Assembly (NCBI GenBank): GCA_002205965.3
Contig: NADL03000004.1
Span: 1,155,126-1,219,125 of the forward strand
DNA: 64,000 nt
Direction of reading: 5' to 3'
From: Kappaphycus alvarezii
Lineage: Eukaryota > Rhodophyta > Florideophyceae > Gigartinales > Solieriaceae
In this document: piece after piece, positions 1 through 64,000 of the stretch
How the letters are laid out: each line of letters opens with the position of its first letter
How positions within the stretch are numbered: the stretch's first letter is position 1
Program-made: the position numbers and the translations under genes
The notes under the pieces: model-generated
Databases searched by the model: none
The model's input: only the letters and a program-made list of their open reading frames with translations
What the model was told of the DNA's origin: nothing

Positions 1-3000
1 AGAGTGGAATAAAGAAGGAGAGTTCAAGGACAGATCTCAGGATGCAGGAAACAGGAATTTGCAGAAAGGACCGAGGTTTACTGCCATTTATTATTAGATA
101 AACGCGATTGCAAGTTGGAACCTACCCTTCGGTTGTTCTCAAAGCTAAAACTATGGAAAAAATGTTCTTGATTACGTATAGTGCTCCATCCCCTGGAAAG
201 ATACATACCCTTTCAGAGCTGGAGGGGTGAGCTAAGGCATCGAGATATCTCATCGGGGTAGCATCAGTTATCGAAGTAGTAAATAAACATAATTCCGAGA
301 TGAAGTTAGTAAAACGGAGATTCCAATAGCTTCATCTTAATCTCTAGGGGGAAAAGTGTGGGTTCGTTTAATATTGAAAGATGTCCTAGCCGTTATTCGG
401 AGTCTTAGTGCGTACTTTATCTTTGTGATTCGAAATCGGATTTAAATGGTTGCTTCCTTAAAATTATAGTCCAAAGTAAACCTTAATTTTGGCATTGCAT
501 TTTTAAATGCTCTTTAACTAGCTTTAGAATTGCAAATATGAAAAGAATCTTCCATGAATACCCTCCAACTGTATACCGAGTCACCACGCTATGCAGACTG
601 CTTTCCTCACACTACCGATGTTTTTGACGAAGAGACAGTAAAAAAATACATAAACTAGTATCGTCTTCTCCCAAGTAGCAATTAACATACATGAAGAAAT
701 GTATCGGCAAAAGTATTTTCTATCTGGCACTCAAGGTATTCCTTACGCTTATTAATATCGTAAATGACAAGCTGCCGCATGTAATTCTTTTTCTAGCAAC
801 ACAGAGCGCAGTTACATTTATGAAGCCAATGAAATTGGGAAAGGAGGTTCCGTTGTCTTAATTTTATTGCTAAACCAAGAATTACTATTAGTGACATATT
901 TATGTGGATTAGGTCCAGACAATAGAGGCCATCCTGCAGTTATGAGGTGACTCACAGCCTCCAAAAAGATCTCATATATCTGGAAAGTATGTTTCCAAAA
1001 AATGTATAGACATCCTACGAGTGATCGGGAACAGCCATTTGACGTGAAACGATACATGTACCCGACAGGGATGATGCTGAGTAGCGATTGCAATAGTGAT
1101 CTTCTTGTTCACTGTTCATACTAGTAATTGGGCCAATATGGAGATGTCGGCTGTGCAGATTTGGAAAAGCACAGCCTCTCCTTCTACAAAGCGAGTAGAA
1201 CTAAAAACATCTAGTCAACACTATGCTAGCTGACTAACTTAGTAAAAGATTATACTGATGGTTCAACAGAACGTACTCGGCTTACACAGCAACAATCGCT
1301 GCATTAGAGCTGAAAAAAGACTTTTTATCTGTGTGAACAGGAAATTGATTTGCTAATATCGGGAAAACAGCGCTATGGACAGAGTCAATGATGTTGCAGT
1401 TAGTTTTTTCAAATGATTCTGCCTTATCCTTATTCCGTATTTCTTCAGACCTCAGGTTTATACAAAATCACGGAATAGCAAAACCGTCCAAATTTATTTG
1501 GCGAGCGCGCCCATTGGGATCGAATTTGGGTGCTAATCTTGTAAATTATCACGTTCGGCCGCACAAGGGTCTACTTTACTGAATAGAAATGGCAATTGCA
1601 AGCAGTTGACGCTGCAATCTCGTTTCTCTCTTTCCGTCCTCATGCATTCCCCCAAACGCGTTTCTATCATTAGATGGAGATTAACTGTCAATTATATCGT
1701 GACTCTTGGCTAAAATAATGGCGGAAACTTCCCTCAAAGGGAATTTTTTCTTCCAAAAAGTCCCATCTGGATGCTCTTATAGAAATATCATTTTGAACTC
1801 CAAAGATCACTTGAAACAGAAAGACCAGGTGAACCCCGAAAAAAACCCCTGAGACCCCTAAAAGTTCTTCCTGGCTAATAGATAACGGCTGATACATAAT
1901 TTTAGGTATTTATATCAGCAAATGCTCCTCTGTAGGTCTGGGCTCGAGACTTACTACAAATAGAGTTCGTACAGCATTATTCGACCAAGTTAATCAACAG
2001 GAATGATACGGCATGACACTTGGCAATGAAATTCGGAAGTAGTCAGAACATTTAGTTTTGTACAGATCAAATATTTTATGGGTGATATCACTCCTAAACT
2101 AAGCACTTTACCAGTATACTCTTTGAAGGCTAAAAATCAAGGCTGTGTGTAAAGGCACTAAATATTTATTTGAAATTCAAAAATGATGAGTGACATCAAT
2201 TGCGGCTATTGTTGCCACTTTTGTTCCCAGATTTCCAGGATTATGGCTCATTTTTTACGTACGATCTTTATCGCGCATCATTTGAGATCAAATGTAACAG
2301 ATCATAACTCTAGATCCCGATTCTAGGTGAATTAAAATTACAGCAATTAGAAAATTAAGCTTAAAGGCACTAAAAGACATCCAAAAGGACCAAAAAGTAG
2401 CGTACAAACGGGCCATGCTACTTTACCGATACAATACATTGTACTTTGCTCGTGCCGCCAAAACAATGGGATTTTAAGGAATTCTTCACAGAAATGATTA
2501 GTAAATCAAGATAGGAAGACTCGAATGTTGGAAAAGGCCTAAAACGCTAGATTTATTAGATATAGGAGGTATTTCTTTCCAACTTCTAAATGATTAGCCA
2601 AAAAAATCGTGACATGACACGGGGAACATAGAAAATACTTTCAAGGACTAGAAGTCTCAGGTCTCGGAGAAATATATGGAGCACAAAGATTTGAGGACGG
2701 CAAATTTTTTGGGAAAAATCAAAATAGGAGACTTTTTCGATTTATAGTCAATTTAAATGAAACCTTTGCTTTAGTTCTTACGTGAAAAATTAGGGACTCA
2801 AAAAAACTTTTCCTAAACTGTAATATAGAGGCACAGCACTGATTTTTAAAGTTTCTCGTTCTTTAGAAGTATCAGAAGTGGTATTTGTGTAGGCAGTTTT
2901 TTTAATGAAAAATGATTGATATTATACTTTCACTTGTCTGGAGAAATGATTGCCATCTTTCGCAGCAGAAGAATTCAAGGAACAGCATCTTGGAATTTCA

Positions 3001-6000
3001 ATAGAAAAATGGTCTTATTCATTTTCACAGAGGGATTCGTTACTGTTCGAACATTAAATTTAGTTTAATTTCTGTTATGCCTACTCATGTAACATAAATA
3101 TATCATAATTGGAAGCGAATTTAAGAACAAATTAGTATAATTTCATTGGATATTTGAAACTTTTCTATTGCATATGCAAGGATGTTATGGATTATCTCAA
3201 TTATAAAAGAGTTCAGAAAAAATACTCATATTATTTTCGAGAAAAGTCATTAATTGTTATTTAATGACTAATTTGGCACCTTTACCGCCGCTTTGTTCGA
3301 TGAATTAAAATGGGTCAAAATTATTTGAATACCTAAAGTGATCCGATATTCGAGTTCAGCCTGGAAGGTAAGTTTTAAGGTATTTTGCTGGTTGAGAGAA
3401 GATGAATGTTCATTGGGAATTTAGCCTACTGAGAAACTGATCTGTCATTACGTTCCGCAATGCTTTTCAGAGAAAGTACATGAGATCAACTTTGACTCTT
3501 TTAGTATCGCAAAATGTTCAAGAGTGATAGCAATGCAAGTTATTCTTACAAAATGAAACAAAAAATATTTAACTACACGGATATAAATTGACTTTTGTAA
3601 TGGAATGGCATCATTTAGATTAGAAAAAAGACGCAATAATCCTTTTTTTCAATGTGTACGCTTGTTTCTAGAGTTTTTATAAGACTCGGTGTTTTAAAAC
3701 GGCTAATGAACAATAATCCAATACATTCGTCCTACTGCGATATATTCACAGGAAAGTCTCAATGGCTTATATTTACTCCGATTATGTATATGGGTTAGAA
3801 ACGTTAACTATAAGTTTCATATAAACAATTCCCGGAATCTTTAATATCTCCCTCACCCTTATTGGAGCTACTATTTTCTTTGTAAACCCATCCAGTCGCC
3901 CTGTTTTCGGAGGGATCTTTTCTATCCCCATGTTGAATAATTTTTTGGACCCAATCATGCTGTATTTAATTATTGATTACTCCAGAACTTTTCGTTAAAA
4001 ACTGTGGTATGATATTAAAATGCTTTCCTATGCGTGAGGAGCTTTCCAGGGTAAAAAATTTGTCTTCCAAGGAGTAGAATAAATGGACGCGTAAAATATG
4101 ATCTAACTGAGATTAGAAATCATTTTTCGTCTATCGTATTCCACTTCTATTTCAAATGACTATATTGCAGTAAATGAAAACGTAAGATTACCATAAGCTT
4201 TAAGTAGAAAGTACAGTTGGTACAAGAAGGGAAATAAAAATTAACGTGGGATTACAATATGAGACAAACCAAACCCAAAGAGTTCCTTTCCAACAAGCAG
4301 CGTCAAAATACTGCGTTTTATTTCCGCATGCCTGCTCCAATGCTTCCTTCCTCGCAAAATTCTCGTGCACATCTCCGTCTCACCATTATTCCAATATTTA
4401 TACCCCCCCGAAAATAGAAAAGATCTCCTTTGGCTCCCTCCGTCACGGCTAGCGTATGACTCAAACAACATACAGTCCACTATATTCCGCATTCTCGGTG
4501 CTAGCCGAATAATAATCTTGTTGTACCGAATGAAGTCAGAAGCACTTTCGGAAACGTTAAACAGATATTGAAAACATAAGTACTATGCACCTAAATAGTA
4601 TATACATCAAGTATTCTGACCTCGTAGAGACTAAAATATCCCGTTTACATATTTTTTTTACCAAGAAGTTATTGAAACATTAAAAAAGAAGATATAAATA
4701 GCATAATCAGAAAATATTGCTTCAATTTTCATATTTACTGTGATATACTTTCGCCATCCAGCGTCTAGAAGTAGGTCAGAATCAAAATTGGAATCGAGAA
4801 GTTTCCAAACTGCGAAAATTTCAATACTTTGTGCTTTCTTTCTAATTGAAAACTATAGCACTACTGGTGTGCCAAAATTCAAGCCAAAAACTTAATACCC
4901 AATCTTTACTGCATACTTTTATGAATAAAATTGATTTTTCCATAATCCATCCGCGTTTATTTCCCACAGGTACAGCTACGCATGTTTCAATAATCTTATC
5001 TCCTCTAGTCCGAGCCATTAGTTCCTCTCAAACTAAATTCCTTGCCACCTATGTTCAATCAAGTGATAATAATCTAAATTATCTCAAGCTAACATTCACC
5101 GCAGCGTCGAACATAATTATATTATTTAACACATAAAAAAATATGTGACCTGTTGTCCAAAGTGCCCACGAAAAGGATAGAAAGTCTTAAAATTTTCATT
5201 CATTGTACGCATTATGTGGAAAAAAGGGGAAAAGGAAATAAAAAGCAAAAATATCAAACTAATGCCTTGGTTGGTAAGGGTTATGCGTATTATGGGTGCG
5301 AAATGTAGAATATGGGGAATGAAAATAAATGAACCTACAATATAACACAGATGTCGTCCACGAAGCTAGCCCTATTTAATTACTAAACTTAATTAGATAT
5401 ACTGGCTAAATGTATTATTTGTAGGTAACTATTTAGGGAATTTTTTTGAAGGTTATCGATGGAAAGTTACAGTTTGTGGTCGGCAATATAGAGAAATAGA
5501 TGCAATGCACCTTTACATGTTTAGATTTTTTTGAAGTTTGTATTGAATTTTCCTTCTATTAATAAGCATGAAATCATACAGTAAATATTAGATCTCTTAA
5601 AGGAGAGGAATTATTAACTTCTCTCGTTTACTGCCGTCGGAGATATATGATCAAATATTTTTATCCATCAGGAGTTGAATTATCTCGTAGAATAGACACA
5701 GCATGCGATTATGTCAACAAATGTACATTCAAAACGTTCTAAGGCTGCATGATTTTTCCACTTTGATCTTTTTGCAGCCAATAAATGCAACTGATCTGTC
5801 TAGATGATACTTATTTTTCCTAATGGTTCAATTGCTGATATTTTCATTTAATCCTGCCCGAATAGCGGAATATGATCTTTCCTTCAGCTAAATGCCCTTT
5901 GGAATCAAAAATAGTTGCCTTAACGGGAACTATGTATCAAAATTCATCTTACATGTCAACAAGACGTCTGGATGTGTATAGAAGGTTGAGTATCAAAAAA

Positions 6001-6777
6001 ATAACTGCCACAACATCATCACAGTATTGGCTGTTACTGTATGGCGTTAAACGCGATTGACGCACTATTTTATGGAATCTTTAGGGGGTGCATTTATTAG
6101 AAAAGTAATCTCTAGTATTGCAGCGTTCTTTTTTTCTGATGAAGGTAGTCGCAAAAATATTTTTAACCGAGATAAAGTTGATCGGTAAAGCAGGAGAAGC
6201 AATTTTCGTTCTGATATTCAAAAAGCTTTTGGCTAATTGTAATTAAGAAAAGGGTTGCCAAAATTTCTGGTAAGCAGTTAAAGCTCGAAACACAAAGATA
6301 CAAGTAGAGGTTCTCTTAAGTTCAGGGGTACAGAAGTTTTGGCCCAGACTGATACCCTTCCTTTACTAAGGGTGATTTTACTCTAAACACTTGGAAAAGT
6401 ATGCCTTCCGAGCGATTGCTGATTGGATCATTATAAGTGAGAAGAAATGGATGAGTCGCATCTCGAGATACAGTAATGCAACTCTTGACATCTTGTGTAG
6501 TCAGATATCGAACTTGAGTGATTAATAACTGACCAGTGGACTGAAAAATGCCAAATATGAACTCTTGGTGTTGATCGGTGCTGGATAGTACGAGAAAGAG
6601 TAGAATAAAGGCCTGCTTCATCCATTTGTGGATGAAATAACTCTTGGCTTAAGATATTTGTGGTCTGTGTGGCCGAAAGAGCAACTCTCGTACAGAGGAG
6701 CCACATTTATGAAAAGTACTGATGCCCTGGACTAAATCGTAAATTCTATACTTGAAAAATGTCAATTGGTTCTTGTG
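1..6777. other. AT-rich left flank without a supportable gene
   Basis: This stretch is strongly AT-rich and every reading frame is closed at short intervals; the longest open stretches are about 100 codons and show no motif I recognise. By analogy with the adjoining DNA, which contains identifiable decayed transposons, it is probably older decayed repeat sequence, but I could not name a family here. No tRNA, rRNA or array-like repeat was seen. Confidence 0.5.
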
Positions 6778-6801
6778 CACCAATCACTGCGATTGGATTG
6801 G
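6778..6801 (+). repeat. Left terminal inverted repeat of the DDE transposon
   Basis: Begins CACCAATCACTGCGATTGG. The reverse complement matches positions 8877-8900 at 22 of 24 bases. Similarity continues inward with gaps: an AGGCCAA...TTCACGCACA stretch here (about 6835-6857) mirrors sequence near 8750-8780 on the other side. Confidence 0.8.
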
Positions 6802-8876
6802 GTAACTAAATTAGATTTGGTGCAGAATTAGATCAGGCCAATGTAATTCACGCACAGCCATTCTCAAAATAAGCTTATCATAATTCTTGTACAATAAACA
6901 AGTGACATCTGCCAAGCGTCGGTCGATGAATCGACGTATCGAATACCAACCCCTTGAGCCGAAATATCAGCACATCTAAACCACAACCAAATCCTAAAGA
7001 CCATCTCAACCCTCTCGCAAACCCAATGGAGCACTCGCTTCAATGACTCGTAGTGACGGTCCCAGAGAACGATCCATAGAACGCGCACTACAATCAAGCC
7101 TCATCCCTATCCCCGAGCCCAAGACAACCAGATCATGAAGACGTGATAGACCTCACCAATTAAAATGGGCAGAAAACGAGGCGAAAAGTCCACGAGACGG
7201 CGATTTCAAATCGATATGGCGTAACCAAATAGATGGCTGAAACTGCACAAAACAAGTGAAACAAAAAAATCATTTCCAAAACTGTCAAGGGATTTCCTCA
7301 GGTCTTTCCAGGAACCGAGAAAGCCAACTTGGCAAAAGATAAACTTTGGTGGAAACCTCGAGAAAATGCATTGGCTCTGCGGTAAGAATCGAGAAAAGAA
7401 AACTCTTTCGCAGGAATAACTTCCTCAGGCGTTAATAGAGTTAACTTCAAGTATCTGGCTGGTCGCGGGAGAAAACAGACTAAATAGCGCGCAGCGCTCT
7501 ACGAAGAACTTCTTAATGAATTTGATAGGCTGCGGTCTATGTGGATATAGCTTTCTATTGCTGTGCTCCAGCTGCTTTCAAGAGCAATTATTGTGAATGC
7601 AGCTGAAGATTCTCCTTCTTATTCTTCCGTCAAAGACAATGGATATCCGATATCCAAGAGAATGACAACTCAGTGGGTGCAACATTTCATGAACTGCAAC
7701 AAAATATTTCTGCGTGCCCAAACAGGAAAGCTCATAACAAGGCCAAAAAATACTCAATTCATTGAAAAGACTGTAGACATTCATTTAGGAGTGCTAAGGA
7801 GGGGGTTTTAATGCGGGTACATCAATGAAGAAGACAAGAAAAATGATAAAAAAACTCATTTTGTGTTTAACATGAATAATAGAAAACGCCTTGGGTTCCG
7901 CGGTGATAACCATGTGAAGTACGCAGACGTTTCGTCGGGTGGAGATCCAACCAAAATGATGGTACGTCTAACAGGAGGCCCAAAATGCTATAATTGAGAC
8001 ACCTGTGTTGATTTACAAGAACAAGAATAGGTCTAATCCGATATAGTGTCTCCCATACAATATTAATGGTGTATGCTATCGTACAGGACCAGAGAGATGG
8101 ATGGATAGATCTATTTCTAAAGTATGGTTGTCGGAGCCTGGGATTATTAAGGCTCTCTCAAACAAACGTCCATACTGTGTGTCGACAACTGTGCTGAGCA
8201 TGTTGTAGAAAATGAAACCGTTTCTTTACTAGGGCGGATAAGGATAGTAATTGAAAAGTTCCTCCTAATGCTGCTAAAATCGTTCAATCCTGCAATTCTT
8301 TTTTCATACAGAAGAAGAAAGACGCGTGAAGAGCTCACTGGGATCAATACAATTATGATTATATTAGATCTGGAGAGTGGAAAGAGCGGAGCAGGAAGTT
8401 ACCGAACCCATGGAAGCTTTTTTTTCGTTTAGAAGCGGAAGCAGTTCGTGATGTGAATTCTCAAAGGGACAAAAAATATTATTCAGTACTCTCAGAAAGC
8501 AATGATTTGTACTGGAATATAACTTAATTTGAATGGGTAGTAGGTGGAGACGCAGCCTACTGATGATTTAAAAAGGATCATCGCGAGGAACCGCGAGTAA
8601 TTTAACGGAAAATTCGAGGGGTTCCAAGTTGGTTTCTGAATCCTAAGTAAAGAGCCAGTGGTACAGGATTCTAAGCAACTTGACTTTCATAGAATCCTAT
8701 ACCATTGAATTGTGATTGAAATTGGTTCTTTCTCCCCAACGACTTTGTGCGTATGCTAATTTTAGTTGGCCTAATTCATTTTCGCGCAATACCAAATATA
8801 TTAGGTGCGAAAATCTGTTAGCCTAACTTAATTGCCACGTAAAGAGTAAAAAATGTTTGTTCATAAGGAAATTAGG

Positions 8877-8900
8877 CCAATCTAATTGCAGTGATTGGTG
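8877..8900 (-). repeat. Right terminal inverted repeat of the DDE transposon
   Basis: Ends GCAGTGATTGGTG, the inverted partner of 6778-6801. The next two bases are TA, compatible with TA target-site use in the Tc1/mariner/pogo group. Confidence 0.8.
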
Positions 8901-10299
8901 TATTTAAGTATTCTTCCAGTCCATTGGAGTAAAAATTGGAAAGGCCAAGCGGGCAACCTTCCTCTAAAATCGCATATCAAACGATGAAAATTTCAAAGCG
9001 AGAAAAGCAACGAACGCCTAAATGTTAAACAAAATTCAGATACGAAATTATTTTGGAACAGATGATGGGCAAGAAATTCTCGTGGAAAGTTTTGTGTTTA
9101 AGCAATAGTACTACCGAAATTTTGAAGTGACTGTTCTTGAATGAATGATGATACAATATAATAAAGCGTGCGTAGTGAGGCTCGAAATTTTGAACCAATG
9201 GAGAGGTCAACTTGCGCCCAAAGGGATAGATACTCCGTAGAAATCAAATATTGTGATCATGCTGCATAACTTTCAAAGACACCTGCGAAAACAGTTCATG
9301 GAAACTGAAACCGTCTAATGAATCCTGTTTATCTTTATGTAGTCCAAAAAAATTACCATCTCGTTGTTTGGGTCCTTTTATGGCTCTCGAAAGCAGTTAT
9401 ACAATACGAAATCATGCAACCAAACATCTTCTCCTTTATGCTATCCTTTCCCTTTTTCTTGAGCTATATAATATGATATTGAAGGTGCAAATGTACCTCT
9501 GTCAATCTCAATCTCACAAAAGATTGCAGTCATATCCATTTTATCATCCTATTCAATAAGTTTTGCAATAATGCATTCATTTGACCTAGAGATTGGCTTA
9601 GTGATCTTATACGACATGAAGGCATAGTTATATTGGTTATTTAGGTTAAAACGCCTAGGTTCGGACAGAAATCAACAAATGTAATGGTTTTGTTCGTTAA
9701 AATGAATTTTTCCATTTAAAAATGTCTTAGCTGGAACAAATAGTCCATGAAAACCCCATTATGCATTTCCCTGTAAATATTTAATCCCAAATTAGAGATC
9801 ATGTAACTGGTGTAGTTCATTGGGGAAATTGAAAATTAAAGGAAGGTCTCCAGACTATTGTGATGCCGGAGATAACAGGTACAATGACTATAGATGCTCG
9901 TATCTCATATCTCGAATCTGAATAACTTGTTCTGATGCACTAACTGTTTTTATAGCGAATATTTCTTTCTTACTGAGCTATTCTGAAAAGGAAGACTAAC
10001 AAACCCCTCCTATATCGGGAAATGCTCTCTTAGGCTTTCTTTGACCATTTTCTGCTAGGGAGTGCATCAATTTGCTTAACTAAAGCTACAATTTGCTTGG
10101 AAAATATGTGATTGTCATAAGATAAATTCCAGTTTCATTTACACTTTAGTCACTTGAGAGTTCTGTAGTGATCAAAGATATAGAAAACTGTAAGTAATCT
10201 CTATTTTTGACAGTTTAAAGGCTTATAGTAAGAGCATTTACTTTTCATCACGAAAGTGTTCTAGGCCAAGAATCCCCCAAAGATCTTCATGTGATGCAG
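8901..10299. other. AT-rich spacer, nothing recognised
   Basis: No open frame longer than about 60 codons and no motif or repeat that I could support. It lies between the DDE transposon and the fossil Gypsy sequence and is likely decayed repeat DNA. Confidence 0.4.
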
Positions 10300-11365
10300 A
10301 AAACCAGATAAATTAAAGATTATTTGTACCTCGGCGATCTACTGCTCTTATTTGATATCCATCAACGGTCACAACATAGCGGAGAGCGTCCCTGGGAAAT
10401 GCTCTTTGACTTAATTTCCCACCAAGCTTTTAACAGCAGAGAGTATCATCTTCCCCAACGTGGCAGTCAACCAAGTGGTAGTCGAGGGGACAGATGCCTC
10501 TGTAACCAATGTTTGCAGTTGTCAGAAAGCTTCGGCTCTCCTTCAGCCCCCAGAGTAGGTACGGTAGCAGCACAAGTTGAATTCACGTACCCAGATTGGC
10601 GTAGCGAATGGTCGATGGTAAGTGGATCGATCTCCTCGGAGTCTTCTCGCGGAATTATGGGGTATGTTCATGCACATATTGTAGATCTAGCACTCTCAGT
10701 CGACACGATGAAACAGATAGGGTGAACAAGTATAATAGAATTTTAAATTTCCCTGATACTAATTGTCCGTTTTGATCTCAGAAAGGTTAAATACTGCTTA
10801 GCCCATACTAGACGGCAAAATAGTCCTGGGTCGGGAGACCAGTTTGTGGTATAAAAAGGATGTGTGCGTCAGTATCCAAGGAAAAAAATGGTAACCTATA
10901 GAAAAAGCGTAGATTGGTGTATCGATCGGATAGTAGCGAGCAAAAGGGAGAAGGGAAGAACTAGTAAAGCAAAAAGCTCAGTGGGGGGCGCTTAATCTTA
11001 ATAGTGAAAATTGTAATATTAGAGGTGTCGATGTACTACAAACTTGTGTATTTGGTACCAAATAGTGTTAGTCTCTTTACTAAACTGAACTATGTAACTC
11101 ATTTTCCCACTACATCAAATTAAACTCCAATAAAAACTGAGAACTGGGTTCCTAAAAGCCAAGTGTTCCCTCTTCTGTTACCTCTTCAAACCACCAATAG
11201 GACTCCCCTAAGCAAAAGATCTACGCAAATATATGTCAGTGACCTACAAGGTACATGGCGGCCAAGGTTCGGCCCCATTCTCCTCTACGTGGCGCAATCC
11301 ATACACTTTTCGTACTAATAAGGTGTCACTGTATTACAATTTGACATCCCCACCTAGCCACGAAT
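10300..11365 (-). mobile_element. Fossil Gypsy-type LTR retroelement: 5' LTR and start of gag
   Basis: An old copy of the same family as the element at 44600-49701, in the opposite orientation. On the minus strand the stretch from about 11365 down to 10842 aligns with the 528-bp LTR (shared blocks include GTGGTATAA, ACTAGTAAAG, TTAGAGGTGTCGA and CCACCAATAGGA as written on the plus strand). Next comes the primer-binding-site region (GGTCGGGAGACCA on the plus strand, 10828-10840), and then a region homologous to the first part of the younger element's gag, down to about 10300. The sequence is much more diverged than the 43-50 kb copies and is richer in A/T, so it is clearly older. It is broken and only the 5' part can be recognised. 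Confidence 0.75.
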
Positions 11366-14300
11366 TTTGAGGAGCTTGCTACTTGTTTTAGCCTGTCTGC
11401 TTCCCTAACACATGCAGTATCCCACTTGATATCCTATAAATAGGCAGTCTCACTTTGGAAACTACGAGCTCGAGGACCCTATGTACCCATCTGAGCATTC
11501 TCAATTCATCTTGTTGTAGGCGCTGCAGTGAGTTGGGGCCTATCTTTGCTGGTAAATAACATCTAGAAGCTCCTCAACCTCTCCTTCTCACCACAACCCG
11601 GCAACCTCTCTCATCGCGCCCGCTACAACTACAAACCCTCACTCTGCGCCTCCTCATTTCTTCATTCCTCCCAGTCCCAATAGTTCCTCCCTCCCATTTT
11701 CTCCCCTAGCTCTGGTCCATCATGCTATGAAGGTACCTCTACGCTCTCATTATGGATAATCATGGTCATCTCAAGTGCCCGCAAGTACAAGCCGACATAA
11801 AGTACCAAGGCGGCCAAGCTGCCTCATGCCGCTCCGATATCGGCATAACTTATCGCCACCTTAACGTTCGGAACTATCTGTTCAACTAATTTTTCAAGCT
11901 TTCCGGTCCAACTAACATGTTCCGAGCTTCTCTTCTCATACCGAACACACTTGCTTTCGCGCCACAGTCCTAGTTCAGCCCTTGGTTCCCCCATCCAAAA
12001 TCAATCCCTCCTACCCAAGCGCATACGAAATCACTTTGCACAATCCCTATGTGTCATCCATACACCGGAACGCAACCTCCACTCCACTTAAGGCTACCAA
12101 AGCTGCCGAAGACAAAAAGATGCGGACCCACACACGTCAAATCCACCAAACGCTTTACCTTTCCGAGTCTGAACTGCTTCCCTCCCAAGTTAGAATTTTT
12201 TTCGTAAGAATTCGATACTCTTGGCGCCCGCTACAAAATAACTGTTACCATTCTACAGGGGCATGCCAAGCAAATGACCTTTACTGTGGTTCCATCTGGT
12301 TACCATCCTCCCCCAAATCCAGCGCAAGAACAGCTCAGTAGTTTCGTCAAGTGTGGCGACGGACACATTTGCTCACTTTCTACCGGCTCTAAGCGTCTCC
12401 TAGGTTCATACATAATCCTGTAAGATGATATCATGCTGCAAATACCCATTAGTGGCTAAAACAAAGTGTGACATTGTTACATGTAGAACTACAGTATGAA
12501 AAATTTCGAAGCTTTAAGTATTATTTGTACCACACAAAATACTTATAGTAGTGATGGAAAGTACTATTTGGCAATTGTATGGTAGAAGCAACATAATAGA
12601 AAATTTTGACAATTTTCAGTAACTATAAATATTTAAAAAGTTGTTGCGACTGGTAGGGGCACATATAAATAATAGGAGGTGAAACTAGGTTACTGGTGAA
12701 AATATTCCACTAAAGGTGACCCTATAGCCTTGGAAGTTTCTCTTTGGCCTATAAAATACTCCCTAACGAATAACCAAAAATAATTATTTTACTTTAATGG
12801 TGATAGCAAGGCAATGGATAATCCCAGATCCTTATGTTCTTGACAAAAGAGCTCCTAATAATACCTCCAAAATAAAATCTTACAAAAATATATTAAAAAA
12901 TCAAATATTTCACCTCCACTAACAATGAAATCAATTTTTATAATTGATACATAAAACCACCGATCTTTTCTGTAATATAAATGAACCACCGGGTTCTCTG
13001 TAAATGAAATCTACTTTTAGAGATATTTTCTTTGCGTTGAGCACATCTCTTAAAAGTATATTTATTAAGTTGAAAAGCAATATTTTTCATGGCCATACAG
13101 GCAATGCCTTATCCCAACTTTTAATAAATCTCCTAACACTCCGCCATCATTACCATATCCACTGACATTCCCTTCAGGAATTATGTTCCCATGATTTCAA
13201 TTTCCTCGGTTTCTTTTCACCTAAAAAATTGGAAGTTTTCGTGCCAGCAACTCTTCTCCTATTTGTGGAGATCGTTCAACACTTATCCGATCTGGTTGTA
13301 TTCATACGCCTTCTAAAAAACCTGAAATTGGTGCAACAACCCACGTTGAGGCTTACAATGGGATTATATTTAACTAAATTGAAAATGAAACTTTAAGTGG
13401 TCTATTTTCAAAGAAGACACAGACAACGAACCTTGAAGAGCTTCACAGCCGTTGTGATGGACCTTGAGCATACTAATTTGAAATTATCTTCCAAAAAAGA
13501 CCTTAGATATCCACAAGCGACTTGGAACCGTAAACCGTACTACATTGTTGATTGGCCATAAGAGAAAGAGAGATTTGCCTAGAACTTCTAAGGCAAAAGT
13601 ACAGAAAAACAGATCCATGTAGCCAAATTTTATTACGCAGTGTGTAGAATATATTAATGTCCACATAAGACCTTTTCAAATGCCTAGAATTAAGGATTAA
13701 TGAAAATTTTGAAAGACTTCTTCCGCAAGTTATAAGCTGGTGGTCGCCACTCTGTTTGTAGGTGCTTGCCTAACGACCTTCGATGTGCCAATTAGGTGTA
13801 GATCTAATGCAGCTAAAATAAAAGTTTCTAAAAGTGGGACATTTCCTGAAGAAAAGGAAAAAGGTCGAAGCCACGCTCATTGATTTTTGAAGTATCTTTT
13901 AAGATGATTACCTTTTACGGTTGTTAGTATTTGCTTAATTGCTTACCTGAATGCTTTTGATGTCTTTCTCTGAACTTTTTTATAATTTAAGTGTGAAGTA
14001 GCTTAGCCACACCGAAAAGATTCGCAAGGAAAATAATTTTGATAATCATAATTAGAAATAATATAGAATTGGGATATGGAAATCTTCTTATTGATTTATT
14101 GTACCAATAAAGGATCTTTTCATGTTGTTTTTGACCATATTCAGTAATAGAGAGGTGTAAAGGTCGAAGTTTCCATATATCTAAATATATATTCCCAGTT
14201 TAAATTTGATATTTTCCTGTGTAAGTCTGTGGCTGACAAAAGTGAAGCGAAAAAAACATTTCCCAACCCAATACGGATTCTATCAGCGTCATTCGACCTG

Positions 14301-14400
14301 CTATTTTTACTTTGCTTTCTGGCGTAGTAACCTTTTTCGTGATGTCACCGTATTCTGTCTCATATTCAATTGGGCGCCAAATCATTCTGAAAGCTACGAA
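11366..14400. other. Mixed spacer: pyrimidine-rich patch, then AT-rich DNA
   Basis: From about 11540 to 12360 the sequence is GC-balanced and strongly pyrimidine-rich on the plus strand, unlike its surroundings. The longest open frame there is 119 codons (11982-12341) with no motif I know. From 12400 to 14400 the sequence returns to AT-rich DNA with short frames only. The first part could be a captured or decayed coding segment; I cannot assign it. Confidence 0.35.
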
Positions 14401-14429
14401 ACTATAAAGTTCTGCTGATCTCTCAGCAT

Positions 14430-15235
14430 AACTGAGTTTTTTGGAGTTACCAGCGGAAACTTGGCAAGGAATTGAAAATTTTTACCGATTTGGTGTATTA
14501 TTCGTAGATGACGCGACTTGAAGCTACCAAAGCGCATAAGTAATGTCATAATGCATTTATAAGCGATGAAAAGTGGCTCTATCAACATACACTAGGCCTG
14601 GTACAATTTGGCTGGTTAAAAGCTGTATAAATGAAAGCAGCGCAGTTCACTCTTGATTGCATCACTAAATTGAACAAGGCAGTCCGAAAGATAAAATGAA
14701 ACGATTTTTCTCTTCGGTACCTACTACATGATGAAAAAAGCCTGCATATACTTACACATACAGAAACACCTTAAGCTAAAGAAATGACCTAACATCTCAA
14801 CTCGGATTCATATGCCTTCTCTGCTATTGCGATTTAAATTTTCATATTCTAAAATATCCTAATCGCAAATCAATGAGGGTTTACTATATATAATGGATCT
14901 ATCCTGGTTGGAGAAATTTAAGTTTTGCGGATGTATTTTGTTCAGTCTTCATGTTTCAGAATAATTTAAAATCTATTTATGGAAAGAAAATACCCATTCG
15001 AATGCTTACTGATCCGGGGCAATTCTTTGGTGTCATCACGAAGTCATCCCAAACAATCCGAAAACATTTGATGATCTATGTAGCTTCTGCAATAGTGGCA
15101 TGTAAAAGATTTGAAATACATGACGATGTTTTGGAACTTAGAACATAAAATATTGCAGATAAGTCTACAAAAGATACATCGAACAAACCGTTCAATTTCA
15201 CCTTTTCTCAGGGCACAGACCATAATCTATATGTG
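14430..15235 (+). mobile_element. Fossil Copia-type retroelement, RNase H end
   Basis: The plus strand preserves the C-terminal part of a Copia-type pol: a block like SQLGFICLLC near 14790, LKSIYGKKIPIRMLTD near 14970-15015, VITKSSQT near 15030-15055 and NIADKSTK near 15150-15170, which corresponds to the NPADxLTK motif at the end of Copia RNase H. The order and spacing fit the family. The element is old and broken with several breaks; no LTR could be identified. It lies directly left of the Tc1/mariner relic. Confidence 0.75.
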
Positions 15236-15449
15236 TTGGGGTGGGTATTACGAGATATATAAACGTACAGCAAGGTTGAAAATCATTCTGCCCATTCGGT
15301 TTTTCTGGTCCCATAACAGTGAGAAACGGGCATTTTTAAATAAATTTTCATGTCCCCAGGGATTGACTTACTGGAATCTAAAAAATAGACCGATTGTTTT
15401 AATAGGAATCTCTAGCTTTACGGGCATATCCGAAGCCTCTTGGTCACTT

Positions 15450-16430
15450 CTATAAATCAATGCAGCCTCCATGCTTCTCAATCTAAACAGCACTCATGCA
15501 TAGACCGGATCAGTCCCTGAACAGCTTCATCACTGATAGAGTTCCAACTCTCCGTAACACAGGTGTAAATAGGTCCGAGATCGTCCTAAAAAAACCTTTT
15601 CTCTCCAGAGACCGCCCGATCAAGTTGTACTCGTAGACTATCAGCCGGATTAGGATCTGGTGACCTCTCTGTTCACTTCATAACTGTAGTACCTTTCGAA
15701 AAAACTTTTTGGCCGTATTAGATGAGTGGCGCGCATTTTATTTTTGAAAACAGTCAAAACCACTGTTTGGCCATATCGGATGATTGGCTCGCATTCTCTT
15801 GTTGAAAAACAGTTAAACGACAAAATGATAATCATTTCAGGGAAGCAGCTCCTTCTCCTGCATACTGACTTACTCCTGCCGATTCAGTCGACACTTAACT
15901 TGCACTAATTTAGTCTCTCCATGCCCGCAAAAAGACGCCCATTCCATGATTTCATTCCCATTATGCTGAAGCTTTGAAAGTATGTCCTCTTTCTTCCTTA
16001 AGTAGTGCCAATAGTACTGCAAGCCATCCGGTTCATCGCAAGCAAGTCTCTTTACATCGGTTTAAGACCTGTTTCAACCACTACGCACCTTTCGAGGCGT
16101 GTAGTGTTTCCTATTCCACTCGGTCAAATTTGTGCTCTTCCATCAGAGTTGGTTACAGTTTTACTTTGCTGTCCCGAAGATTAACATTGCCAGTAAGGTA
16201 GGCTCTTATTTGGGAGACAGATATGGGTAGTTGCAGGTCATCTTGTAACGTCTTAGCGCTTTTTAAAGAGTTGGAGGCGGTCCGCGCTATTTGCGATTTA
16301 CACAGCCCCCAGTATCTTGAAGGTAAGCTCTGATAACATTTCGCGACCGCCCAAGCTGCTCAGCGATAGATTGTAGGGAATGTCCGGTAGTTTGAAGTGC
16401 GGAGGCCTGCGCTATGTCCTATGGCATCAG
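15450..16430 (-). mobile_element. Decayed Tc1/mariner transposase
   Basis: On the minus strand, read across frames, this matches the Tc1 transposase from end to end. The N-terminal helix-turn-helix is SLQSIAEQLGRSRNVIRAYL (about 16380-16320), followed by a GPPPTL GRPR-like hinge (about 16283-16266). Then come DEPDGLQYYWHYLRKKED (about 16032-15979), FQQENASQSSDMAKQWF around the second catalytic site (about 15813-15760), DPNPADSL for the third catalytic site (about 15652-15630), and a C-terminus KHGGCIDL with a stop at 15450-15452. The length, about 980 bp, equals an intact Tc1 transposase of about 330-340 residues. The second catalytic residue is Glu in one copy and lost in the other, and NPIE has become NPAD. 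Several stops and frame changes are present, so it is inactive. Terminal inverted repeats were not identified with confidence. Confidence 0.85.
15706..15818 (-). repeat. 58-bp tandem duplication inside the Tc1 relic
   Basis: Two imperfect copies (15706-15760 and 15765-15818) are offset by 58 bp. Both encode the segment around the second catalytic Asp: FQQENASQSSDMAKQWF in one and FQK.NARHSSNTAKKFF in the other. A normal transposase has this segment once. Confidence 0.8.
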
Positions 16431-17155
16431 TCGCCACTGTATAGCGCAGGGAACACGACTATCACCATGTATTACAGTATGTACCACGACAACCTATACA
16501 AATTTGCACTATTTATTACACTAAACTTATTTTTCAAAAACAGTTGTAGTCATCACTACTAACCTATTTTTCAATAATTAAAATACCCCAATTTTCCTCC
16601 TGCAACACCGAACGCACGTCAATTACTTGCATTTCTGTAATTAGCCAAAAAGTCAACTCCTAGGATTTATAATTGATACCAATTTTCAGTTGTTTGCAGA
16701 GGATGTTTCGCTGGGCCTTTGACGTCCTTGCAAGCACAATTTCTCTCCAATCTGCTGGTCTCGGAAATAGCGCCGTTCCGGAATGGAGCCTGGACTAAGT
16801 GCCAACATTTAAACAGTATAGCACCCTACAGTACAGTCGGTGTATGAATTGCAATTACACTATTTCTGTCAAAGCGCTGCGTCGGGGTGCATTGAACTGA
16901 ACAGGATTATTGCAATCACAAGGAAAACACGTGTGTGTATCGCTCAAACAATTGTTGATTGTTTAACTGACACCCATGTCACCATTAATTACCACATCTC
17001 TCAAATTTCAATTCCAGTGATTCATGTTCACCTTCTCATCGCTCCACAACCCCCCATCGTAGCCTAGTCGGCCGAACAGTGTTGCCTCACAAACTTGTAT
17101 TGTGTGGGGAGTTGCTTGTTGAAATTCCCAGACCCCTTTTCGCAATTCATGTCAA
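16431..17155. other. Upstream region of the ABC transporter gene
   Basis: Transition from AT-rich flank to gene island. Contains a TACAGTACAG motif near 16827-16836 of the type seen in other intergenic spaces of the island. It presumably holds the promoter and 5' untranslated region of the gene starting at 17156; no TATA box is convincing. Confidence 0.35.
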
Positions 17156-19182
17156 ATGGATTCAACCACGACCAACCTCATCGCAGTGCCCACTGCAGTC
17201 GACTCTGATGCCCAATACCGCGAGGAACAGCTCACCAAGCAACGACAAAATGTTCGTCGCCTATGGGCCTTGTTCTGGTCCCTGGCGCGTCAGTATTGGC
17301 ACTTTGCACCTGGTTCCAAGGCCAATTTCGCCTGGGTCGTCTTTCTAGGCCTCGTCCGCAGTGGGCAGTCTGTCATCTTTTCCTACATTTCGCGAGACTT
17401 CTGGACTGCCTTGCAGAAGAAGGACGCTCCCATGTTTTGGAGGCAGATCTTCTTGTTCTGGGTCGTCCTAATGACCGCATTGCCTATCCTTGTCTGGTAT
17501 AGTTACGCAAAGGATAGGCTCTCGCTGCGGTGGAGGAAATGGCATACTGAAAAGATGCTTGTTGATTATTTCTCCTCCCGTAACTACTATGAGATTGATC
17601 AGCGGAAAACAGTTGACAATCCCGATCAGCGAATTGCCGATGACATCAGCGCCTTTACTGGCACATCCTTATCGTTATTCATGTCGGTTTTTATGTCCGT
17701 CATTGACCTTGTCAACTTTTCCATCATTCTCATGACAACTTACCCAAAGCTGTTTTTCGTCCTCTTCGCCTATTCCTCATTCGGTACTGTAATCACCGTT
17801 TTGCTAGGACGACGAATGATTAGTCTCAATTTTAAGCAGCTGCAAAAGGAGGCCGACTTTCGTTACTCGCTCATTCGCGTGCGCGAGAACGCAGAGAGCA
17901 TTGCCTTCTACAACGGTGAAGCCAGAGAGAAGGATATAACCGAGCGTCGCTTCTCATCTGCCCGTCGATAATCTTATTGACTTGATTATTTGGTCCAGAA
18001 ACCTTGCCTTCTTCACCACCCTGCTACACGTATCTTGTTCAGATAGTCCCACTTGGCATTATTGCTCCCCTGTACTTTGCCGGCACCATTGAACTCGGAG
18101 TCGTCTCTCAATCCCAGCAGGCATTTCAACACATTTTGGACGATCTCTCTCTCATTGTGAATGAGTTTGAGCGTCTCAGTGCCTTTTCAGCTGGCGTTGA
18201 CCGTCTTGGCGAACTTGAAGAATTTATATACGCCCGTTTCGCTGAGCATGAGGACCGCAATCTAACGGTGCGGGCTGGGCATGATGATCCGGGCTACTCA
18301 AAGGGCGTGCACAATGATGGCGGCTTTGATGATGGCGACGATAATTTGGAAGATGTCCTCGATCAGACCAGGGATGTTGATTTGAATCAGACAGAAAATC
18401 GAAAAAATGCAGTTGCGCGGTTCCGTCGAATGGCCTTTAGGAGTGAGGACGAGGGGCTTTTAATTGCCGAGGGTGGATCCGCAAGGTTACATATAACCAC
18501 GAGATTCAGTCCCCGTACTGACCCTCATGTGGTTGTGCAGAACTTGACTCTTATGACTCCTGACAAGAACCATCGCGTTCTATTCGAGGATTTATCTTTC
18601 AGTCTGAAGAAGGGGGAACGTTTGCTCATTGTAGGGCCATCAGGAGTAGGAAAGAGCAGTGCGTTGCGGGCATTGGCGGGTCTCTGGAGTTATGGCAGAG
18701 GAAATATAACAAGACCAAGGCTAGAATCAATGCTTTTCCTCCCGCAAAGACCGTACTGCACGCTAGGTTCCTTGAGAGAGCAACTTGTTTACCCAACACC
18801 ATTAGCACTAGCCACAGCAACAGACAAAGAGCTGGATGCGGCGCTAGAAATAGTCAACCTCCAAGATTTGCCGGAACGAATGGGCGGGTTTGATGTAGAG
18901 CGGGATTGGTCAAACATCTTGTCACTTGGCGAACAACAGCGTCTGGCATTTGCACGGCTCATCCTCGCAAAACCTGACATAGCAATACTTGATGAGTGTT
19001 CAAGTGCGTTGGATGTGGCCTCCGAGGATAGGCTGTATTCACATCTTAAGCAGACAGAGGTTGGATACGTGTCCGTGGGCCACCGCCCTACCTTGTTCAA
19101 ATACCATGACGTCGTTCTGCGGCTTGGTATGCCAGGGGGCTCATACACCATCGAAAAGATCACACCCGACATGCAGAGCTAG
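17156..19182 (+). CDS. Half-size ABC transporter, ABCD / SbmA-BacA-like
   Basis: An ATP-driven membrane exporter/importer of the ABC_membrane_2 type (peroxisomal ABCD proteins, cyanobacterial relatives, SbmA/BacA); the substrate cannot be read from sequence. About 674 residues, the usual size. Residues 40-330 form the transmembrane domain, with hydrophobic helices and the family motif [10 protein letters not shown] near 160. A long acidic, Gly/Asp-rich linker follows at about 360-420. The nucleotide-binding domain has Walker [10 protein letters not shown] near 493, Q-loop LPQRPY near 527, signature [14 protein letters not shown] near 588, Walker [13 protein letters not shown] near 608 and the switch His in GHRPTL near 641, so the ATPase looks complete. 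The reading frame changes twice by +1: at the CCC of GCCCGTCGAT (17961-17963) and at CTGCTACACG (18024). Between the two sites the frame reads [18 protein letters not shown], as the family requires. Start: first Met giving a plausible cytosolic N-terminus. It converges with the next gene, 197 bp apart. Confidence 0.88.
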
Positions 19183-19379
19183 GATGACTACCAAGGCATC
19201 TTGCAAGATATTCGATGTTTCATCTTTAACACATGTAACGACACCTAGTTGCTATGTGGCTCGCATAAAAAACAGTGTCACCTCGAACATGATATGTGGA
19301 GCTGTACGGCAAAGCATTTCCAACGAGAGAAAGAGGGCCGCATAGAACCAGTATTCAACTTTGTCATGGGCTAAGCACG

Positions 19380-20517
19380 CTACTTTTGCCCGTTTTGGAA
19401 GACCTTTCTCTGCTTGTTAAGACTTGACGTCGTTGTAACAGTGGGGAACCGCATCCAAACTTGACGACCCCCATCTGTCACCTCCGAAATTTCTGACAAT
19501 GACCCGGGGAGATGCGGTTTCACTCGAGATAACAGCATGAGGTCCTCAGAGGGCAAAACTGCCTTGTCTGCCTTGGCCCTCCTCGGCAAATAAGCTTCCA
19601 ATGGCAGCCTAATTTTCGACGGCACAATATTCTCTGCCTCGTCCTCCAGCGCTGTAAACGTTTCCTTCTTCTTTGCACTACCAGAATTAGTCCCCGTCTT
19701 GACAGTGGCAGTCCTGGCATTTCGTAACGCTTCCTCCTCAAGGCGATCGATATCGGGAGCTCTCCCTGTGCGCCTTCGCAACTTGCGCTTTAAAAACACA
19801 TGTAAACCCTTTTGCTGAGCTGCCTGTCTCGACACTGCTTGAAGTTGCCATGTGTGAAAGTAATCGACAACTGCCCGCCTCGTCATCATGGAGCGACACT
19901 TATTCACTGCGTTTCTCATCTCTGCTACTGGACTGTCCAACACTGGGCATTCTCCCTCATAAAGAACCGACTTGGCTGACACGGTAGATTCATTATCTGA
20001 GTCCCTCGCCACTGGTCCTCCCGCGGCCGCCTCCTTTCCTTTTGAGGGTTGAACCAACACCGTTTTTGTCGACTTTGGTATCTCCGTTCTCTCTCCTTCC
20101 CACCTTTGAGGCCTTCTTCTCAACCTCTTTCCTACTCTTGCCGGATAACTTACCAACAGCGGGGCTTTTCGAGCGCGACCTATTCGACCTTGACCGATCA
20201 TCCGAGCGAGATCGCGAGTGCTCCCCACTGGCATTTGTTCGACGACTTGAGCGACTGTCTGCCCTCTTGGAGGCACCCCGAGAGTGTCCCGGTTCCATCT
20301 CTCGGATACGTTCCTTGGCGTAACGCTCCATGCGACGCTCGCGCTCAACCTGACGGGCACGCTCGTTGCTGGAGAGTTTGCGCCGCTTACGGTCGGGGCC
20401 TTCGTCGTGGCCTCGAGTCGTGGGAAGCTCCTCTTCGCCTTCGTCGGCGGTCTCCGAATCCTCTTTCCGAACTGGTTCAATTTCATCACCCTTTTCATCA
20501 CTGGTGGTAGATGACAT
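19380..20517 (-). CDS. RS-rich nuclear protein of unknown function
   Basis: Begins at 20517 with MSSTTSDEKGDEIEPV. The first half is highly charged and holds a nuclear-localisation-like RKRRK, a long Arg/Glu-rich stretch and an RS-dipeptide region (SRSRSDDRSRSNRSRSKSP), typical of proteins that join pre-mRNA processing complexes. The second half contains a predicted helical segment with RAVVDYFHTWQLQAVSRQAA and ends at 19380 with FQNGQK. I do not recognise the family. The RS region is in one frame and the C-terminal half in another; one +1 frame change between about 20050 and 19994 joins them. A short unseen intron is an alternative. The competing frame from 20501 lacks the RS repeats in its first half, so I prefer the start at 20517. 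Role in RNA processing is an inference from composition only. Confidence 0.6.
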
Positions 20518-21136
20518 TACAGGGACGAAAACGAGACGGTGGAGGTAACTTTTGCTTCAGCAGATGTGATACAGGCAAATTATGGCAATACAGGTTGGGG
20601 TTGTAGACGCTTTATGACAGGTTGGTGGGGAACAAAGGACACTGCTTTTGAACAGCAGGGGTGTCTTGCTCCTTGAAATGTCGGCAGATCTACCTGCTAA
20701 ACACGGTCACGATATTAGAGGCACTGCGTAGAAATATATGCCGCGTGGGCGACGGGCCTAGCTGACTGGGAGTGGTGACAATTTCCGGCCGAAAAAACAG
20801 TAACGTGGCAGACTGCATTCCGGTTTGTATCCTCCGCACCAAATTCAAAATCCATCATCTGACGCCCGCCACCTGCACACGCACCTCGCAACGGATCGCT
20901 AAGATCCTGTGCTAGGCAGCTTGGGCATACCGTAACCGCAAGGATTTTGAGCAACACTTTGCTAACAGTTGTACCCGTCCACCCCGGAAACCGAATTTAT
21001 GCCTAGTTCCACCACAAAAGCTGGTCGTATGGACACATGGAACCCTAAAAAATCTCTCTAGTCGCCCAGGCGAAGCTTCACCCCGCATCTACCCTCTGCG
21101 GTAAAACGCGCATCCCATTCAACGTTTGGAGGTGCT
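20518..21136. other. Intergenic space between two minus-strand genes
   Basis: About 620 bp holding the presumed promoter of the RS-rich protein gene and the 3' region of the zinc-finger gene. One 80-codon frame (20715-20957, minus) has no recognisable motif and I do not call it a gene. Confidence 0.35.
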
Positions 21137-22483
21137 CTACGATGCAACTCCCTCCTCTGCCTTCGCCCTATGCACGTTGGCCATGTGCCTGTTAAGTGTG
21201 CTACGTCTCCCGAAACAACTACCGCAAACCTTACATGCCAGTATTGCAGTCGCAGACTCATGTGCCGACCGCATGTGTGCTATTCTATCCTCCTCTACCT
21301 TAAATGAACGAGGGCAGTGGACACATTGGAAAGGTCCTTCCCAAATGCACTGCTTTTCATGTCGCACAAGGTTCAATCTTGTCTGAAACTTGCGCCCGCA
21401 GTTGGGATGCGGACATGAAAACGCCCGAATATTGTCATGTTTGTTGGCGATATGTCTGTTCAAGTTGCCTTTTTTCCCTCGAATACGTATTCCACATCGA
21501 TCACAAGTCCATATCATCTTGTTTCCATTCTTCTCCTTATCGGCCTCGTTTGAACCCTTCAAACTGGCATTTGGATCTACCTCGAGTGGCATAGGGTCCT
21601 TCTCCTCATACTCAGCTTGCTGCGCTTCCACCTGAGTCGGCTCTGCAGTAATCTTTGGTGTGCTTGATACCCCCAAATCGCCAGCAATGGCACGTTGTTG
21701 AGGAGAGATGATAACCCCACGGGATACCGTCGGGCCGTTCCCTGTTAATTCCCCAGCTGAAAGAATGTTAGTTATGTGAAAAGATCTCCGCTGGCTTGCT
21801 TCAGCGGCCAAACTTGCGCCGCCCCCTTTTGAACCATCCACCTTTGCGCTTGTCGTCATCGACTTTACAGACTGCTGTCCGGAATGCGACTTGTCCAAAG
21901 ACAACCTCGCCGGCGCTACACCAGACTCCTTACATACATCTGACGTATCCAAAAGGTCCGAAACCTCTGCACACCGGCGCCTTTTGCGCTGCGTTCCAGC
22001 CTCCGACAAATCCGCGCGACTTGCCTCGCCAAGCGCCGTGCGGACGGTGCTTGTCACATTACAATTGCCTCCATTCGGCACACCCCGCCGCTCGCTCACC
22101 ACACCTCTTGCAGACGCAGATGCCTGCCAACTGCGTTCCAAACACTTGTGGCTCGGCGCAGCCAATGCACTACTTGCACCCGTGGTTTTACCTTGCCATG
22201 TATCGTGCTCCTCGTCGTTCTCACCAAGCAACGACTTTTCCAAAAACGGGCTGCCCAAATCAAGATTCAACTTGGAGCACAGTCTCTGAATCCTCCCCCG
22301 AACACTGATACCAGCGGTGGACAAGAAAATGTAGCGCGATTCTCTGCCAAAGACCGGAACCTCTGTAGCGGAACGGCCGCCGATTTTTTTCGCAAGCATT
22401 GTGATAATGACGCCTGTACGGCGTGCTTGCGTAGCCTTTTGTTGAAAATCGTGCCACAGGTTCATGGTGGGGACTTGGTGCAT
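21137..22483 (-). CDS. C2H2 zinc-finger protein with four C-terminal fingers
   Basis: A probable DNA-binding nuclear protein of 448 residues with an uninterrupted frame. Four zinc fingers lie in tandem at about residues 322-440: C-x2-C-x12-H-x4-H (WTCDRCG...HIANKH), a variant C-x4-C-x12-H-x4-C (CPHPNCG...HEKQC), C-x2-C-x12-H-x4-H (CVHCPRSF...HMRSAH) and C-x2-C-x12-H-x4-H (CKVCGSCF...HMANVH). The N-terminal 300 residues are low in order, with a basic RKRRR near residue 165 that may act as nuclear signal. Target sites cannot be inferred. Two starts are possible, 22483 and the Met at 22465 (MNLWHDF). The latter overlaps the stop of the upstream gene as ATGA, which is unusual for a eukaryote and raises the possibility that the two frames are one gene. 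Confidence 0.8.
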   Translation of the reverse strand: MHQVPTMNLWHDFQQKATQARRTGVIITMLAKKIGGRSATEVPVFGRESRYIFLSTAGISVRGRIQRLCSKLNLDLGSPFLEKSLLGENDEEHDTWQGKTTGASSALAAPSHKCLERSWQASASARGVVSERRGVPNGGNCNVTSTVRTALGEASRADLSEAGTQRKRRRCAEVSDLLDTSDVCKESGVAPARLSLDKSHSGQQSVKSMTTSAKVDGSKGGGASLAAEASQRRSFHITNILSAGELTGNGPTVSRGVIISPQQRAIAGDLGVSSTPKITAEPTQVEAQQAEYEEKDPMPLEVDPNASLKGSNEADKEKNGNKMIWTCDRCGIRIRGKKGNLNRHIANKHDNIRAFSCPHPNCGRKFQTRLNLVRHEKQCIWEGPFQCVHCPRSFKVEEDRIAHMRSAHESATAILACKVCGSCFGRRSTLNRHMANVHRAKAEEGVAS

Positions 22484-23500
22484 AGGCTGAAGTTGGGATG
22501 TGTTGCAGGGGTTGGATTGCGGGGTTGCTTGGTAACGATCCAGGAGGATGCGGTTTGGGGAGTGTTGGGAGGGGTTGGTGAAGTTTGAGGTTGGGAGGTG
22601 TTGGAATGGTCATCGGAGGTTGCGGCGGTGGTGTTGCTGGTGGTTGCTGTGGTGGTGGAATGTGCGGTATGGTGTGCAAAGTCATGCTCGACGTTAAAGT
22701 GCTGATGTTTGTGGTATACAGCGGGGTTGGGGGTGCGGACGGGGTCCTCCGGTTCTCTGGCAATGAGGAGGTAGTAATCGTCGGGGGGGTCTATGAAATG
22801 CAAGGGGAGTTCTGCGGGGTGGAGGGGATGGGAGGGAGGTTGTGCAGAGTGGGAGGTGTCCGAGAAGCGGTGTAAAGGTGAGGTGTTGTTGGCCAGGGCC
22901 TCTGCGGCGCGCGAGAGACGGAGTGCGGTGCTCTTGTTGAAGACGCGATGTTCGGCGCGAGTGAGGTAAGGGTGAGGGTGATCGGTGCGAGCGTTGTTGA
23001 GACTTGATCGGGATATGCTGGTGACGACGCTTAGGATGCCTGATTGGAACCAGTTAAATTCGATGGCGAGGTAAAAGTGGGAGTAAGGATGAGGAGCTCT
23101 TTGGCGGGCGGTGCGACGAACGAGGACATTTGGATTGCTGAGTGCTGGGTCTTTCATGACTTGGAAAAGAAGTGGGATGATAGGGTTGAGACCCTTGAAA
23201 CCAAAGTGGAAACCGAGGAGGGTCTCTGCGTCGCGGGTGAAGACTGTGACGAGATCACCGATGTCAGGAAAGGCATAGAGAGAGGATTGTTGGGAGCCAA
23301 AGATGTAGCCGACAAGCATGGGACTGGAGAGTAGTGCTTGGACGACATGGGAGCGGGGAGGGGGGGTCACGTTGGAAGAGCCAGGCGCGAACACGGGGGG
23401 CACGCATGAAGAAGGACCATATTTGCTGCCAAGTGTAGTGTGGTGTTTGAGAGGGAGGGGAGGGGGAATGGGAGGGGTTGGGATGGTGGAGACGGGACAT
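22462..23500 (-). CDS. Unknown protein with Trp-rich start and His/Thr-rich tail
   Basis: The best model begins with the ATG at 23500 (MSRLHHPNPSHS), runs through YTWQQIWSFFMRAPRVRAWL, and shifts +1 in a run of seven C (coding strand; 23360-23366) into the long frame PPPRSHVVQALLSSPMLVGY, which stays open to 22462; about 345 residues. Without the shift the long frame has only a GTG start at 23403. Residues 50-150 are hydrophobic to amphipathic (SSLYAFPDIGDLVTVF, GFKGLNPIIPLLFQVM, FYLAIEFNWFQSGILSVV). The end is His/Thr/Pro-rich and probably disordered. I do not recognise the family. Its stop codon overlaps a possible start of the zinc-finger gene by four bases on the same strand. Confidence 0.5.
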
Positions 23501-24052
23501 GGAGGGGGGGAGGGAGAAACGAAAGTTCAGAGGCGAACGGAAAAGGGAAAGAAGGCGAGACTTGAGTGGGCGGGTGATGGCTCAAATAGCAAATGGGCAA
23601 AAGAAAAGAGATAAAAGAGGTAAAAGATAAGTAAAGCCAGGAAGGTGAGTTGGTGAGGTCCAAGCGTTGAACTGTTGAGTACAGTAGTACAGCTTTGGGG
23701 GATTCAAGCCTGAATGCCGCACTTCGTACTGTACTGTAGTGAACAATGTAGCCATGTGGCCACACCAATGCTGCACTGTACCGTACAGTACTTTTAAAGC
23801 AACTGGCGTCTCCCAGTGGTCAGATTTGTACCAAATTTCATTCCGCAAGGGTTTTTGCGCAAATTAGATAATCTGCAACCCATTGTTCAATGCTGTAATG
23901 TGGCATATGGTCCAATCATGACCCAGGAAAGCAACAAGCGACCTTTTCGACCACTCAATCGCACCCTGGCTTGACGAACGGGAGGAACACTAGATGGTGA
24001 TTTGCCAAAATTTCCCCTGCTCTCATCCGAAACCCTGCCTTGACGAAATACT

Positions 24053-24139
24053 CTACTGTACTGTGCAACTGTATACGGTAGTACAGTCTACTGTCCTTTA
24101 CTGTACTGTACTGTAGGTACGTACAGTTCATGTACCGTG
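24053..24139. repeat. Cluster of TACTGTAC-type palindromic repeats
   Basis: Within about 90 bp there are repeated CTACTGTACTGT, GTAGTACAGT and TTACTGTACTGTACTGTAGG units and a final TACGTACAGTTCATGTACCG. Units are self-complementary (GTACAGTAC/GTACTGTAC), so the stretch could form hairpins or bind a dimeric protein. Confidence 0.7.
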
Positions 24140-24260
24140 CCCTTTCATCTGGCTACTGGCTTACTCAGCTAATCTCTTGGTTGTACCGTACAGTGTATCC
24201 AATAGACAACCTCTGAGGCATGCACAGGGCCCTTTCCTGGTCGTCAGCACAGGCATGGCT

Positions 24261-24290
24261 ATACTGTACTGTACTGTACTGTACAGTAAC
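24261..24290. repeat. Five-fold TACTG tandem repeat
   Basis: ATACTGTACTGTACTGTACT followed by GTACAGTAAC; the right end is the inverse of the left, so the array is a perfect short palindrome-like repeat. Confidence 0.8.
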
Positions 24291-24463
24291 GTGTCACAAC
24301 TGGGTCTCAACTTGACGTATTTGCCAGGAGGGAAGGTTTGGCAACTCCTTAATTTCAAGGATTTAGAGAGGCGCTTGTGGCTGGATCAAGCCATGAGCCC
24401 CGTCTGAAGGTCAGACGATGGGGAGAATGCCCAAATATCCGCTCGTTTTGCATGATCACAGTC

Positions 24464-24487
24464 TACAGTACCGTACAGTACAGTACA
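24464..24487. repeat. TACAGTAC repeat
   Basis: Reads TACAGTACCGTACAGTACAG then TACA, the same motif family as at 24053-24290 and 42349-42374. Confidence 0.75.
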
Positions 24488-26864
24488 ACAAAAGCCGACT
24501 GGACAGTTCCATACACCCAACCCTCCTCATCCACCCTCCTCATTTAAGTATACTGTCCAGTATCAACCCATTCAAGTAAACCCCATGTAACCCTCCTCAT
24601 CCCCCAAAGAGCACACGCTACCGTATCCCACTCAATCGTACAGTGCCTACTGTAAGGTTACCAGTTTATCTTCACCCTCCACACATCCACAACCCATCAA
24701 GTGCCAGCCATGACACCTACGCCCACTCGTTGCCGCAATGCAAGCCCTCGACATCCTGCCAACATCCTCTCATCAACCAACGCTTCCATTGCATATCCTC
24801 CTCACCTCCCCTCCCTCCGCCACTCCCACCCCACCCGCCACTATCCCATCCCCTCTTTTGCTTTCAAATTCGCTCCCATGCTGCCACCCCCTCGCTGAGC
24901 GTTCGTTGTTTCCTACACACTGACACCCCCTTACACCGCACTTCAACAGTGACCATTCTTACAATGCCGATCGTCTCCGAATCATTTCCAGGCTAACACT
25001 CAACACACACCATATGACCCCCCTCACGCAGGCATCCAAGGTACTGCCCACACCGCGCCATATCGCGTCATTCCGCGCTTTTGGATCACCACCTCAACTA
25101 TGCACTACTGCACTGTACATCCCGAGCATACATAGGCCGTGTGGTGAGATCATTCATCCCCGGTTGTGCGTCTGTGCAGGGCCGAGGAGCCTGAGGGGAA
25201 TCAAGTTTCGTGTTTTTATTGGAGTGCGGATCACCATCCACAACCAGGGGGAGCGAGTCTGCCGTTCATGTTGCCGTCAACTTGCATAAAGTCCCCACTA
25301 CTGCTTTGGTGCTCGGGATAGGGACGAACGCGTGCAGATGGAAATGCTTTGCGATGGTTGCAAATCATTGTACATGAAATGTCGGAACAGGGGAACATGA
25401 TTATAATTGCTCACGTTCTGGTGTTTTGAAACATTCCATGCCCGCCGTAAATGATCCGGTTGTTTGCAGTGGAGGTTGCATTTCTTCCGGGAGGTTCAGA
25501 GAGAGGAGTGCTTTTGAATAATTACGTCATTCCTTTCTTCGTTCCCCTTGCATGCGATCCAATCGGGGTGGAGAGAACACACGGCATGTCATCTTCAGCT
25601 AGTACGCTTTGAACTCGACGCTCTGCCCTTTTCGGAAATTGACCGTAGGAGGAACTTGGCACGAACTAACTTGGGGGGGGGATCACGTGGCGGCAAAATA
25701 GTTCAACTTTTTTCACACGGATCTTTTGCTGTTTTGGGCACCGGATGCACCCTGTCCATTATAGGTTCCTTACAATCGTTTTTCAGACCATCTATATACC
25801 AATGCCACAACTTGGTTCCTCAGAGAATCGATTTTTGAAAAACATACCCATCCACTCTCGCCCGCCGTATTCAATCCGCAAAGCACTCACATGAAACTCT
25901 TGAGTCCTCGTTTACATAGCTCCCCGTGAGAGATGTGATCTCAAGATTATCACCAAGCAAAACCCGGGTCGCCATTCTCGACGCTTGTTCGGATCCACCA
26001 TTTGTTCACGTTCACATAGACGCTTGTGCATGTTCACACGGACACTTCATGTAAACCTGAACAAGGGCACTTACTCACTTACAGTTGTCTTGCTTGGACG
26101 AGACAGCTGTAATTGGCAACGTGTAAATGACACGTGTCTCGAAGAGTTGTCAAGATACTGTTTTATCTTAATTATTTTGAAAATAGCCTCTGATCCGTCA
26201 GGCTGACCAATCCCGCGTCGGGTAAATGTCCCAAAAGCTACAGCAGTGGAAAGTTCATAGCAGTCAGTGTTGGTTTGTGTTAAAGAATCTATAAAGCCAG
26301 AAAAAAAGAAAAAAAAATCTAAATTTCCTCTCTAATTTTTTGTTTGATTATTTTTTTCCTGTTCTTTATTTATGCATTATTTCGGCAGGTATTACCATTC
26401 ACTGAGACTATCCAAATGCTTGTGTCGTACAAGATTTATTCGTTTCAAAATGTCTACAGTTCTAAAATTTTCGAAAAATTACTGAACCGACCAAACAGCT
26501 TTTCCTACTTATCTGGCCCAAATGATCCAATTTCAAGGGAAGTGAATCATACCCGCCGCAGATTTATTCCCCGCGGCAGTACTCGCCCGTTGCTAGCACC
26601 CCTCGTACTTATGCTCATACTCACCTCATACTCAGCCTCTTCCCAACACCCCTCCTACTCGTTGCCTACAGCCACATCTCCAACCTCTCTGTTCTCCAAT
26701 AGTCGCTCCACACAAAGGTCCTTACTGAGGACTCCACGCTAACGCACATCAGCTCATCTCTCGGGCTACTTCTAACAAGGTCACTGTCCATCTTAGTTTG
26801 GCCGTTCCAAATTGTCCCTCAATCCAAAGCTCCAATCACCTCGTCATAACCGATTTGCGGGGAA

Positions 26865-26872
26865 TTTCCCGC
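26865..26872 (+). promoter_or_regulatory. E2F/DP-type binding site before the DP start codon
   Basis: TTTCCCGC matches the E2F consensus TTTSSCGC and lies 12 bp before the ATG of the DP gene. E2F autoregulation is known in animals and plants. An 8-base match can occur by chance, so this is a candidate only. Confidence 0.4.
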
Positions 26873-26884
26873 ATCCGGGTCTAG

Positions 26885-27970
26885 ATGGATCCATCGGCTC
26901 GCAACTCCACTACACGGCCCTCCCCTCGTCGCTTGACGCGTTCTTCCATACCCTCGAAACAACTCTTTGACCTTCCACGGCTACCTCCTCCCTCGACCTC
27001 AAACGGAAGAAAGGAGGCTGCATTGCCTCCCAAGCTCGGTATTAAGAAACGCAAGCCACGTGATCGTTCTGTCGTCGCTGCTGCCAACCACAGAGCCCGC
27101 GCGGGCCCCGTTGGTGCCTCCCAACTGCCAACCTTACAAAAGCCTGTACCTACGCCGAAGCGCCAAGTGAAGGGAGTTGAACATGAAGCAAGGCGAAAGG
27201 GCTTGAGGCATTTTGCAGTCAGAGTTAGTAAGAAAGTTGAGGAGAAGGGTGTCACCACATACAACGAGGTCGCTGATGAGCTCGTCTCTGAGGAATTGGC
27301 CTTGCGTAAAGCAGAACTGGCCAGTGGCGGTGAGATGTCTGCAGACTTGCGCAAAAGGTTAGAGAGGGGCGGAGGCCTTGTTGATGAGAAAAACATTCGC
27401 AGGAGAGTCTACGATTCGCTCAACGTCCTCATGGCCATGGGCATCATTCAGAAGGAGAAGAAGCTGATCAGTTGGCAAGGCCTTGCCATGGCCCGTTGTG
27501 CTCGAGTCAACAGTCAGATTGCTACAATTAAGGCCGAAATTGCAGAGCAGAAGCGCATTTTAGGAGAGAAGGCAGAGATGGCGGCCGCATCACAGGATCA
27601 ACTAGCAAGAGCTACGGCCTTGGTCGAACGAAACCGCCTAGACCTTAGCGCGAGTGATGTCCTGAACCTTGGTGACCCTCGCCTTCCGGTGCATCATTAC
27701 CATGCAGATCGCATTGGCCTTCCATTCCTCGTGTTTAGTGCTCCAAAGGATGCATCCATTGGGCTTGAGATGGACAAGGCCCGTGAGAATATCTGCTTTA
27801 CGTTCAGTGATTCCTTCGTGATTCTAGACGAAACACAGATTGTGCGTAGGATGCAACTCCCTGCACCTGTGTCCCTATCTTCGTCAAATGAGGTGCAGTA
27901 TTTGGAGCAGCTAAACAATGAGATTCAGGCAACTCCCGCTCCCCAAAACACCGCCTCAGCAACGCCTTAG
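26885..27970 (+). CDS. DP: DP transcription factor, dimer partner of E2F
   Basis: The DP subunit pairs with E2F to bind TTTSSCGC sites and control entry into S phase; it acts in the nucleus. 361 residues, frame uninterrupted. Residues 1-95 are basic and disordered (RRLTRSSIPSK, KKRKPRDR). The winged-helix DNA-binding domain spans about 96-200 and contains GLRHFAVRVSKKVEEKG, TTYNEVADELV and the DP hallmark NIRRRVYDSLNVLMAMGII followed by KEKKLISWQGL. The dimerisation part follows: a heptad-like coiled coil from about 202 to 255 (IATIKAEIAEQKRI), then the DP-type beta region LPFLVFSAPKDASIGLEMDK with FTFSDSFVILDETQIVRRM to about 325. The RRxYD DNA-contact motif is present. The start is the first Met of the frame, with an E2F-like site 12 bp upstream. 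No introns, unlike plant and animal DP genes. Confidence 0.95.
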   Translation: MDPSARNSTTRPSPRRLTRSSIPSKQLFDLPRLPPPSTSNGRKEAALPPKLGIKKRKPRDRSVVAAANHRARAGPVGASQLPTLQKPVPTPKRQVKGVEHEARRKGLRHFAVRVSKKVEEKGVTTYNEVADELVSEELALRKAELASGGEMSADLRKRLERGGGLVDEKNIRRRVYDSLNVLMAMGIIQKEKKLISWQGLAMARCARVNSQIATIKAEIAEQKRILGEKAEMAAASQDQLARATALVERNRLDLSASDVLNLGDPRLPVHHYHADRIGLPFLVFSAPKDASIGLEMDKARENICFTFSDSFVILDETQIVRRMQLPAPVSLSSSNEVQYLEQLNNEIQATPAPQNTASATP

Positions 27971-28137
27971 TTGCCATCCTTGCTCGTCAGTTTCAATCCT
28001 GTTTCATCATTCAAACAATCTTGTGGGTCCATCAAACACCCGTATCCGTTGCTCTAACCAGAGGGCATCTAGAAGAAAGATGGAATGCTATTCTGTGCAA
28101 AGTACAATAGCCTAGAAGGGGATACGAGTGAACGGTT

Positions 28138-28258
28138 AGACTTCAATACCTCAACATAAATCGTGCTCAGCGCAGCTTATATTTTCGAGCATCCAAAACG
28201 TGTTCGGCCCATACTCGTAGACTTCATTATATCAACATAAATCTTGCTCAACACATCT
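28138..28258. repeat. 80-bp-period direct repeat downstream of DP
   Basis: Two imperfect copies of about 41 bp, 28138-28178 and 28218-28258, both beginning TAGACTTCA and sharing TCAACATAAATC and TTGCTCA/GTGCTCA. They lie 170-290 bp after the DP stop codon, so they may be in its 3' region. Between 27971 and 28740 nothing else is apparent. Confidence 0.7.
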
Positions 28259-28739
28259 CGGATTCGCGAGAAGTTCCCCGCTCCAGTATGCTTTTGGACG
28301 CTATCATGCAATGTGGTAAAGACAAATAATGCTAGCAGCTATTCCATTTACCTGCACCGCCAATGCGTAGTAGTTTGCTAGAGTCAAATCCAAGAGTTCT
28401 GAGCAGTTTCATCCTGAAAAGGTTGGTCAGATGGAAATGAGTGATCCGTGCTACTTAAGTCAGTATGAAGTGTGAATTGGGCCACTCGAAACAATCACTG
28501 CATCGCTTACCTGACTCTGTTCTCCCCCTCGTGGCCGCAGCGACCCTGTTGTTAATCCAACCCCGATCTAACGAAATCTGGGCTATTGCGATAGATCAGC
28601 CTCTTCGCTGTTTCATTTGTAAAGCCCTTCTCCTCCCCGCGCTTGCGTCCACCCGAGACCACCTTCTTGCGACAGCAAGTGCTGTGCCTCTTCCCGAATC
28701 ACCAGCCCTCGCTGCGGGGCTGTATAAACATGATATGCA

Positions 28740-30100
28740 GTGACCCGACCCCTCTCTTCTCCTCGCCCCACGCCCACCAGCTGGAAAACAGGGAGGGCTC
28801 TCAAAAAGGAGAGTCCTGCATCATGCTTCTTTTCTTGTTTTGTGTTCACTCGCTTTTCCAAAAGCTCTCGACTTCTTGGATTTTTTTGTAACAAACAGTA
28901 TGTTTGCCATGGTAGCCTACCCGTCGTCAGTGAGGCGTTGCGGGTCTTTATGGGAGAAGGCCCCGTGTATAACTTCTGCGTCAATCCCGCCAAACCTCTT
29001 GCCCTATGGCCCTCTATGTTCCCGATCAACCTCGCCCCTTTCTCGGATATCATGCCCCTCTCCTTCGCCTCCGAGAGAGGTCTTGAAATCCTCGGCGTCC
29101 CTATCAGCACCAAAGACTCAATTCGAGACCGCCTCCCTATCAAACCCTCCAAGTGCCGGGACCTCTGCTTTACCCTCCAATTCAACCCTGACGCGTAGAA
29201 CCACTTTCATTCCATCGAGTTGCGACCTCAGCGTGCAAAGTGCAATATATCTTCCTTTTCGTCCACATCCGTATCGCCGACCCCTTTGTCCTCCGCGTTG
29301 CCCGCGACCAAATGGAGGCTTCTGTGCACATGAACAAAGCCTCCATTTCACCTCCTGCCTATGCCCAAAACTTCTTGCAGCTCTCTGACGGTCGCCACGG
29401 ATTACCAGGCATTTCCAGCACCCACCACATCTCCGACTGCGCTTGTCTCATCAAAGCTTCTCAATACTGCATACACGGCCCCGGCTATCCTCATGTCTCC
29501 CGTCATCGCCTTTCCGGCTTTTCCTCTGCAGGTCTTGTTCTCTTTTCTACCCTCTGCAACCGCTTGCGGGGTAGTTCCTAACAATCAATTCTGACCCTGG
29601 GGGCTGCAGATCTCAGGCACCTCTGCGACATCCTGAGCCCTTCCATCGCATCCTGTTTCATGCACTGCAACGAGCCGCCCTGGATTGTTTCTACAAATGG
29701 GCCTTCTGGTAAGCCCATACCTCCCCTTTGAATCACTCCCCCGCCGTCGAGCCTGCCACAATTCCCTCGTTTGCCAAGGTCCATGAACATTCTTTTCGGC
29801 ACCTTTCTCGACTCTCTTTCACGTCTCGCCCTCCCCTTGTACAGTATGCTGAGCTGTCACCTCGACCTTGTTGTTTTCGATGACGAACGACCCCCTCATG
29901 TGCAACGCTGTGATACACCGCAATGGCTTACATGCCTACATTTTACACTTCCGACTAGTTTGCTATACAACAACACAACAACGTGCAGCACGTTGGCCTG
30001 ACACCTTTCCCACCTTGGGCTTCCCGATGACCTTCCCGTCCAACAATCCGAACCCGACGTGGGCGCCGTTCCTCCGACCCCGGCTGCCGGCTGCATAAAT
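28740..30100 (+). mobile_element. Decayed non-LTR (LINE) retrotransposon fragment
   Basis: The plus strand at 28880-29198 reads SLPVVSEALRVF, then NFCVNPAKPLALWPSM, RGLEILGVPISTKDSI and KCRDLCFTLQFNPD. This is the stretch after the catalytic YxDD box of LINE reverse transcriptases (gl.VNP.K..lw.P ... G.evLGvPI). The catalytic box itself is gone: YVCHGS stands where YLDDG is expected. Further pieces continue in other frames to about 30100 (for example NAVIHRNGLHAYILHFRLVC near 29890-29960). The upstream part of the reverse transcriptase is missing, as usual for 5'-truncated LINEs. It sits between DP and CDC20. Ending point is approximate. Confidence 0.65.
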
Positions 30101-31434
30101 TGTCACCGTTTGTAGCCTCTACTTGTCATCCTTCCCCCGCGGAGCGGCCTCTAGCCTACAGGCGGCCGCTACTATCACTGAGTTTGACAAGGCAAAGTTC
30201 AGTAATCTATTCTATTGAGGCTGCCCCTATAGTTGCTCGATTACGTCCAAATCGAGACATATCAGACCTAATTCTAGGATTGTGTAAGGGGACATTAAGT
30301 GAATCCCGTTTGTTGATGAGCAAAAGTAAGTTTCCAGGATTCGTTACCTTTGCAAGGAAAAGGGGCATCTTTGCATCCCTAATTCCAACTAGACAAGGCG
30401 GACTTGGTGCGGAGAAAATTGGGCTTTTCTAAAATCTTCCTATAAAGCTAGAGGATTTTGATGTTGTTTGATTCACTAATCATGTTTAACATAAAGAACC
30501 CGTACCTGAACCATCGCACTACTCGCAGAAAACCAACTCTATCCTACTCTCCCCTTCTCGGATTATGTTACAGCGTTTGTTTAACTTTTTACTGTAGACT
30601 GATGAGGAATTACTGCACTGTACGGATCTGTTTTCTCATTCTCAAAATGTTGCGTTTACTAGAACACCACTATCTGTGCATTATGTCCTCCGGGCACTTT
30701 CAAACATTGTGCGCAATGCTTATTTTGCTAGATGCACTGCACTGTTCCCCACACTGCTGATTCATCATTATCTTTGTTAACGGGCTTTAATGCACTGGAC
30801 CCGTACGTACTATTTACTCTGCTGTACACCAAAGGGCGACTCTTCCCCCATATCGCAATCTCATAATAACATTAAAAAAAACAACGCTGTCCAACCTATC
30901 GCGGGGTATACTCTTGTGTGACAAAGGCGCAAATTTCCAACCGGTTCAAGAAACTTGGGAGGTGTCAATAAACACCGTTTGTACGATACCTTCGGTCCGG
31001 ACAAATTCCCTCGAAATTTGGAGGTGTTCAAGACACCGTTTGTATAGCAAAAAAAAAAACTTACCTTCTGGACCAGAAGCAGTATGATCCACGCAAACGA
31101 TCGCAACACACAAACAACATACAAAAATTCGAGTCAGTAAACCGCAGCTAATACCTCGCGCCTCGTCGCTCCTCTCGCCGCAGCAAATCGCACACACAGA
31201 GCACGATAGAGAAAAAGTTTTTGTTCAATTCGCACAGCAGAGTGCAAACAAAACAAAAGTAAAATAAAAAGTGGTTAGTAAGAACGTTACAATCATACAT
31301 AGAGCATTCGTGAAACATAACAACAGCACGGCGGTGAGCTCCCATCCCAGTTGTCTCCATCTCTTCCAACCGCTGCGGGATAATTCCATTCAAGATCAGG
31401 CAGGGTCTCAGGCGGGGAATAATGTCCGCTTGTC
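30101..31434. other. Region downstream of CDC20
   Basis: Contains a 110-codon frame (30100-30432, plus) with no recognised motif and a TACTGTA/GCACTGTACGG motif near 30585-30630. AT-rich from 31040 to 31270. It includes the 3' region of CDC20, which is transcribed leftward. No convincing gene. Confidence 0.35.
30951..31050. repeat. Twin hairpin repeat with GGTGT...ACACC stems
   Basis: Two copies about 61-62 bp apart share a ...TT(G)GGAGGTGT arm, a 5-6 base loop, then ACACCGTTTGTA: stem arms are 30961-30965 with 30972-30976, and 31023-31027 with 31033-31037. Each can fold into a short stem-loop. They lie 400-480 bp past the CDC20 stop codon on its transcribed side. Confidence 0.7.
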
Positions 31435-32982
31435 TCATCGAATGACACTTCCCTGCCTGAGAGACTTCAATGTGGACTGGCCACGGCCACCACCTCGCGA
31501 CGAGTGCCCACCTTCCTTTCCTGAATCGGCGCCTGCAAACACCTTCCAGAATCGCAGCGTTTCATCAGCAGCACCTGAAACAACCGTCTGTCCATCCGGG
31601 CTTAGCGCCATATGCAGGACCCTTGAAGTATGTCCCTTCAGCTCCGCCATCCTCGCCAGGGACGGGTATTTCCACACGGTCAGTTGATTCTGCGAAAACC
31701 CATGGCTGGTCACCAGCTCCTTTTCATGTGGCGACCATACAATAGCGCACACTTGAGACTTTGTATCCACAGTATTCAAACATGCGCCACTTGAAGTGTT
31801 CCAGAACCTCAGATGCCTGTCCGCGGTTCCACCCCCCGTAGCCAGCAGATTGGTCTGCCATGGGCACCATGCCAATGCCTTGACAGCGGCCGAATGATGA
31901 TCGAAACGATGTTTCGGTGTCCATCGGGGGCCTGTATTCTGGTTTTCCCACACGCATACCAAATTGTCATTCCCCCCGATGCCAATTGCCTGCCATTCGG
32001 GCTCCACTTCAACCCGCAGACCTCCTGCTCATGGGCGACCAAGGTAGCCACGTGATGTTGACGACTGCGCACATCATGGTTGTGGATGCTTGCATCGCGG
32101 GAACCGGAACTGAGCAGATGGCCGTTCCAGGCCAGGGCGCCGACGGGCGGTATGGGAGCGCATGCGTCGAATGCAGGTTGACTTTTCAGCGTCCCAGATC
32201 TGAACCTCATTCCTGTTGGTACCGACGGCAATGTTGTTACTGTCCGGCATCCAAGAGACCGATGTGATACAGTCGCCATAGTCTGAGGTCTCGCAGAGTT
32301 GGTCGATTGTTCCAGTGTCTGCATTCCACAGGTAGACAGTCTCTGCGAGTGCCACAGCCAGTGTATTATTGGAGCCCCAATCGATGAGATTGAGATAAAA
32401 GTCCTCCATGAGGCCCGGGGCGTCGAGGATCTTTTCTGGCTGCTGCGGGATATGACGGAACCTGTTACGACGCACGGCGGCTCCGCAATAGTTTTGATCG
32501 TAGACGACTCGGTTTGGATTGAGGTAGCCCTCCTTTGGTTCAGGGGCCTTGTCGCTAAAGGCGAGAATTTTCTTGTCTATACCTTTGAAGGGGCAGGGAT
32601 TACCATTTGCATCAAAGAGCGGCATGGGAGCATCGAGAAGGGTAGAGGCGAGGCAGGAACCATAAACGAGGGACTCCTTGGAACGGGCCGAGATGTCTTT
32701 GCCGTTTTCCTTGCCACAGTCGAAAGTGAGGACATGACGGCCGAGATCCATGTCCATTGCCGAACGGCGGGGTATAAAACGATCGCCGCATGGGGTCTTG
32801 GGACGCTTGCCGTTTTGTTTTGCGTGGGTAGTTCTGGCAGAGAGTCGGGATGTGGCAGAATACATGTTGGTGTACGAGTGGTTGGCCTCGAGTGCTTTGC
32901 GTTTCCAGCGAGGAGTGGGGCCATTGGAAAGGGGGGCAGCGAAGGAATCCAAGTCCTCGGAGCGTCTGTCTGTGGTAGACAT
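31435..32982 (-). CDS. CDC20: CDC20/Fizzy, activator of the anaphase-promoting complex
   Basis: Recruits substrates to the APC/C ubiquitin ligase at anaphase and is the target of the spindle checkpoint. About 515 residues, normal for the family. The C-box DRFIPRR is at residues 67-73, a KEN box at 91-93, then the conserved [20 protein letters not shown] leading into a seven-bladed WD40 propeller (blades end with [48 protein letters not shown]). The last residues are VIR, the IR tail that docks on the APC/C. CDC20 is favoured over CDH1 by the LDAPxLxDDFYLNLxDW form. Two one-base frame changes occur: +1 at the CCC of GCCCGTCGG (32145-32147) and a missing G in the run at 31972-31977. Restoring them gives continuous WD repeats, so the gene is probably intact in life. 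It is divergent from the gene at 33841; the shared 858-bp space carries MSA-like motifs. Confidence 0.93.
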
Positions 32983-33311
32983 GATGGATGAGTGGTTCGG
33001 TAAGGGAGTTGTCCAGGCAGGTATTTTTTTTTTTGAGCGAGGGGTGTGATAAAGCGGAAGCAGAGAAAAGAGCAGAAAGTAGCGGAGAAAACAGTAGCAG
33101 TAGGCAGGGGAGAGGGGGAGGAAGTCAAAGGGGATGTCACGGTCGGGTGCAGAGGGTTTGTTTATATAGCACTCCGAAAAGGGAAAAGGCGAGTGCAGAT
33201 CAGCGGCATCAGATATGTAACGAATCGGGAATTTTGCTGAGATGGAAGGGTGGAAACTTTCCAGCCTGGTATTGCTACCAACAAGAGCGGTTTTGACAGA
33301 GATTAGGGCAA

Positions 33312-33413
33312 AACGGTCTTAGAGTGTATTTTATTGGACCGTTTCAGTACGAGGATAGCACAGGCACTGCACGTGAGTATAGCCAATGGGAGGGCAGCGA
33401 TATAGCCGTTAGA
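33312..33413. promoter_or_regulatory. AACGG (MSA-like) and CCAAT motif cluster
   Basis: Between CDC20 and the divergent small gene there are three AACGG cores: 33312-33316 (plus), 33339-33343 (minus) and 33406-33410 (minus). The last sits in TCTAACGGCTA (minus, 33413-33403), a full match to the plant mitosis-specific activator consensus YCYAACGGYYA bound by three-repeat MYB proteins. CCAAT boxes are at 33383-33387 (plus) and 33333-33337 (minus). The cluster is 330-431 bp upstream of the CDC20 start. Function in this organism is an inference from plant G2/M genes. Confidence 0.5.
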
Positions 33414-33840
33414 AAAGAGAGATACACGAATCGGGAGGATACATATGGACACGTGGCATTTCCATGTTGTCATCTTGGAATCGTCAAGGAAAGGGGCAGT
33501 GTACACTTGGCGGTTGATGAATGGAATGGGGGCGAATTTGGAACCATTGGAAGGGAGGCGGAGGGGAGGGCAGTGACGGTGGCGGTGAGTCGCACAAAAA
33601 TGAAAGCACAGCGAGAGCATTACAGTGTAAGAGGAAAGAAGGATGGGGAATGAAATGGGACCACAAACTGCCGATAAATCAGGCAATCGCGACGGTGCAA
33701 TGACTGCATTTCAGTGGTTTATAGTATGACCTGCCATTTGCAATCCCTCTTCTCCCCCCCCGTCCGCCACCCGCAGATCACCCGTGTTCCCGCCAACCCC
33801 ATCTCCCCTCCTCATCCCATCCCAAATCCCCTCCCCAACA

Positions 33841-34369
33841 ATGATCCCCCCCACCCGTCATCCCCTACCATCATTCACCATTCCCCCCACACTCTCCGCC
33901 TCAACCTTTCTCCCCCACTCTCCACCCCACCCGTCAATCCCCAACCCACCTCCACCTCCACCTCCACACCCAAATCTCCGAACCCCTCCTCTCCACCCTA
34001 GCCCCCCTCCCTCCCAAAAATCCCCGTCGCAAGCCTCGAATCACCCCCCCTCCCCCTCCACACCCCCCTCCACACCCCACAACAACCCACACCCACACCT
34101 CCCCATACTCACTTCCAGTCCCCCCGCCACTCCCCCACCAAATCATACCCAGTCGACGAGGTCGTGATGGCAGACGACGCGCAGCACAGGCAGAGTCTTT
34201 TCGACGATACATTCATCTGAGAAGGCAGTTGAAACCGTGGAGTGACTCGTTTCGCGCAAAGCATGGCCGTACTCCAAGCCTTATCGATGTGCATGCGGAG
34301 GATATTCCGGGCTTGTTGGACCGGTTTTTGGAGTACCTTGACGCTTTGGATGCCCTGCGTCATTCGTAG
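33841..34369 (+). CDS. Small Pro/His-rich protein with Sld2/RECQL4-like motif
   Basis: A frame open from 33845 to the TAG at 34367-34369 has no start codon of its own. The ATG at 33841 lies one frame away, separated by a run of seven C (33846-33852); a +1 change there gives a protein of about 175 residues. Residues 1-110 are Pro/His/Thr-rich (TRQSPTHLHLH, PLLSTLAPLPPKNPRRKPRI). The C-terminal 65 residues are ordered: RRAAQAESFRRYIHLRRQLK, then KPWSDSFRAKHGRTPSLIDV, then GLLDRFLEYLDALDALR. The pattern LK.W...F...HGR.PS..D resembles the N-terminal motif of Sld2/RECQL4 replication-initiation proteins and, more weakly, FAM13-type helices. There is no helicase domain. Divergent from CDC20, so co-regulation through the shared promoter is possible. 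Identification is tentative; the frame itself is well supported by the sharp change from low-complexity to structured sequence. Confidence 0.5.
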
Positions 34370-35328
34370 ACCGTGTGTGTCACCATTTTGCATGTGTGCT
34401 CTCTCGTCCTGCCATTTGCCACACCCGTGTCAATTGGCCGGTCGCTGGTTGTCGGAATTTCGACCAGGCTTGGTTGTGGAGAGGGGGGTGTTTCAGGTGG
34501 TTGCCATTTTGTGCCGCTTGCGAGGTTGGTTCTTTTTTTTTTGTGCTCTAGTGGAACGTTTTGTACCATATACGCACGTCCGAATTTTGGGCGGTTTATT
34601 TACATCAGGTGTGGGTGATGGTGGGGGTCGGTTTTCGTTGTTGACATTTTACAGAGGCTGGTGAACAGGACCTGGGTGGCGTGGCTTTCAAGTTTGCGTA
34701 GTGATGTATTGGGCGGATTTCAGTTTTTGTGAGCCTTGGTGGATCAGTGGCGTTTGACATGTTTGTGGCGGGTGCTATGGTGGAGCGTTTAGAGCTGACA
34801 TCGTAGTGGGCATAGGGCTGTTGCCTGCACATTGCTTTCATGCTTGAATGAATGAGCAGGAACTTTTGACGTTGAATTGAGCAGGTGGGCGCGACAAGGC
34901 GGGATGAGTAACGGTGCCTCAATACAGTACGTCGGCCGTATGAATTCCCGACTTGCTCGGGAGATCATGACCTGATTTTGTAACAGAGGTGTAAGCTGGA
35001 ATTATAAAAAAAAATACAAAAGTGCAAGCACTTTGTCCAAGATGCACAAGTCGTTTGCCAACAGCCAGGAGATGCACAAAGCCCATCTACTTGCCGTTTG
35101 CACGTCTTCTTTTGATCAAAGACGATTGGCAGAGACTGCACTGCATACGCCTAGCAGAGAAATATTTCAAGCCGTCCATTGTTGCGCCAGCACGACAGCA
35201 AAGGTTCCTTCAACCAGTCTGCCCTCCAACCTCAATAGCTACTATTCAATTCACTGGATACCCAGCTCCACCCCACCCATCAGCCTGAGCTCGCGCCATA
35301 TCTCGTCATCCTCCACCTCTGCCCAACA
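34370..35328. other. Intergenic, GC-balanced, no gene seen
   Basis: Lies between two plus-strand genes. Open frames of up to 140 codons are compositionally biased shadows. A single TACAGTACG motif is present near 34923. The 300 bp before 35329 are pyrimidine-rich, as in front of other genes here, and likely hold the promoter and leader. Confidence 0.35.
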
Positions 35329-36036
35329 ATGCCTCCAACCTTTATCCTGTCCGTCCCGCTATCCGCCACGCCATGCCACCCACCCGCATCGTCCCGCTTC
35401 CCCCTTTATCAACACCCTGCATCCCATCAACACTCCCTCCGACGCCCCGCCCGCATTTTCATGACCCTCGAATCCTCCAACCAACTCTCCACCGCTAAAC
35501 CCTCCACCCCCTCTCTCGGCTGGGCCGTCTGTCGCGAGCAATACCTCAACCAATCAGGCTCCAGCGATCAACAGACTCTCGACTTTCCCGGCGCACATTT
35601 CTCCCCTCCGCCCCCTATAACCGGTCAGGATCTCCTGGATATCATCCGAGGAAATACACCTGATGCCTGGGTGAATGAAATTTTGAGGACCTTGCTTGGT
35701 TGGCGACAGTTGGAATCGGGCGCTTGGGATGATACCCATGTCGAGGATAAGTGGAAGCAGGCTTATAAAAAGGGACCCCCGGATTTTATAGGGAGGGAGG
35801 GCGACTATGAGCCGGCGTTTGACAGGCCGGTTAAGGCCGCTGTTGCTAATCTTACACGCTCGGTGCCGCCAAAGTACAAGCCGGCGTTCCGGGAGGTTAT
35901 CGAACCGTTGGGGTTTAAGGGCTGGAGGATCAATCAGTTGACACCCAATTTGACCAGGAGGGCCCAGGCGGTCAATTGGATTCTCTACTGGTTTCGGACC
36001 CACCATCCTGATTATGTTTGGTCAGTCCATGAATGA
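35329..36036 (+). CDS. DUF1823-like conserved protein of photosynthetic organisms
   Basis: A 235-residue protein whose C-terminal 150 residues fit the DUF1823 family of cyanobacteria and plastid-bearing eukaryotes, as I recall its pattern: PITGQDLLDIIRGNTPDAWV, NEILRTLLGWRQLESGAWDD, a KWKQAYKKGPPDFIG segment, PVKAAVANLTRSVPPKYKPA, PLGFKGWRINQLTPNLTRRA and VNWILYWF. The function of the family is not known to me. The N-terminal 90 residues are rich in Ser/Pro/Thr with few acidic residues and may be a plastid transit peptide. Start: Met at 35329; a second Met at 35461 (MTLESSNQ) would remove most of that extension. The frame is uninterrupted. It converges with the phosphoesterase gene, 608 bp away. 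Confidence 0.75.
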   Translation: MPPTFILSVPLSATPCHPPASSRFPLYQHPASHQHSLRRPARIFMTLESSNQLSTAKPSTPSLGWAVCREQYLNQSGSSDQQTLDFPGAHFSPPPPITGQDLLDIIRGNTPDAWVNEILRTLLGWRQLESGAWDDTHVEDKWKQAYKKGPPDFIGREGDYEPAFDRPVKAAVANLTRSVPPKYKPAFREVIEPLGFKGWRINQLTPNLTRRAQAVNWILYWFRTHHPDYVWSVHE

Positions 36037-36644
36037 GATGGATATGCTTGGATATTTGGCTTGTGCGGCCAAGCACTACTACGAAATTCCTTTTTCCGAC
36101 TTGCAGCCATCACACTGCTGATAAAGAATCTTCACAGCGGATAAACTTCGCAGCTGAAGCAGCACAAGGCACGGGTAATCGTCGAGGGCCAACTTTAGTT
36201 ATATGACTCTGGCAGTAACCCGCCCCGACATCCTGTGGCACTAGCCCTGAATAAAAGTACGCTCATGTATCGTTGACTATGGTGCGTCCGAGTGAATCAC
36301 TCCGAATCACTCTGTCCACTCCTATCATTACAAAGCTCAGCGAGGCAAGCACAAAATCGTTTCCTTGCAAATTCGGCGGGCCAGTCCTCACCCAACCGGT
36401 GGTTTGCACTGTTTGCGACGAGAAAGTCACAATGCCCTCGTTTCCCTGCACCTGTGACCGTTCGAGAAGCGCCCCAGCGGGCCCAGAGTCACCAAAGCAA
36501 GGAATTCCCGCCCTTGTTGCTCGCCGCTGACCTATTGCTGACCACTCGCAGCGTGGTGCAATGCCGCTGTCAAAATATGCTGTCTTTCCTCCGCAAGCAC
36601 AGCGATGGTACGACTCGTGTTCGCACGCCTTGTCTCCCAGACTG
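36037..36644. other. Intergenic space between convergent genes
   Basis: Contains the 3' regions of the DUF1823-like gene and the phosphoesterase. Frames of 85-143 codons on both strands overlap each other and the phosphoesterase end. One (36273-36530, plus) has a CxxC-rich piece, VVCTVCDEKVTMPSFPCTC, but no family I can name. Confidence 0.35.
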
Positions 36645-37727
36645 CTACCCCATCGGGGAGCACGGTAGCGACACTGATACTGGACTCGCCTCAAACACAG
36701 TATAGCTTTCCGCGACCTGCCCCCTCTCCGTGACCCAAGTCTCAGTCACATTCTGCACGGCCCCCCCGTCCAACGACACCACCTGAAAATGATGCAGCCT
36801 TTGTTGCGACGCGTGTCCAATCTTATGCCGCGGGACAACAGCCGCATTCACCATCACGGTCACATCACCCGACGCGCCATCAGGCTCTGTGGTGACCATG
36901 GTTCTCAGCCCACGATTCTTCATCAGCTGCTTGTGCATATGGCCAAACACTGTCAACGGCACTCGCATCCCCTGCTTCCTCGCCTTTTCTATCGCCGCGC
37001 GTAAATCAGCATCACCGTAATCACCCCCCGGAAACTCGCCCCAGTCCTTGCCGCATGGGTCACTTGGCGCGCTTCCCAAGCCTGTAGGTCCATTATGACC
37101 CAAAAATACAACCGTCGAGTAATCAGAGGATTCCACCGCCTGCTCCATCTTGAGTTTGGAATGTACCTCATCCTCAACACCAACAAACTGTTGATAAAAC
37201 GCCTTGTACTTCCAATTCGGCCCTCCGACAGAAAATGCACGCCCACCACACACTGACAAACTGACACTATCAAAGGCAACACTACGGTACGACACGTCAT
37301 GACTCTTCAACAAACGCATCTGCTCTGTAACTCGACACACTCGCGACTCTTATCATACGGAGCACGACGGCGGCCATTTTCAGAGGCGGTGAAAAAGGCG
37401 TCATGATTTCCAAAAACAGTAGCCACACCAAAATCACTGTTGGCTGCAAAATCGGAGATGCGACGGGTGATGGCCACATTTTCGTCGCCAAAATCGCCAA
37501 CGAAGAGGGCGAGGTCGGGATTGAGTGCGCGCAGGGGCAGCCTCGTCGGATGGGGTCCATTCGCCGTGGATGTCACCGACGCAAACGATTTTGGTGGGAC
37601 GGGTGCGAGGAGAGGCGGTTTGAGGGGCTAGACACATCGTGGAGTGGGGAAAATGGGGCGTGCAAAATTGACGCGGGCGATGCGTGAGACCGCCGAGAAT
37701 GCAGAGGGAAAAGGCGGTGAGACGCAT
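36645..37727 (-). CDS. Calcineurin-like metallophosphoesterase, TIGR04168-type
   Basis: A metal-dependent phosphoesterase of the kind shared by cyanobacteria, algae and plants; the substrate is unknown. Motifs in order: TKIVCVGDIHGEW (metal site GDxHG), ALFVGDFGDENVAI (GDxxDxN variant), TVFGNHDAF (GNHD), VVFLGHNGPTGLGS with DPCGKDWGEFPGGDYGDADL (diagnostic block for this subfamily) and VFGHMHKQL (GHxH). All metal-binding positions are present. About 360 residues from the ATG at 37727 (MRLTAFSLCILGG); the first 45 residues look like a targeting sequence, plausibly for the plastid. A Met at 37637 is the alternative start. Two frame changes are needed: +1 in a four-C run (37534-37537) and a compensating -1 at about 37325-37360. 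Each frame carries conserved motifs, so the gene is probably intact. Confidence 0.85.
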
Positions 37728-38684
37728 GTGGAAGAGTGTGGGGGAGGGGGATTTGAGACGGAAGGGATGGGGAGGTTGGGTGCGCGGATGGGGGATGGCC
37801 ATTCGTTGGGGGAATTGGTGCGGGTGGGTTTTGGGGTTAGGATCAAGAGTAAGTGCACAGGGGATGAAAGGGCCAGGTAATCGGGACGGAGGTGGGATGT
37901 TGTGAGGCCAGCGGGTGGCCTTTATGATATCAACTGATGGTGAGTTTGTCATGATAGCAGCAAGGCATTGGCAATGGCATAACAATTTCTATGACAATGG
38001 AAGAGCGATTCGCTATGCTAATTCACTGCATATTTTAAGATAGTGAGGTATCGTAATCATGGTGGCATCGCAAAGCTTGAGGCCCTTGTAGAGAAGATAG
38101 CAAAAATACACCTTTCTGCACCTCACACATGCTCCCACCTACATGCATAGCTGCAGCCTGCAAGGAAATACTATACCATCTTCAAACGCCACCACAACAT
38201 CCAGGCTATCACACGGCCCATTAAGACAAGCCCAACATCACCTCTTCTCCTCAACATTCATTTACAGTGCTGCATCCACATTATGTGTCCTACGCATTGA
38301 CAATAGCCGTTGCCGGACAGGTTCCCTTTAGCACACGTCCCCAAAACTAAATATAAACTCCCTGTCTCCGCCTTCAAAACTCAAAACGGGCACACTTTTC
38401 AACGTATTGCATGATCTGCTGTGGTCGACAACATCGCCGCTACAGGGCACCCGATCGTTCAGGCTTCTCTTGCAGTTGCTTTCGCCGTTCAACCAGAGCG
38501 AAGAGGCCAACCTTTGATTACTGCAGATGCACAACCCCTCCGGAATTGCTTCATGAAACCACTCCTACAAGAGTTTCATTACCATTCTCTCGTCAATCTG
38601 TCCTGAAAGCCTTCGAATACATAACATCATCATCCCTATTACCTGTACAAATTCCTATATCACAATAATCTACAGTCCACCTTC
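37728..38684. other. Intergenic space between two minus-strand genes
   Basis: Just under 1 kb with the presumed promoter of the phosphoesterase and the 3' region of the TPR gene. Long frames near 37728-37985 are extensions of the phosphoesterase frame and low-complexity shadows. From 37920 onward nothing recognisable. Confidence 0.4.
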
Positions 38685-41600
38685 TCAACCTTCTCCATCC
38701 AACAAAATATTATCCAGCCCCGCAATCTCCCTCCGACAATCATCCACATACATCTGAGCCTTAACGTCATCCGCATCCAACTCCACCGCCCTCTCAAACC
38801 GTTCCTCTGCTTTCTCAAACCATTTCCTGCACCTCCCCTCATTCTCCTCGGTCGACTTGCCCAACCTCCCCAGAGATATATACGCCAACCCGCAATTAAA
38901 ATACCCGATTCGACTCCCCCCATTCCTCTCCAGCAGCCCGTCATACAACCCGCAAGCCCTCTCATAGTACCCTCTCGCCTTATCCGCATCACTAATCGAT
39001 CCCAGCAGGCACAAACACAAACCCAGGCTACAAATCGTTTCTTCATCCCCATCCCTTTCCTCCACGCTCCCCAACAACAACCCCAACGCCCGCTCCAACA
39101 TATCCTTCGCCTTTGAATCTCCAATGTTCGTCTTGGCCCATGAAACTAATGTCGCACCCAGTTGCCCTTCCACTGCCGCCCGCTCCTCCCCAAGTTCCAA
39201 CGCTGCTTCTAGTTTCGATATCGCACTCTGGAACAACCTGCCAGACTGAGACACCGCCAACCCCCGTCGACGCGCTTTTCGCACCAATTCATTCGCTGAT
39301 GCTCTTAGCTCAGCTGAACAAAATTCCCTTTGCCTCCCTCCAGGCTGCTCCATTCCTATTTGGCCTGCACTGCCCGTCTCTACATCCAAACTGGGCTCCT
39401 CTGTGCTGGGCTTGGGCGCAGTCGGTACCACATTGCAACTGACCTGTCCTTCCTCGACATTTCCGTCGGCCGCTCCATGTTCTTCCCTCCCACTGATTGT
39501 TGAAAAACTGTTTATGGATGACATACTCTCGGGCAGCACATCAGAACCATTCTCAGATTGTAATCCATCACCCCGCGATGGGTCATTAACGCCAGGAAGC
39601 GGTGTTGTTAGCAATGACACATCCGAGATGTCTTCTTCAGATTTCTGAGCAAGTCCGACTTCCGGCACAGGGGGGGTTGCACTGCGGGCACTGGATGGTA
39701 CGTTTTTGCTCACTGGCTCCAACGGATGCGGCCGATTTTCAGTGTCCTCCTTCATGCTGTCTGGCGCCAGAGTTTGTGTTTGCCCGTCTTCGTTAAGGTT
39801 TTCCTCCGCCGATAACGAATCAGGTGATGCGAGTTGAAAAAAATCCTCTGACGTTCTCTTATCGACATCGGTCGAACTCGTCAAGTCGTGTTCCAAAACG
39901 CCCATGGTATTCTGTTCACGGGTCCGTAGAAACTCGCTCGTTGAAAATGGTTGCAACGAGATCACGTCCACATCAACTCCTTCGTTGGAGGAGCTTAAGG
40001 AATCGGTTGCACGACCGACATTCTCCTCAGACTTTACGCCCGCTTTCAATGCAGTTCCATCTAGGTCAGCACCCGAAAGGGCAATCCCTCCTTTCTCGGG
40101 GATCTCCCGTGAAATCATTGGCCCGTGGGGAGCATTCGCAGCCTCGCTAACCACAATATTGTTATCCTCAATAGTCGTGCGCAAGGGAGCAGTTTTCTTT
40201 TCCAAAACCGTTCCGTGCATTATCTGGCTTGAGTCGCTCCCGAAAGCTAGCTTACCCATTGCATCTCCGAGTTTTTTCCCCTCGTCTTCAGCCTTGGACG
40301 TCGGATTCTTATTCTCCTCTGACACGTCTCTAACAACCGGATTAGACCGGGATTCATCATCAGACCATTGTGGCTCACGTTCGCGACGCTTGTTCTCATC
40401 AGCGATGCGTGGCTCACATTTGCTGGGATTCACCTCGGAGCCTGGGCTCTGACTCTGCCATGAATCTGGTCTTCCACTATCCAAACCAATCGAGGAACCA
40501 TTCCTTGCTGGAGCTGCAATTTCACTTTGGAGTGAATGCTCATTCCTATCTCCCTCCACTTCCGTGACCAACAACTCAGATTTTCCAGCCATAGATGCCC
40601 GAGGAACATTTTCTGGACCACTACCTCTTCCATCTCCATTTGTGTTATCCCTTGTTTTGTCATAGCTGTGTCCCGAAGTGTACTCTCCGTTCTGTTGCAA
40701 TGAACCTTCAAACTCACCCCTTGAGAATGAAAACACGTTATCCACCCCGCTCCTAGGCAATTGGGGTGCATTTACGTCACCACCGTCGAGCTCGCTTCTA
40801 CTTGCCTGGTTAGAATCCTCACTCGCAGCCCCAAACCCTCCATCCGGCGGTAAGCCGTGCAACTGAGGCTGTTGTTTCTTATCGGAATTCCCACCCTCCA
40901 AAGCACCATCCGGCCATCCTAGACTCTCGGGCCTAGCCTCCTTTTTATCCTCCCCCAGCAATTCTTCATACAACAAAGAACCCGTCCCAAACGAACGCCG
41001 CTCCCTCAGTTGAGCATCCAGAACCTCTGTGTCCCTATTCTTCCGGCGGGCCGTATCCTCGTCACGAATGCCAAATCTTTCCTTCAGCAAGCCCATTAAA
41101 TTCTGCACCCTCTTCACTTGGCTCTCCGCATCTCCTGCCCTACCCTTCCACTCCTCCCTCTCACGAACCCCACCCAAAATCCTCTGTTTCAACTCTTCAT
41201 TCCTCAGCTCTGCTCGTTCCAAGCGCTCCATGACTTGATCCAACCTTGCAGCCTTGACTGTCAATTCCTCAAGCTCCTCCGTCATTACCATTTCCCTCCT
41301 GGCAGCCTCCTCCAATTGATGAGCGAGGGTTTCCCCTCCGCTTTTGGCCTCCTGAAAATTGACCTCAGCGAGTCTCAACCTCTGTTCCACCTCCCTCTTC
41401 TCCCTCTCCGCCTCCCTCAACCTCCCCCTCAAAACCTCGACTTCCGCAACCAATGGAATCGGGGCGGCGTCCTCTGCGCGATTCCTAGTCTCAATGACAC
41501 GACGCAAGTCCCGCAACGAAGAATCCAAGGACGACAACATGTGTGCAATAGATGCATTCCGACGGTCCTCCCGTTCAAGGGCGGAGCGTTCGACCTGATC

Positions 41601-41762
41601 CAGGGCATAACGCAAGGATTGCGCTTGCTGTGTGACAAGCGTAGGTACATCCGGGGCAGTTGCAAGGGCGGTGTGTTGGTGCGTATGGTCGGTTGGTGGT
41701 GTTGTTTCGAAAGGGGGTTGGACGTTGGTTCGGGTACGACGGTTGTGGAGATAGCGACGCAC
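38685..41762 (-). CDS. Large coiled-coil protein with C-terminal TPR repeats
   Basis: An uninterrupted frame of 1025 residues. Residues 45-245 are a long coiled coil (RLREAEREKREVEQRLRLAE, KAARLDQVMERLERAELRNE). Residues 250-830 are acidic, Ser/Asn/Glu-rich and probably disordered. The last 180 residues contain TPR-like helical pairs: LFQSAISKLEAALELGEERA, AKDMLERALGLLLGSVEERD, GYYERACGLYDGLLERNG, IGYFNCGLAYISLGRLGKS and WFEKAEERFERAVELDADDV. TPRs bind partner proteins; no enzyme domain is present. The first in-frame codon that could initiate in a bacterial sense is GTG at 41762, so the eukaryotic start must be upstream (next entry). I do not recognise an orthologue. The frame ends at 38685 with LDNILLDGEG. 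Confidence 0.8.
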   Translation of the reverse strand: MRRYLHNRRTRTNVQPPFETTPPTDHTHQHTALATAPDVPTLVTQQAQSLRYALDQVERSALEREDRRNASIAHMLSSLDSSLRDLRRVIETRNRAEDAAPIPLVAEVEVLRGRLREAEREKREVEQRLRLAEVNFQEAKSGGETLAHQLEEAARREMVMTEELEELTVKAARLDQVMERLERAELRNEELKQRILGGVREREEWKGRAGDAESQVKRVQNLMGLLKERFGIRDEDTARRKNRDTEVLDAQLRERRSFGTGSLLYEELLGEDKKEARPESLGWPDGALEGGNSDKKQQPQLHGLPPDGGFGAASEDSNQASRSELDGGDVNAPQLPRSGVDNVFSFSRGEFEGSLQQNGEYTSGHSYDKTRDNTNGDGRGSGPENVPRASMAGKSELLVTEVEGDRNEHSLQSEIAAPARNGSSIGLDSGRPDSWQSQSPGSEVNPSKCEPRIADENKRREREPQWSDDESRSNPVVRDVSEENKNPTSKAEDEGKKLGDAMGKLAFGSDSSQIMHGTVLEKKTAPLRTTIEDNNIVVSEAANAPHGPMISREIPEKGGIALSGADLDGTALKAGVKSEENVGRATDSLSSSNEGVDVDVISLQPFSTSEFLRTREQNTMGVLEHDLTSSTDVDKRTSEDFFQLASPDSLSAEENLNEDGQTQTLAPDSMKEDTENRPHPLEPVSKNVPSSARSATPPVPEVGLAQKSEEDISDVSLLTTPLPGVNDPSRGDGLQSENGSDVLPESMSSINSFSTISGREEHGAADGNVEEGQVSCNVVPTAPKPSTEEPSLDVETGSAGQIGMEQPGGRQREFCSAELRASANELVRKARRRGLAVSQSGRLFQSAISKLEAALELGEERAAVEGQLGATLVSWAKTNIGDSKAKDMLERALGLLLGSVEERDGDEETICSLGLCLCLLGSISDADKARGYYERACGLYDGLLERNGGSRIGYFNCGLAYISLGRLGKSTEENEGRCRKWFEKAEERFERAVELDADDVKAQMYVDDCRREIAGLDNILLDGEG

Positions 41763-42082
41763 GGACCAGAGGACCTGGGGAATGGCGAAAAAGGCAGAGG
41801 CAAAGGCGAGAAAGCGGGGTACGGGCGAGGAGGGAGGCGATTATGGCAAAGGCGGCGATGGATAGTTGGATGGCGGTCTCGGCGAGGAGAATTGCGATGG
41901 GGGGAAGGGGGGATTGGGGAATGGGAGGGGAGGAGGGGGGGTTGGAGGGGGCTTGTAGTTTGGCGTGAAGGCGGAGATGGGGGTTGGGGGCTTGAGGAGA
42001 AATTCGGATGCGAGATGGATGGAAGATGGAAATGGAGGATGGAGGAGAGAGGGGGGATTGGGGGGAGGATGAAGGCGTACAT
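41763..42082 (-). other. Probable N-terminus of the TPR gene, with two membrane helices
   Basis: Directly upstream of the long frame the same frame reads RFLAFASAFFAIPQVLWSV, a likely membrane helix. One frame away, joined by a +1 change in a four-C run (41816-41819), is ETAIQLSIAAFAIIASLLAR, another helix. Further out, a second +1 change in the C-rich run near 42055-42066 leads to an ATG at 42080-42082 (MYAFILP). The joined protein would be a membrane-anchored coiled-coil/TPR protein. The hydrophobic pair adjoining the frame is well supported; the start is not. Confidence 0.5.
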
Positions 42083-43190
42083 GGGAAGAATGGTTGAAAG
42101 GGTTGCAGGTGGATTTGTTGTAAGAGATATCAGAGAAATGTCATGTTGTCGTAAAGATGAGGCGAAAAGAAGGGGGATGCAGATAGAGGCATTTGGCGAC
42201 CGTGGACATGTATTCAGCGGTGCGATGCCAGGCAGTGCGAGTCGTGTGTGTTGCGGCAATTGGCGCGGGGATTTGAGATGAGATCTGCTGCCTTCATCTC
42301 TAAAGGGTTACTGTAACATGTTACTACTGTACGCACTTGATCTTCATCGTACAGTACTGTACAGTACAGTACAGCAACTTAGTTGCATTTTGTCGACGAT
42401 TGGAATGGCCCAAGTGGCAATTGTTCATTAGCCCCACGTTCCGACGATTTCCTCTTTCTTCAGTACTGTGCAGTGAGCTCCCGAAACTCGGCATAAACAC
42501 GGTCCCGTAATGGTTCAAAGGGGCCATGTGTACTGAAAAACCAAACTGCATTACTTTGAAATCGACTTTGATTAACCACCTACAGTCAAGCACAATGCAA
42601 GACTGATGGTGTCGTGTTTGATAAAACACAATGGTGAATGTTCTTGATGAGATGAGGGAAGAGACTGACAACAAATTCAAGATACACTGTAGAATTTTAC
42701 CCTAAGACAAAAACACACTTCCGAGACACTTTTTCAGTGCTTGCTATCCCCTACACACCCTATCTTTATCTCTTATACAGATAAGTTCGATATAACACGT
42801 TGCCTGGCTCATACCGTGTGTGAGATTTCAGCTATTACAAATCAATACAAGCAATCGATAACATCCTTTCAAGAAAGGACATGTAAAAACATTTCAAATC
42901 ATAAATCCATTCATTCAAATGTCATGGCTATTGCATGTAACTTCGTTTATCAGTGTTTTCTAAGTCCACTGCAAAACCACCGTACGTATCAGTGCACGAT
43001 CAGGGATAGAGGTCGGTATCCTGTAGGGATAGGGTTAGAGAAAAGTAAAGTTTCCTTTATTGAGAAAGTCCGAGGCCGAAACACTTCGGCTGCGTAGAGG
43101 ACTCGTATGGTCAACTCTGTTACTACTTCTCTTTTATTTCTCGCCTCCAGAAACCCGAAAGGTGTCGGTCTGACTGGGATCGGTGGAGTC
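42083..43190. other. Intergenic region upstream of the TPR gene
   Basis: Mostly GC-poor DNA with no supportable gene. It holds a TACAGTAC repeat cluster at 42349-42374 and marks the right edge of the gene island before the retroelement cluster. Confidence 0.4.
42349..42374. repeat. GTACAGTACTGTACAGTAC palindromic repeat
   Basis: GTACAGTACTGTACAGTACA followed by GTACAG, about 270 bp upstream of the putative TPR start. Same motif family as at 24.0-24.5 kb. Confidence 0.8.
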
Positions 43191-43195
43191 CCCGA

Positions 43196-43727
43196 TGTGG
43201 TATAAGACCAATAGGGTACGTCGGTAACCACTAACAAAAGGGTACCTAGAACGCAGACGAGCACCGCAGGAGCACGGATATTCGCCTAAAGGAGGTTTCG
43301 AGGGAAGCACTAGTAAAGGGGTAGGTTCATTGGGCGGGCGATTAACCTTAAGGGGAATAAAGGGGTTACCTTAGAGGTGTCGACGGCTTGAAGACCTAGA
43401 GTTGGGGGCCAAAGGGTGCTTCCCTTTACGACTTTGCTACTCCCACTCCTACCGTCCTCCTTATAAGGTGAGCTACCCTACTACAACTACTGTAAATCTA
43501 CACTACTGTACGTTGCTCCTAAAGGACAAGTGGCCCCACTACTGCCACCCCCTCAATCCACCAATAGGATCTATCTATTCTAAAATATCTAATGAATTAC
43601 CTAATGGTCCACCTGGTGTCCCCACATGGGCCATGGTGGTTCAGTCCACTCTCCCCGGCTTACAGCCTCCCCATAGGTGACACGTCTTACAGTCTGCACT
43701 GTACTCCAAAGTTGCTAATGTACTACT
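43196..43727 (-). mobile_element. Solo LTR of the Gypsy family, minus orientation
   Basis: A 532-bp sequence that is an inverted, near-identical copy of the 5' LTR at 44600-45127. It is bounded on both sides by CCCGA (43191-43195 and 43728-43732), a 5-bp target-site duplication, and has no primer-binding site or gag next to it. This is the structure left by recombination between the two LTRs of a complete element. High similarity to the 44.6-kb LTR suggests a young age compared with the fossil at 10.3-11.4 kb. Confidence 0.85.
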
Positions 43728-43732
43728 CCCGA

Positions 43733-44599
43733 GCATGTTGACGGTTACGTACCATGCCTTAAACTGAAATGTGCTGTACTTCATTGCTCAATAAGACAGC
43801 TGGCGTACCCTGCATTGTAAATGAGACGTTAAAAGGCGAGAAGAGTGTAATTTATCGTCATGTTTAATCATCGATTCATACCAATGTTTTATTTTTCTTC
43901 GGTTAGACGTATTCATGATGTTAATTATAACGTACGACTTAGTCGCAATGAAGATTCAATTCAACTCCCTTTTTCAGACAATTAACGCTCGTTCTCTTCC
44001 GGTAATTAGTGCAGCTTCTGCGTTGCCCTGATCGGTCGTCACAGTAAGTCTCGATTAATCAGATGTTCAAAATGCTTGCCCTTGCAAAGCCTCCAGACTA
44101 CAACAGGTGTAAGGCACGGTCAAACTGTACAGCACAGTTCTCAAATGCATGTACTACGGCCATTAACCTGCCCGCCAGATCAGTAATTTTGCAGACGGCA
44201 TCACCGACGCCATCCCCTACAATAAAGCCATCGATCTGTTTACACTCTTACATGGTAGCATCGTCTCAAAACTTCGGGTTGACCAAAACCCCCTAAACTT
44301 TTTGCTTCCGACCCACTGTCGTAATCCCGAGAGCCTCATTCGCTCGCCTTGGTGAACCGGACTCGGCCTTTCAACTCTTACTGCCTGTTGATCTATCCGG
44401 ACAGAAGACAAGTTTTACCCATTTCTTCTCTCACTTATAATGTCCGAAACTAGGTAGGAAAAGACCTCCCAAGATGATAATGAAGAAAACGTCGTTGAAA
44501 TTTGTTTGGGGTCTCCTCGACCGCAATGTGTTTTTTGGGGTCTCCTCGACCTCAATGACGTCCTGACTGAACTTGCTCCAGACTGGCCAGGGATAAATG
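43733..44599. other. Spacer between the solo LTR and the Gypsy element
   Basis: About 870 bp with no gene. Positions 44108-44252 are a diverged copy of a sequence also found at about 53652-53805. A short direct repeat, GGGGTCTCCTCGACC, occurs near 44508-44522 and 44537-44551. Confidence 0.5.
44108..44252 (+). repeat. Dispersed repeat copy 1
   Basis: Shares with 53652-53805 the blocks TGTAAGGCACG, AAATGCATGTACT, CTGCCCGCCAGATCAGTAAT, GACGGCATCAC and CCATCGATCT in the same order and orientation. The family is unknown. The two copies flank the Gypsy and Copia elements. Confidence 0.75.
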
Positions 44600-47500
44600 T
44601 GTAGTACAGTAGCAACTTTGGAGTACAGTGCAGACTGTAAGACGTGTCACCTATGGGGAGGCTGTAAGCCGGGGAGAGTGGACTGAACCACCATGGCCCA
44701 TGTGGGGACACCAGGTGGACCATTAGGTAATTGATTAGATATTTTAGAATAGATAGCTCCTATTGGTGGATCGAGGGGGTGGCGGTAGTGGGGCCACTTG
44801 TCCTTTAGGAGCAACGTACAGTAGTGTAGATTTACAGTAGTTGTAGTAGGGTAGCTCACCTTATAAGGAGGACGGTAGGAGTGGGAGTAGCAAAGTCGTA
44901 AAGGGAAGCACCCTTTGGCCCCCAACTCTAGGTCTTCAAGCCGTCGACACCTCTAAGGTAACCCCTTTATCCCCTTAAGGTTAATCGCCCCCAATGAACC
45001 TACCCTTTACTAGTGCTTCCCTCGAAACCTCCTTTAGGCGAATATCCGTGCTCCTGCGGTGCTCGTCTGCGTTCTAGGTACCCTTTTGTTAGTGGCTACC
45101 GACGCACCCTATTGGTCTTATACCACAAACTGGTCTCCCGACCTAGAAGGCGTTCGTCATCGAAGTCGGTTGAGCTGGAATTCCACCTTTAGGAGAATCG
45201 TTCGAGAAGAGTATAGGAGAAAATCAACCTGCCGTTCTACTTTTCCGCTAATTCGTTTCACCATGTCGAATAGGAGTGGGATCAACTAGGAGTTCGAGGA
45301 AGGAGCCCGTCGTTCCGTCGGACGAAGAGCAGAAGATCGATACGCCGTTTGGTGAACTGCCGATCCAGTTGGAGTCTGTTTTGTCAACCGTCACCGCCGC
45401 CACACCTCATCCGGAGGCCGAAGGAGGGCCTAAGCTTTCGGATAACCGCCAACATTGGTTGCAGAAGGAGTTGGCTCCTCGTCTCACCACTTGTTAAACG
45501 CCGAATTGGAGAAGAGGATACCTGCCGCTGTCACCCGTCTGGTGGGAACGTACCTGGAGGAGTCTCTTCCGGAGACTCTTCCTGCAATGGTGGGACAGTT
45601 GATGGACACCAGAATGGAGACGTGGATCGCCGAAGGAGTCGAAGGACCGATTGGTGAAGCATGCCGTCATATCCTCCTGAAATGGTGACCGCCAATTTGG
45701 TGAAAACCATGACGGAGGATCCCCTTTTACCACAGTCAGCGTTGGTGGACAAAGGCAGTCTCCGGAGATACCGCCGTCACCCTCACAGGTGGTATTACCC
45801 GAAACACCGAAAGGATACGCCATTGGAGTCACGGTGACCCTGGTGGTGGCCCGTCAGATTCGTCGGATTCGGAATCTGGCCGTGATCGCCGCGATGGTGG
45901 TCGTCGAGGGAAACAACACCGCAAGGAGAAGAAGTCCAAGCGGACACGCAAGAAAAAAGAAGTCAAGGAGGAAGTCGTCTACCTCCTCGGGAGTTCGGAT
46001 GATTCGGATTCGGGCTCCAGTTCAGGTGAAGAGAGACGGAGACGCCGATCGAAGGTGAGGATTGAACGTATCATCCCGTTGAATGAGTTGTTCGCCCGAG
46101 TGGTGAACTACAAATCCTATAGGCTGAACGATCGCTCGTCCTCGTATTCGAGTAGCGTCTCCAAAAAGGTGTCGTCGTATGACAAGAAGTTGGCTGTGCA
46201 GATGCCCACCCAAAGGTTTACCGGAAAGGACCCCATCACGGTGTTGGGATTCCTAATGGACTTCCGTAACGCCTGTGAGCACAACGACGTCAGTGAAGGT
46301 CTCGCCTTGTGGTTGTTCCCAGTACTTCATGGATGGGACTGCCAAGGGGAATTTGCAGTCTCGCCTGAAAACCTCTAGGAGCATGGTCCATCGATGATGA
46401 AGAGGATGAAGACTTGGTGTCGAACTACCCCGAAGCGGTGAAATACCTCCTGAGGACGTACGCCACCGATGAGGTGATCGCTCAGGCCTATCATCAGGTG
46501 ATTTCGGTGAAGCAAGGAGCGACGATGACTGAATCCACCTTCGCGGAGCTAATTCGAGCCAAAGCACGCCGCTGCGGTTCAGTGTTCTCCGAAAGGAGTT
46601 TGAAGTCGATTTTCGTGGATGGATTGTCGCCGACGATTCAAGCCACCGTTCGGAATCATCTATCGACGAGCAAGAAGGTCACCTTCACGGAGCTCAAGAA
46701 ATATGCCCAGGCGTTGGGAGATTCGTACCGTAACTCCCGTCCGGGTGTGCTGAAGAAGCCAAGAGGTGTTTTCTCGATTATGCCACAAGGTGCAAACGAA
46801 AGAAGGGAAGAAGACGGGTCCTCGGCGGAGTCTGAGGATCCGAAACCTCGACAGATGACGGAAATTCAGCAGGAGATCTATCAAGTCCAACAGGAGATCG
46901 ATCACGCCTTGTTGGTTTCGCCGCCCACTTCTACAACGTCGTCTACCATGTCTGCAAGGGTATGCTGGATATGCGCCAGCCCGGAGCATTTTGCTGGCGA
47001 CTGTCCTACGGTAGACCCATCGGTGAGACGACGTATTTTAGAGGATAGGCGCGCGAACCTGATGAGGATGGATGGATTCAGTCGCCGAACGGTGACGCCT
47101 CGCAGGACTGGTATCTCTTATGGAACGTCCGTTGGTGCCCCCCGTACAGGTGTGAACGCTCGCCTCAAGGAAGAAGAAAAGAAGAACGAAGCACAGGTTA
47201 GGTGGTCGAGGGAGAACTGCAACACCATGTAGGAGGTTCGGATAACTCCGTTTTGGTGTTACGAAAGAGAAATTACCGAGTGTCTGTAACGCTCGGAATT
47301 TCGCAGAGACAGTTACGATACACCAAGGGAGTGTTAGATACCGGGGCAGGTCCAAATTTGGTGCACGTTAAAATGTTACCCCCGTCATGGAGATCACATG
47401 CGTTGCCTTATGAGGACCCTGCCCGCATCATTGATGCATCTAACAACCCCATGAAACCTTTAGGGGTGATCCCCTTGTACCTCCGAATGGGAGAACTCGT

Positions 47501-49701
47501 GGCGAAAATCCAGTTCGTGGTGGTCGACAACCTAGCGGTGGAGTGCATCCTCGGAACGTCTTTCATCGATCGATTTGTGAAGGCCATTCTGCCTGGGCGC
47601 AAGCGCGTTTTGTTCTACGAAACACCTGCGGTGGGAATTATCTCTCATCCCATGAGGAGAAACCAAAACCAGAAGGTGGAGCTACTCCGTCGAACAAAAT
47701 ACGCGTTGCGAAGGCGCAGAAGGTTCCTCCAATGTCCCAAGCGGTGGTGCAAGTGCAAACGGACGCCGTTGGGTTATCGCTGTTGCGGAACACCCCAAGG
47801 ACTGTGGCGACGAATCATCTCCTAATGGCGAACGGAATTAGAGACGTGATCCGCGCAAGCATTTCCGGTGTTGGTGACGAATTTCAGTAACCGACCGGTG
47901 CGTCTTCGAAAGAGTCAGGTGTTGGGCCATGCGCTCCCCAGTCCAGAGGCGATCTTCGCTCTTGGGAGGGGGAGGGATTTCATGAGCCACCGTTGAAAGA
48001 TGGTGAGGTCACCGATTGGAGAAACGAAGTCCATATTGGAGTACAGTGTCGTGAACATCGCCAAAAGGTGATCGATTTATTGAGGGAGTTTCAAGAGATG
48101 TGGTCTGGGAAACTGGGCACCATCAAGGCGACGGAGCACAGAATCCAATTGATGTCCGGAGCAAGGCCGATTCACCAACAACCGTATAGAGCAGGGTTGA
48201 AAGAAGAGAAGTGGAACGCCAAGAGGTGAATCGTATGCTCCATGAGGGAGTCATCGAGCCGTCCCAAGCGGAGTGGGCAAGTCCTGTGGTGCTTATTCCG
48301 AAGCGGATGGGTCGTTGCGGTTCTGTGTGGACTACCGGCGCCTGAACTCCGTAACGGTGCGCGACGCTTATCCCATTCCCAGAATGGATGAGTATCGACT
48401 CCTTAGGTGATGCCGAGGTGTTCTCCACTTTGGACTGTAATAGTGGGTATTGGCAAGTGCCCGTCGATCCCACCGACAGGGATAAAACGTCGTTCACCTG
48501 CCACTCGGGCTTTATCGGTTTGTTCGCATGCCCTTCGGGTTAAAGAATGCGCCGGCCACCTTCCAGAGGGCGGTCGACATCATCCTTCAAGGTGCAAGTG
48601 GCAGTACGCGTTGGTGTATCTAGACGACGTCATAGTGTACTCCAAGAACAGAAGGGAGCACTTCGAACACCTTCGTACGGTTTTGTCACTCCTACAGGCG
48701 GCCGGAGCATCGCTGAAGCTGAAGAAGTGCAAGTTCTTCGAGCACGCGGGGGATTACCTGGGACACGTTGTGCGCCCAGGTAAGCTGGAAGTGGCGTCGA
48801 AGAACCTAAAGGCGCTCGAAAAGGCTCGGCCACCTCAGGATATCAGACGGAACTACGCTCCTTTCTAGGTGTGTGCAACGTCTATAGAAGATTCGTCAAG
48901 AACTATGCGCGCATTGCTCATCACTTGACGAAGAAGCTGTCGAAGGACCAGCCTTCGAATTTGAGTTGCTCCACCGCGAGGAGGATGCCGGCGCAGACGA
49001 CGGGGGATGATCAGGGTAAGGATCGGCGTATGGGTCAGCGGGGAGCCATGCACCTGGAGGAAAGGAGACTGGCGGAGCAGGTTTCTGAGTTGGAACGGGC
49101 GGCATAGGCGCAAGTAACGGGTTCACCTGGGGAGTGGGTGCGGCAGTCGAAACGGGAGGCGCCTGAAGGGTGGAAAGCGGAAGAGAGGCAGAGAGCGAAG
49201 GCGGATAGGGGGTCACCGGAGGCGGAATGGAGGACTCCCGACGTGGCGCAGCATACGCGTAGAAAGGGGGAAGGTGCGGTGGGGTCAGGCATGATGCACC
49301 GGGGAGGTGAGGAGGACGTCGAAGAAGCGCAGTAAGGGGTTTGCCAAGGGGAGTTCGGAAGGACCACAGACGGACGCGTCACTTTATGAGGAGAGTACGG
49401 CGGTCGAGACATGAGGGGGAGGGCAAACCTTTTGGCACCGTCGGGGGAATTGGAACTGACGTTTTCCGGAACGAAGGGGGAGGTAACGGTAATCAAAACC
49501 AAAGGGGTGATCTTGTACCGAGCACGCCACGAGGACGTGTCGCCATTTGAGGAGGGGGTTCTGTAGTACAGTAGCACCGTGGGAGTACAGTGCGGACTGT
49601 AAGAAGTGTCACCTATGGGGAGGCTGTAAGCCGGGGAGAGTGGACTGGGCCGCCATGGCCCATGTGGGGACACCGGGTGGACCATTAGGTAATTGATTAG
49701 A
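44600..49701 (+). mobile_element. Broken Gypsy-type LTR retroelement
   Basis: 5' LTR 44600-45127 (starts TGTAGTACAG, ends CCACA); primer-binding site 45131-45143. The gag region runs from 45276 to about 47230 with a zinc knuckle CWICASPEHFAGDC near 46963-47004. The protease motif LDTGAG is near 47336, and reverse transcriptase spans about 48000-48880, including [10 protein letters not shown] near 48615. Beyond about 48960 most of the RNase H/integrase part is absent; a short stretch near 49410-49550 may be the end of pol. The 3' LTR starts at 49562 and is cut at 49701 by the Copia element. The 140 bp of LTR present at both ends differ at 9 positions (about 6%). The element is broken, with several breaks, and is intermediate in age between the solo LTR and the 10-11 kb fossil. 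Confidence 0.9.
45131..45143 (+). other. Primer-binding site of the Gypsy element
   Basis: TGGTCTCCCGACC, three bases after the 5' LTR. It begins with TGG as expected for pairing to the CCA end of a tRNA (GGTCGGGAGACCA). The same sequence follows the fossil LTR near 10828-10840 (opposite strand), confirming that the two belong to one family. Confidence 0.75.
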
Positions 49702-52700
49702 ATCAGAAGAAGGCCAACCCTTTATCAAATGATAATCAACTGAAAACTTCAATCTATGACTTGTAGAATTATCTTCAGACAAGGGAAGGAATATTTCCAG
49801 AAGCAAAAAACCCGACCAGTGATGATATTGGAGCGTTCAATTCGAAGTTTGTCCCTAAACTTCGTCACATGGAGAACCTTCGAATTGCTACAAGTCATCG
49901 CTCTTCCGTACTATACTCTTTGCTCGCTAGAAAGGCTCGTGATGCTTGGGATCCTCTGTACATTTCAAACTTTCTCTCGACTCAATGCTGGAAGCTGTCG
50001 AGAAGAAAGTCTTTTTTGATGAAGAGATGCAGGATCTCCGCGTGACTCGCTGGACCACAGCAAAGTTGGATCATTTCCAAATGGCTACAGACTCTGAGGA
50101 ATAAGCCATACGAAAGTGCCTCAAGTCCATGATCGAGTATCAGAAAGATCTTTCCAAGCACATGCTTGCTGAAGAGCATCTGTGCATGGAAATCAGGACT
50201 ATCTTCCGTCACATTTCTTGGTGTGAAACGCTCTTTCAGCGTACTGAAACGCACGAGAACGCGACATCCTTTGGCCAGAAGCTCATCTCACCTGCACTCA
50301 ATCATGGATTGCGAATGAACATTCAACCCAAGACTTTCCGCACCTACTTGAATCCCATCTAGAAGTAATGGGCCGTGCTCAGACGAATAATCAGTGGTCC
50401 GATCTCATCCCTTTTTCAAAGGCTCCCCCGCCTCCACGGACAAGGCTCCGATGCGATACAATATGCATCACGGCAAGTCTCCATATCGCACTCGTCACCG
50501 TCACTTCAGTCAGTTCAATCGCCTAACGGGAAAGCCTCCGTGGCTGAAGTCCGAAGGAGCTTCAAGTTCATCATATCGCCCTGCAAAGCTCTGCTATGGA
50601 TGCAAACAACCAGGACACTTCCTTCGCCACTGTCAGAACCTCGAACTTCATCGGAAACGCCTGAATTACCTAGTTGATATTGCCGATGCTGCGGCATACA
50701 TGCTCTCTCATGACGATGAAGAAGTCAAGAACTAAGGAAACGACGTAGTCGCCCTCTATATCCAAGTTTTTGAGCAAATAATATATACAGACGATACAGT
50801 CAACGAGAACGAGGAAGCCCTCGATGCCTGGGTAGCCGAACTTCTCGACGTGGTCGATGAGTCCGTGAATTTCACCCCCACGTTGCATTAATCTATGCAG
50901 TCCTCCTATCACATGGACGAAAACGGTTTCGCGTTCGTTCCGCTTTCGCTCCCGGACTTTAAGGCCATCATGGAAAACCTCGGCTCCTCTCCAGTTCATC
51001 TGCCGACCAGCATCCCTTGTTGGACACCGACGCCCCGCGCTCCATCTGTAGTGAAGGGTGGCTTCAAAACGCCAACTGGGCCCCGCTCAAAAAGCTGGAA
51101 CTTCCTAAAAACGAACCTCCCTTCGGCTCACTGGGTATCTAATGTTCGCCCTGTATGGCGTAGAGCTTGCTGCCGCGGTCACTGACATCAAAGGAAATGT
51201 ACACACTCTCAAGATCTTCGCGTATATTATTTCTTCGACGCCCAGACCGTTCCTTCTCGGTCTCGTCGATCAACTCCAGGTTTTTTCCGACATCTGTACG
51301 CGTGAACGTCACGGTAGTCATCTTTGCATCCCTTCATGGCAGAAATTATTCCCACTCACGGTGACATCACATGTCTGGCTTCGATTCGCGCCTATGAAAA
51401 CGTGCTCCCCAACCACTCAGGACTGGACTGCAATCATCCAAAAGTCCATGTTGGATTAGACTGCGAGTATCATGCAAACCGTAACTTATATGTCGTCCTT
51501 CTTTATCTTGCACGACGACCGAGACCTTCCGGAAAGTATGTCAAGCGCGTACCTCATTTCTCCGTGGCGCCACCACTACTGGACGACTAAAGTATCATAA
51601 ATGGAGCTGTCCCGCCTTCATCGTACCCTCAAGCATCCCGAGACCTCCGCGATGTCCACCGTTCTCCGCAAGAGCCTCGGAGAAGTGCCCTTACACCCGT
51701 GTTGAAGAAAGAACTCGACTCAATTCGATGCTCCGAATGCGCCGAGACGCCTGAGCTTCCACGTGTTAGCCGAAGATTCCTCTTCCGACGGAGGCCGCAA
51801 CGAACGTCGTAGTCCTCGGATGAAGCCGCGAAACGCCATCGTGCTCGCATTGCTACGGACGCCCTCATATCGATGATGCGACACTCTGTCCGCGGCAACA
51901 AGCCGACCGTAATACTGAGCACGTTGCGGTCGCTCTGCTAGATCTTACCCACTTAGGTAGAAGTCTCACAGGGCGACATGATCGTTTTCTTCTGCTGCGA
52001 CGTGACAAAGGCTTTCATCCAATGCCTACTGAGCAAGCGCCTGATCATGTAACAGCCGCCGAAAGAATTCTTCGCCGCATACCCGCACCTCAAAAACCAT
52101 GTCTGGCGTGCGGTGATTCAGATATACGGCGAAGTTGAAGCAGGACTTTATTGGCACAAGACTCTTGTCCCATGGCTCGTCGAGAACATCCCAGATCTTC
52201 AGCAATCAATCTTCGATCCCTCACTAATCTTCAGCCCAACCCGGATGATGACAGTTCTCATGTGCACGGACGACAAACTCGTCGCCATTACTCAATCCCA
52301 TCTCGAATCCGAGGATTTAATTGAAAAACGCTTCGAATGTCGCTCTCACCAGTTCATTCCCTCCGAATTTAATGGGGCAGACATTCTTCCAGAAGGAAAC
52401 AACAATGTGCTCTCGCAAATGGCATACCTGGACATGAAGGGGAAGGAAACTGAACAACAAAAGCGTACGAAGATCGACTTGTACAGAGAGTTGACGGATG
52501 AAGAAGTTACTGAGCACCGTACCGCCGCCGGAAGGCTTTCCTGGATTAGCACCGGAACATCTCCGACATCAGCTTGTATCGAAAGAATGACACTTCAAGG
52601 AAAAAAGAAGACTTTTCCTCTTCTTCAGAATTTCAGAGACGCGTATGCGAAGTTTTCCAAGGAAAAGCTTGCGTTACTCAACTACATACCTATGGAATTC

Positions 52701-53300
52701 GCGAAAATTCATATCCGTGTTTTCACTGATGGCTCCTTCCAGATCCTCCCTGAAAAACATTCCCAGGTTGCGTTTGTGTTATTTCTCGCGACCGCCACAA
52801 TAATTGCAAAATTTTCCACTGGTACAGCAGCTGTGCTACACGTCGACCCGCCTCCACTAAAGAAGCTGAACTACTTGTCCTAGATGTGGCCCTTCCGCGA
52901 CTTCGAAACCAGCGGCGATGTTCCAGCTGTTGCACAAAGAAGTACCGGTTGTCTTCCATGTCGATACTCACAAACTTTGGCAAAATTTGATGAAAAAGAC
53001 TGCAGCAAGCATACCTGAGGTGATGTATAGGCGCAGAGAACAGATTAATGACGAAGCGGTGAACAGCATTTGCCACATCGAAAGCAAGTACATCCAGGCC
53101 AAATCAATGACGAAGAAAAATCTCAACTCTGCCCTGCTTGGCATCATCAAGTCGAATTCAAACAAAGTTCCTTGCAAGCACGTATTCATGCTTCAGCGGA
53201 GTCTTCACCGCAACCAAAGTTTCGTCCCTACCAGCCAAGTTCCGATGAAGGAATAATTTACTCCAGCTCTACTGCAGGAGTTGTCTCCTTGTGACCCTTC
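49702..53300 (+). mobile_element. Broken Copia-type retroelement inside the Gypsy 3' LTR
   Basis: It begins abruptly within the Gypsy 3' LTR. gag-like sequence follows from about 49825, with a zinc knuckle CYGCKQPGHFLRHC near 50599-50640. Reverse transcriptase and RNase H sequence of Copia type runs from about 51990 to 53250 (TKAFIQCLLS near 52005; IHIRVFTDGSFQILPE near 52711-52757, the start of RNase H). An integrase could not be recognised. No LTR is visible before gag, so the 5' end seems truncated. The right end is approximate. The element is broken with several breaks, but its coding parts are far better kept than the Copia fossil at 14.4-15.2 kb. Confidence 0.85.
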
Positions 53301-53999
53301 TTCTCATGCTGCTTAAATTTCTCCAACACAGGTACTGGACCTTCTTCGACCTCGACCCAGATCATGAACTCGAGGAAATGCATAGCCGAAGAGAGTCCGC
53401 ATCCAATTCCATCGCATGAATATTCTTTGTTGTCGCACAAAAACTTCATTCGCAGCAGAAGTTCCGCCATTCCTGCGAGGCTATCGAGGCCGCAAGACTT
53501 GGAATTTATGGCGGTAGTGCAATGCCGAAGTCCTCCCATGTAGCGGAAAAATGAAGATTGAAGTGAGGAGGAAGGATATGGACTGGAAAAGGCACGCATG
53601 CGCGTGCACCCAACTCTTTCGAACTGTTGTCTTTCTCGGAAGAGAAGGGGGAATGTAAGGCACGTTCATACAGTACAGTTCTGAAATGCATGTACTGCGG
53701 CCAGTGACCTGCCCGCCAGATCAGTAATTAGGCGGACGGCATCACAGCCGCCCTCCGTGATATTAAATCCATCGATCTTTCTACACTCTCACAGCGAGCC
53801 ACTTATTTTTTTATTTTCTCTCTCTACTTTGTATGTAGCGTTTCCTGAATTGTACTGCACTGTAGAGTACTATGCTTTCTTTTGACAGTTCTGTTTTTAG
53901 ACCACTGATGTCAGCGTTTTGCATCACTTACAGTGCTGTAGAGTAGTCCCTGTGTACTGTTGCATGTGATCTGGTGATTAGGGACTTATTTTACTTTAT
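53301..53999. other. Right edge of the retroelement cluster
   Basis: Holds a 113-codon minus-strand frame (53258-53599) with no known motif and the second copy of the dispersed repeat. From 53810 to 53965 there are several TACTGCACTGTAG/TACAGTGCTGTAG-type motifs. The remainder of the cut Gypsy LTR was not found here. Confidence 0.45.
53652..53805 (+). repeat. Dispersed repeat copy 2
   Basis: Same orientation as 44108-44252 with small differences (GCGGCCAGTGACCTGCCCGC here against ACGGCCATTAACCTGCCCGC there). It lies just past the Copia element. Confidence 0.75.
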
Positions 54000-56900
54000 T
54001 CTGGTCTGATACAGCGGTACAAAGGCAATGAAAAAGCCACAACTTACATAATGAGATCAATCTGGACCGAGCTGTCCGTCTTGAACCGGTGAAACTTTCC
54101 GCAATCAACTCTCAACGACTTCCGACTATTATAGTGGCATCCGGCTGCTAATGGGCTCCCATACCCATTCTGATGACGGAGACTACACAAATAATCCGTC
54201 CCAAATGCGTGGTATACGCTTGGGTTGCATGGTTTCAAGCAAATTCTCAAACTGGTTCGTGGTCAAGTTGCATACCAAATGTTATTTTTGGACAATTTCT
54301 TCCGCGGTAACTATTGATTAAGTTACATTTTTAGACTTCCAATCGAAATGATTTGAAGAGGCTATGAGTTGATAAAAGGCTTTCTAACTGCCTGTGAAAT
54401 GATTAGAGCTCAAAAAACCAATTTCGGAGATAATTCAGTCGACGAACACTTCCCGAGCAGCAGTGATATCAAAACCATGCTTTTCCAGATGTTTTTTATC
54501 TTTTTGTAATCAAGCTTAATAAGAATTTGCTGCCCGTGAAAAGATATACTGGTATTTTCCTATGCAAGAATGTGGAAAGGTCAGAGGCGAAAGCCAAAGC
54601 GATGCCAAACAAATCGATAAAGTCAATCATCTCTCTATCAATGACGAAACATGCCAAGTACCAAGCTTACAGAATTTGAAAGAAATTGGGACTGCTATTC
54701 TGATTTTATCGCAAAAGAAAACAAAAAGTCCTAGCTAAGAAGATAGGTCCTCATTTTTAGCAAAAAAATACACCTGAAAACCCAACCATACAGATGCTCT
54801 TGAAATAAAACTTTGAATTACAAATTTTAAGGTAGTCTTGCACGGTAGCGGATATATTAATGCAGCGTGCAGATTTTTGACGAATATTTTACTTGAAATT
54901 TAACATCAGCAACTACGGAAAGTTGAATAAGCTCCAAGAGGCAGTCTATTCAAGATATGGTCACTGTAATCTCATTTTCATTGATCTGAATTACCCCAAA
55001 GATGATTTTAAAGAGAGTTTCTCGAATTTGCACAAATATGCAGTACGGTAGATAATAAAGATACCGTCTTCGAGATTATCTCGAGACATTCTGGAAAACC
55101 AAGGAGGAGATTCTTCCTACATTTCAAAATTTCCCCTAGTCTTCTTCGAATATTTTTCAGAAATCGGATTTTAAAAATCGGATAAGATCGTCGGCATAAT
55201 CACTGCCTAGTAGAGATAGAAATAACTCCGATTTAAGACAGTATAGAACTGGATCTACGCAGAGTGTTGTTATCCGGATATCTTTCCGATCATATCTGTC
55301 AATTTTAACGTGTTATAGGTCACCTTCATCACTTAGACCGTACAGCGAACAAAAAAACTTGAAGCAATTATACGGTTATAGATTGAATTATACGGCAACA
55401 TATTTGATGAAAAAATCCCTACAGAGAGGCTAAATGGATTTTAAGTATGATTGGGAAACGTCTTCTGTCCAAATGCTGGATCTGAAAATTGTCGCTATAG
55501 AGAGGAAGAAATGTACAGATTCGGGCTGTGTGTTGGCGTACACATGGAGTATCATATTTTTAGGCTTTCCTCTGTGGCCTCTGATTTCATACAATGGCTC
55601 GTACTTCTTGTTTAAATTGAGAGCTGACTTAAAAGATAGAATCTCCGTCTTTCGGAATGCATTACGTCAATATAGCCGTGAAAGTAATCCGCCGAAGAAT
55701 CCGGATCTCTTCGACAATTGCTGCGCTCATTCCCAGACCTTGTGCAAGTTCATCGTCATGTAAATTTATCTCTGTCTTGAGTATAATATCATTCTCCCGA
55801 GAAAAAGGAATGCATATCGCGCGCCCAATAAAACAGGGGAAGGAATTAGGGAAAGCGGTATGATATATACATGGCTTCATTTGCGCCCCACTAAATGGGA
55901 GTAGCTGTCTTTCTAGAGATTAACGGAAGAATAGAAGATCCCTGTCGCAGTCCAATTTTGAAACTTCTGAAAGGCCGAACCATCTCTCTATCTTGTCGGC
56001 GACAATTTTTCTCGACAAAAGAGAACCATATCTTCGGGTTGGTATGAACTATCGCTAGCCAGGATAATCGCATTGTGGGGTGTTAAGCACACAATATGTA
56101 ATCGATGGTTAAACTGTTATTTAATGATCCCACTGAAAAGATCGAAGCATCAGACCGGGCTTTATATAGAAAAAACTCACAAAACCTTCAGAGATAAATT
56201 GTAAGCAAGGGGTACTGAAGGCAAAGCTATTCTACAGAAAGCGGCCCTACAGCTATCAAACTACAAGGTTTTGATGGCTCATGTAGCAGCTATCAGTGAT
56301 ACTGACAGCACTAAACATCATAGCAAAGTTCCATTGGCCCAATTGGCAAGGAAAAATAAAGAAATTGCTAATTGGGGAGGTTTAAATTGTTTCGAGAACC
56401 ACGCCAGATGGCCACGACGGCTTCATGTCATTGGCTTGACACAAAGTGGTATGATCTTGTGTTTTACACTGGTGCGTGGGTAAAGTTCAGATATTGCACT
56501 AATGTCTACTTACAGTATAAATACTTGATAACGGATACTGGAAGGATACTGTTAGGGAACTTGAGGTCATTTGTGGGAATTTTCGTTACACGCATGGTGA
56601 AGGGCATGTATGTGAATGACTCCGGCTATTCGAATATGTACTTGCCTTCGAGCAATGATGGAATAATGAGCCAAATTTTGTGTAAAGAACAGGTTCAGCC
56701 ATGGTTCGGACGGTATTGATACTTGTCGGTATTACCAGAAAACGAGCGCGGAAGAAACGAGTCTTTTGGGACTATTCTCTACTTCAGGTTGGGAGACCAT
56801 TAATTTCATGAAAGCACAGCGTAGAGGTTCATGATATAATTCTAAGATTACTAGTCTAGAGTGTGCTTGCACACCCGACTTGCTGACTTCGAGATTGGCG

Positions 56901-59900
56901 TTACCTTCCGAGTGAATAAATAGTTGACCATGTTGGGACCCTTAAGCAGTCAGGGTTAGATGCGGTAGGCCGTTACATACCGTATCACATCACTCGACGA
57001 GGTTTTACAGATAGATTAGGTTGGTAAAGAGGGAATAAATAGTTCCGCGTTGGATCGTATGGCATCCAACGATGTACAGCATAGAATCGACATTCAGATA
57101 AATGATATCAAATGCGTCCTGTCGCTGAAGCGGATGTTCTCAGTACCTGCAGCAACGCGTAAATGATATGGTTCTCTCTAAACTCGCTATCAAGGGTCCC
57201 AAAACATTGAATTCTCTCGCAACGTCGAAAGTGTCTCCGGATTGCCTTCTTTGGTCTATCGAGATTGGAAAGCTTGAAAAGATTAGAAGCGCTTGGATGC
57301 AATTTGTTAAGCTGAGAACTTGTGAATACATCAAACTTCGGCACGTTTATTGGACCAAGCAACGCGCGGCTCGCGATTCAGATTTTTTTAGTGCCACGTA
57401 CCACTCATTGACATTGTAGTTCTTCTTTCTCGCGTTTTTGAGGTATGCGCTTACCCAGAGGGTTTGAAACTGAGAGTAGAGCAAATTATATGTGGGTTCT
57501 GACTTAAGGTCAAAGAATAGCAAGTAAATTGTCAACCACTATTCTCAGATCCTCGCATATTACCGGCAGTTTCTAAAAATGAAAGGAGGTTTGTCCCGGA
57601 GAATCGAGAAAGTCGTCTGGGAAACAAAATGCATCGTTCAAAGGAAAGATTCTGCGACGGTGACAGCCAAAAAAATAAGTATTTAGTCTAACATGTTATG
57701 GCCTGTGACAGATCACGGCGCCCCAGTATTGTATATAAAATTAAGCAGACGGTTATTTATCATTTCCTTGATCATTTAAGCAACATGCATGTCCGACTTA
57801 TTAAGTTCGGTTTTATCGCTCCAGAGACTTCGGTAGTGTTTTTCTGGCCACTTGAACGTGAAATTAGTTCTACCCGCTACTGAGCAGAAACATGACCCGC
57901 AGCTCAACGAGTTCAATCTAACTGTAAAGATCTGGTTAAACAAAACATCACTATCTAATTAGTCGATAAAGTTTGCTTGCTAGGAATATAGCGTCAAGAG
58001 AGTCTCATGTTTAATCATGGTCAAATTTGTTCTTATCGAACGTACTAGAATCTAAAATTGAGATTCAGGGGTTAATATAGTCTTTTCAGATGAGAAAGTT
58101 CCTTGGAAGTCATTAGCAAATTCGTCATCTACGCAAAGGGAGGCCTGTTTGCAAATAAGAAAGTCAGCAATAGTGGATTTAACATTTCTAATACCCTAAA
58201 GTGCATACTCCGCGATGTACTAGTGATCTCTTCTCTCGAGAAAAGGACAGTTGTGATGCCGAAAACTCTACCATCCCATGCCAAGGTTGCAAATTTGAAG
58301 CCAATTCCGGGGGTTTTTGCTCCGAGTAGGTCGGATTAGCATTTGAGTTTGGTCGATGAAGTAGCGAGGATTGCTGCTATATCGCAAATTGTTGGTTTCA
58401 ACACCTGCTTGTTTTGAGAGCAATATTGTAAACAGAAGCTGAGATAACTTATCTATTTCACGGGAAAGCATCTGAATTAGACTTTGGCGCTGGAAAGATT
58501 CGCGGAGAGAAATGGCCAAATGTTTAAACAAGAGACCACCGGTGAAGAAGTTTTCAACGATATAATCGGATTATTTAATAAAGCCTGAAGCAGGGAAGGA
58601 CCTTTTGGTGCAATTAATTCTTTAATTGTCATCAATGGATGACTTGATCCACTGCGAGGAGACCTCATTGACAATATCAACCATTCTTTTAAGTATTTCA
58701 GAGGGATGTGTTATTCATTTGGAATCTATACACAGACAAATAAACATATTTTCAAAAGTTGTTTTGACTCGAAGTTTCCTAGCACTATTATTGAATTCGT
58801 AGCTCATAACCTCAGATATTGTGTTTTAGGTCATATTTAACATGCAATTGGTGAAATAAAATTTCCGAAAGGGGGCATCAAATAAGTGCAGGATATTATT
58901 TAATTTTCGTCTTCGTGAAAAATTATTGATCCCAACCGACATTTTGTATAGTATCCAAATGTCGTTGATGTATAGATCTATGTCTCTACTCAAATTGTTA
59001 TCCTTGGATCGATTGACGATAAAATTGCTTTTCGAGAGTCGTCTACATTAAATACTTTTGTTTTTCCAATGGAACCTCCCAGGTTACGTGGAAGGGTTCT
59101 AGGATTAACAGATGAGGGGATGATAATTTTTAAGAATGAGAGACTGCATGGAGGAACTTCAAAAACGTTGGAAAGGTGTAATTAACGCGTTGGATCATGA
59201 ATACTGAAGCATAGACCGCATCATAATAGGTGCGCCATCCAAACGTGCATCAATGACCGCATGTCGGTCATTTCTGCAAGCAATCAAATACTTTTGTGGA
59301 TATAAATTATCCTTTAGGGATGTATTTGAACTAGAAAAACTTGAATATACGGTTAGTTAAACAGAGTGCGAATAAAAGGTACTCAAGAAAATTGGGGTAA
59401 ATATGTACTGCGTAGCATCAAAAGTTCCGCAAAATGGTTGCGATTTCCTCCAGCATCGGGTATTTCAAACGACAAAGTAGCGATTTAGGAGGCTTCATCT
59501 TAAGGAAATGAGCTAACTTCTCAATGTAAAAATACTTCTCGGTAGAAGAGAGAAAGAACACAAAGAGTAGCCGCCTTAAAAAAACGATATCAGTTCCTAC
59601 GCAGCAGGAGGGGCATCTGTACTGCGTCGACGGTCTGGAAAGACATTGCAGTGCGGCACCGTGTTGTAAAGTTACATATTAGACCGGGAAAGTGTAAGGT
59701 ATCTTTTTTATCATTGAAATTATTTACAGTGAAATAAATATCTGTATTCCAATATTGTCCGAGCCCTACACTGACTCATCCAACTGTTTGACTAATTCAC
59801 TCTTTAAATATTGTTCTATAGGCATTTATAAATAACGGGACTCCGGATGTCACTTAAAGCACCCTTCCCAGGCTCTAGAGTATTCCTTCTAGGTTTTTGG

Positions 59901-62900
59901 GAAAGTTTAAGTGGTAGGATCTCACCCCCGTTACATACCCATACATTTCAGCTCTTTTACTGCATTCAACTCCATAAGATACCTCTTCATTGTCCTTTTA
60001 GAACCATTTGACCAATGCTTTCCACTATTGCCACGCGACTAGGTGCGATGATCTGTTTGTACAGTTTCATATTATAGTTCGCTCCAAGACGAGCACACGG
60101 CAATCCGTACTCATTTTCCTACCTCGTTAATTCTCTAAATATCCACTGCATAGATCTTTAGAAGATTACTTTAAGAGAAGATTACGACTAATACTAGCTT
60201 TCAAGTGAAAGAGTGGTTTTTTCAACAATGGCCTTCCGGTATGCTTATCTTAATCCACCAATACTACTTTGGAAACGTCTGCTCCCAACGAGTGAAACAA
60301 TTAGGAAAAATTTCAGCTTCCAACTCTTAACGTCGTCATTGATTTCCAAGGAGATCTTTTGCAGTTCAATACCGAATTATTTTCCCAAAATACTTCAATC
60401 CGCCTTAATTTCCCACACGAGCCTTGTATCAGCTCGAGGCGATGTTCTCATATTACCGGATTACGTCACTAAATGAATACAGCGCAGATTTCTGCAGGTG
60501 GAAATGAAATGAAATGATATCAACGAGTTTACTTGTATGGATGTGCTACCTGGTTGGAGCAAACAGTTAGTTATGAAAGGAAGTGCTGGAAAATTTCTCT
60601 GAAGTTCATGATCTGCTAGGTTCATACTCATTCATTGCTTCACCCAGCTAGTCTAAGAGGGTGTACGAGAGTCCTTCAAGTATTTCGAAAATGATTTATG
60701 GTCAATAGAATGGTGGTAAGTAACATCAAGTCTTATCAAACAGTAGCATGAAGACGGAGCTTATTGCTTGTTCACGAAGTTTACCCCTAAATCTAAATTG
60801 GTCGCTTACTACAGCCCTTATTAGCTCAAAAATATCACCCTATTTTAGAACACTAAGCAGAGGATTACTATTTGGAAAAACTGAATTGCCTAAAATATTC
60901 TTTCTGCATCGATATAGACCTAGATTGTCGTTGACTGGATATTCTTCGCAAAAAGCAATAGACACACCAGAAGGGCTAATTATGTAATTAAAACTTTAAC
61001 TACGTAGGTCTTCAAGGAAAAGAAGTCGGAGTAAAAACAGCAAATTTGGAATAATGTCGCTCATCAGCAATAAATTTCTTCGGTCGTGCAATTCAAATTT
61101 CTTTTAAAAAATCATGTTTGGCGTTGTTTGAAGATTTTTTATGATCCGTTTTTCTCAAATAATCAGATATTTCAGTGCTATCGCTCGAATTACGATATAA
61201 GAGTATTTGAGTGATTCTTGAAGAATAAATTTCAAAGGAATATTTCGCCTTTGTTGCTTAATTGCTGATAACGAGCTCAAGGATGTTTCTTCTGGTCAAA
61301 AGAAACTTTCGTAACTGTTAAATGTTCTCGTACCGCAGTGAATGAGTAAATATCGCTCACATGTTCGTAAAAACTAAATATGTGTGAATATCAGTTAATA
61401 GGTTCGCGGAGTATTCAAGGATATCTATAAAAAGCATCACCACGCACAGATATTAGTTCTAACTTCTCTTTACTCGTATTTATGAATAGTCCCGACAGCC
61501 TCTTTAGATCAAGTAGATAACTGGAAAGGCCCTAACTTGGAGACTATCGACGCAATGATGAATTTGATACTAAACCCACAGATATCATTCGTTACGTGGG
61601 CAAACACTAGTTCAGACAAAAAGACCACCAGATTTCCCCAAGAGCTCCGGAAAAGTCTCAGTTACCTTTTAAAGATACAAATGTCTCAAAAATGCAGGGT
61701 TGGAAGGATTGTCATCAAGTGAAATCGAACATGTTGGAAAGGAAACTGCTGCTCAGAACCGAAAAGAAACAGGAATGTTTGTTTACGGATCATGATTGTG
61801 TATAAATCCAGACGAGGCATTATGAACTTCATCTATGGCGGAGAAAATGGCACTGCAGATAAAGGTGGTCAATACGGACAGAAAGACGTTGATAATTCCT
61901 CGGTTCTAGATGACGGGGTTTCCCACTTTTTCAACGCGATAGTCTTTGATTATGCTACATTATCTGGTCACAAATATCTATCGAATACTATGGATAGTCT
62001 TGAAAAATATATATATACTCGAGGAATTTCTTCAAGTGTTGGAACTCCCATGCTTATTGTGTATATGGATCATTCTTTTGCGAGTTTTTGTCGTCTTGTT
62101 TCCCCATATATGTGTTTTTTTATGATTGAAACTGCAAAGACATCAATATACCCGACCGGCGTCTATAATAATATTACAAAGCAGTCTGAATATGTAATAA
62201 TCGACCTATCACGACAACAGTGCACGCATTGTAGTCGTAGGACGAAAAGATCAATAGGGTCTCACTTAGATTATGACTAAACCATAGATCTCTAGTTGCA
62301 TCAGATCAGATGTTTTGTTTCTTTGACTCCGTGTTTCCGACCCCTGGTCGGACTTTTTGCAGCCGGATACACAACTCGGGATTAAATAGTCTTTGTTACT
62401 TTCAACATCGGCAAGTATTAAAAAATACTCTAACACCAACATAAACTCTAGATAGGGGACCATTTCTCCCTGAAAGATATACAATTAAATCTTTAAACAA
62501 GTCAAATTTTGCATATGCAGACAAATGCCTCAGAAAAACGAGCTGATTCCGAAACAAGCACTTCTAAGTCCCATTTTAAAACGAGATTATTAATGAAAAT
62601 TTCATAGGCGCAAATGTTTCAAAATCAACAGGGCTTTCAGCAGAAACCATGTGACCTCCTTAAGCGGTTCAATATGGAATATTAAGAATCGTAAATGTAC
62701 CAATTCGAAAGGAAATAGAAAAATGACCTATATAAGCATATAAAATATCCCCCAAACGTTTCCGCGTTACAATCGGCACGGAAAATTGTCGCTTTTTCAA
62801 CGAGCGTATCTTTTTAATTATCATGTATCTTGGGTCCGATTATTTCATGAACATTAATGAAGAAGCTATTCAACTCTGTGCTGCATGCTTCTTTCATTAA

Positions 62901-64000
62901 TTCAACACGTTCATCTTGAAAATGATTTCTGAATGCTGGTGGCTCCAATACACGATCCTTCGTAATCACACCCGAACCATAAGAGTTCCCAATTCGGAGA
63001 GCAGCTCATCATTATATCCGCCGCTTCAGATGTTGAAGTATAAGAGACTGTTCTTGAATCTCAAAGCAGCCTATATATCTCAAAACGCCACATTTGCTCA
63101 CGTAACGCGAGTTATTAGGGATCAATAAACCATAAGAACATATTTGACACTAAATTTTGTTTTAAAATCCATGACAGATATGATTGACCCCATTATCATG
63201 TCCTTTCGGTTCTCGTGCTCAGTGAATACTCCAAGTTTCCAATCAGCTTACCAACTTTTCGAGGCTCTTTCGAGGAAAATCTATCTCGAATGGAATCCAT
63301 GTGTATTAAGTGAACTCTAAATGGAAAAGTTTCAGCAAGCAAGCCGAAAAAAGTTAAGAAGTTTGTTAACAAGTTTTAAACAGGCGGAAAATTGGTCTGA
63401 AAATGTATCGGCCGATAGAAATGCGAACATATAATTTATTACGTTCCTTTACGGAAGACGATTATTTTATCATGTCGTATTGGATTATGATGGAACAAGA
63501 AATTCATTAAAAATTTCCCAAGTCAAGCCAAAAAAAGCCCCGGAAGATGCTTCCATATACTCTTTCTGTGATTTAGTGCCAGCGTTCCGCGTTTTTATCT
63601 CCTAAAGAACTTGTATGTATCAGTGGTGTGTTTGAATCTAAAAATAGCAACCCGTATCTTCAGAAATGAAGGAATAAAGCGAAAAGAGCTACAGTAACTA
63701 CTTAAACACTTAGTTATCAAGGCAAAAAATTGTCATGAAATATATCCTAGTAGAAATATAGTTTCGGTTGTTTCTTTCTCGCAAATAAAGCATAGTTATC
63801 TCCATAAATCAGATAGAGTCATAAATTACTATTACTTCTACGTAATCTACAGACAAAAAAGAATGTATCAAAAATTACCTTGTTCATACATCCATAAATA
63901 TCTAGCCGCAGTCCGTTCTACTAAATCTCGCTGTTATCTTGATAGTAAAGTCTGACATATGGACTACTTGAGTTACTCAGAGGTTTCAACAGTCTATAGA
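54000..64000. other. AT-rich right flank without a supportable gene
   Basis: Ten kilobases of AT-rich DNA with closed frames, similar in composition to the left flank. The longest frame is 162 codons (61792-62280, plus), with no motif I recognise. On the minus strand near 55960-56010, SFKIGLRQGSS resembles the block before the catalytic box in LINE reverse transcriptases (F.i..GlRQGs), but the context is too decayed for a firm call. Probably decayed transposons throughout. Confidence 0.5.

Follow-up and report, generated by a model that had tools for sequence, protein, structure and literature searches.

Apparent one-base frame breaks in genes of Kappaphycus alvarezii are most probably consensus errors in an assembly that holds two diverged copies of the region

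Programmed +1 ribosomal frameshifting is known in nuclear genes of Euplotes and in the mitochondria of Perkinsus. The Kappaphycus alvarezii genes considered here resemble those genes in that they can be read through only with a change of frame, but unlike in those systems no fixed slippery motif was seen, the frame changes are of mixed sign, and the sites are not common to a second copy of the region. The genes are also like those in certain long-read assemblies, in which apparent frameshifts come from small indels near allelic variants. For the collapsed assembly of Trypanosoma brucei Lister 427, nearby allelic variants are described as causing reads to be misaligned and indel errors to arise (PMC8445201), and in the account of an early FALCON hummingbird assembly, the assembler brought in indels where haplotypes merged (PMC5632298). 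Unlike T. brucei, for which 4.2 variants per kb are given (PMC8445201), the two copies compared here are about 4 to 7% divergent in the core of the region, and long reads were presumably the input to the assembly.

The stretch analysed (the window; 64,000 nucleotides, C4:1155126-1219125) belongs to an assembly of 336,021,096 bases (~336 Mb) in 884 contigs. The original prediction was that host genes on both strands of the window are interrupted by one-base frame changes, and breaks do exist at the predicted places in the assembled sequence. A syntenic, gene-rich second copy of the region was found on contig C679 (approximately 489 to 517 kb), in reverse orientation relative to the window. Long aligned blocks in the core (window 16.5 to 42.6 kb) are about 93 to 96% identical between the two contigs. 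Three short blocks near window 24 kb have 82 to 92% identity, blocks outside the core 76 to 92%, and single genes up to 98%. All three genes that were searched for (TPR, ABC, and CDC20) have second copies on C679. A CDC20 paralogue, L069, is located on contig C669 (79% identity). C4 and C679 would be two diverged haplotypes, or homeologues, kept as separate contigs, with C679 as the presumed allelic partner. That two haplotypes were held apart is also suggested because eight CCT genes are likewise present as two copies.

Breaks were assigned to one copy or the other by tracking the frame between successive indels in both copies, from stop codons and from the excess of substitutions at third positions, and frames were checked afterwards with codon usage trained on nine genes. 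The genes and sites are as follows, in window coordinates.

17961 to 17963, plus strand: ABC transporter gene; one-base gain private to the window, C679 open through the site by frame tracking
18019 to 18024, plus strand: ABC transporter gene, second site; one-base gain private to the window
19383 to 20519, minus strand: RS-rich gene; copies differ by one substitution and four one-base indels
21140 to 22609, minus strand: C2H2 zinc-finger gene; five one-base indels private to C679, window frame open
22465 to 23526, minus strand: 22465 gene; three breaks in C679 (22571, 22783, and 22994), frame open in the window
23360 to 23366, minus strand: 22465 gene, reported site; two-base length difference in a G run, counted for neither copy
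31972 to 31978, minus strand: CDC20 gene; one-base loss private to the window, longer form in C679 and paralogue L069
32141 to 32148, minus strand: CDC20 gene; two-base loss private to the window, longer form in both C679 and paralogue L069
33843 to 33852, plus strand: Sld2-like gene (reported name); length difference in a C-rich stretch, counted for neither copy
37339 to 37340, minus strand: phosphoesterase (name from the original prediction); two-base gain private to the window in an AC repeat, by frame tracking and codon usage
37534 to 37537, minus strand: phosphoesterase (same source of name); one-base gain private to the window, by frame tracking and codon usage
38688 to 41840, minus strand: TPR gene; window open to 41818 with a one-base gain there, C679 open there and broken at 39964
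42051 to 42060, minus strand: upstream of the TPR frame; two-base length difference in a G run (about 42055), counted for neither copy

C679 differs in length from the window at all 11 reported sites. Seven well-supported breaks are private to the window (two each in the ABC, CDC20, and reported phosphoesterase genes and one in the TPR gene), and 12 are private to C679 (five in the zinc-finger gene, three in the 22465 gene, two in the RS-rich gene, and one each in the phosphoesterase and TPR genes). The counts of 8 for the window and 13 for C679 that are used below include the uncertain RS positions 20020 and 19506, one per copy. The differences at 23360-23366, 33843-33852, about 42055, 19139, and 27937 were left out of the per-copy assignment. 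Differences between copies reveal private breaks only, and breaks common to both copies escape such counts. The implied density of approximately one break per 1 to 2 kb of coding sequence is high for a polished assembly and counts against errors as the explanation.

The ABC and CDC20 genes are fully open in C679 (737 amino acids from the first Met and 516 amino acids, respectively), and CDC20 paralogue L069 lacks both CDC20 breaks. In the window, the membrane part of the ABC transporter (PF06472) lies before the breaks and the ATPase part (PF00005) after them, in different frames, and both pieces of CDC20 yield WD40_CDC20-Fz matches, with the WD40 domain split over frames. The proposal that conserved motifs flank the breaks is borne out by Pfam domains on both sides in these two genes. 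The zinc-finger gene shows the reverse arrangement, with its frame intact in the window and interrupted in C679, and had not been part of the original prediction. In the TPR and phosphoesterase-like genes neither copy is intact, and the positions of the breaks differ between the copies; the C679 copy of the phosphoesterase-like gene is broken at 37407-37409 instead of at the window's sites. The two pieces of this gene that were scanned had no Pfam match, nor did the Sld2-like gene in the profile scan. Many small indels separate the copies of the latter between 33827 and 34079, and its frame there is ambiguous.

Assignment was less straightforward in three genes. In the 22465 gene, the three breaks of C679 were placed from third-position substitutions and codon usage: substitutions between 22995 and 23359 are distributed 0/0/7 by codon position, and in three stretches that frame is also the one preferred by codon usage. 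In the TPR gene the first in-frame Met is near 41540 in both copies, and the one-base gain at 41818 is a break in the gene only on the view, supported by codon usage, that the N-terminal extension is coding. The RS-rich gene has two C679-private gains at 20145-20150, and the window is longer than C679 at 20020 and 19506, with uncertain assignment to either copy. Codon usage does not decide the frame between 20021 and 20097. Should C679 have lost the base at 20020, both copies would have a break somewhere in the interval from about 20060 to 20097, and this possible common break counts against errors as its source.

The breaks had been described as mostly +1, and 6 of the 8 assigned to the window are indeed net +1 in frame (the RS site counted), with the other two −1. 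Eight breaks are too few to demonstrate a bias, and the six include a two-base loss in CDC20. Among the breaks assigned to C679, 4 of 13 are net +1 and 9 of 13 are losses. The window is the longer copy in 15 of 20 one-base differences in coding DNA and in 29 of 41 in noncoding DNA. Because the same bias is present in noncoding DNA, it is a property of the contigs, not of translation. The proposed preference for C runs holds for about half of the sites (17962, 18020, 37537, and 41819, on the coding strand); there are coding-strand G runs at 20022 and 31978 and an AC repeat at 37339. The octamer GCCCGTCG, proposed as an identical context for two breaks, does occur at both 17960 and 32141; compared with C679, however, the window has gained a base at the former site and lost two at the latter. 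The window has five occurrences of GCCCGTCG against 0.86 expected, and three of them coincide with no reported break; the octamer is also present in loci L006, L010, L041, and L047. After these checks it was dropped as a candidate frameshift signal.

The indel spectrum of the window and C679 was compared over coding spans of nine genes picked by the analyst (the Sld2-like gene and everything above 41817 excluded) and over noncoding DNA. With indel events no more than 6 bases apart merged, indels of at least 4 bases in length that are not multiples of three numbered 0 in 12.8 kb of coding DNA versus 30 in 13.3 kb of noncoding DNA, and one-base indels numbered 16 versus 34 (Fisher P = 0.0003). 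Without merging, the counts were 2 versus 33 and 20 versus 41 (P = 0.002), and the two longer coding events are TPR gaps of 14 and 4 bases that sum to 18. Thus, selection clears real frameshifts from the coding spans yet leaves one-base differences in them. One-base differences are about half as dense in coding DNA (1.25 per kb) as in noncoding DNA (2.56 per kb), which indicates that those in noncoding DNA are partly real, and this counts against errors as the explanation. Against the evidence of selection stand the TPR gene, with 69 nonsynonymous versus 36 synonymous changes between the copies, and the zinc-finger gene, with 11 versus 9.

Eleven gene pairs elsewhere in the assembly (8 CCT and 3 HSP70; 16,592 bases) were compared in the same terms. 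Pair row L049>L051 duplicated L048>L051 and was dropped, so that 11 of 12 rows were kept; loci with no partner were left out, together with the HSP70 pair L054/L062 and the remaining unpaired HSP70 loci. Main blocks of the eight CCT genes that occur in two copies are approximately 93 to 97% identical, and four CCT/Cpn60 loci (C479, C571, C569, and C585:4442046) have no partner among the loci fetched. The pairs contain 46 frameshifting indels (35 losses and 11 gains), with at least one in 10 of the 11 pairs, alongside 242 synonymous, 42 nonsynonymous, and 1 nonsense codon changes. Comparisons of broken with open CCT copies gave synonymous-to-nonsynonymous counts of 12 to 0 with two frameshifts, 25 to 0 with five, and 22 to 1 with eight. 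The HSP70 pair L040/L046 is less constrained, and its 24 nonsynonymous changes and 1 nonsense codon count against an origin of its breaks in error.

Because C679 differs at every reported place and has breaks of its own elsewhere, the breaks are almost certainly assembly mistakes. On this reading they are single-base indel errors that survived in the consensus sequence, the assembly having kept two diverged haplotypes (or homeologues) on separate contigs. Consensus errors had been named as the simplest reading in the original prediction, and that judgement is now strongly supported. Assembly errors should be private to one of two close copies, behave alike in coding and noncoding DNA, and lie in copies under unrelaxed selection. 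This is the pattern found, including the similar length bias in the two kinds of DNA (15/20 versus 29/41), with L040/L046 as the less constrained pair. Each contig would have gathered its own consensus errors, and the window contig may have acquired some of its extra bases from mixed reads of the two haplotypes, since several of its gains adjoin substitutions between the copies. In a neighbour test that was devised after the alignments had been seen, 4 of 8 window breaks and 1 of 13 C679 breaks lay within two alignment columns of a substitution, as did 116 of 1,500 and 119 of 1,500 simulated insertions, a result that fits indels arising from mixed reads of two haplotypes. The indels in the RS-rich gene (four, with one substitution, over 1137 bases) and in the CCT-gamma gene are almost without accompanying substitutions, which consensus error explains far better than mutation does.

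A biological origin for the breaks had also been entertained, either as +1 frameshifting or as RNA-level correction. Programmed +1 frameshifting at C-rich sites, or a ribosome that tolerates frameshifts there, would account for coding frames and domains that carry on across breaks, for the net +1 sense of most window-assigned breaks, and for the two breaks within GCCCGTCG. However, a site that ribosomes use would be expected to be conserved in alleles and paralogues, and it is conserved neither in C679, which differs at each of the 11 reported sites, nor in the CDC20 paralogue on C669. A uniform direction would also be expected, but net +1 changes make up 6 of 8 breaks in the window and 4 of 13 in C679, and losses prevail both in C679 and in the CCT/HSP70 pairs (35 of 46). 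The two GCCCGTCG sites change in opposite ways, no motif is common to the sites, and noncoding DNA has the same length bias. Such recoding is extremely improbable. The breaks are ordinary and have no meaning as a frameshifting signal. Correction of real genomic indels by deletion or insertion editing of RNA would be compatible with conserved genes whose flanking frames are open on both sides of the breaks and with the strong constraint on most broken CCT copies. However, the two copies of the TPR gene would have to be edited differently and at different sites, as would those of the phosphoesterase gene, no motif was seen at the sites, and between some copies there is little difference other than indels; we consider this explanation extremely improbable.

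It is also conceivable that the breaks are real mutations and that each duplicated gene has one copy in decay, given that the TPR, ABC, and CDC20 genes each have a second copy on C679 and that ABC and CDC20 are open there. Decay does not readily explain genes such as TPR and the phosphoesterase-like gene that are broken in both copies at different sites, nor broken CCT copies with almost only synonymous changes, for example 25 to 0 with five frameshifts. Nonsense codons and larger frameshifting indels should pile up in pseudogenes. No nonsense codon was found in the five window genes compared with C679, and the larger indels are those counted above as 0 in coding versus 30 in noncoding DNA. 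Decay is accordingly very unlikely, and the earlier statement that these are not decayed genes is strongly supported. With consensus errors as the preferred explanation, a false lead is removed and the assembly is flagged: pseudogenes or odd gene models derived from it need to be checked against the partner contig.

The clearest place where the second copy leaves room for a real feature of the DNA is the CCT-gamma gene, in which two breaks, at a G run and a short A stretch by the analyst's reading, are common to both copies and count against assembly error. Over the coding region the two copies are almost the same, the compared frame (1153 bases) having 2 substitutions and 5 one-base indels, and two more indels lie downstream; the common breaks would therefore be explained by reads that the copies share or by a systematic error affecting both. 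There is scarcely any chance that a minority of breaks, such as these two, are real in DNA and dealt with by ribosome bypass or RNA correction. If the CCT-gamma breaks were real, they would make a striking case of a chaperonin gene with frame breaks at the DNA level. In a Cpn60/TCP1 search of the assembly, 7 loci matched nearly the whole profile in one open frame, and 15 loci, by the analyst's count and with a possible contribution of introns, were split into two or more matches.

A DNA search of the Kappaphycus alvarezii assembly was made with the window CDC20 gene as the query:

Window 31438-32985, CDC20 gene

The search returned 30 DNA matches, on contigs that included C74, C461, C669, C625, C841, C740, C125, and C221, with many of them on C461, C74, and C669. 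Nearly full-length matches, covering at least 1390 of the 1548 bases at 76-80% identity, accounted for 14 of the 30, and all 14 lay outside C4, the window's own contig, and C679, which carries the second, syntenic copy of its gene-rich part. The matches were a mixture of open copies and fragments containing stops. By these DNA matches, CDC20 is amplified in this assembly.

Two loci outside the window carry the chaperonin gene CCT-gamma:

C736:2347282-2348773, CCT-gamma copy (L013)
C585:1624628-1626112, CCT-gamma copy (L033)

Their coding DNA is nearly identical, their flanks are clearly more diverged, and two frame breaks (interruptions of the reading frame) are common to both. Gene conversion between the copies is possible, as is an origin of the pattern in shared reads.

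Two other window genes were compared with their C679 copies:

Window 26885-27970, transcription factor DP gene (E2F_TDP and DP domains)
Window 35239-36036, DUF1823-domain gene (domain match)

The DP copies show a one-base difference close to the gene end. The DUF1823 gene is an open frame in both copies, and their alignment contained no indels across 35300-36036.

G+C is about 0.45-0.54 in the gene-rich middle of the window and lower, about 0.33-0.44, at both ends (1-16000 and 54000-64000). An ORF scan found no stop-to-stop frame of 150 codons upstream of window position 17123. Window 45713-47825, which holds three open frames in succession, looks like a retroelement; two of the frames have weak matches, under Pfam cut-offs, to a zinc knuckle and a gag-type aspartyl protease.
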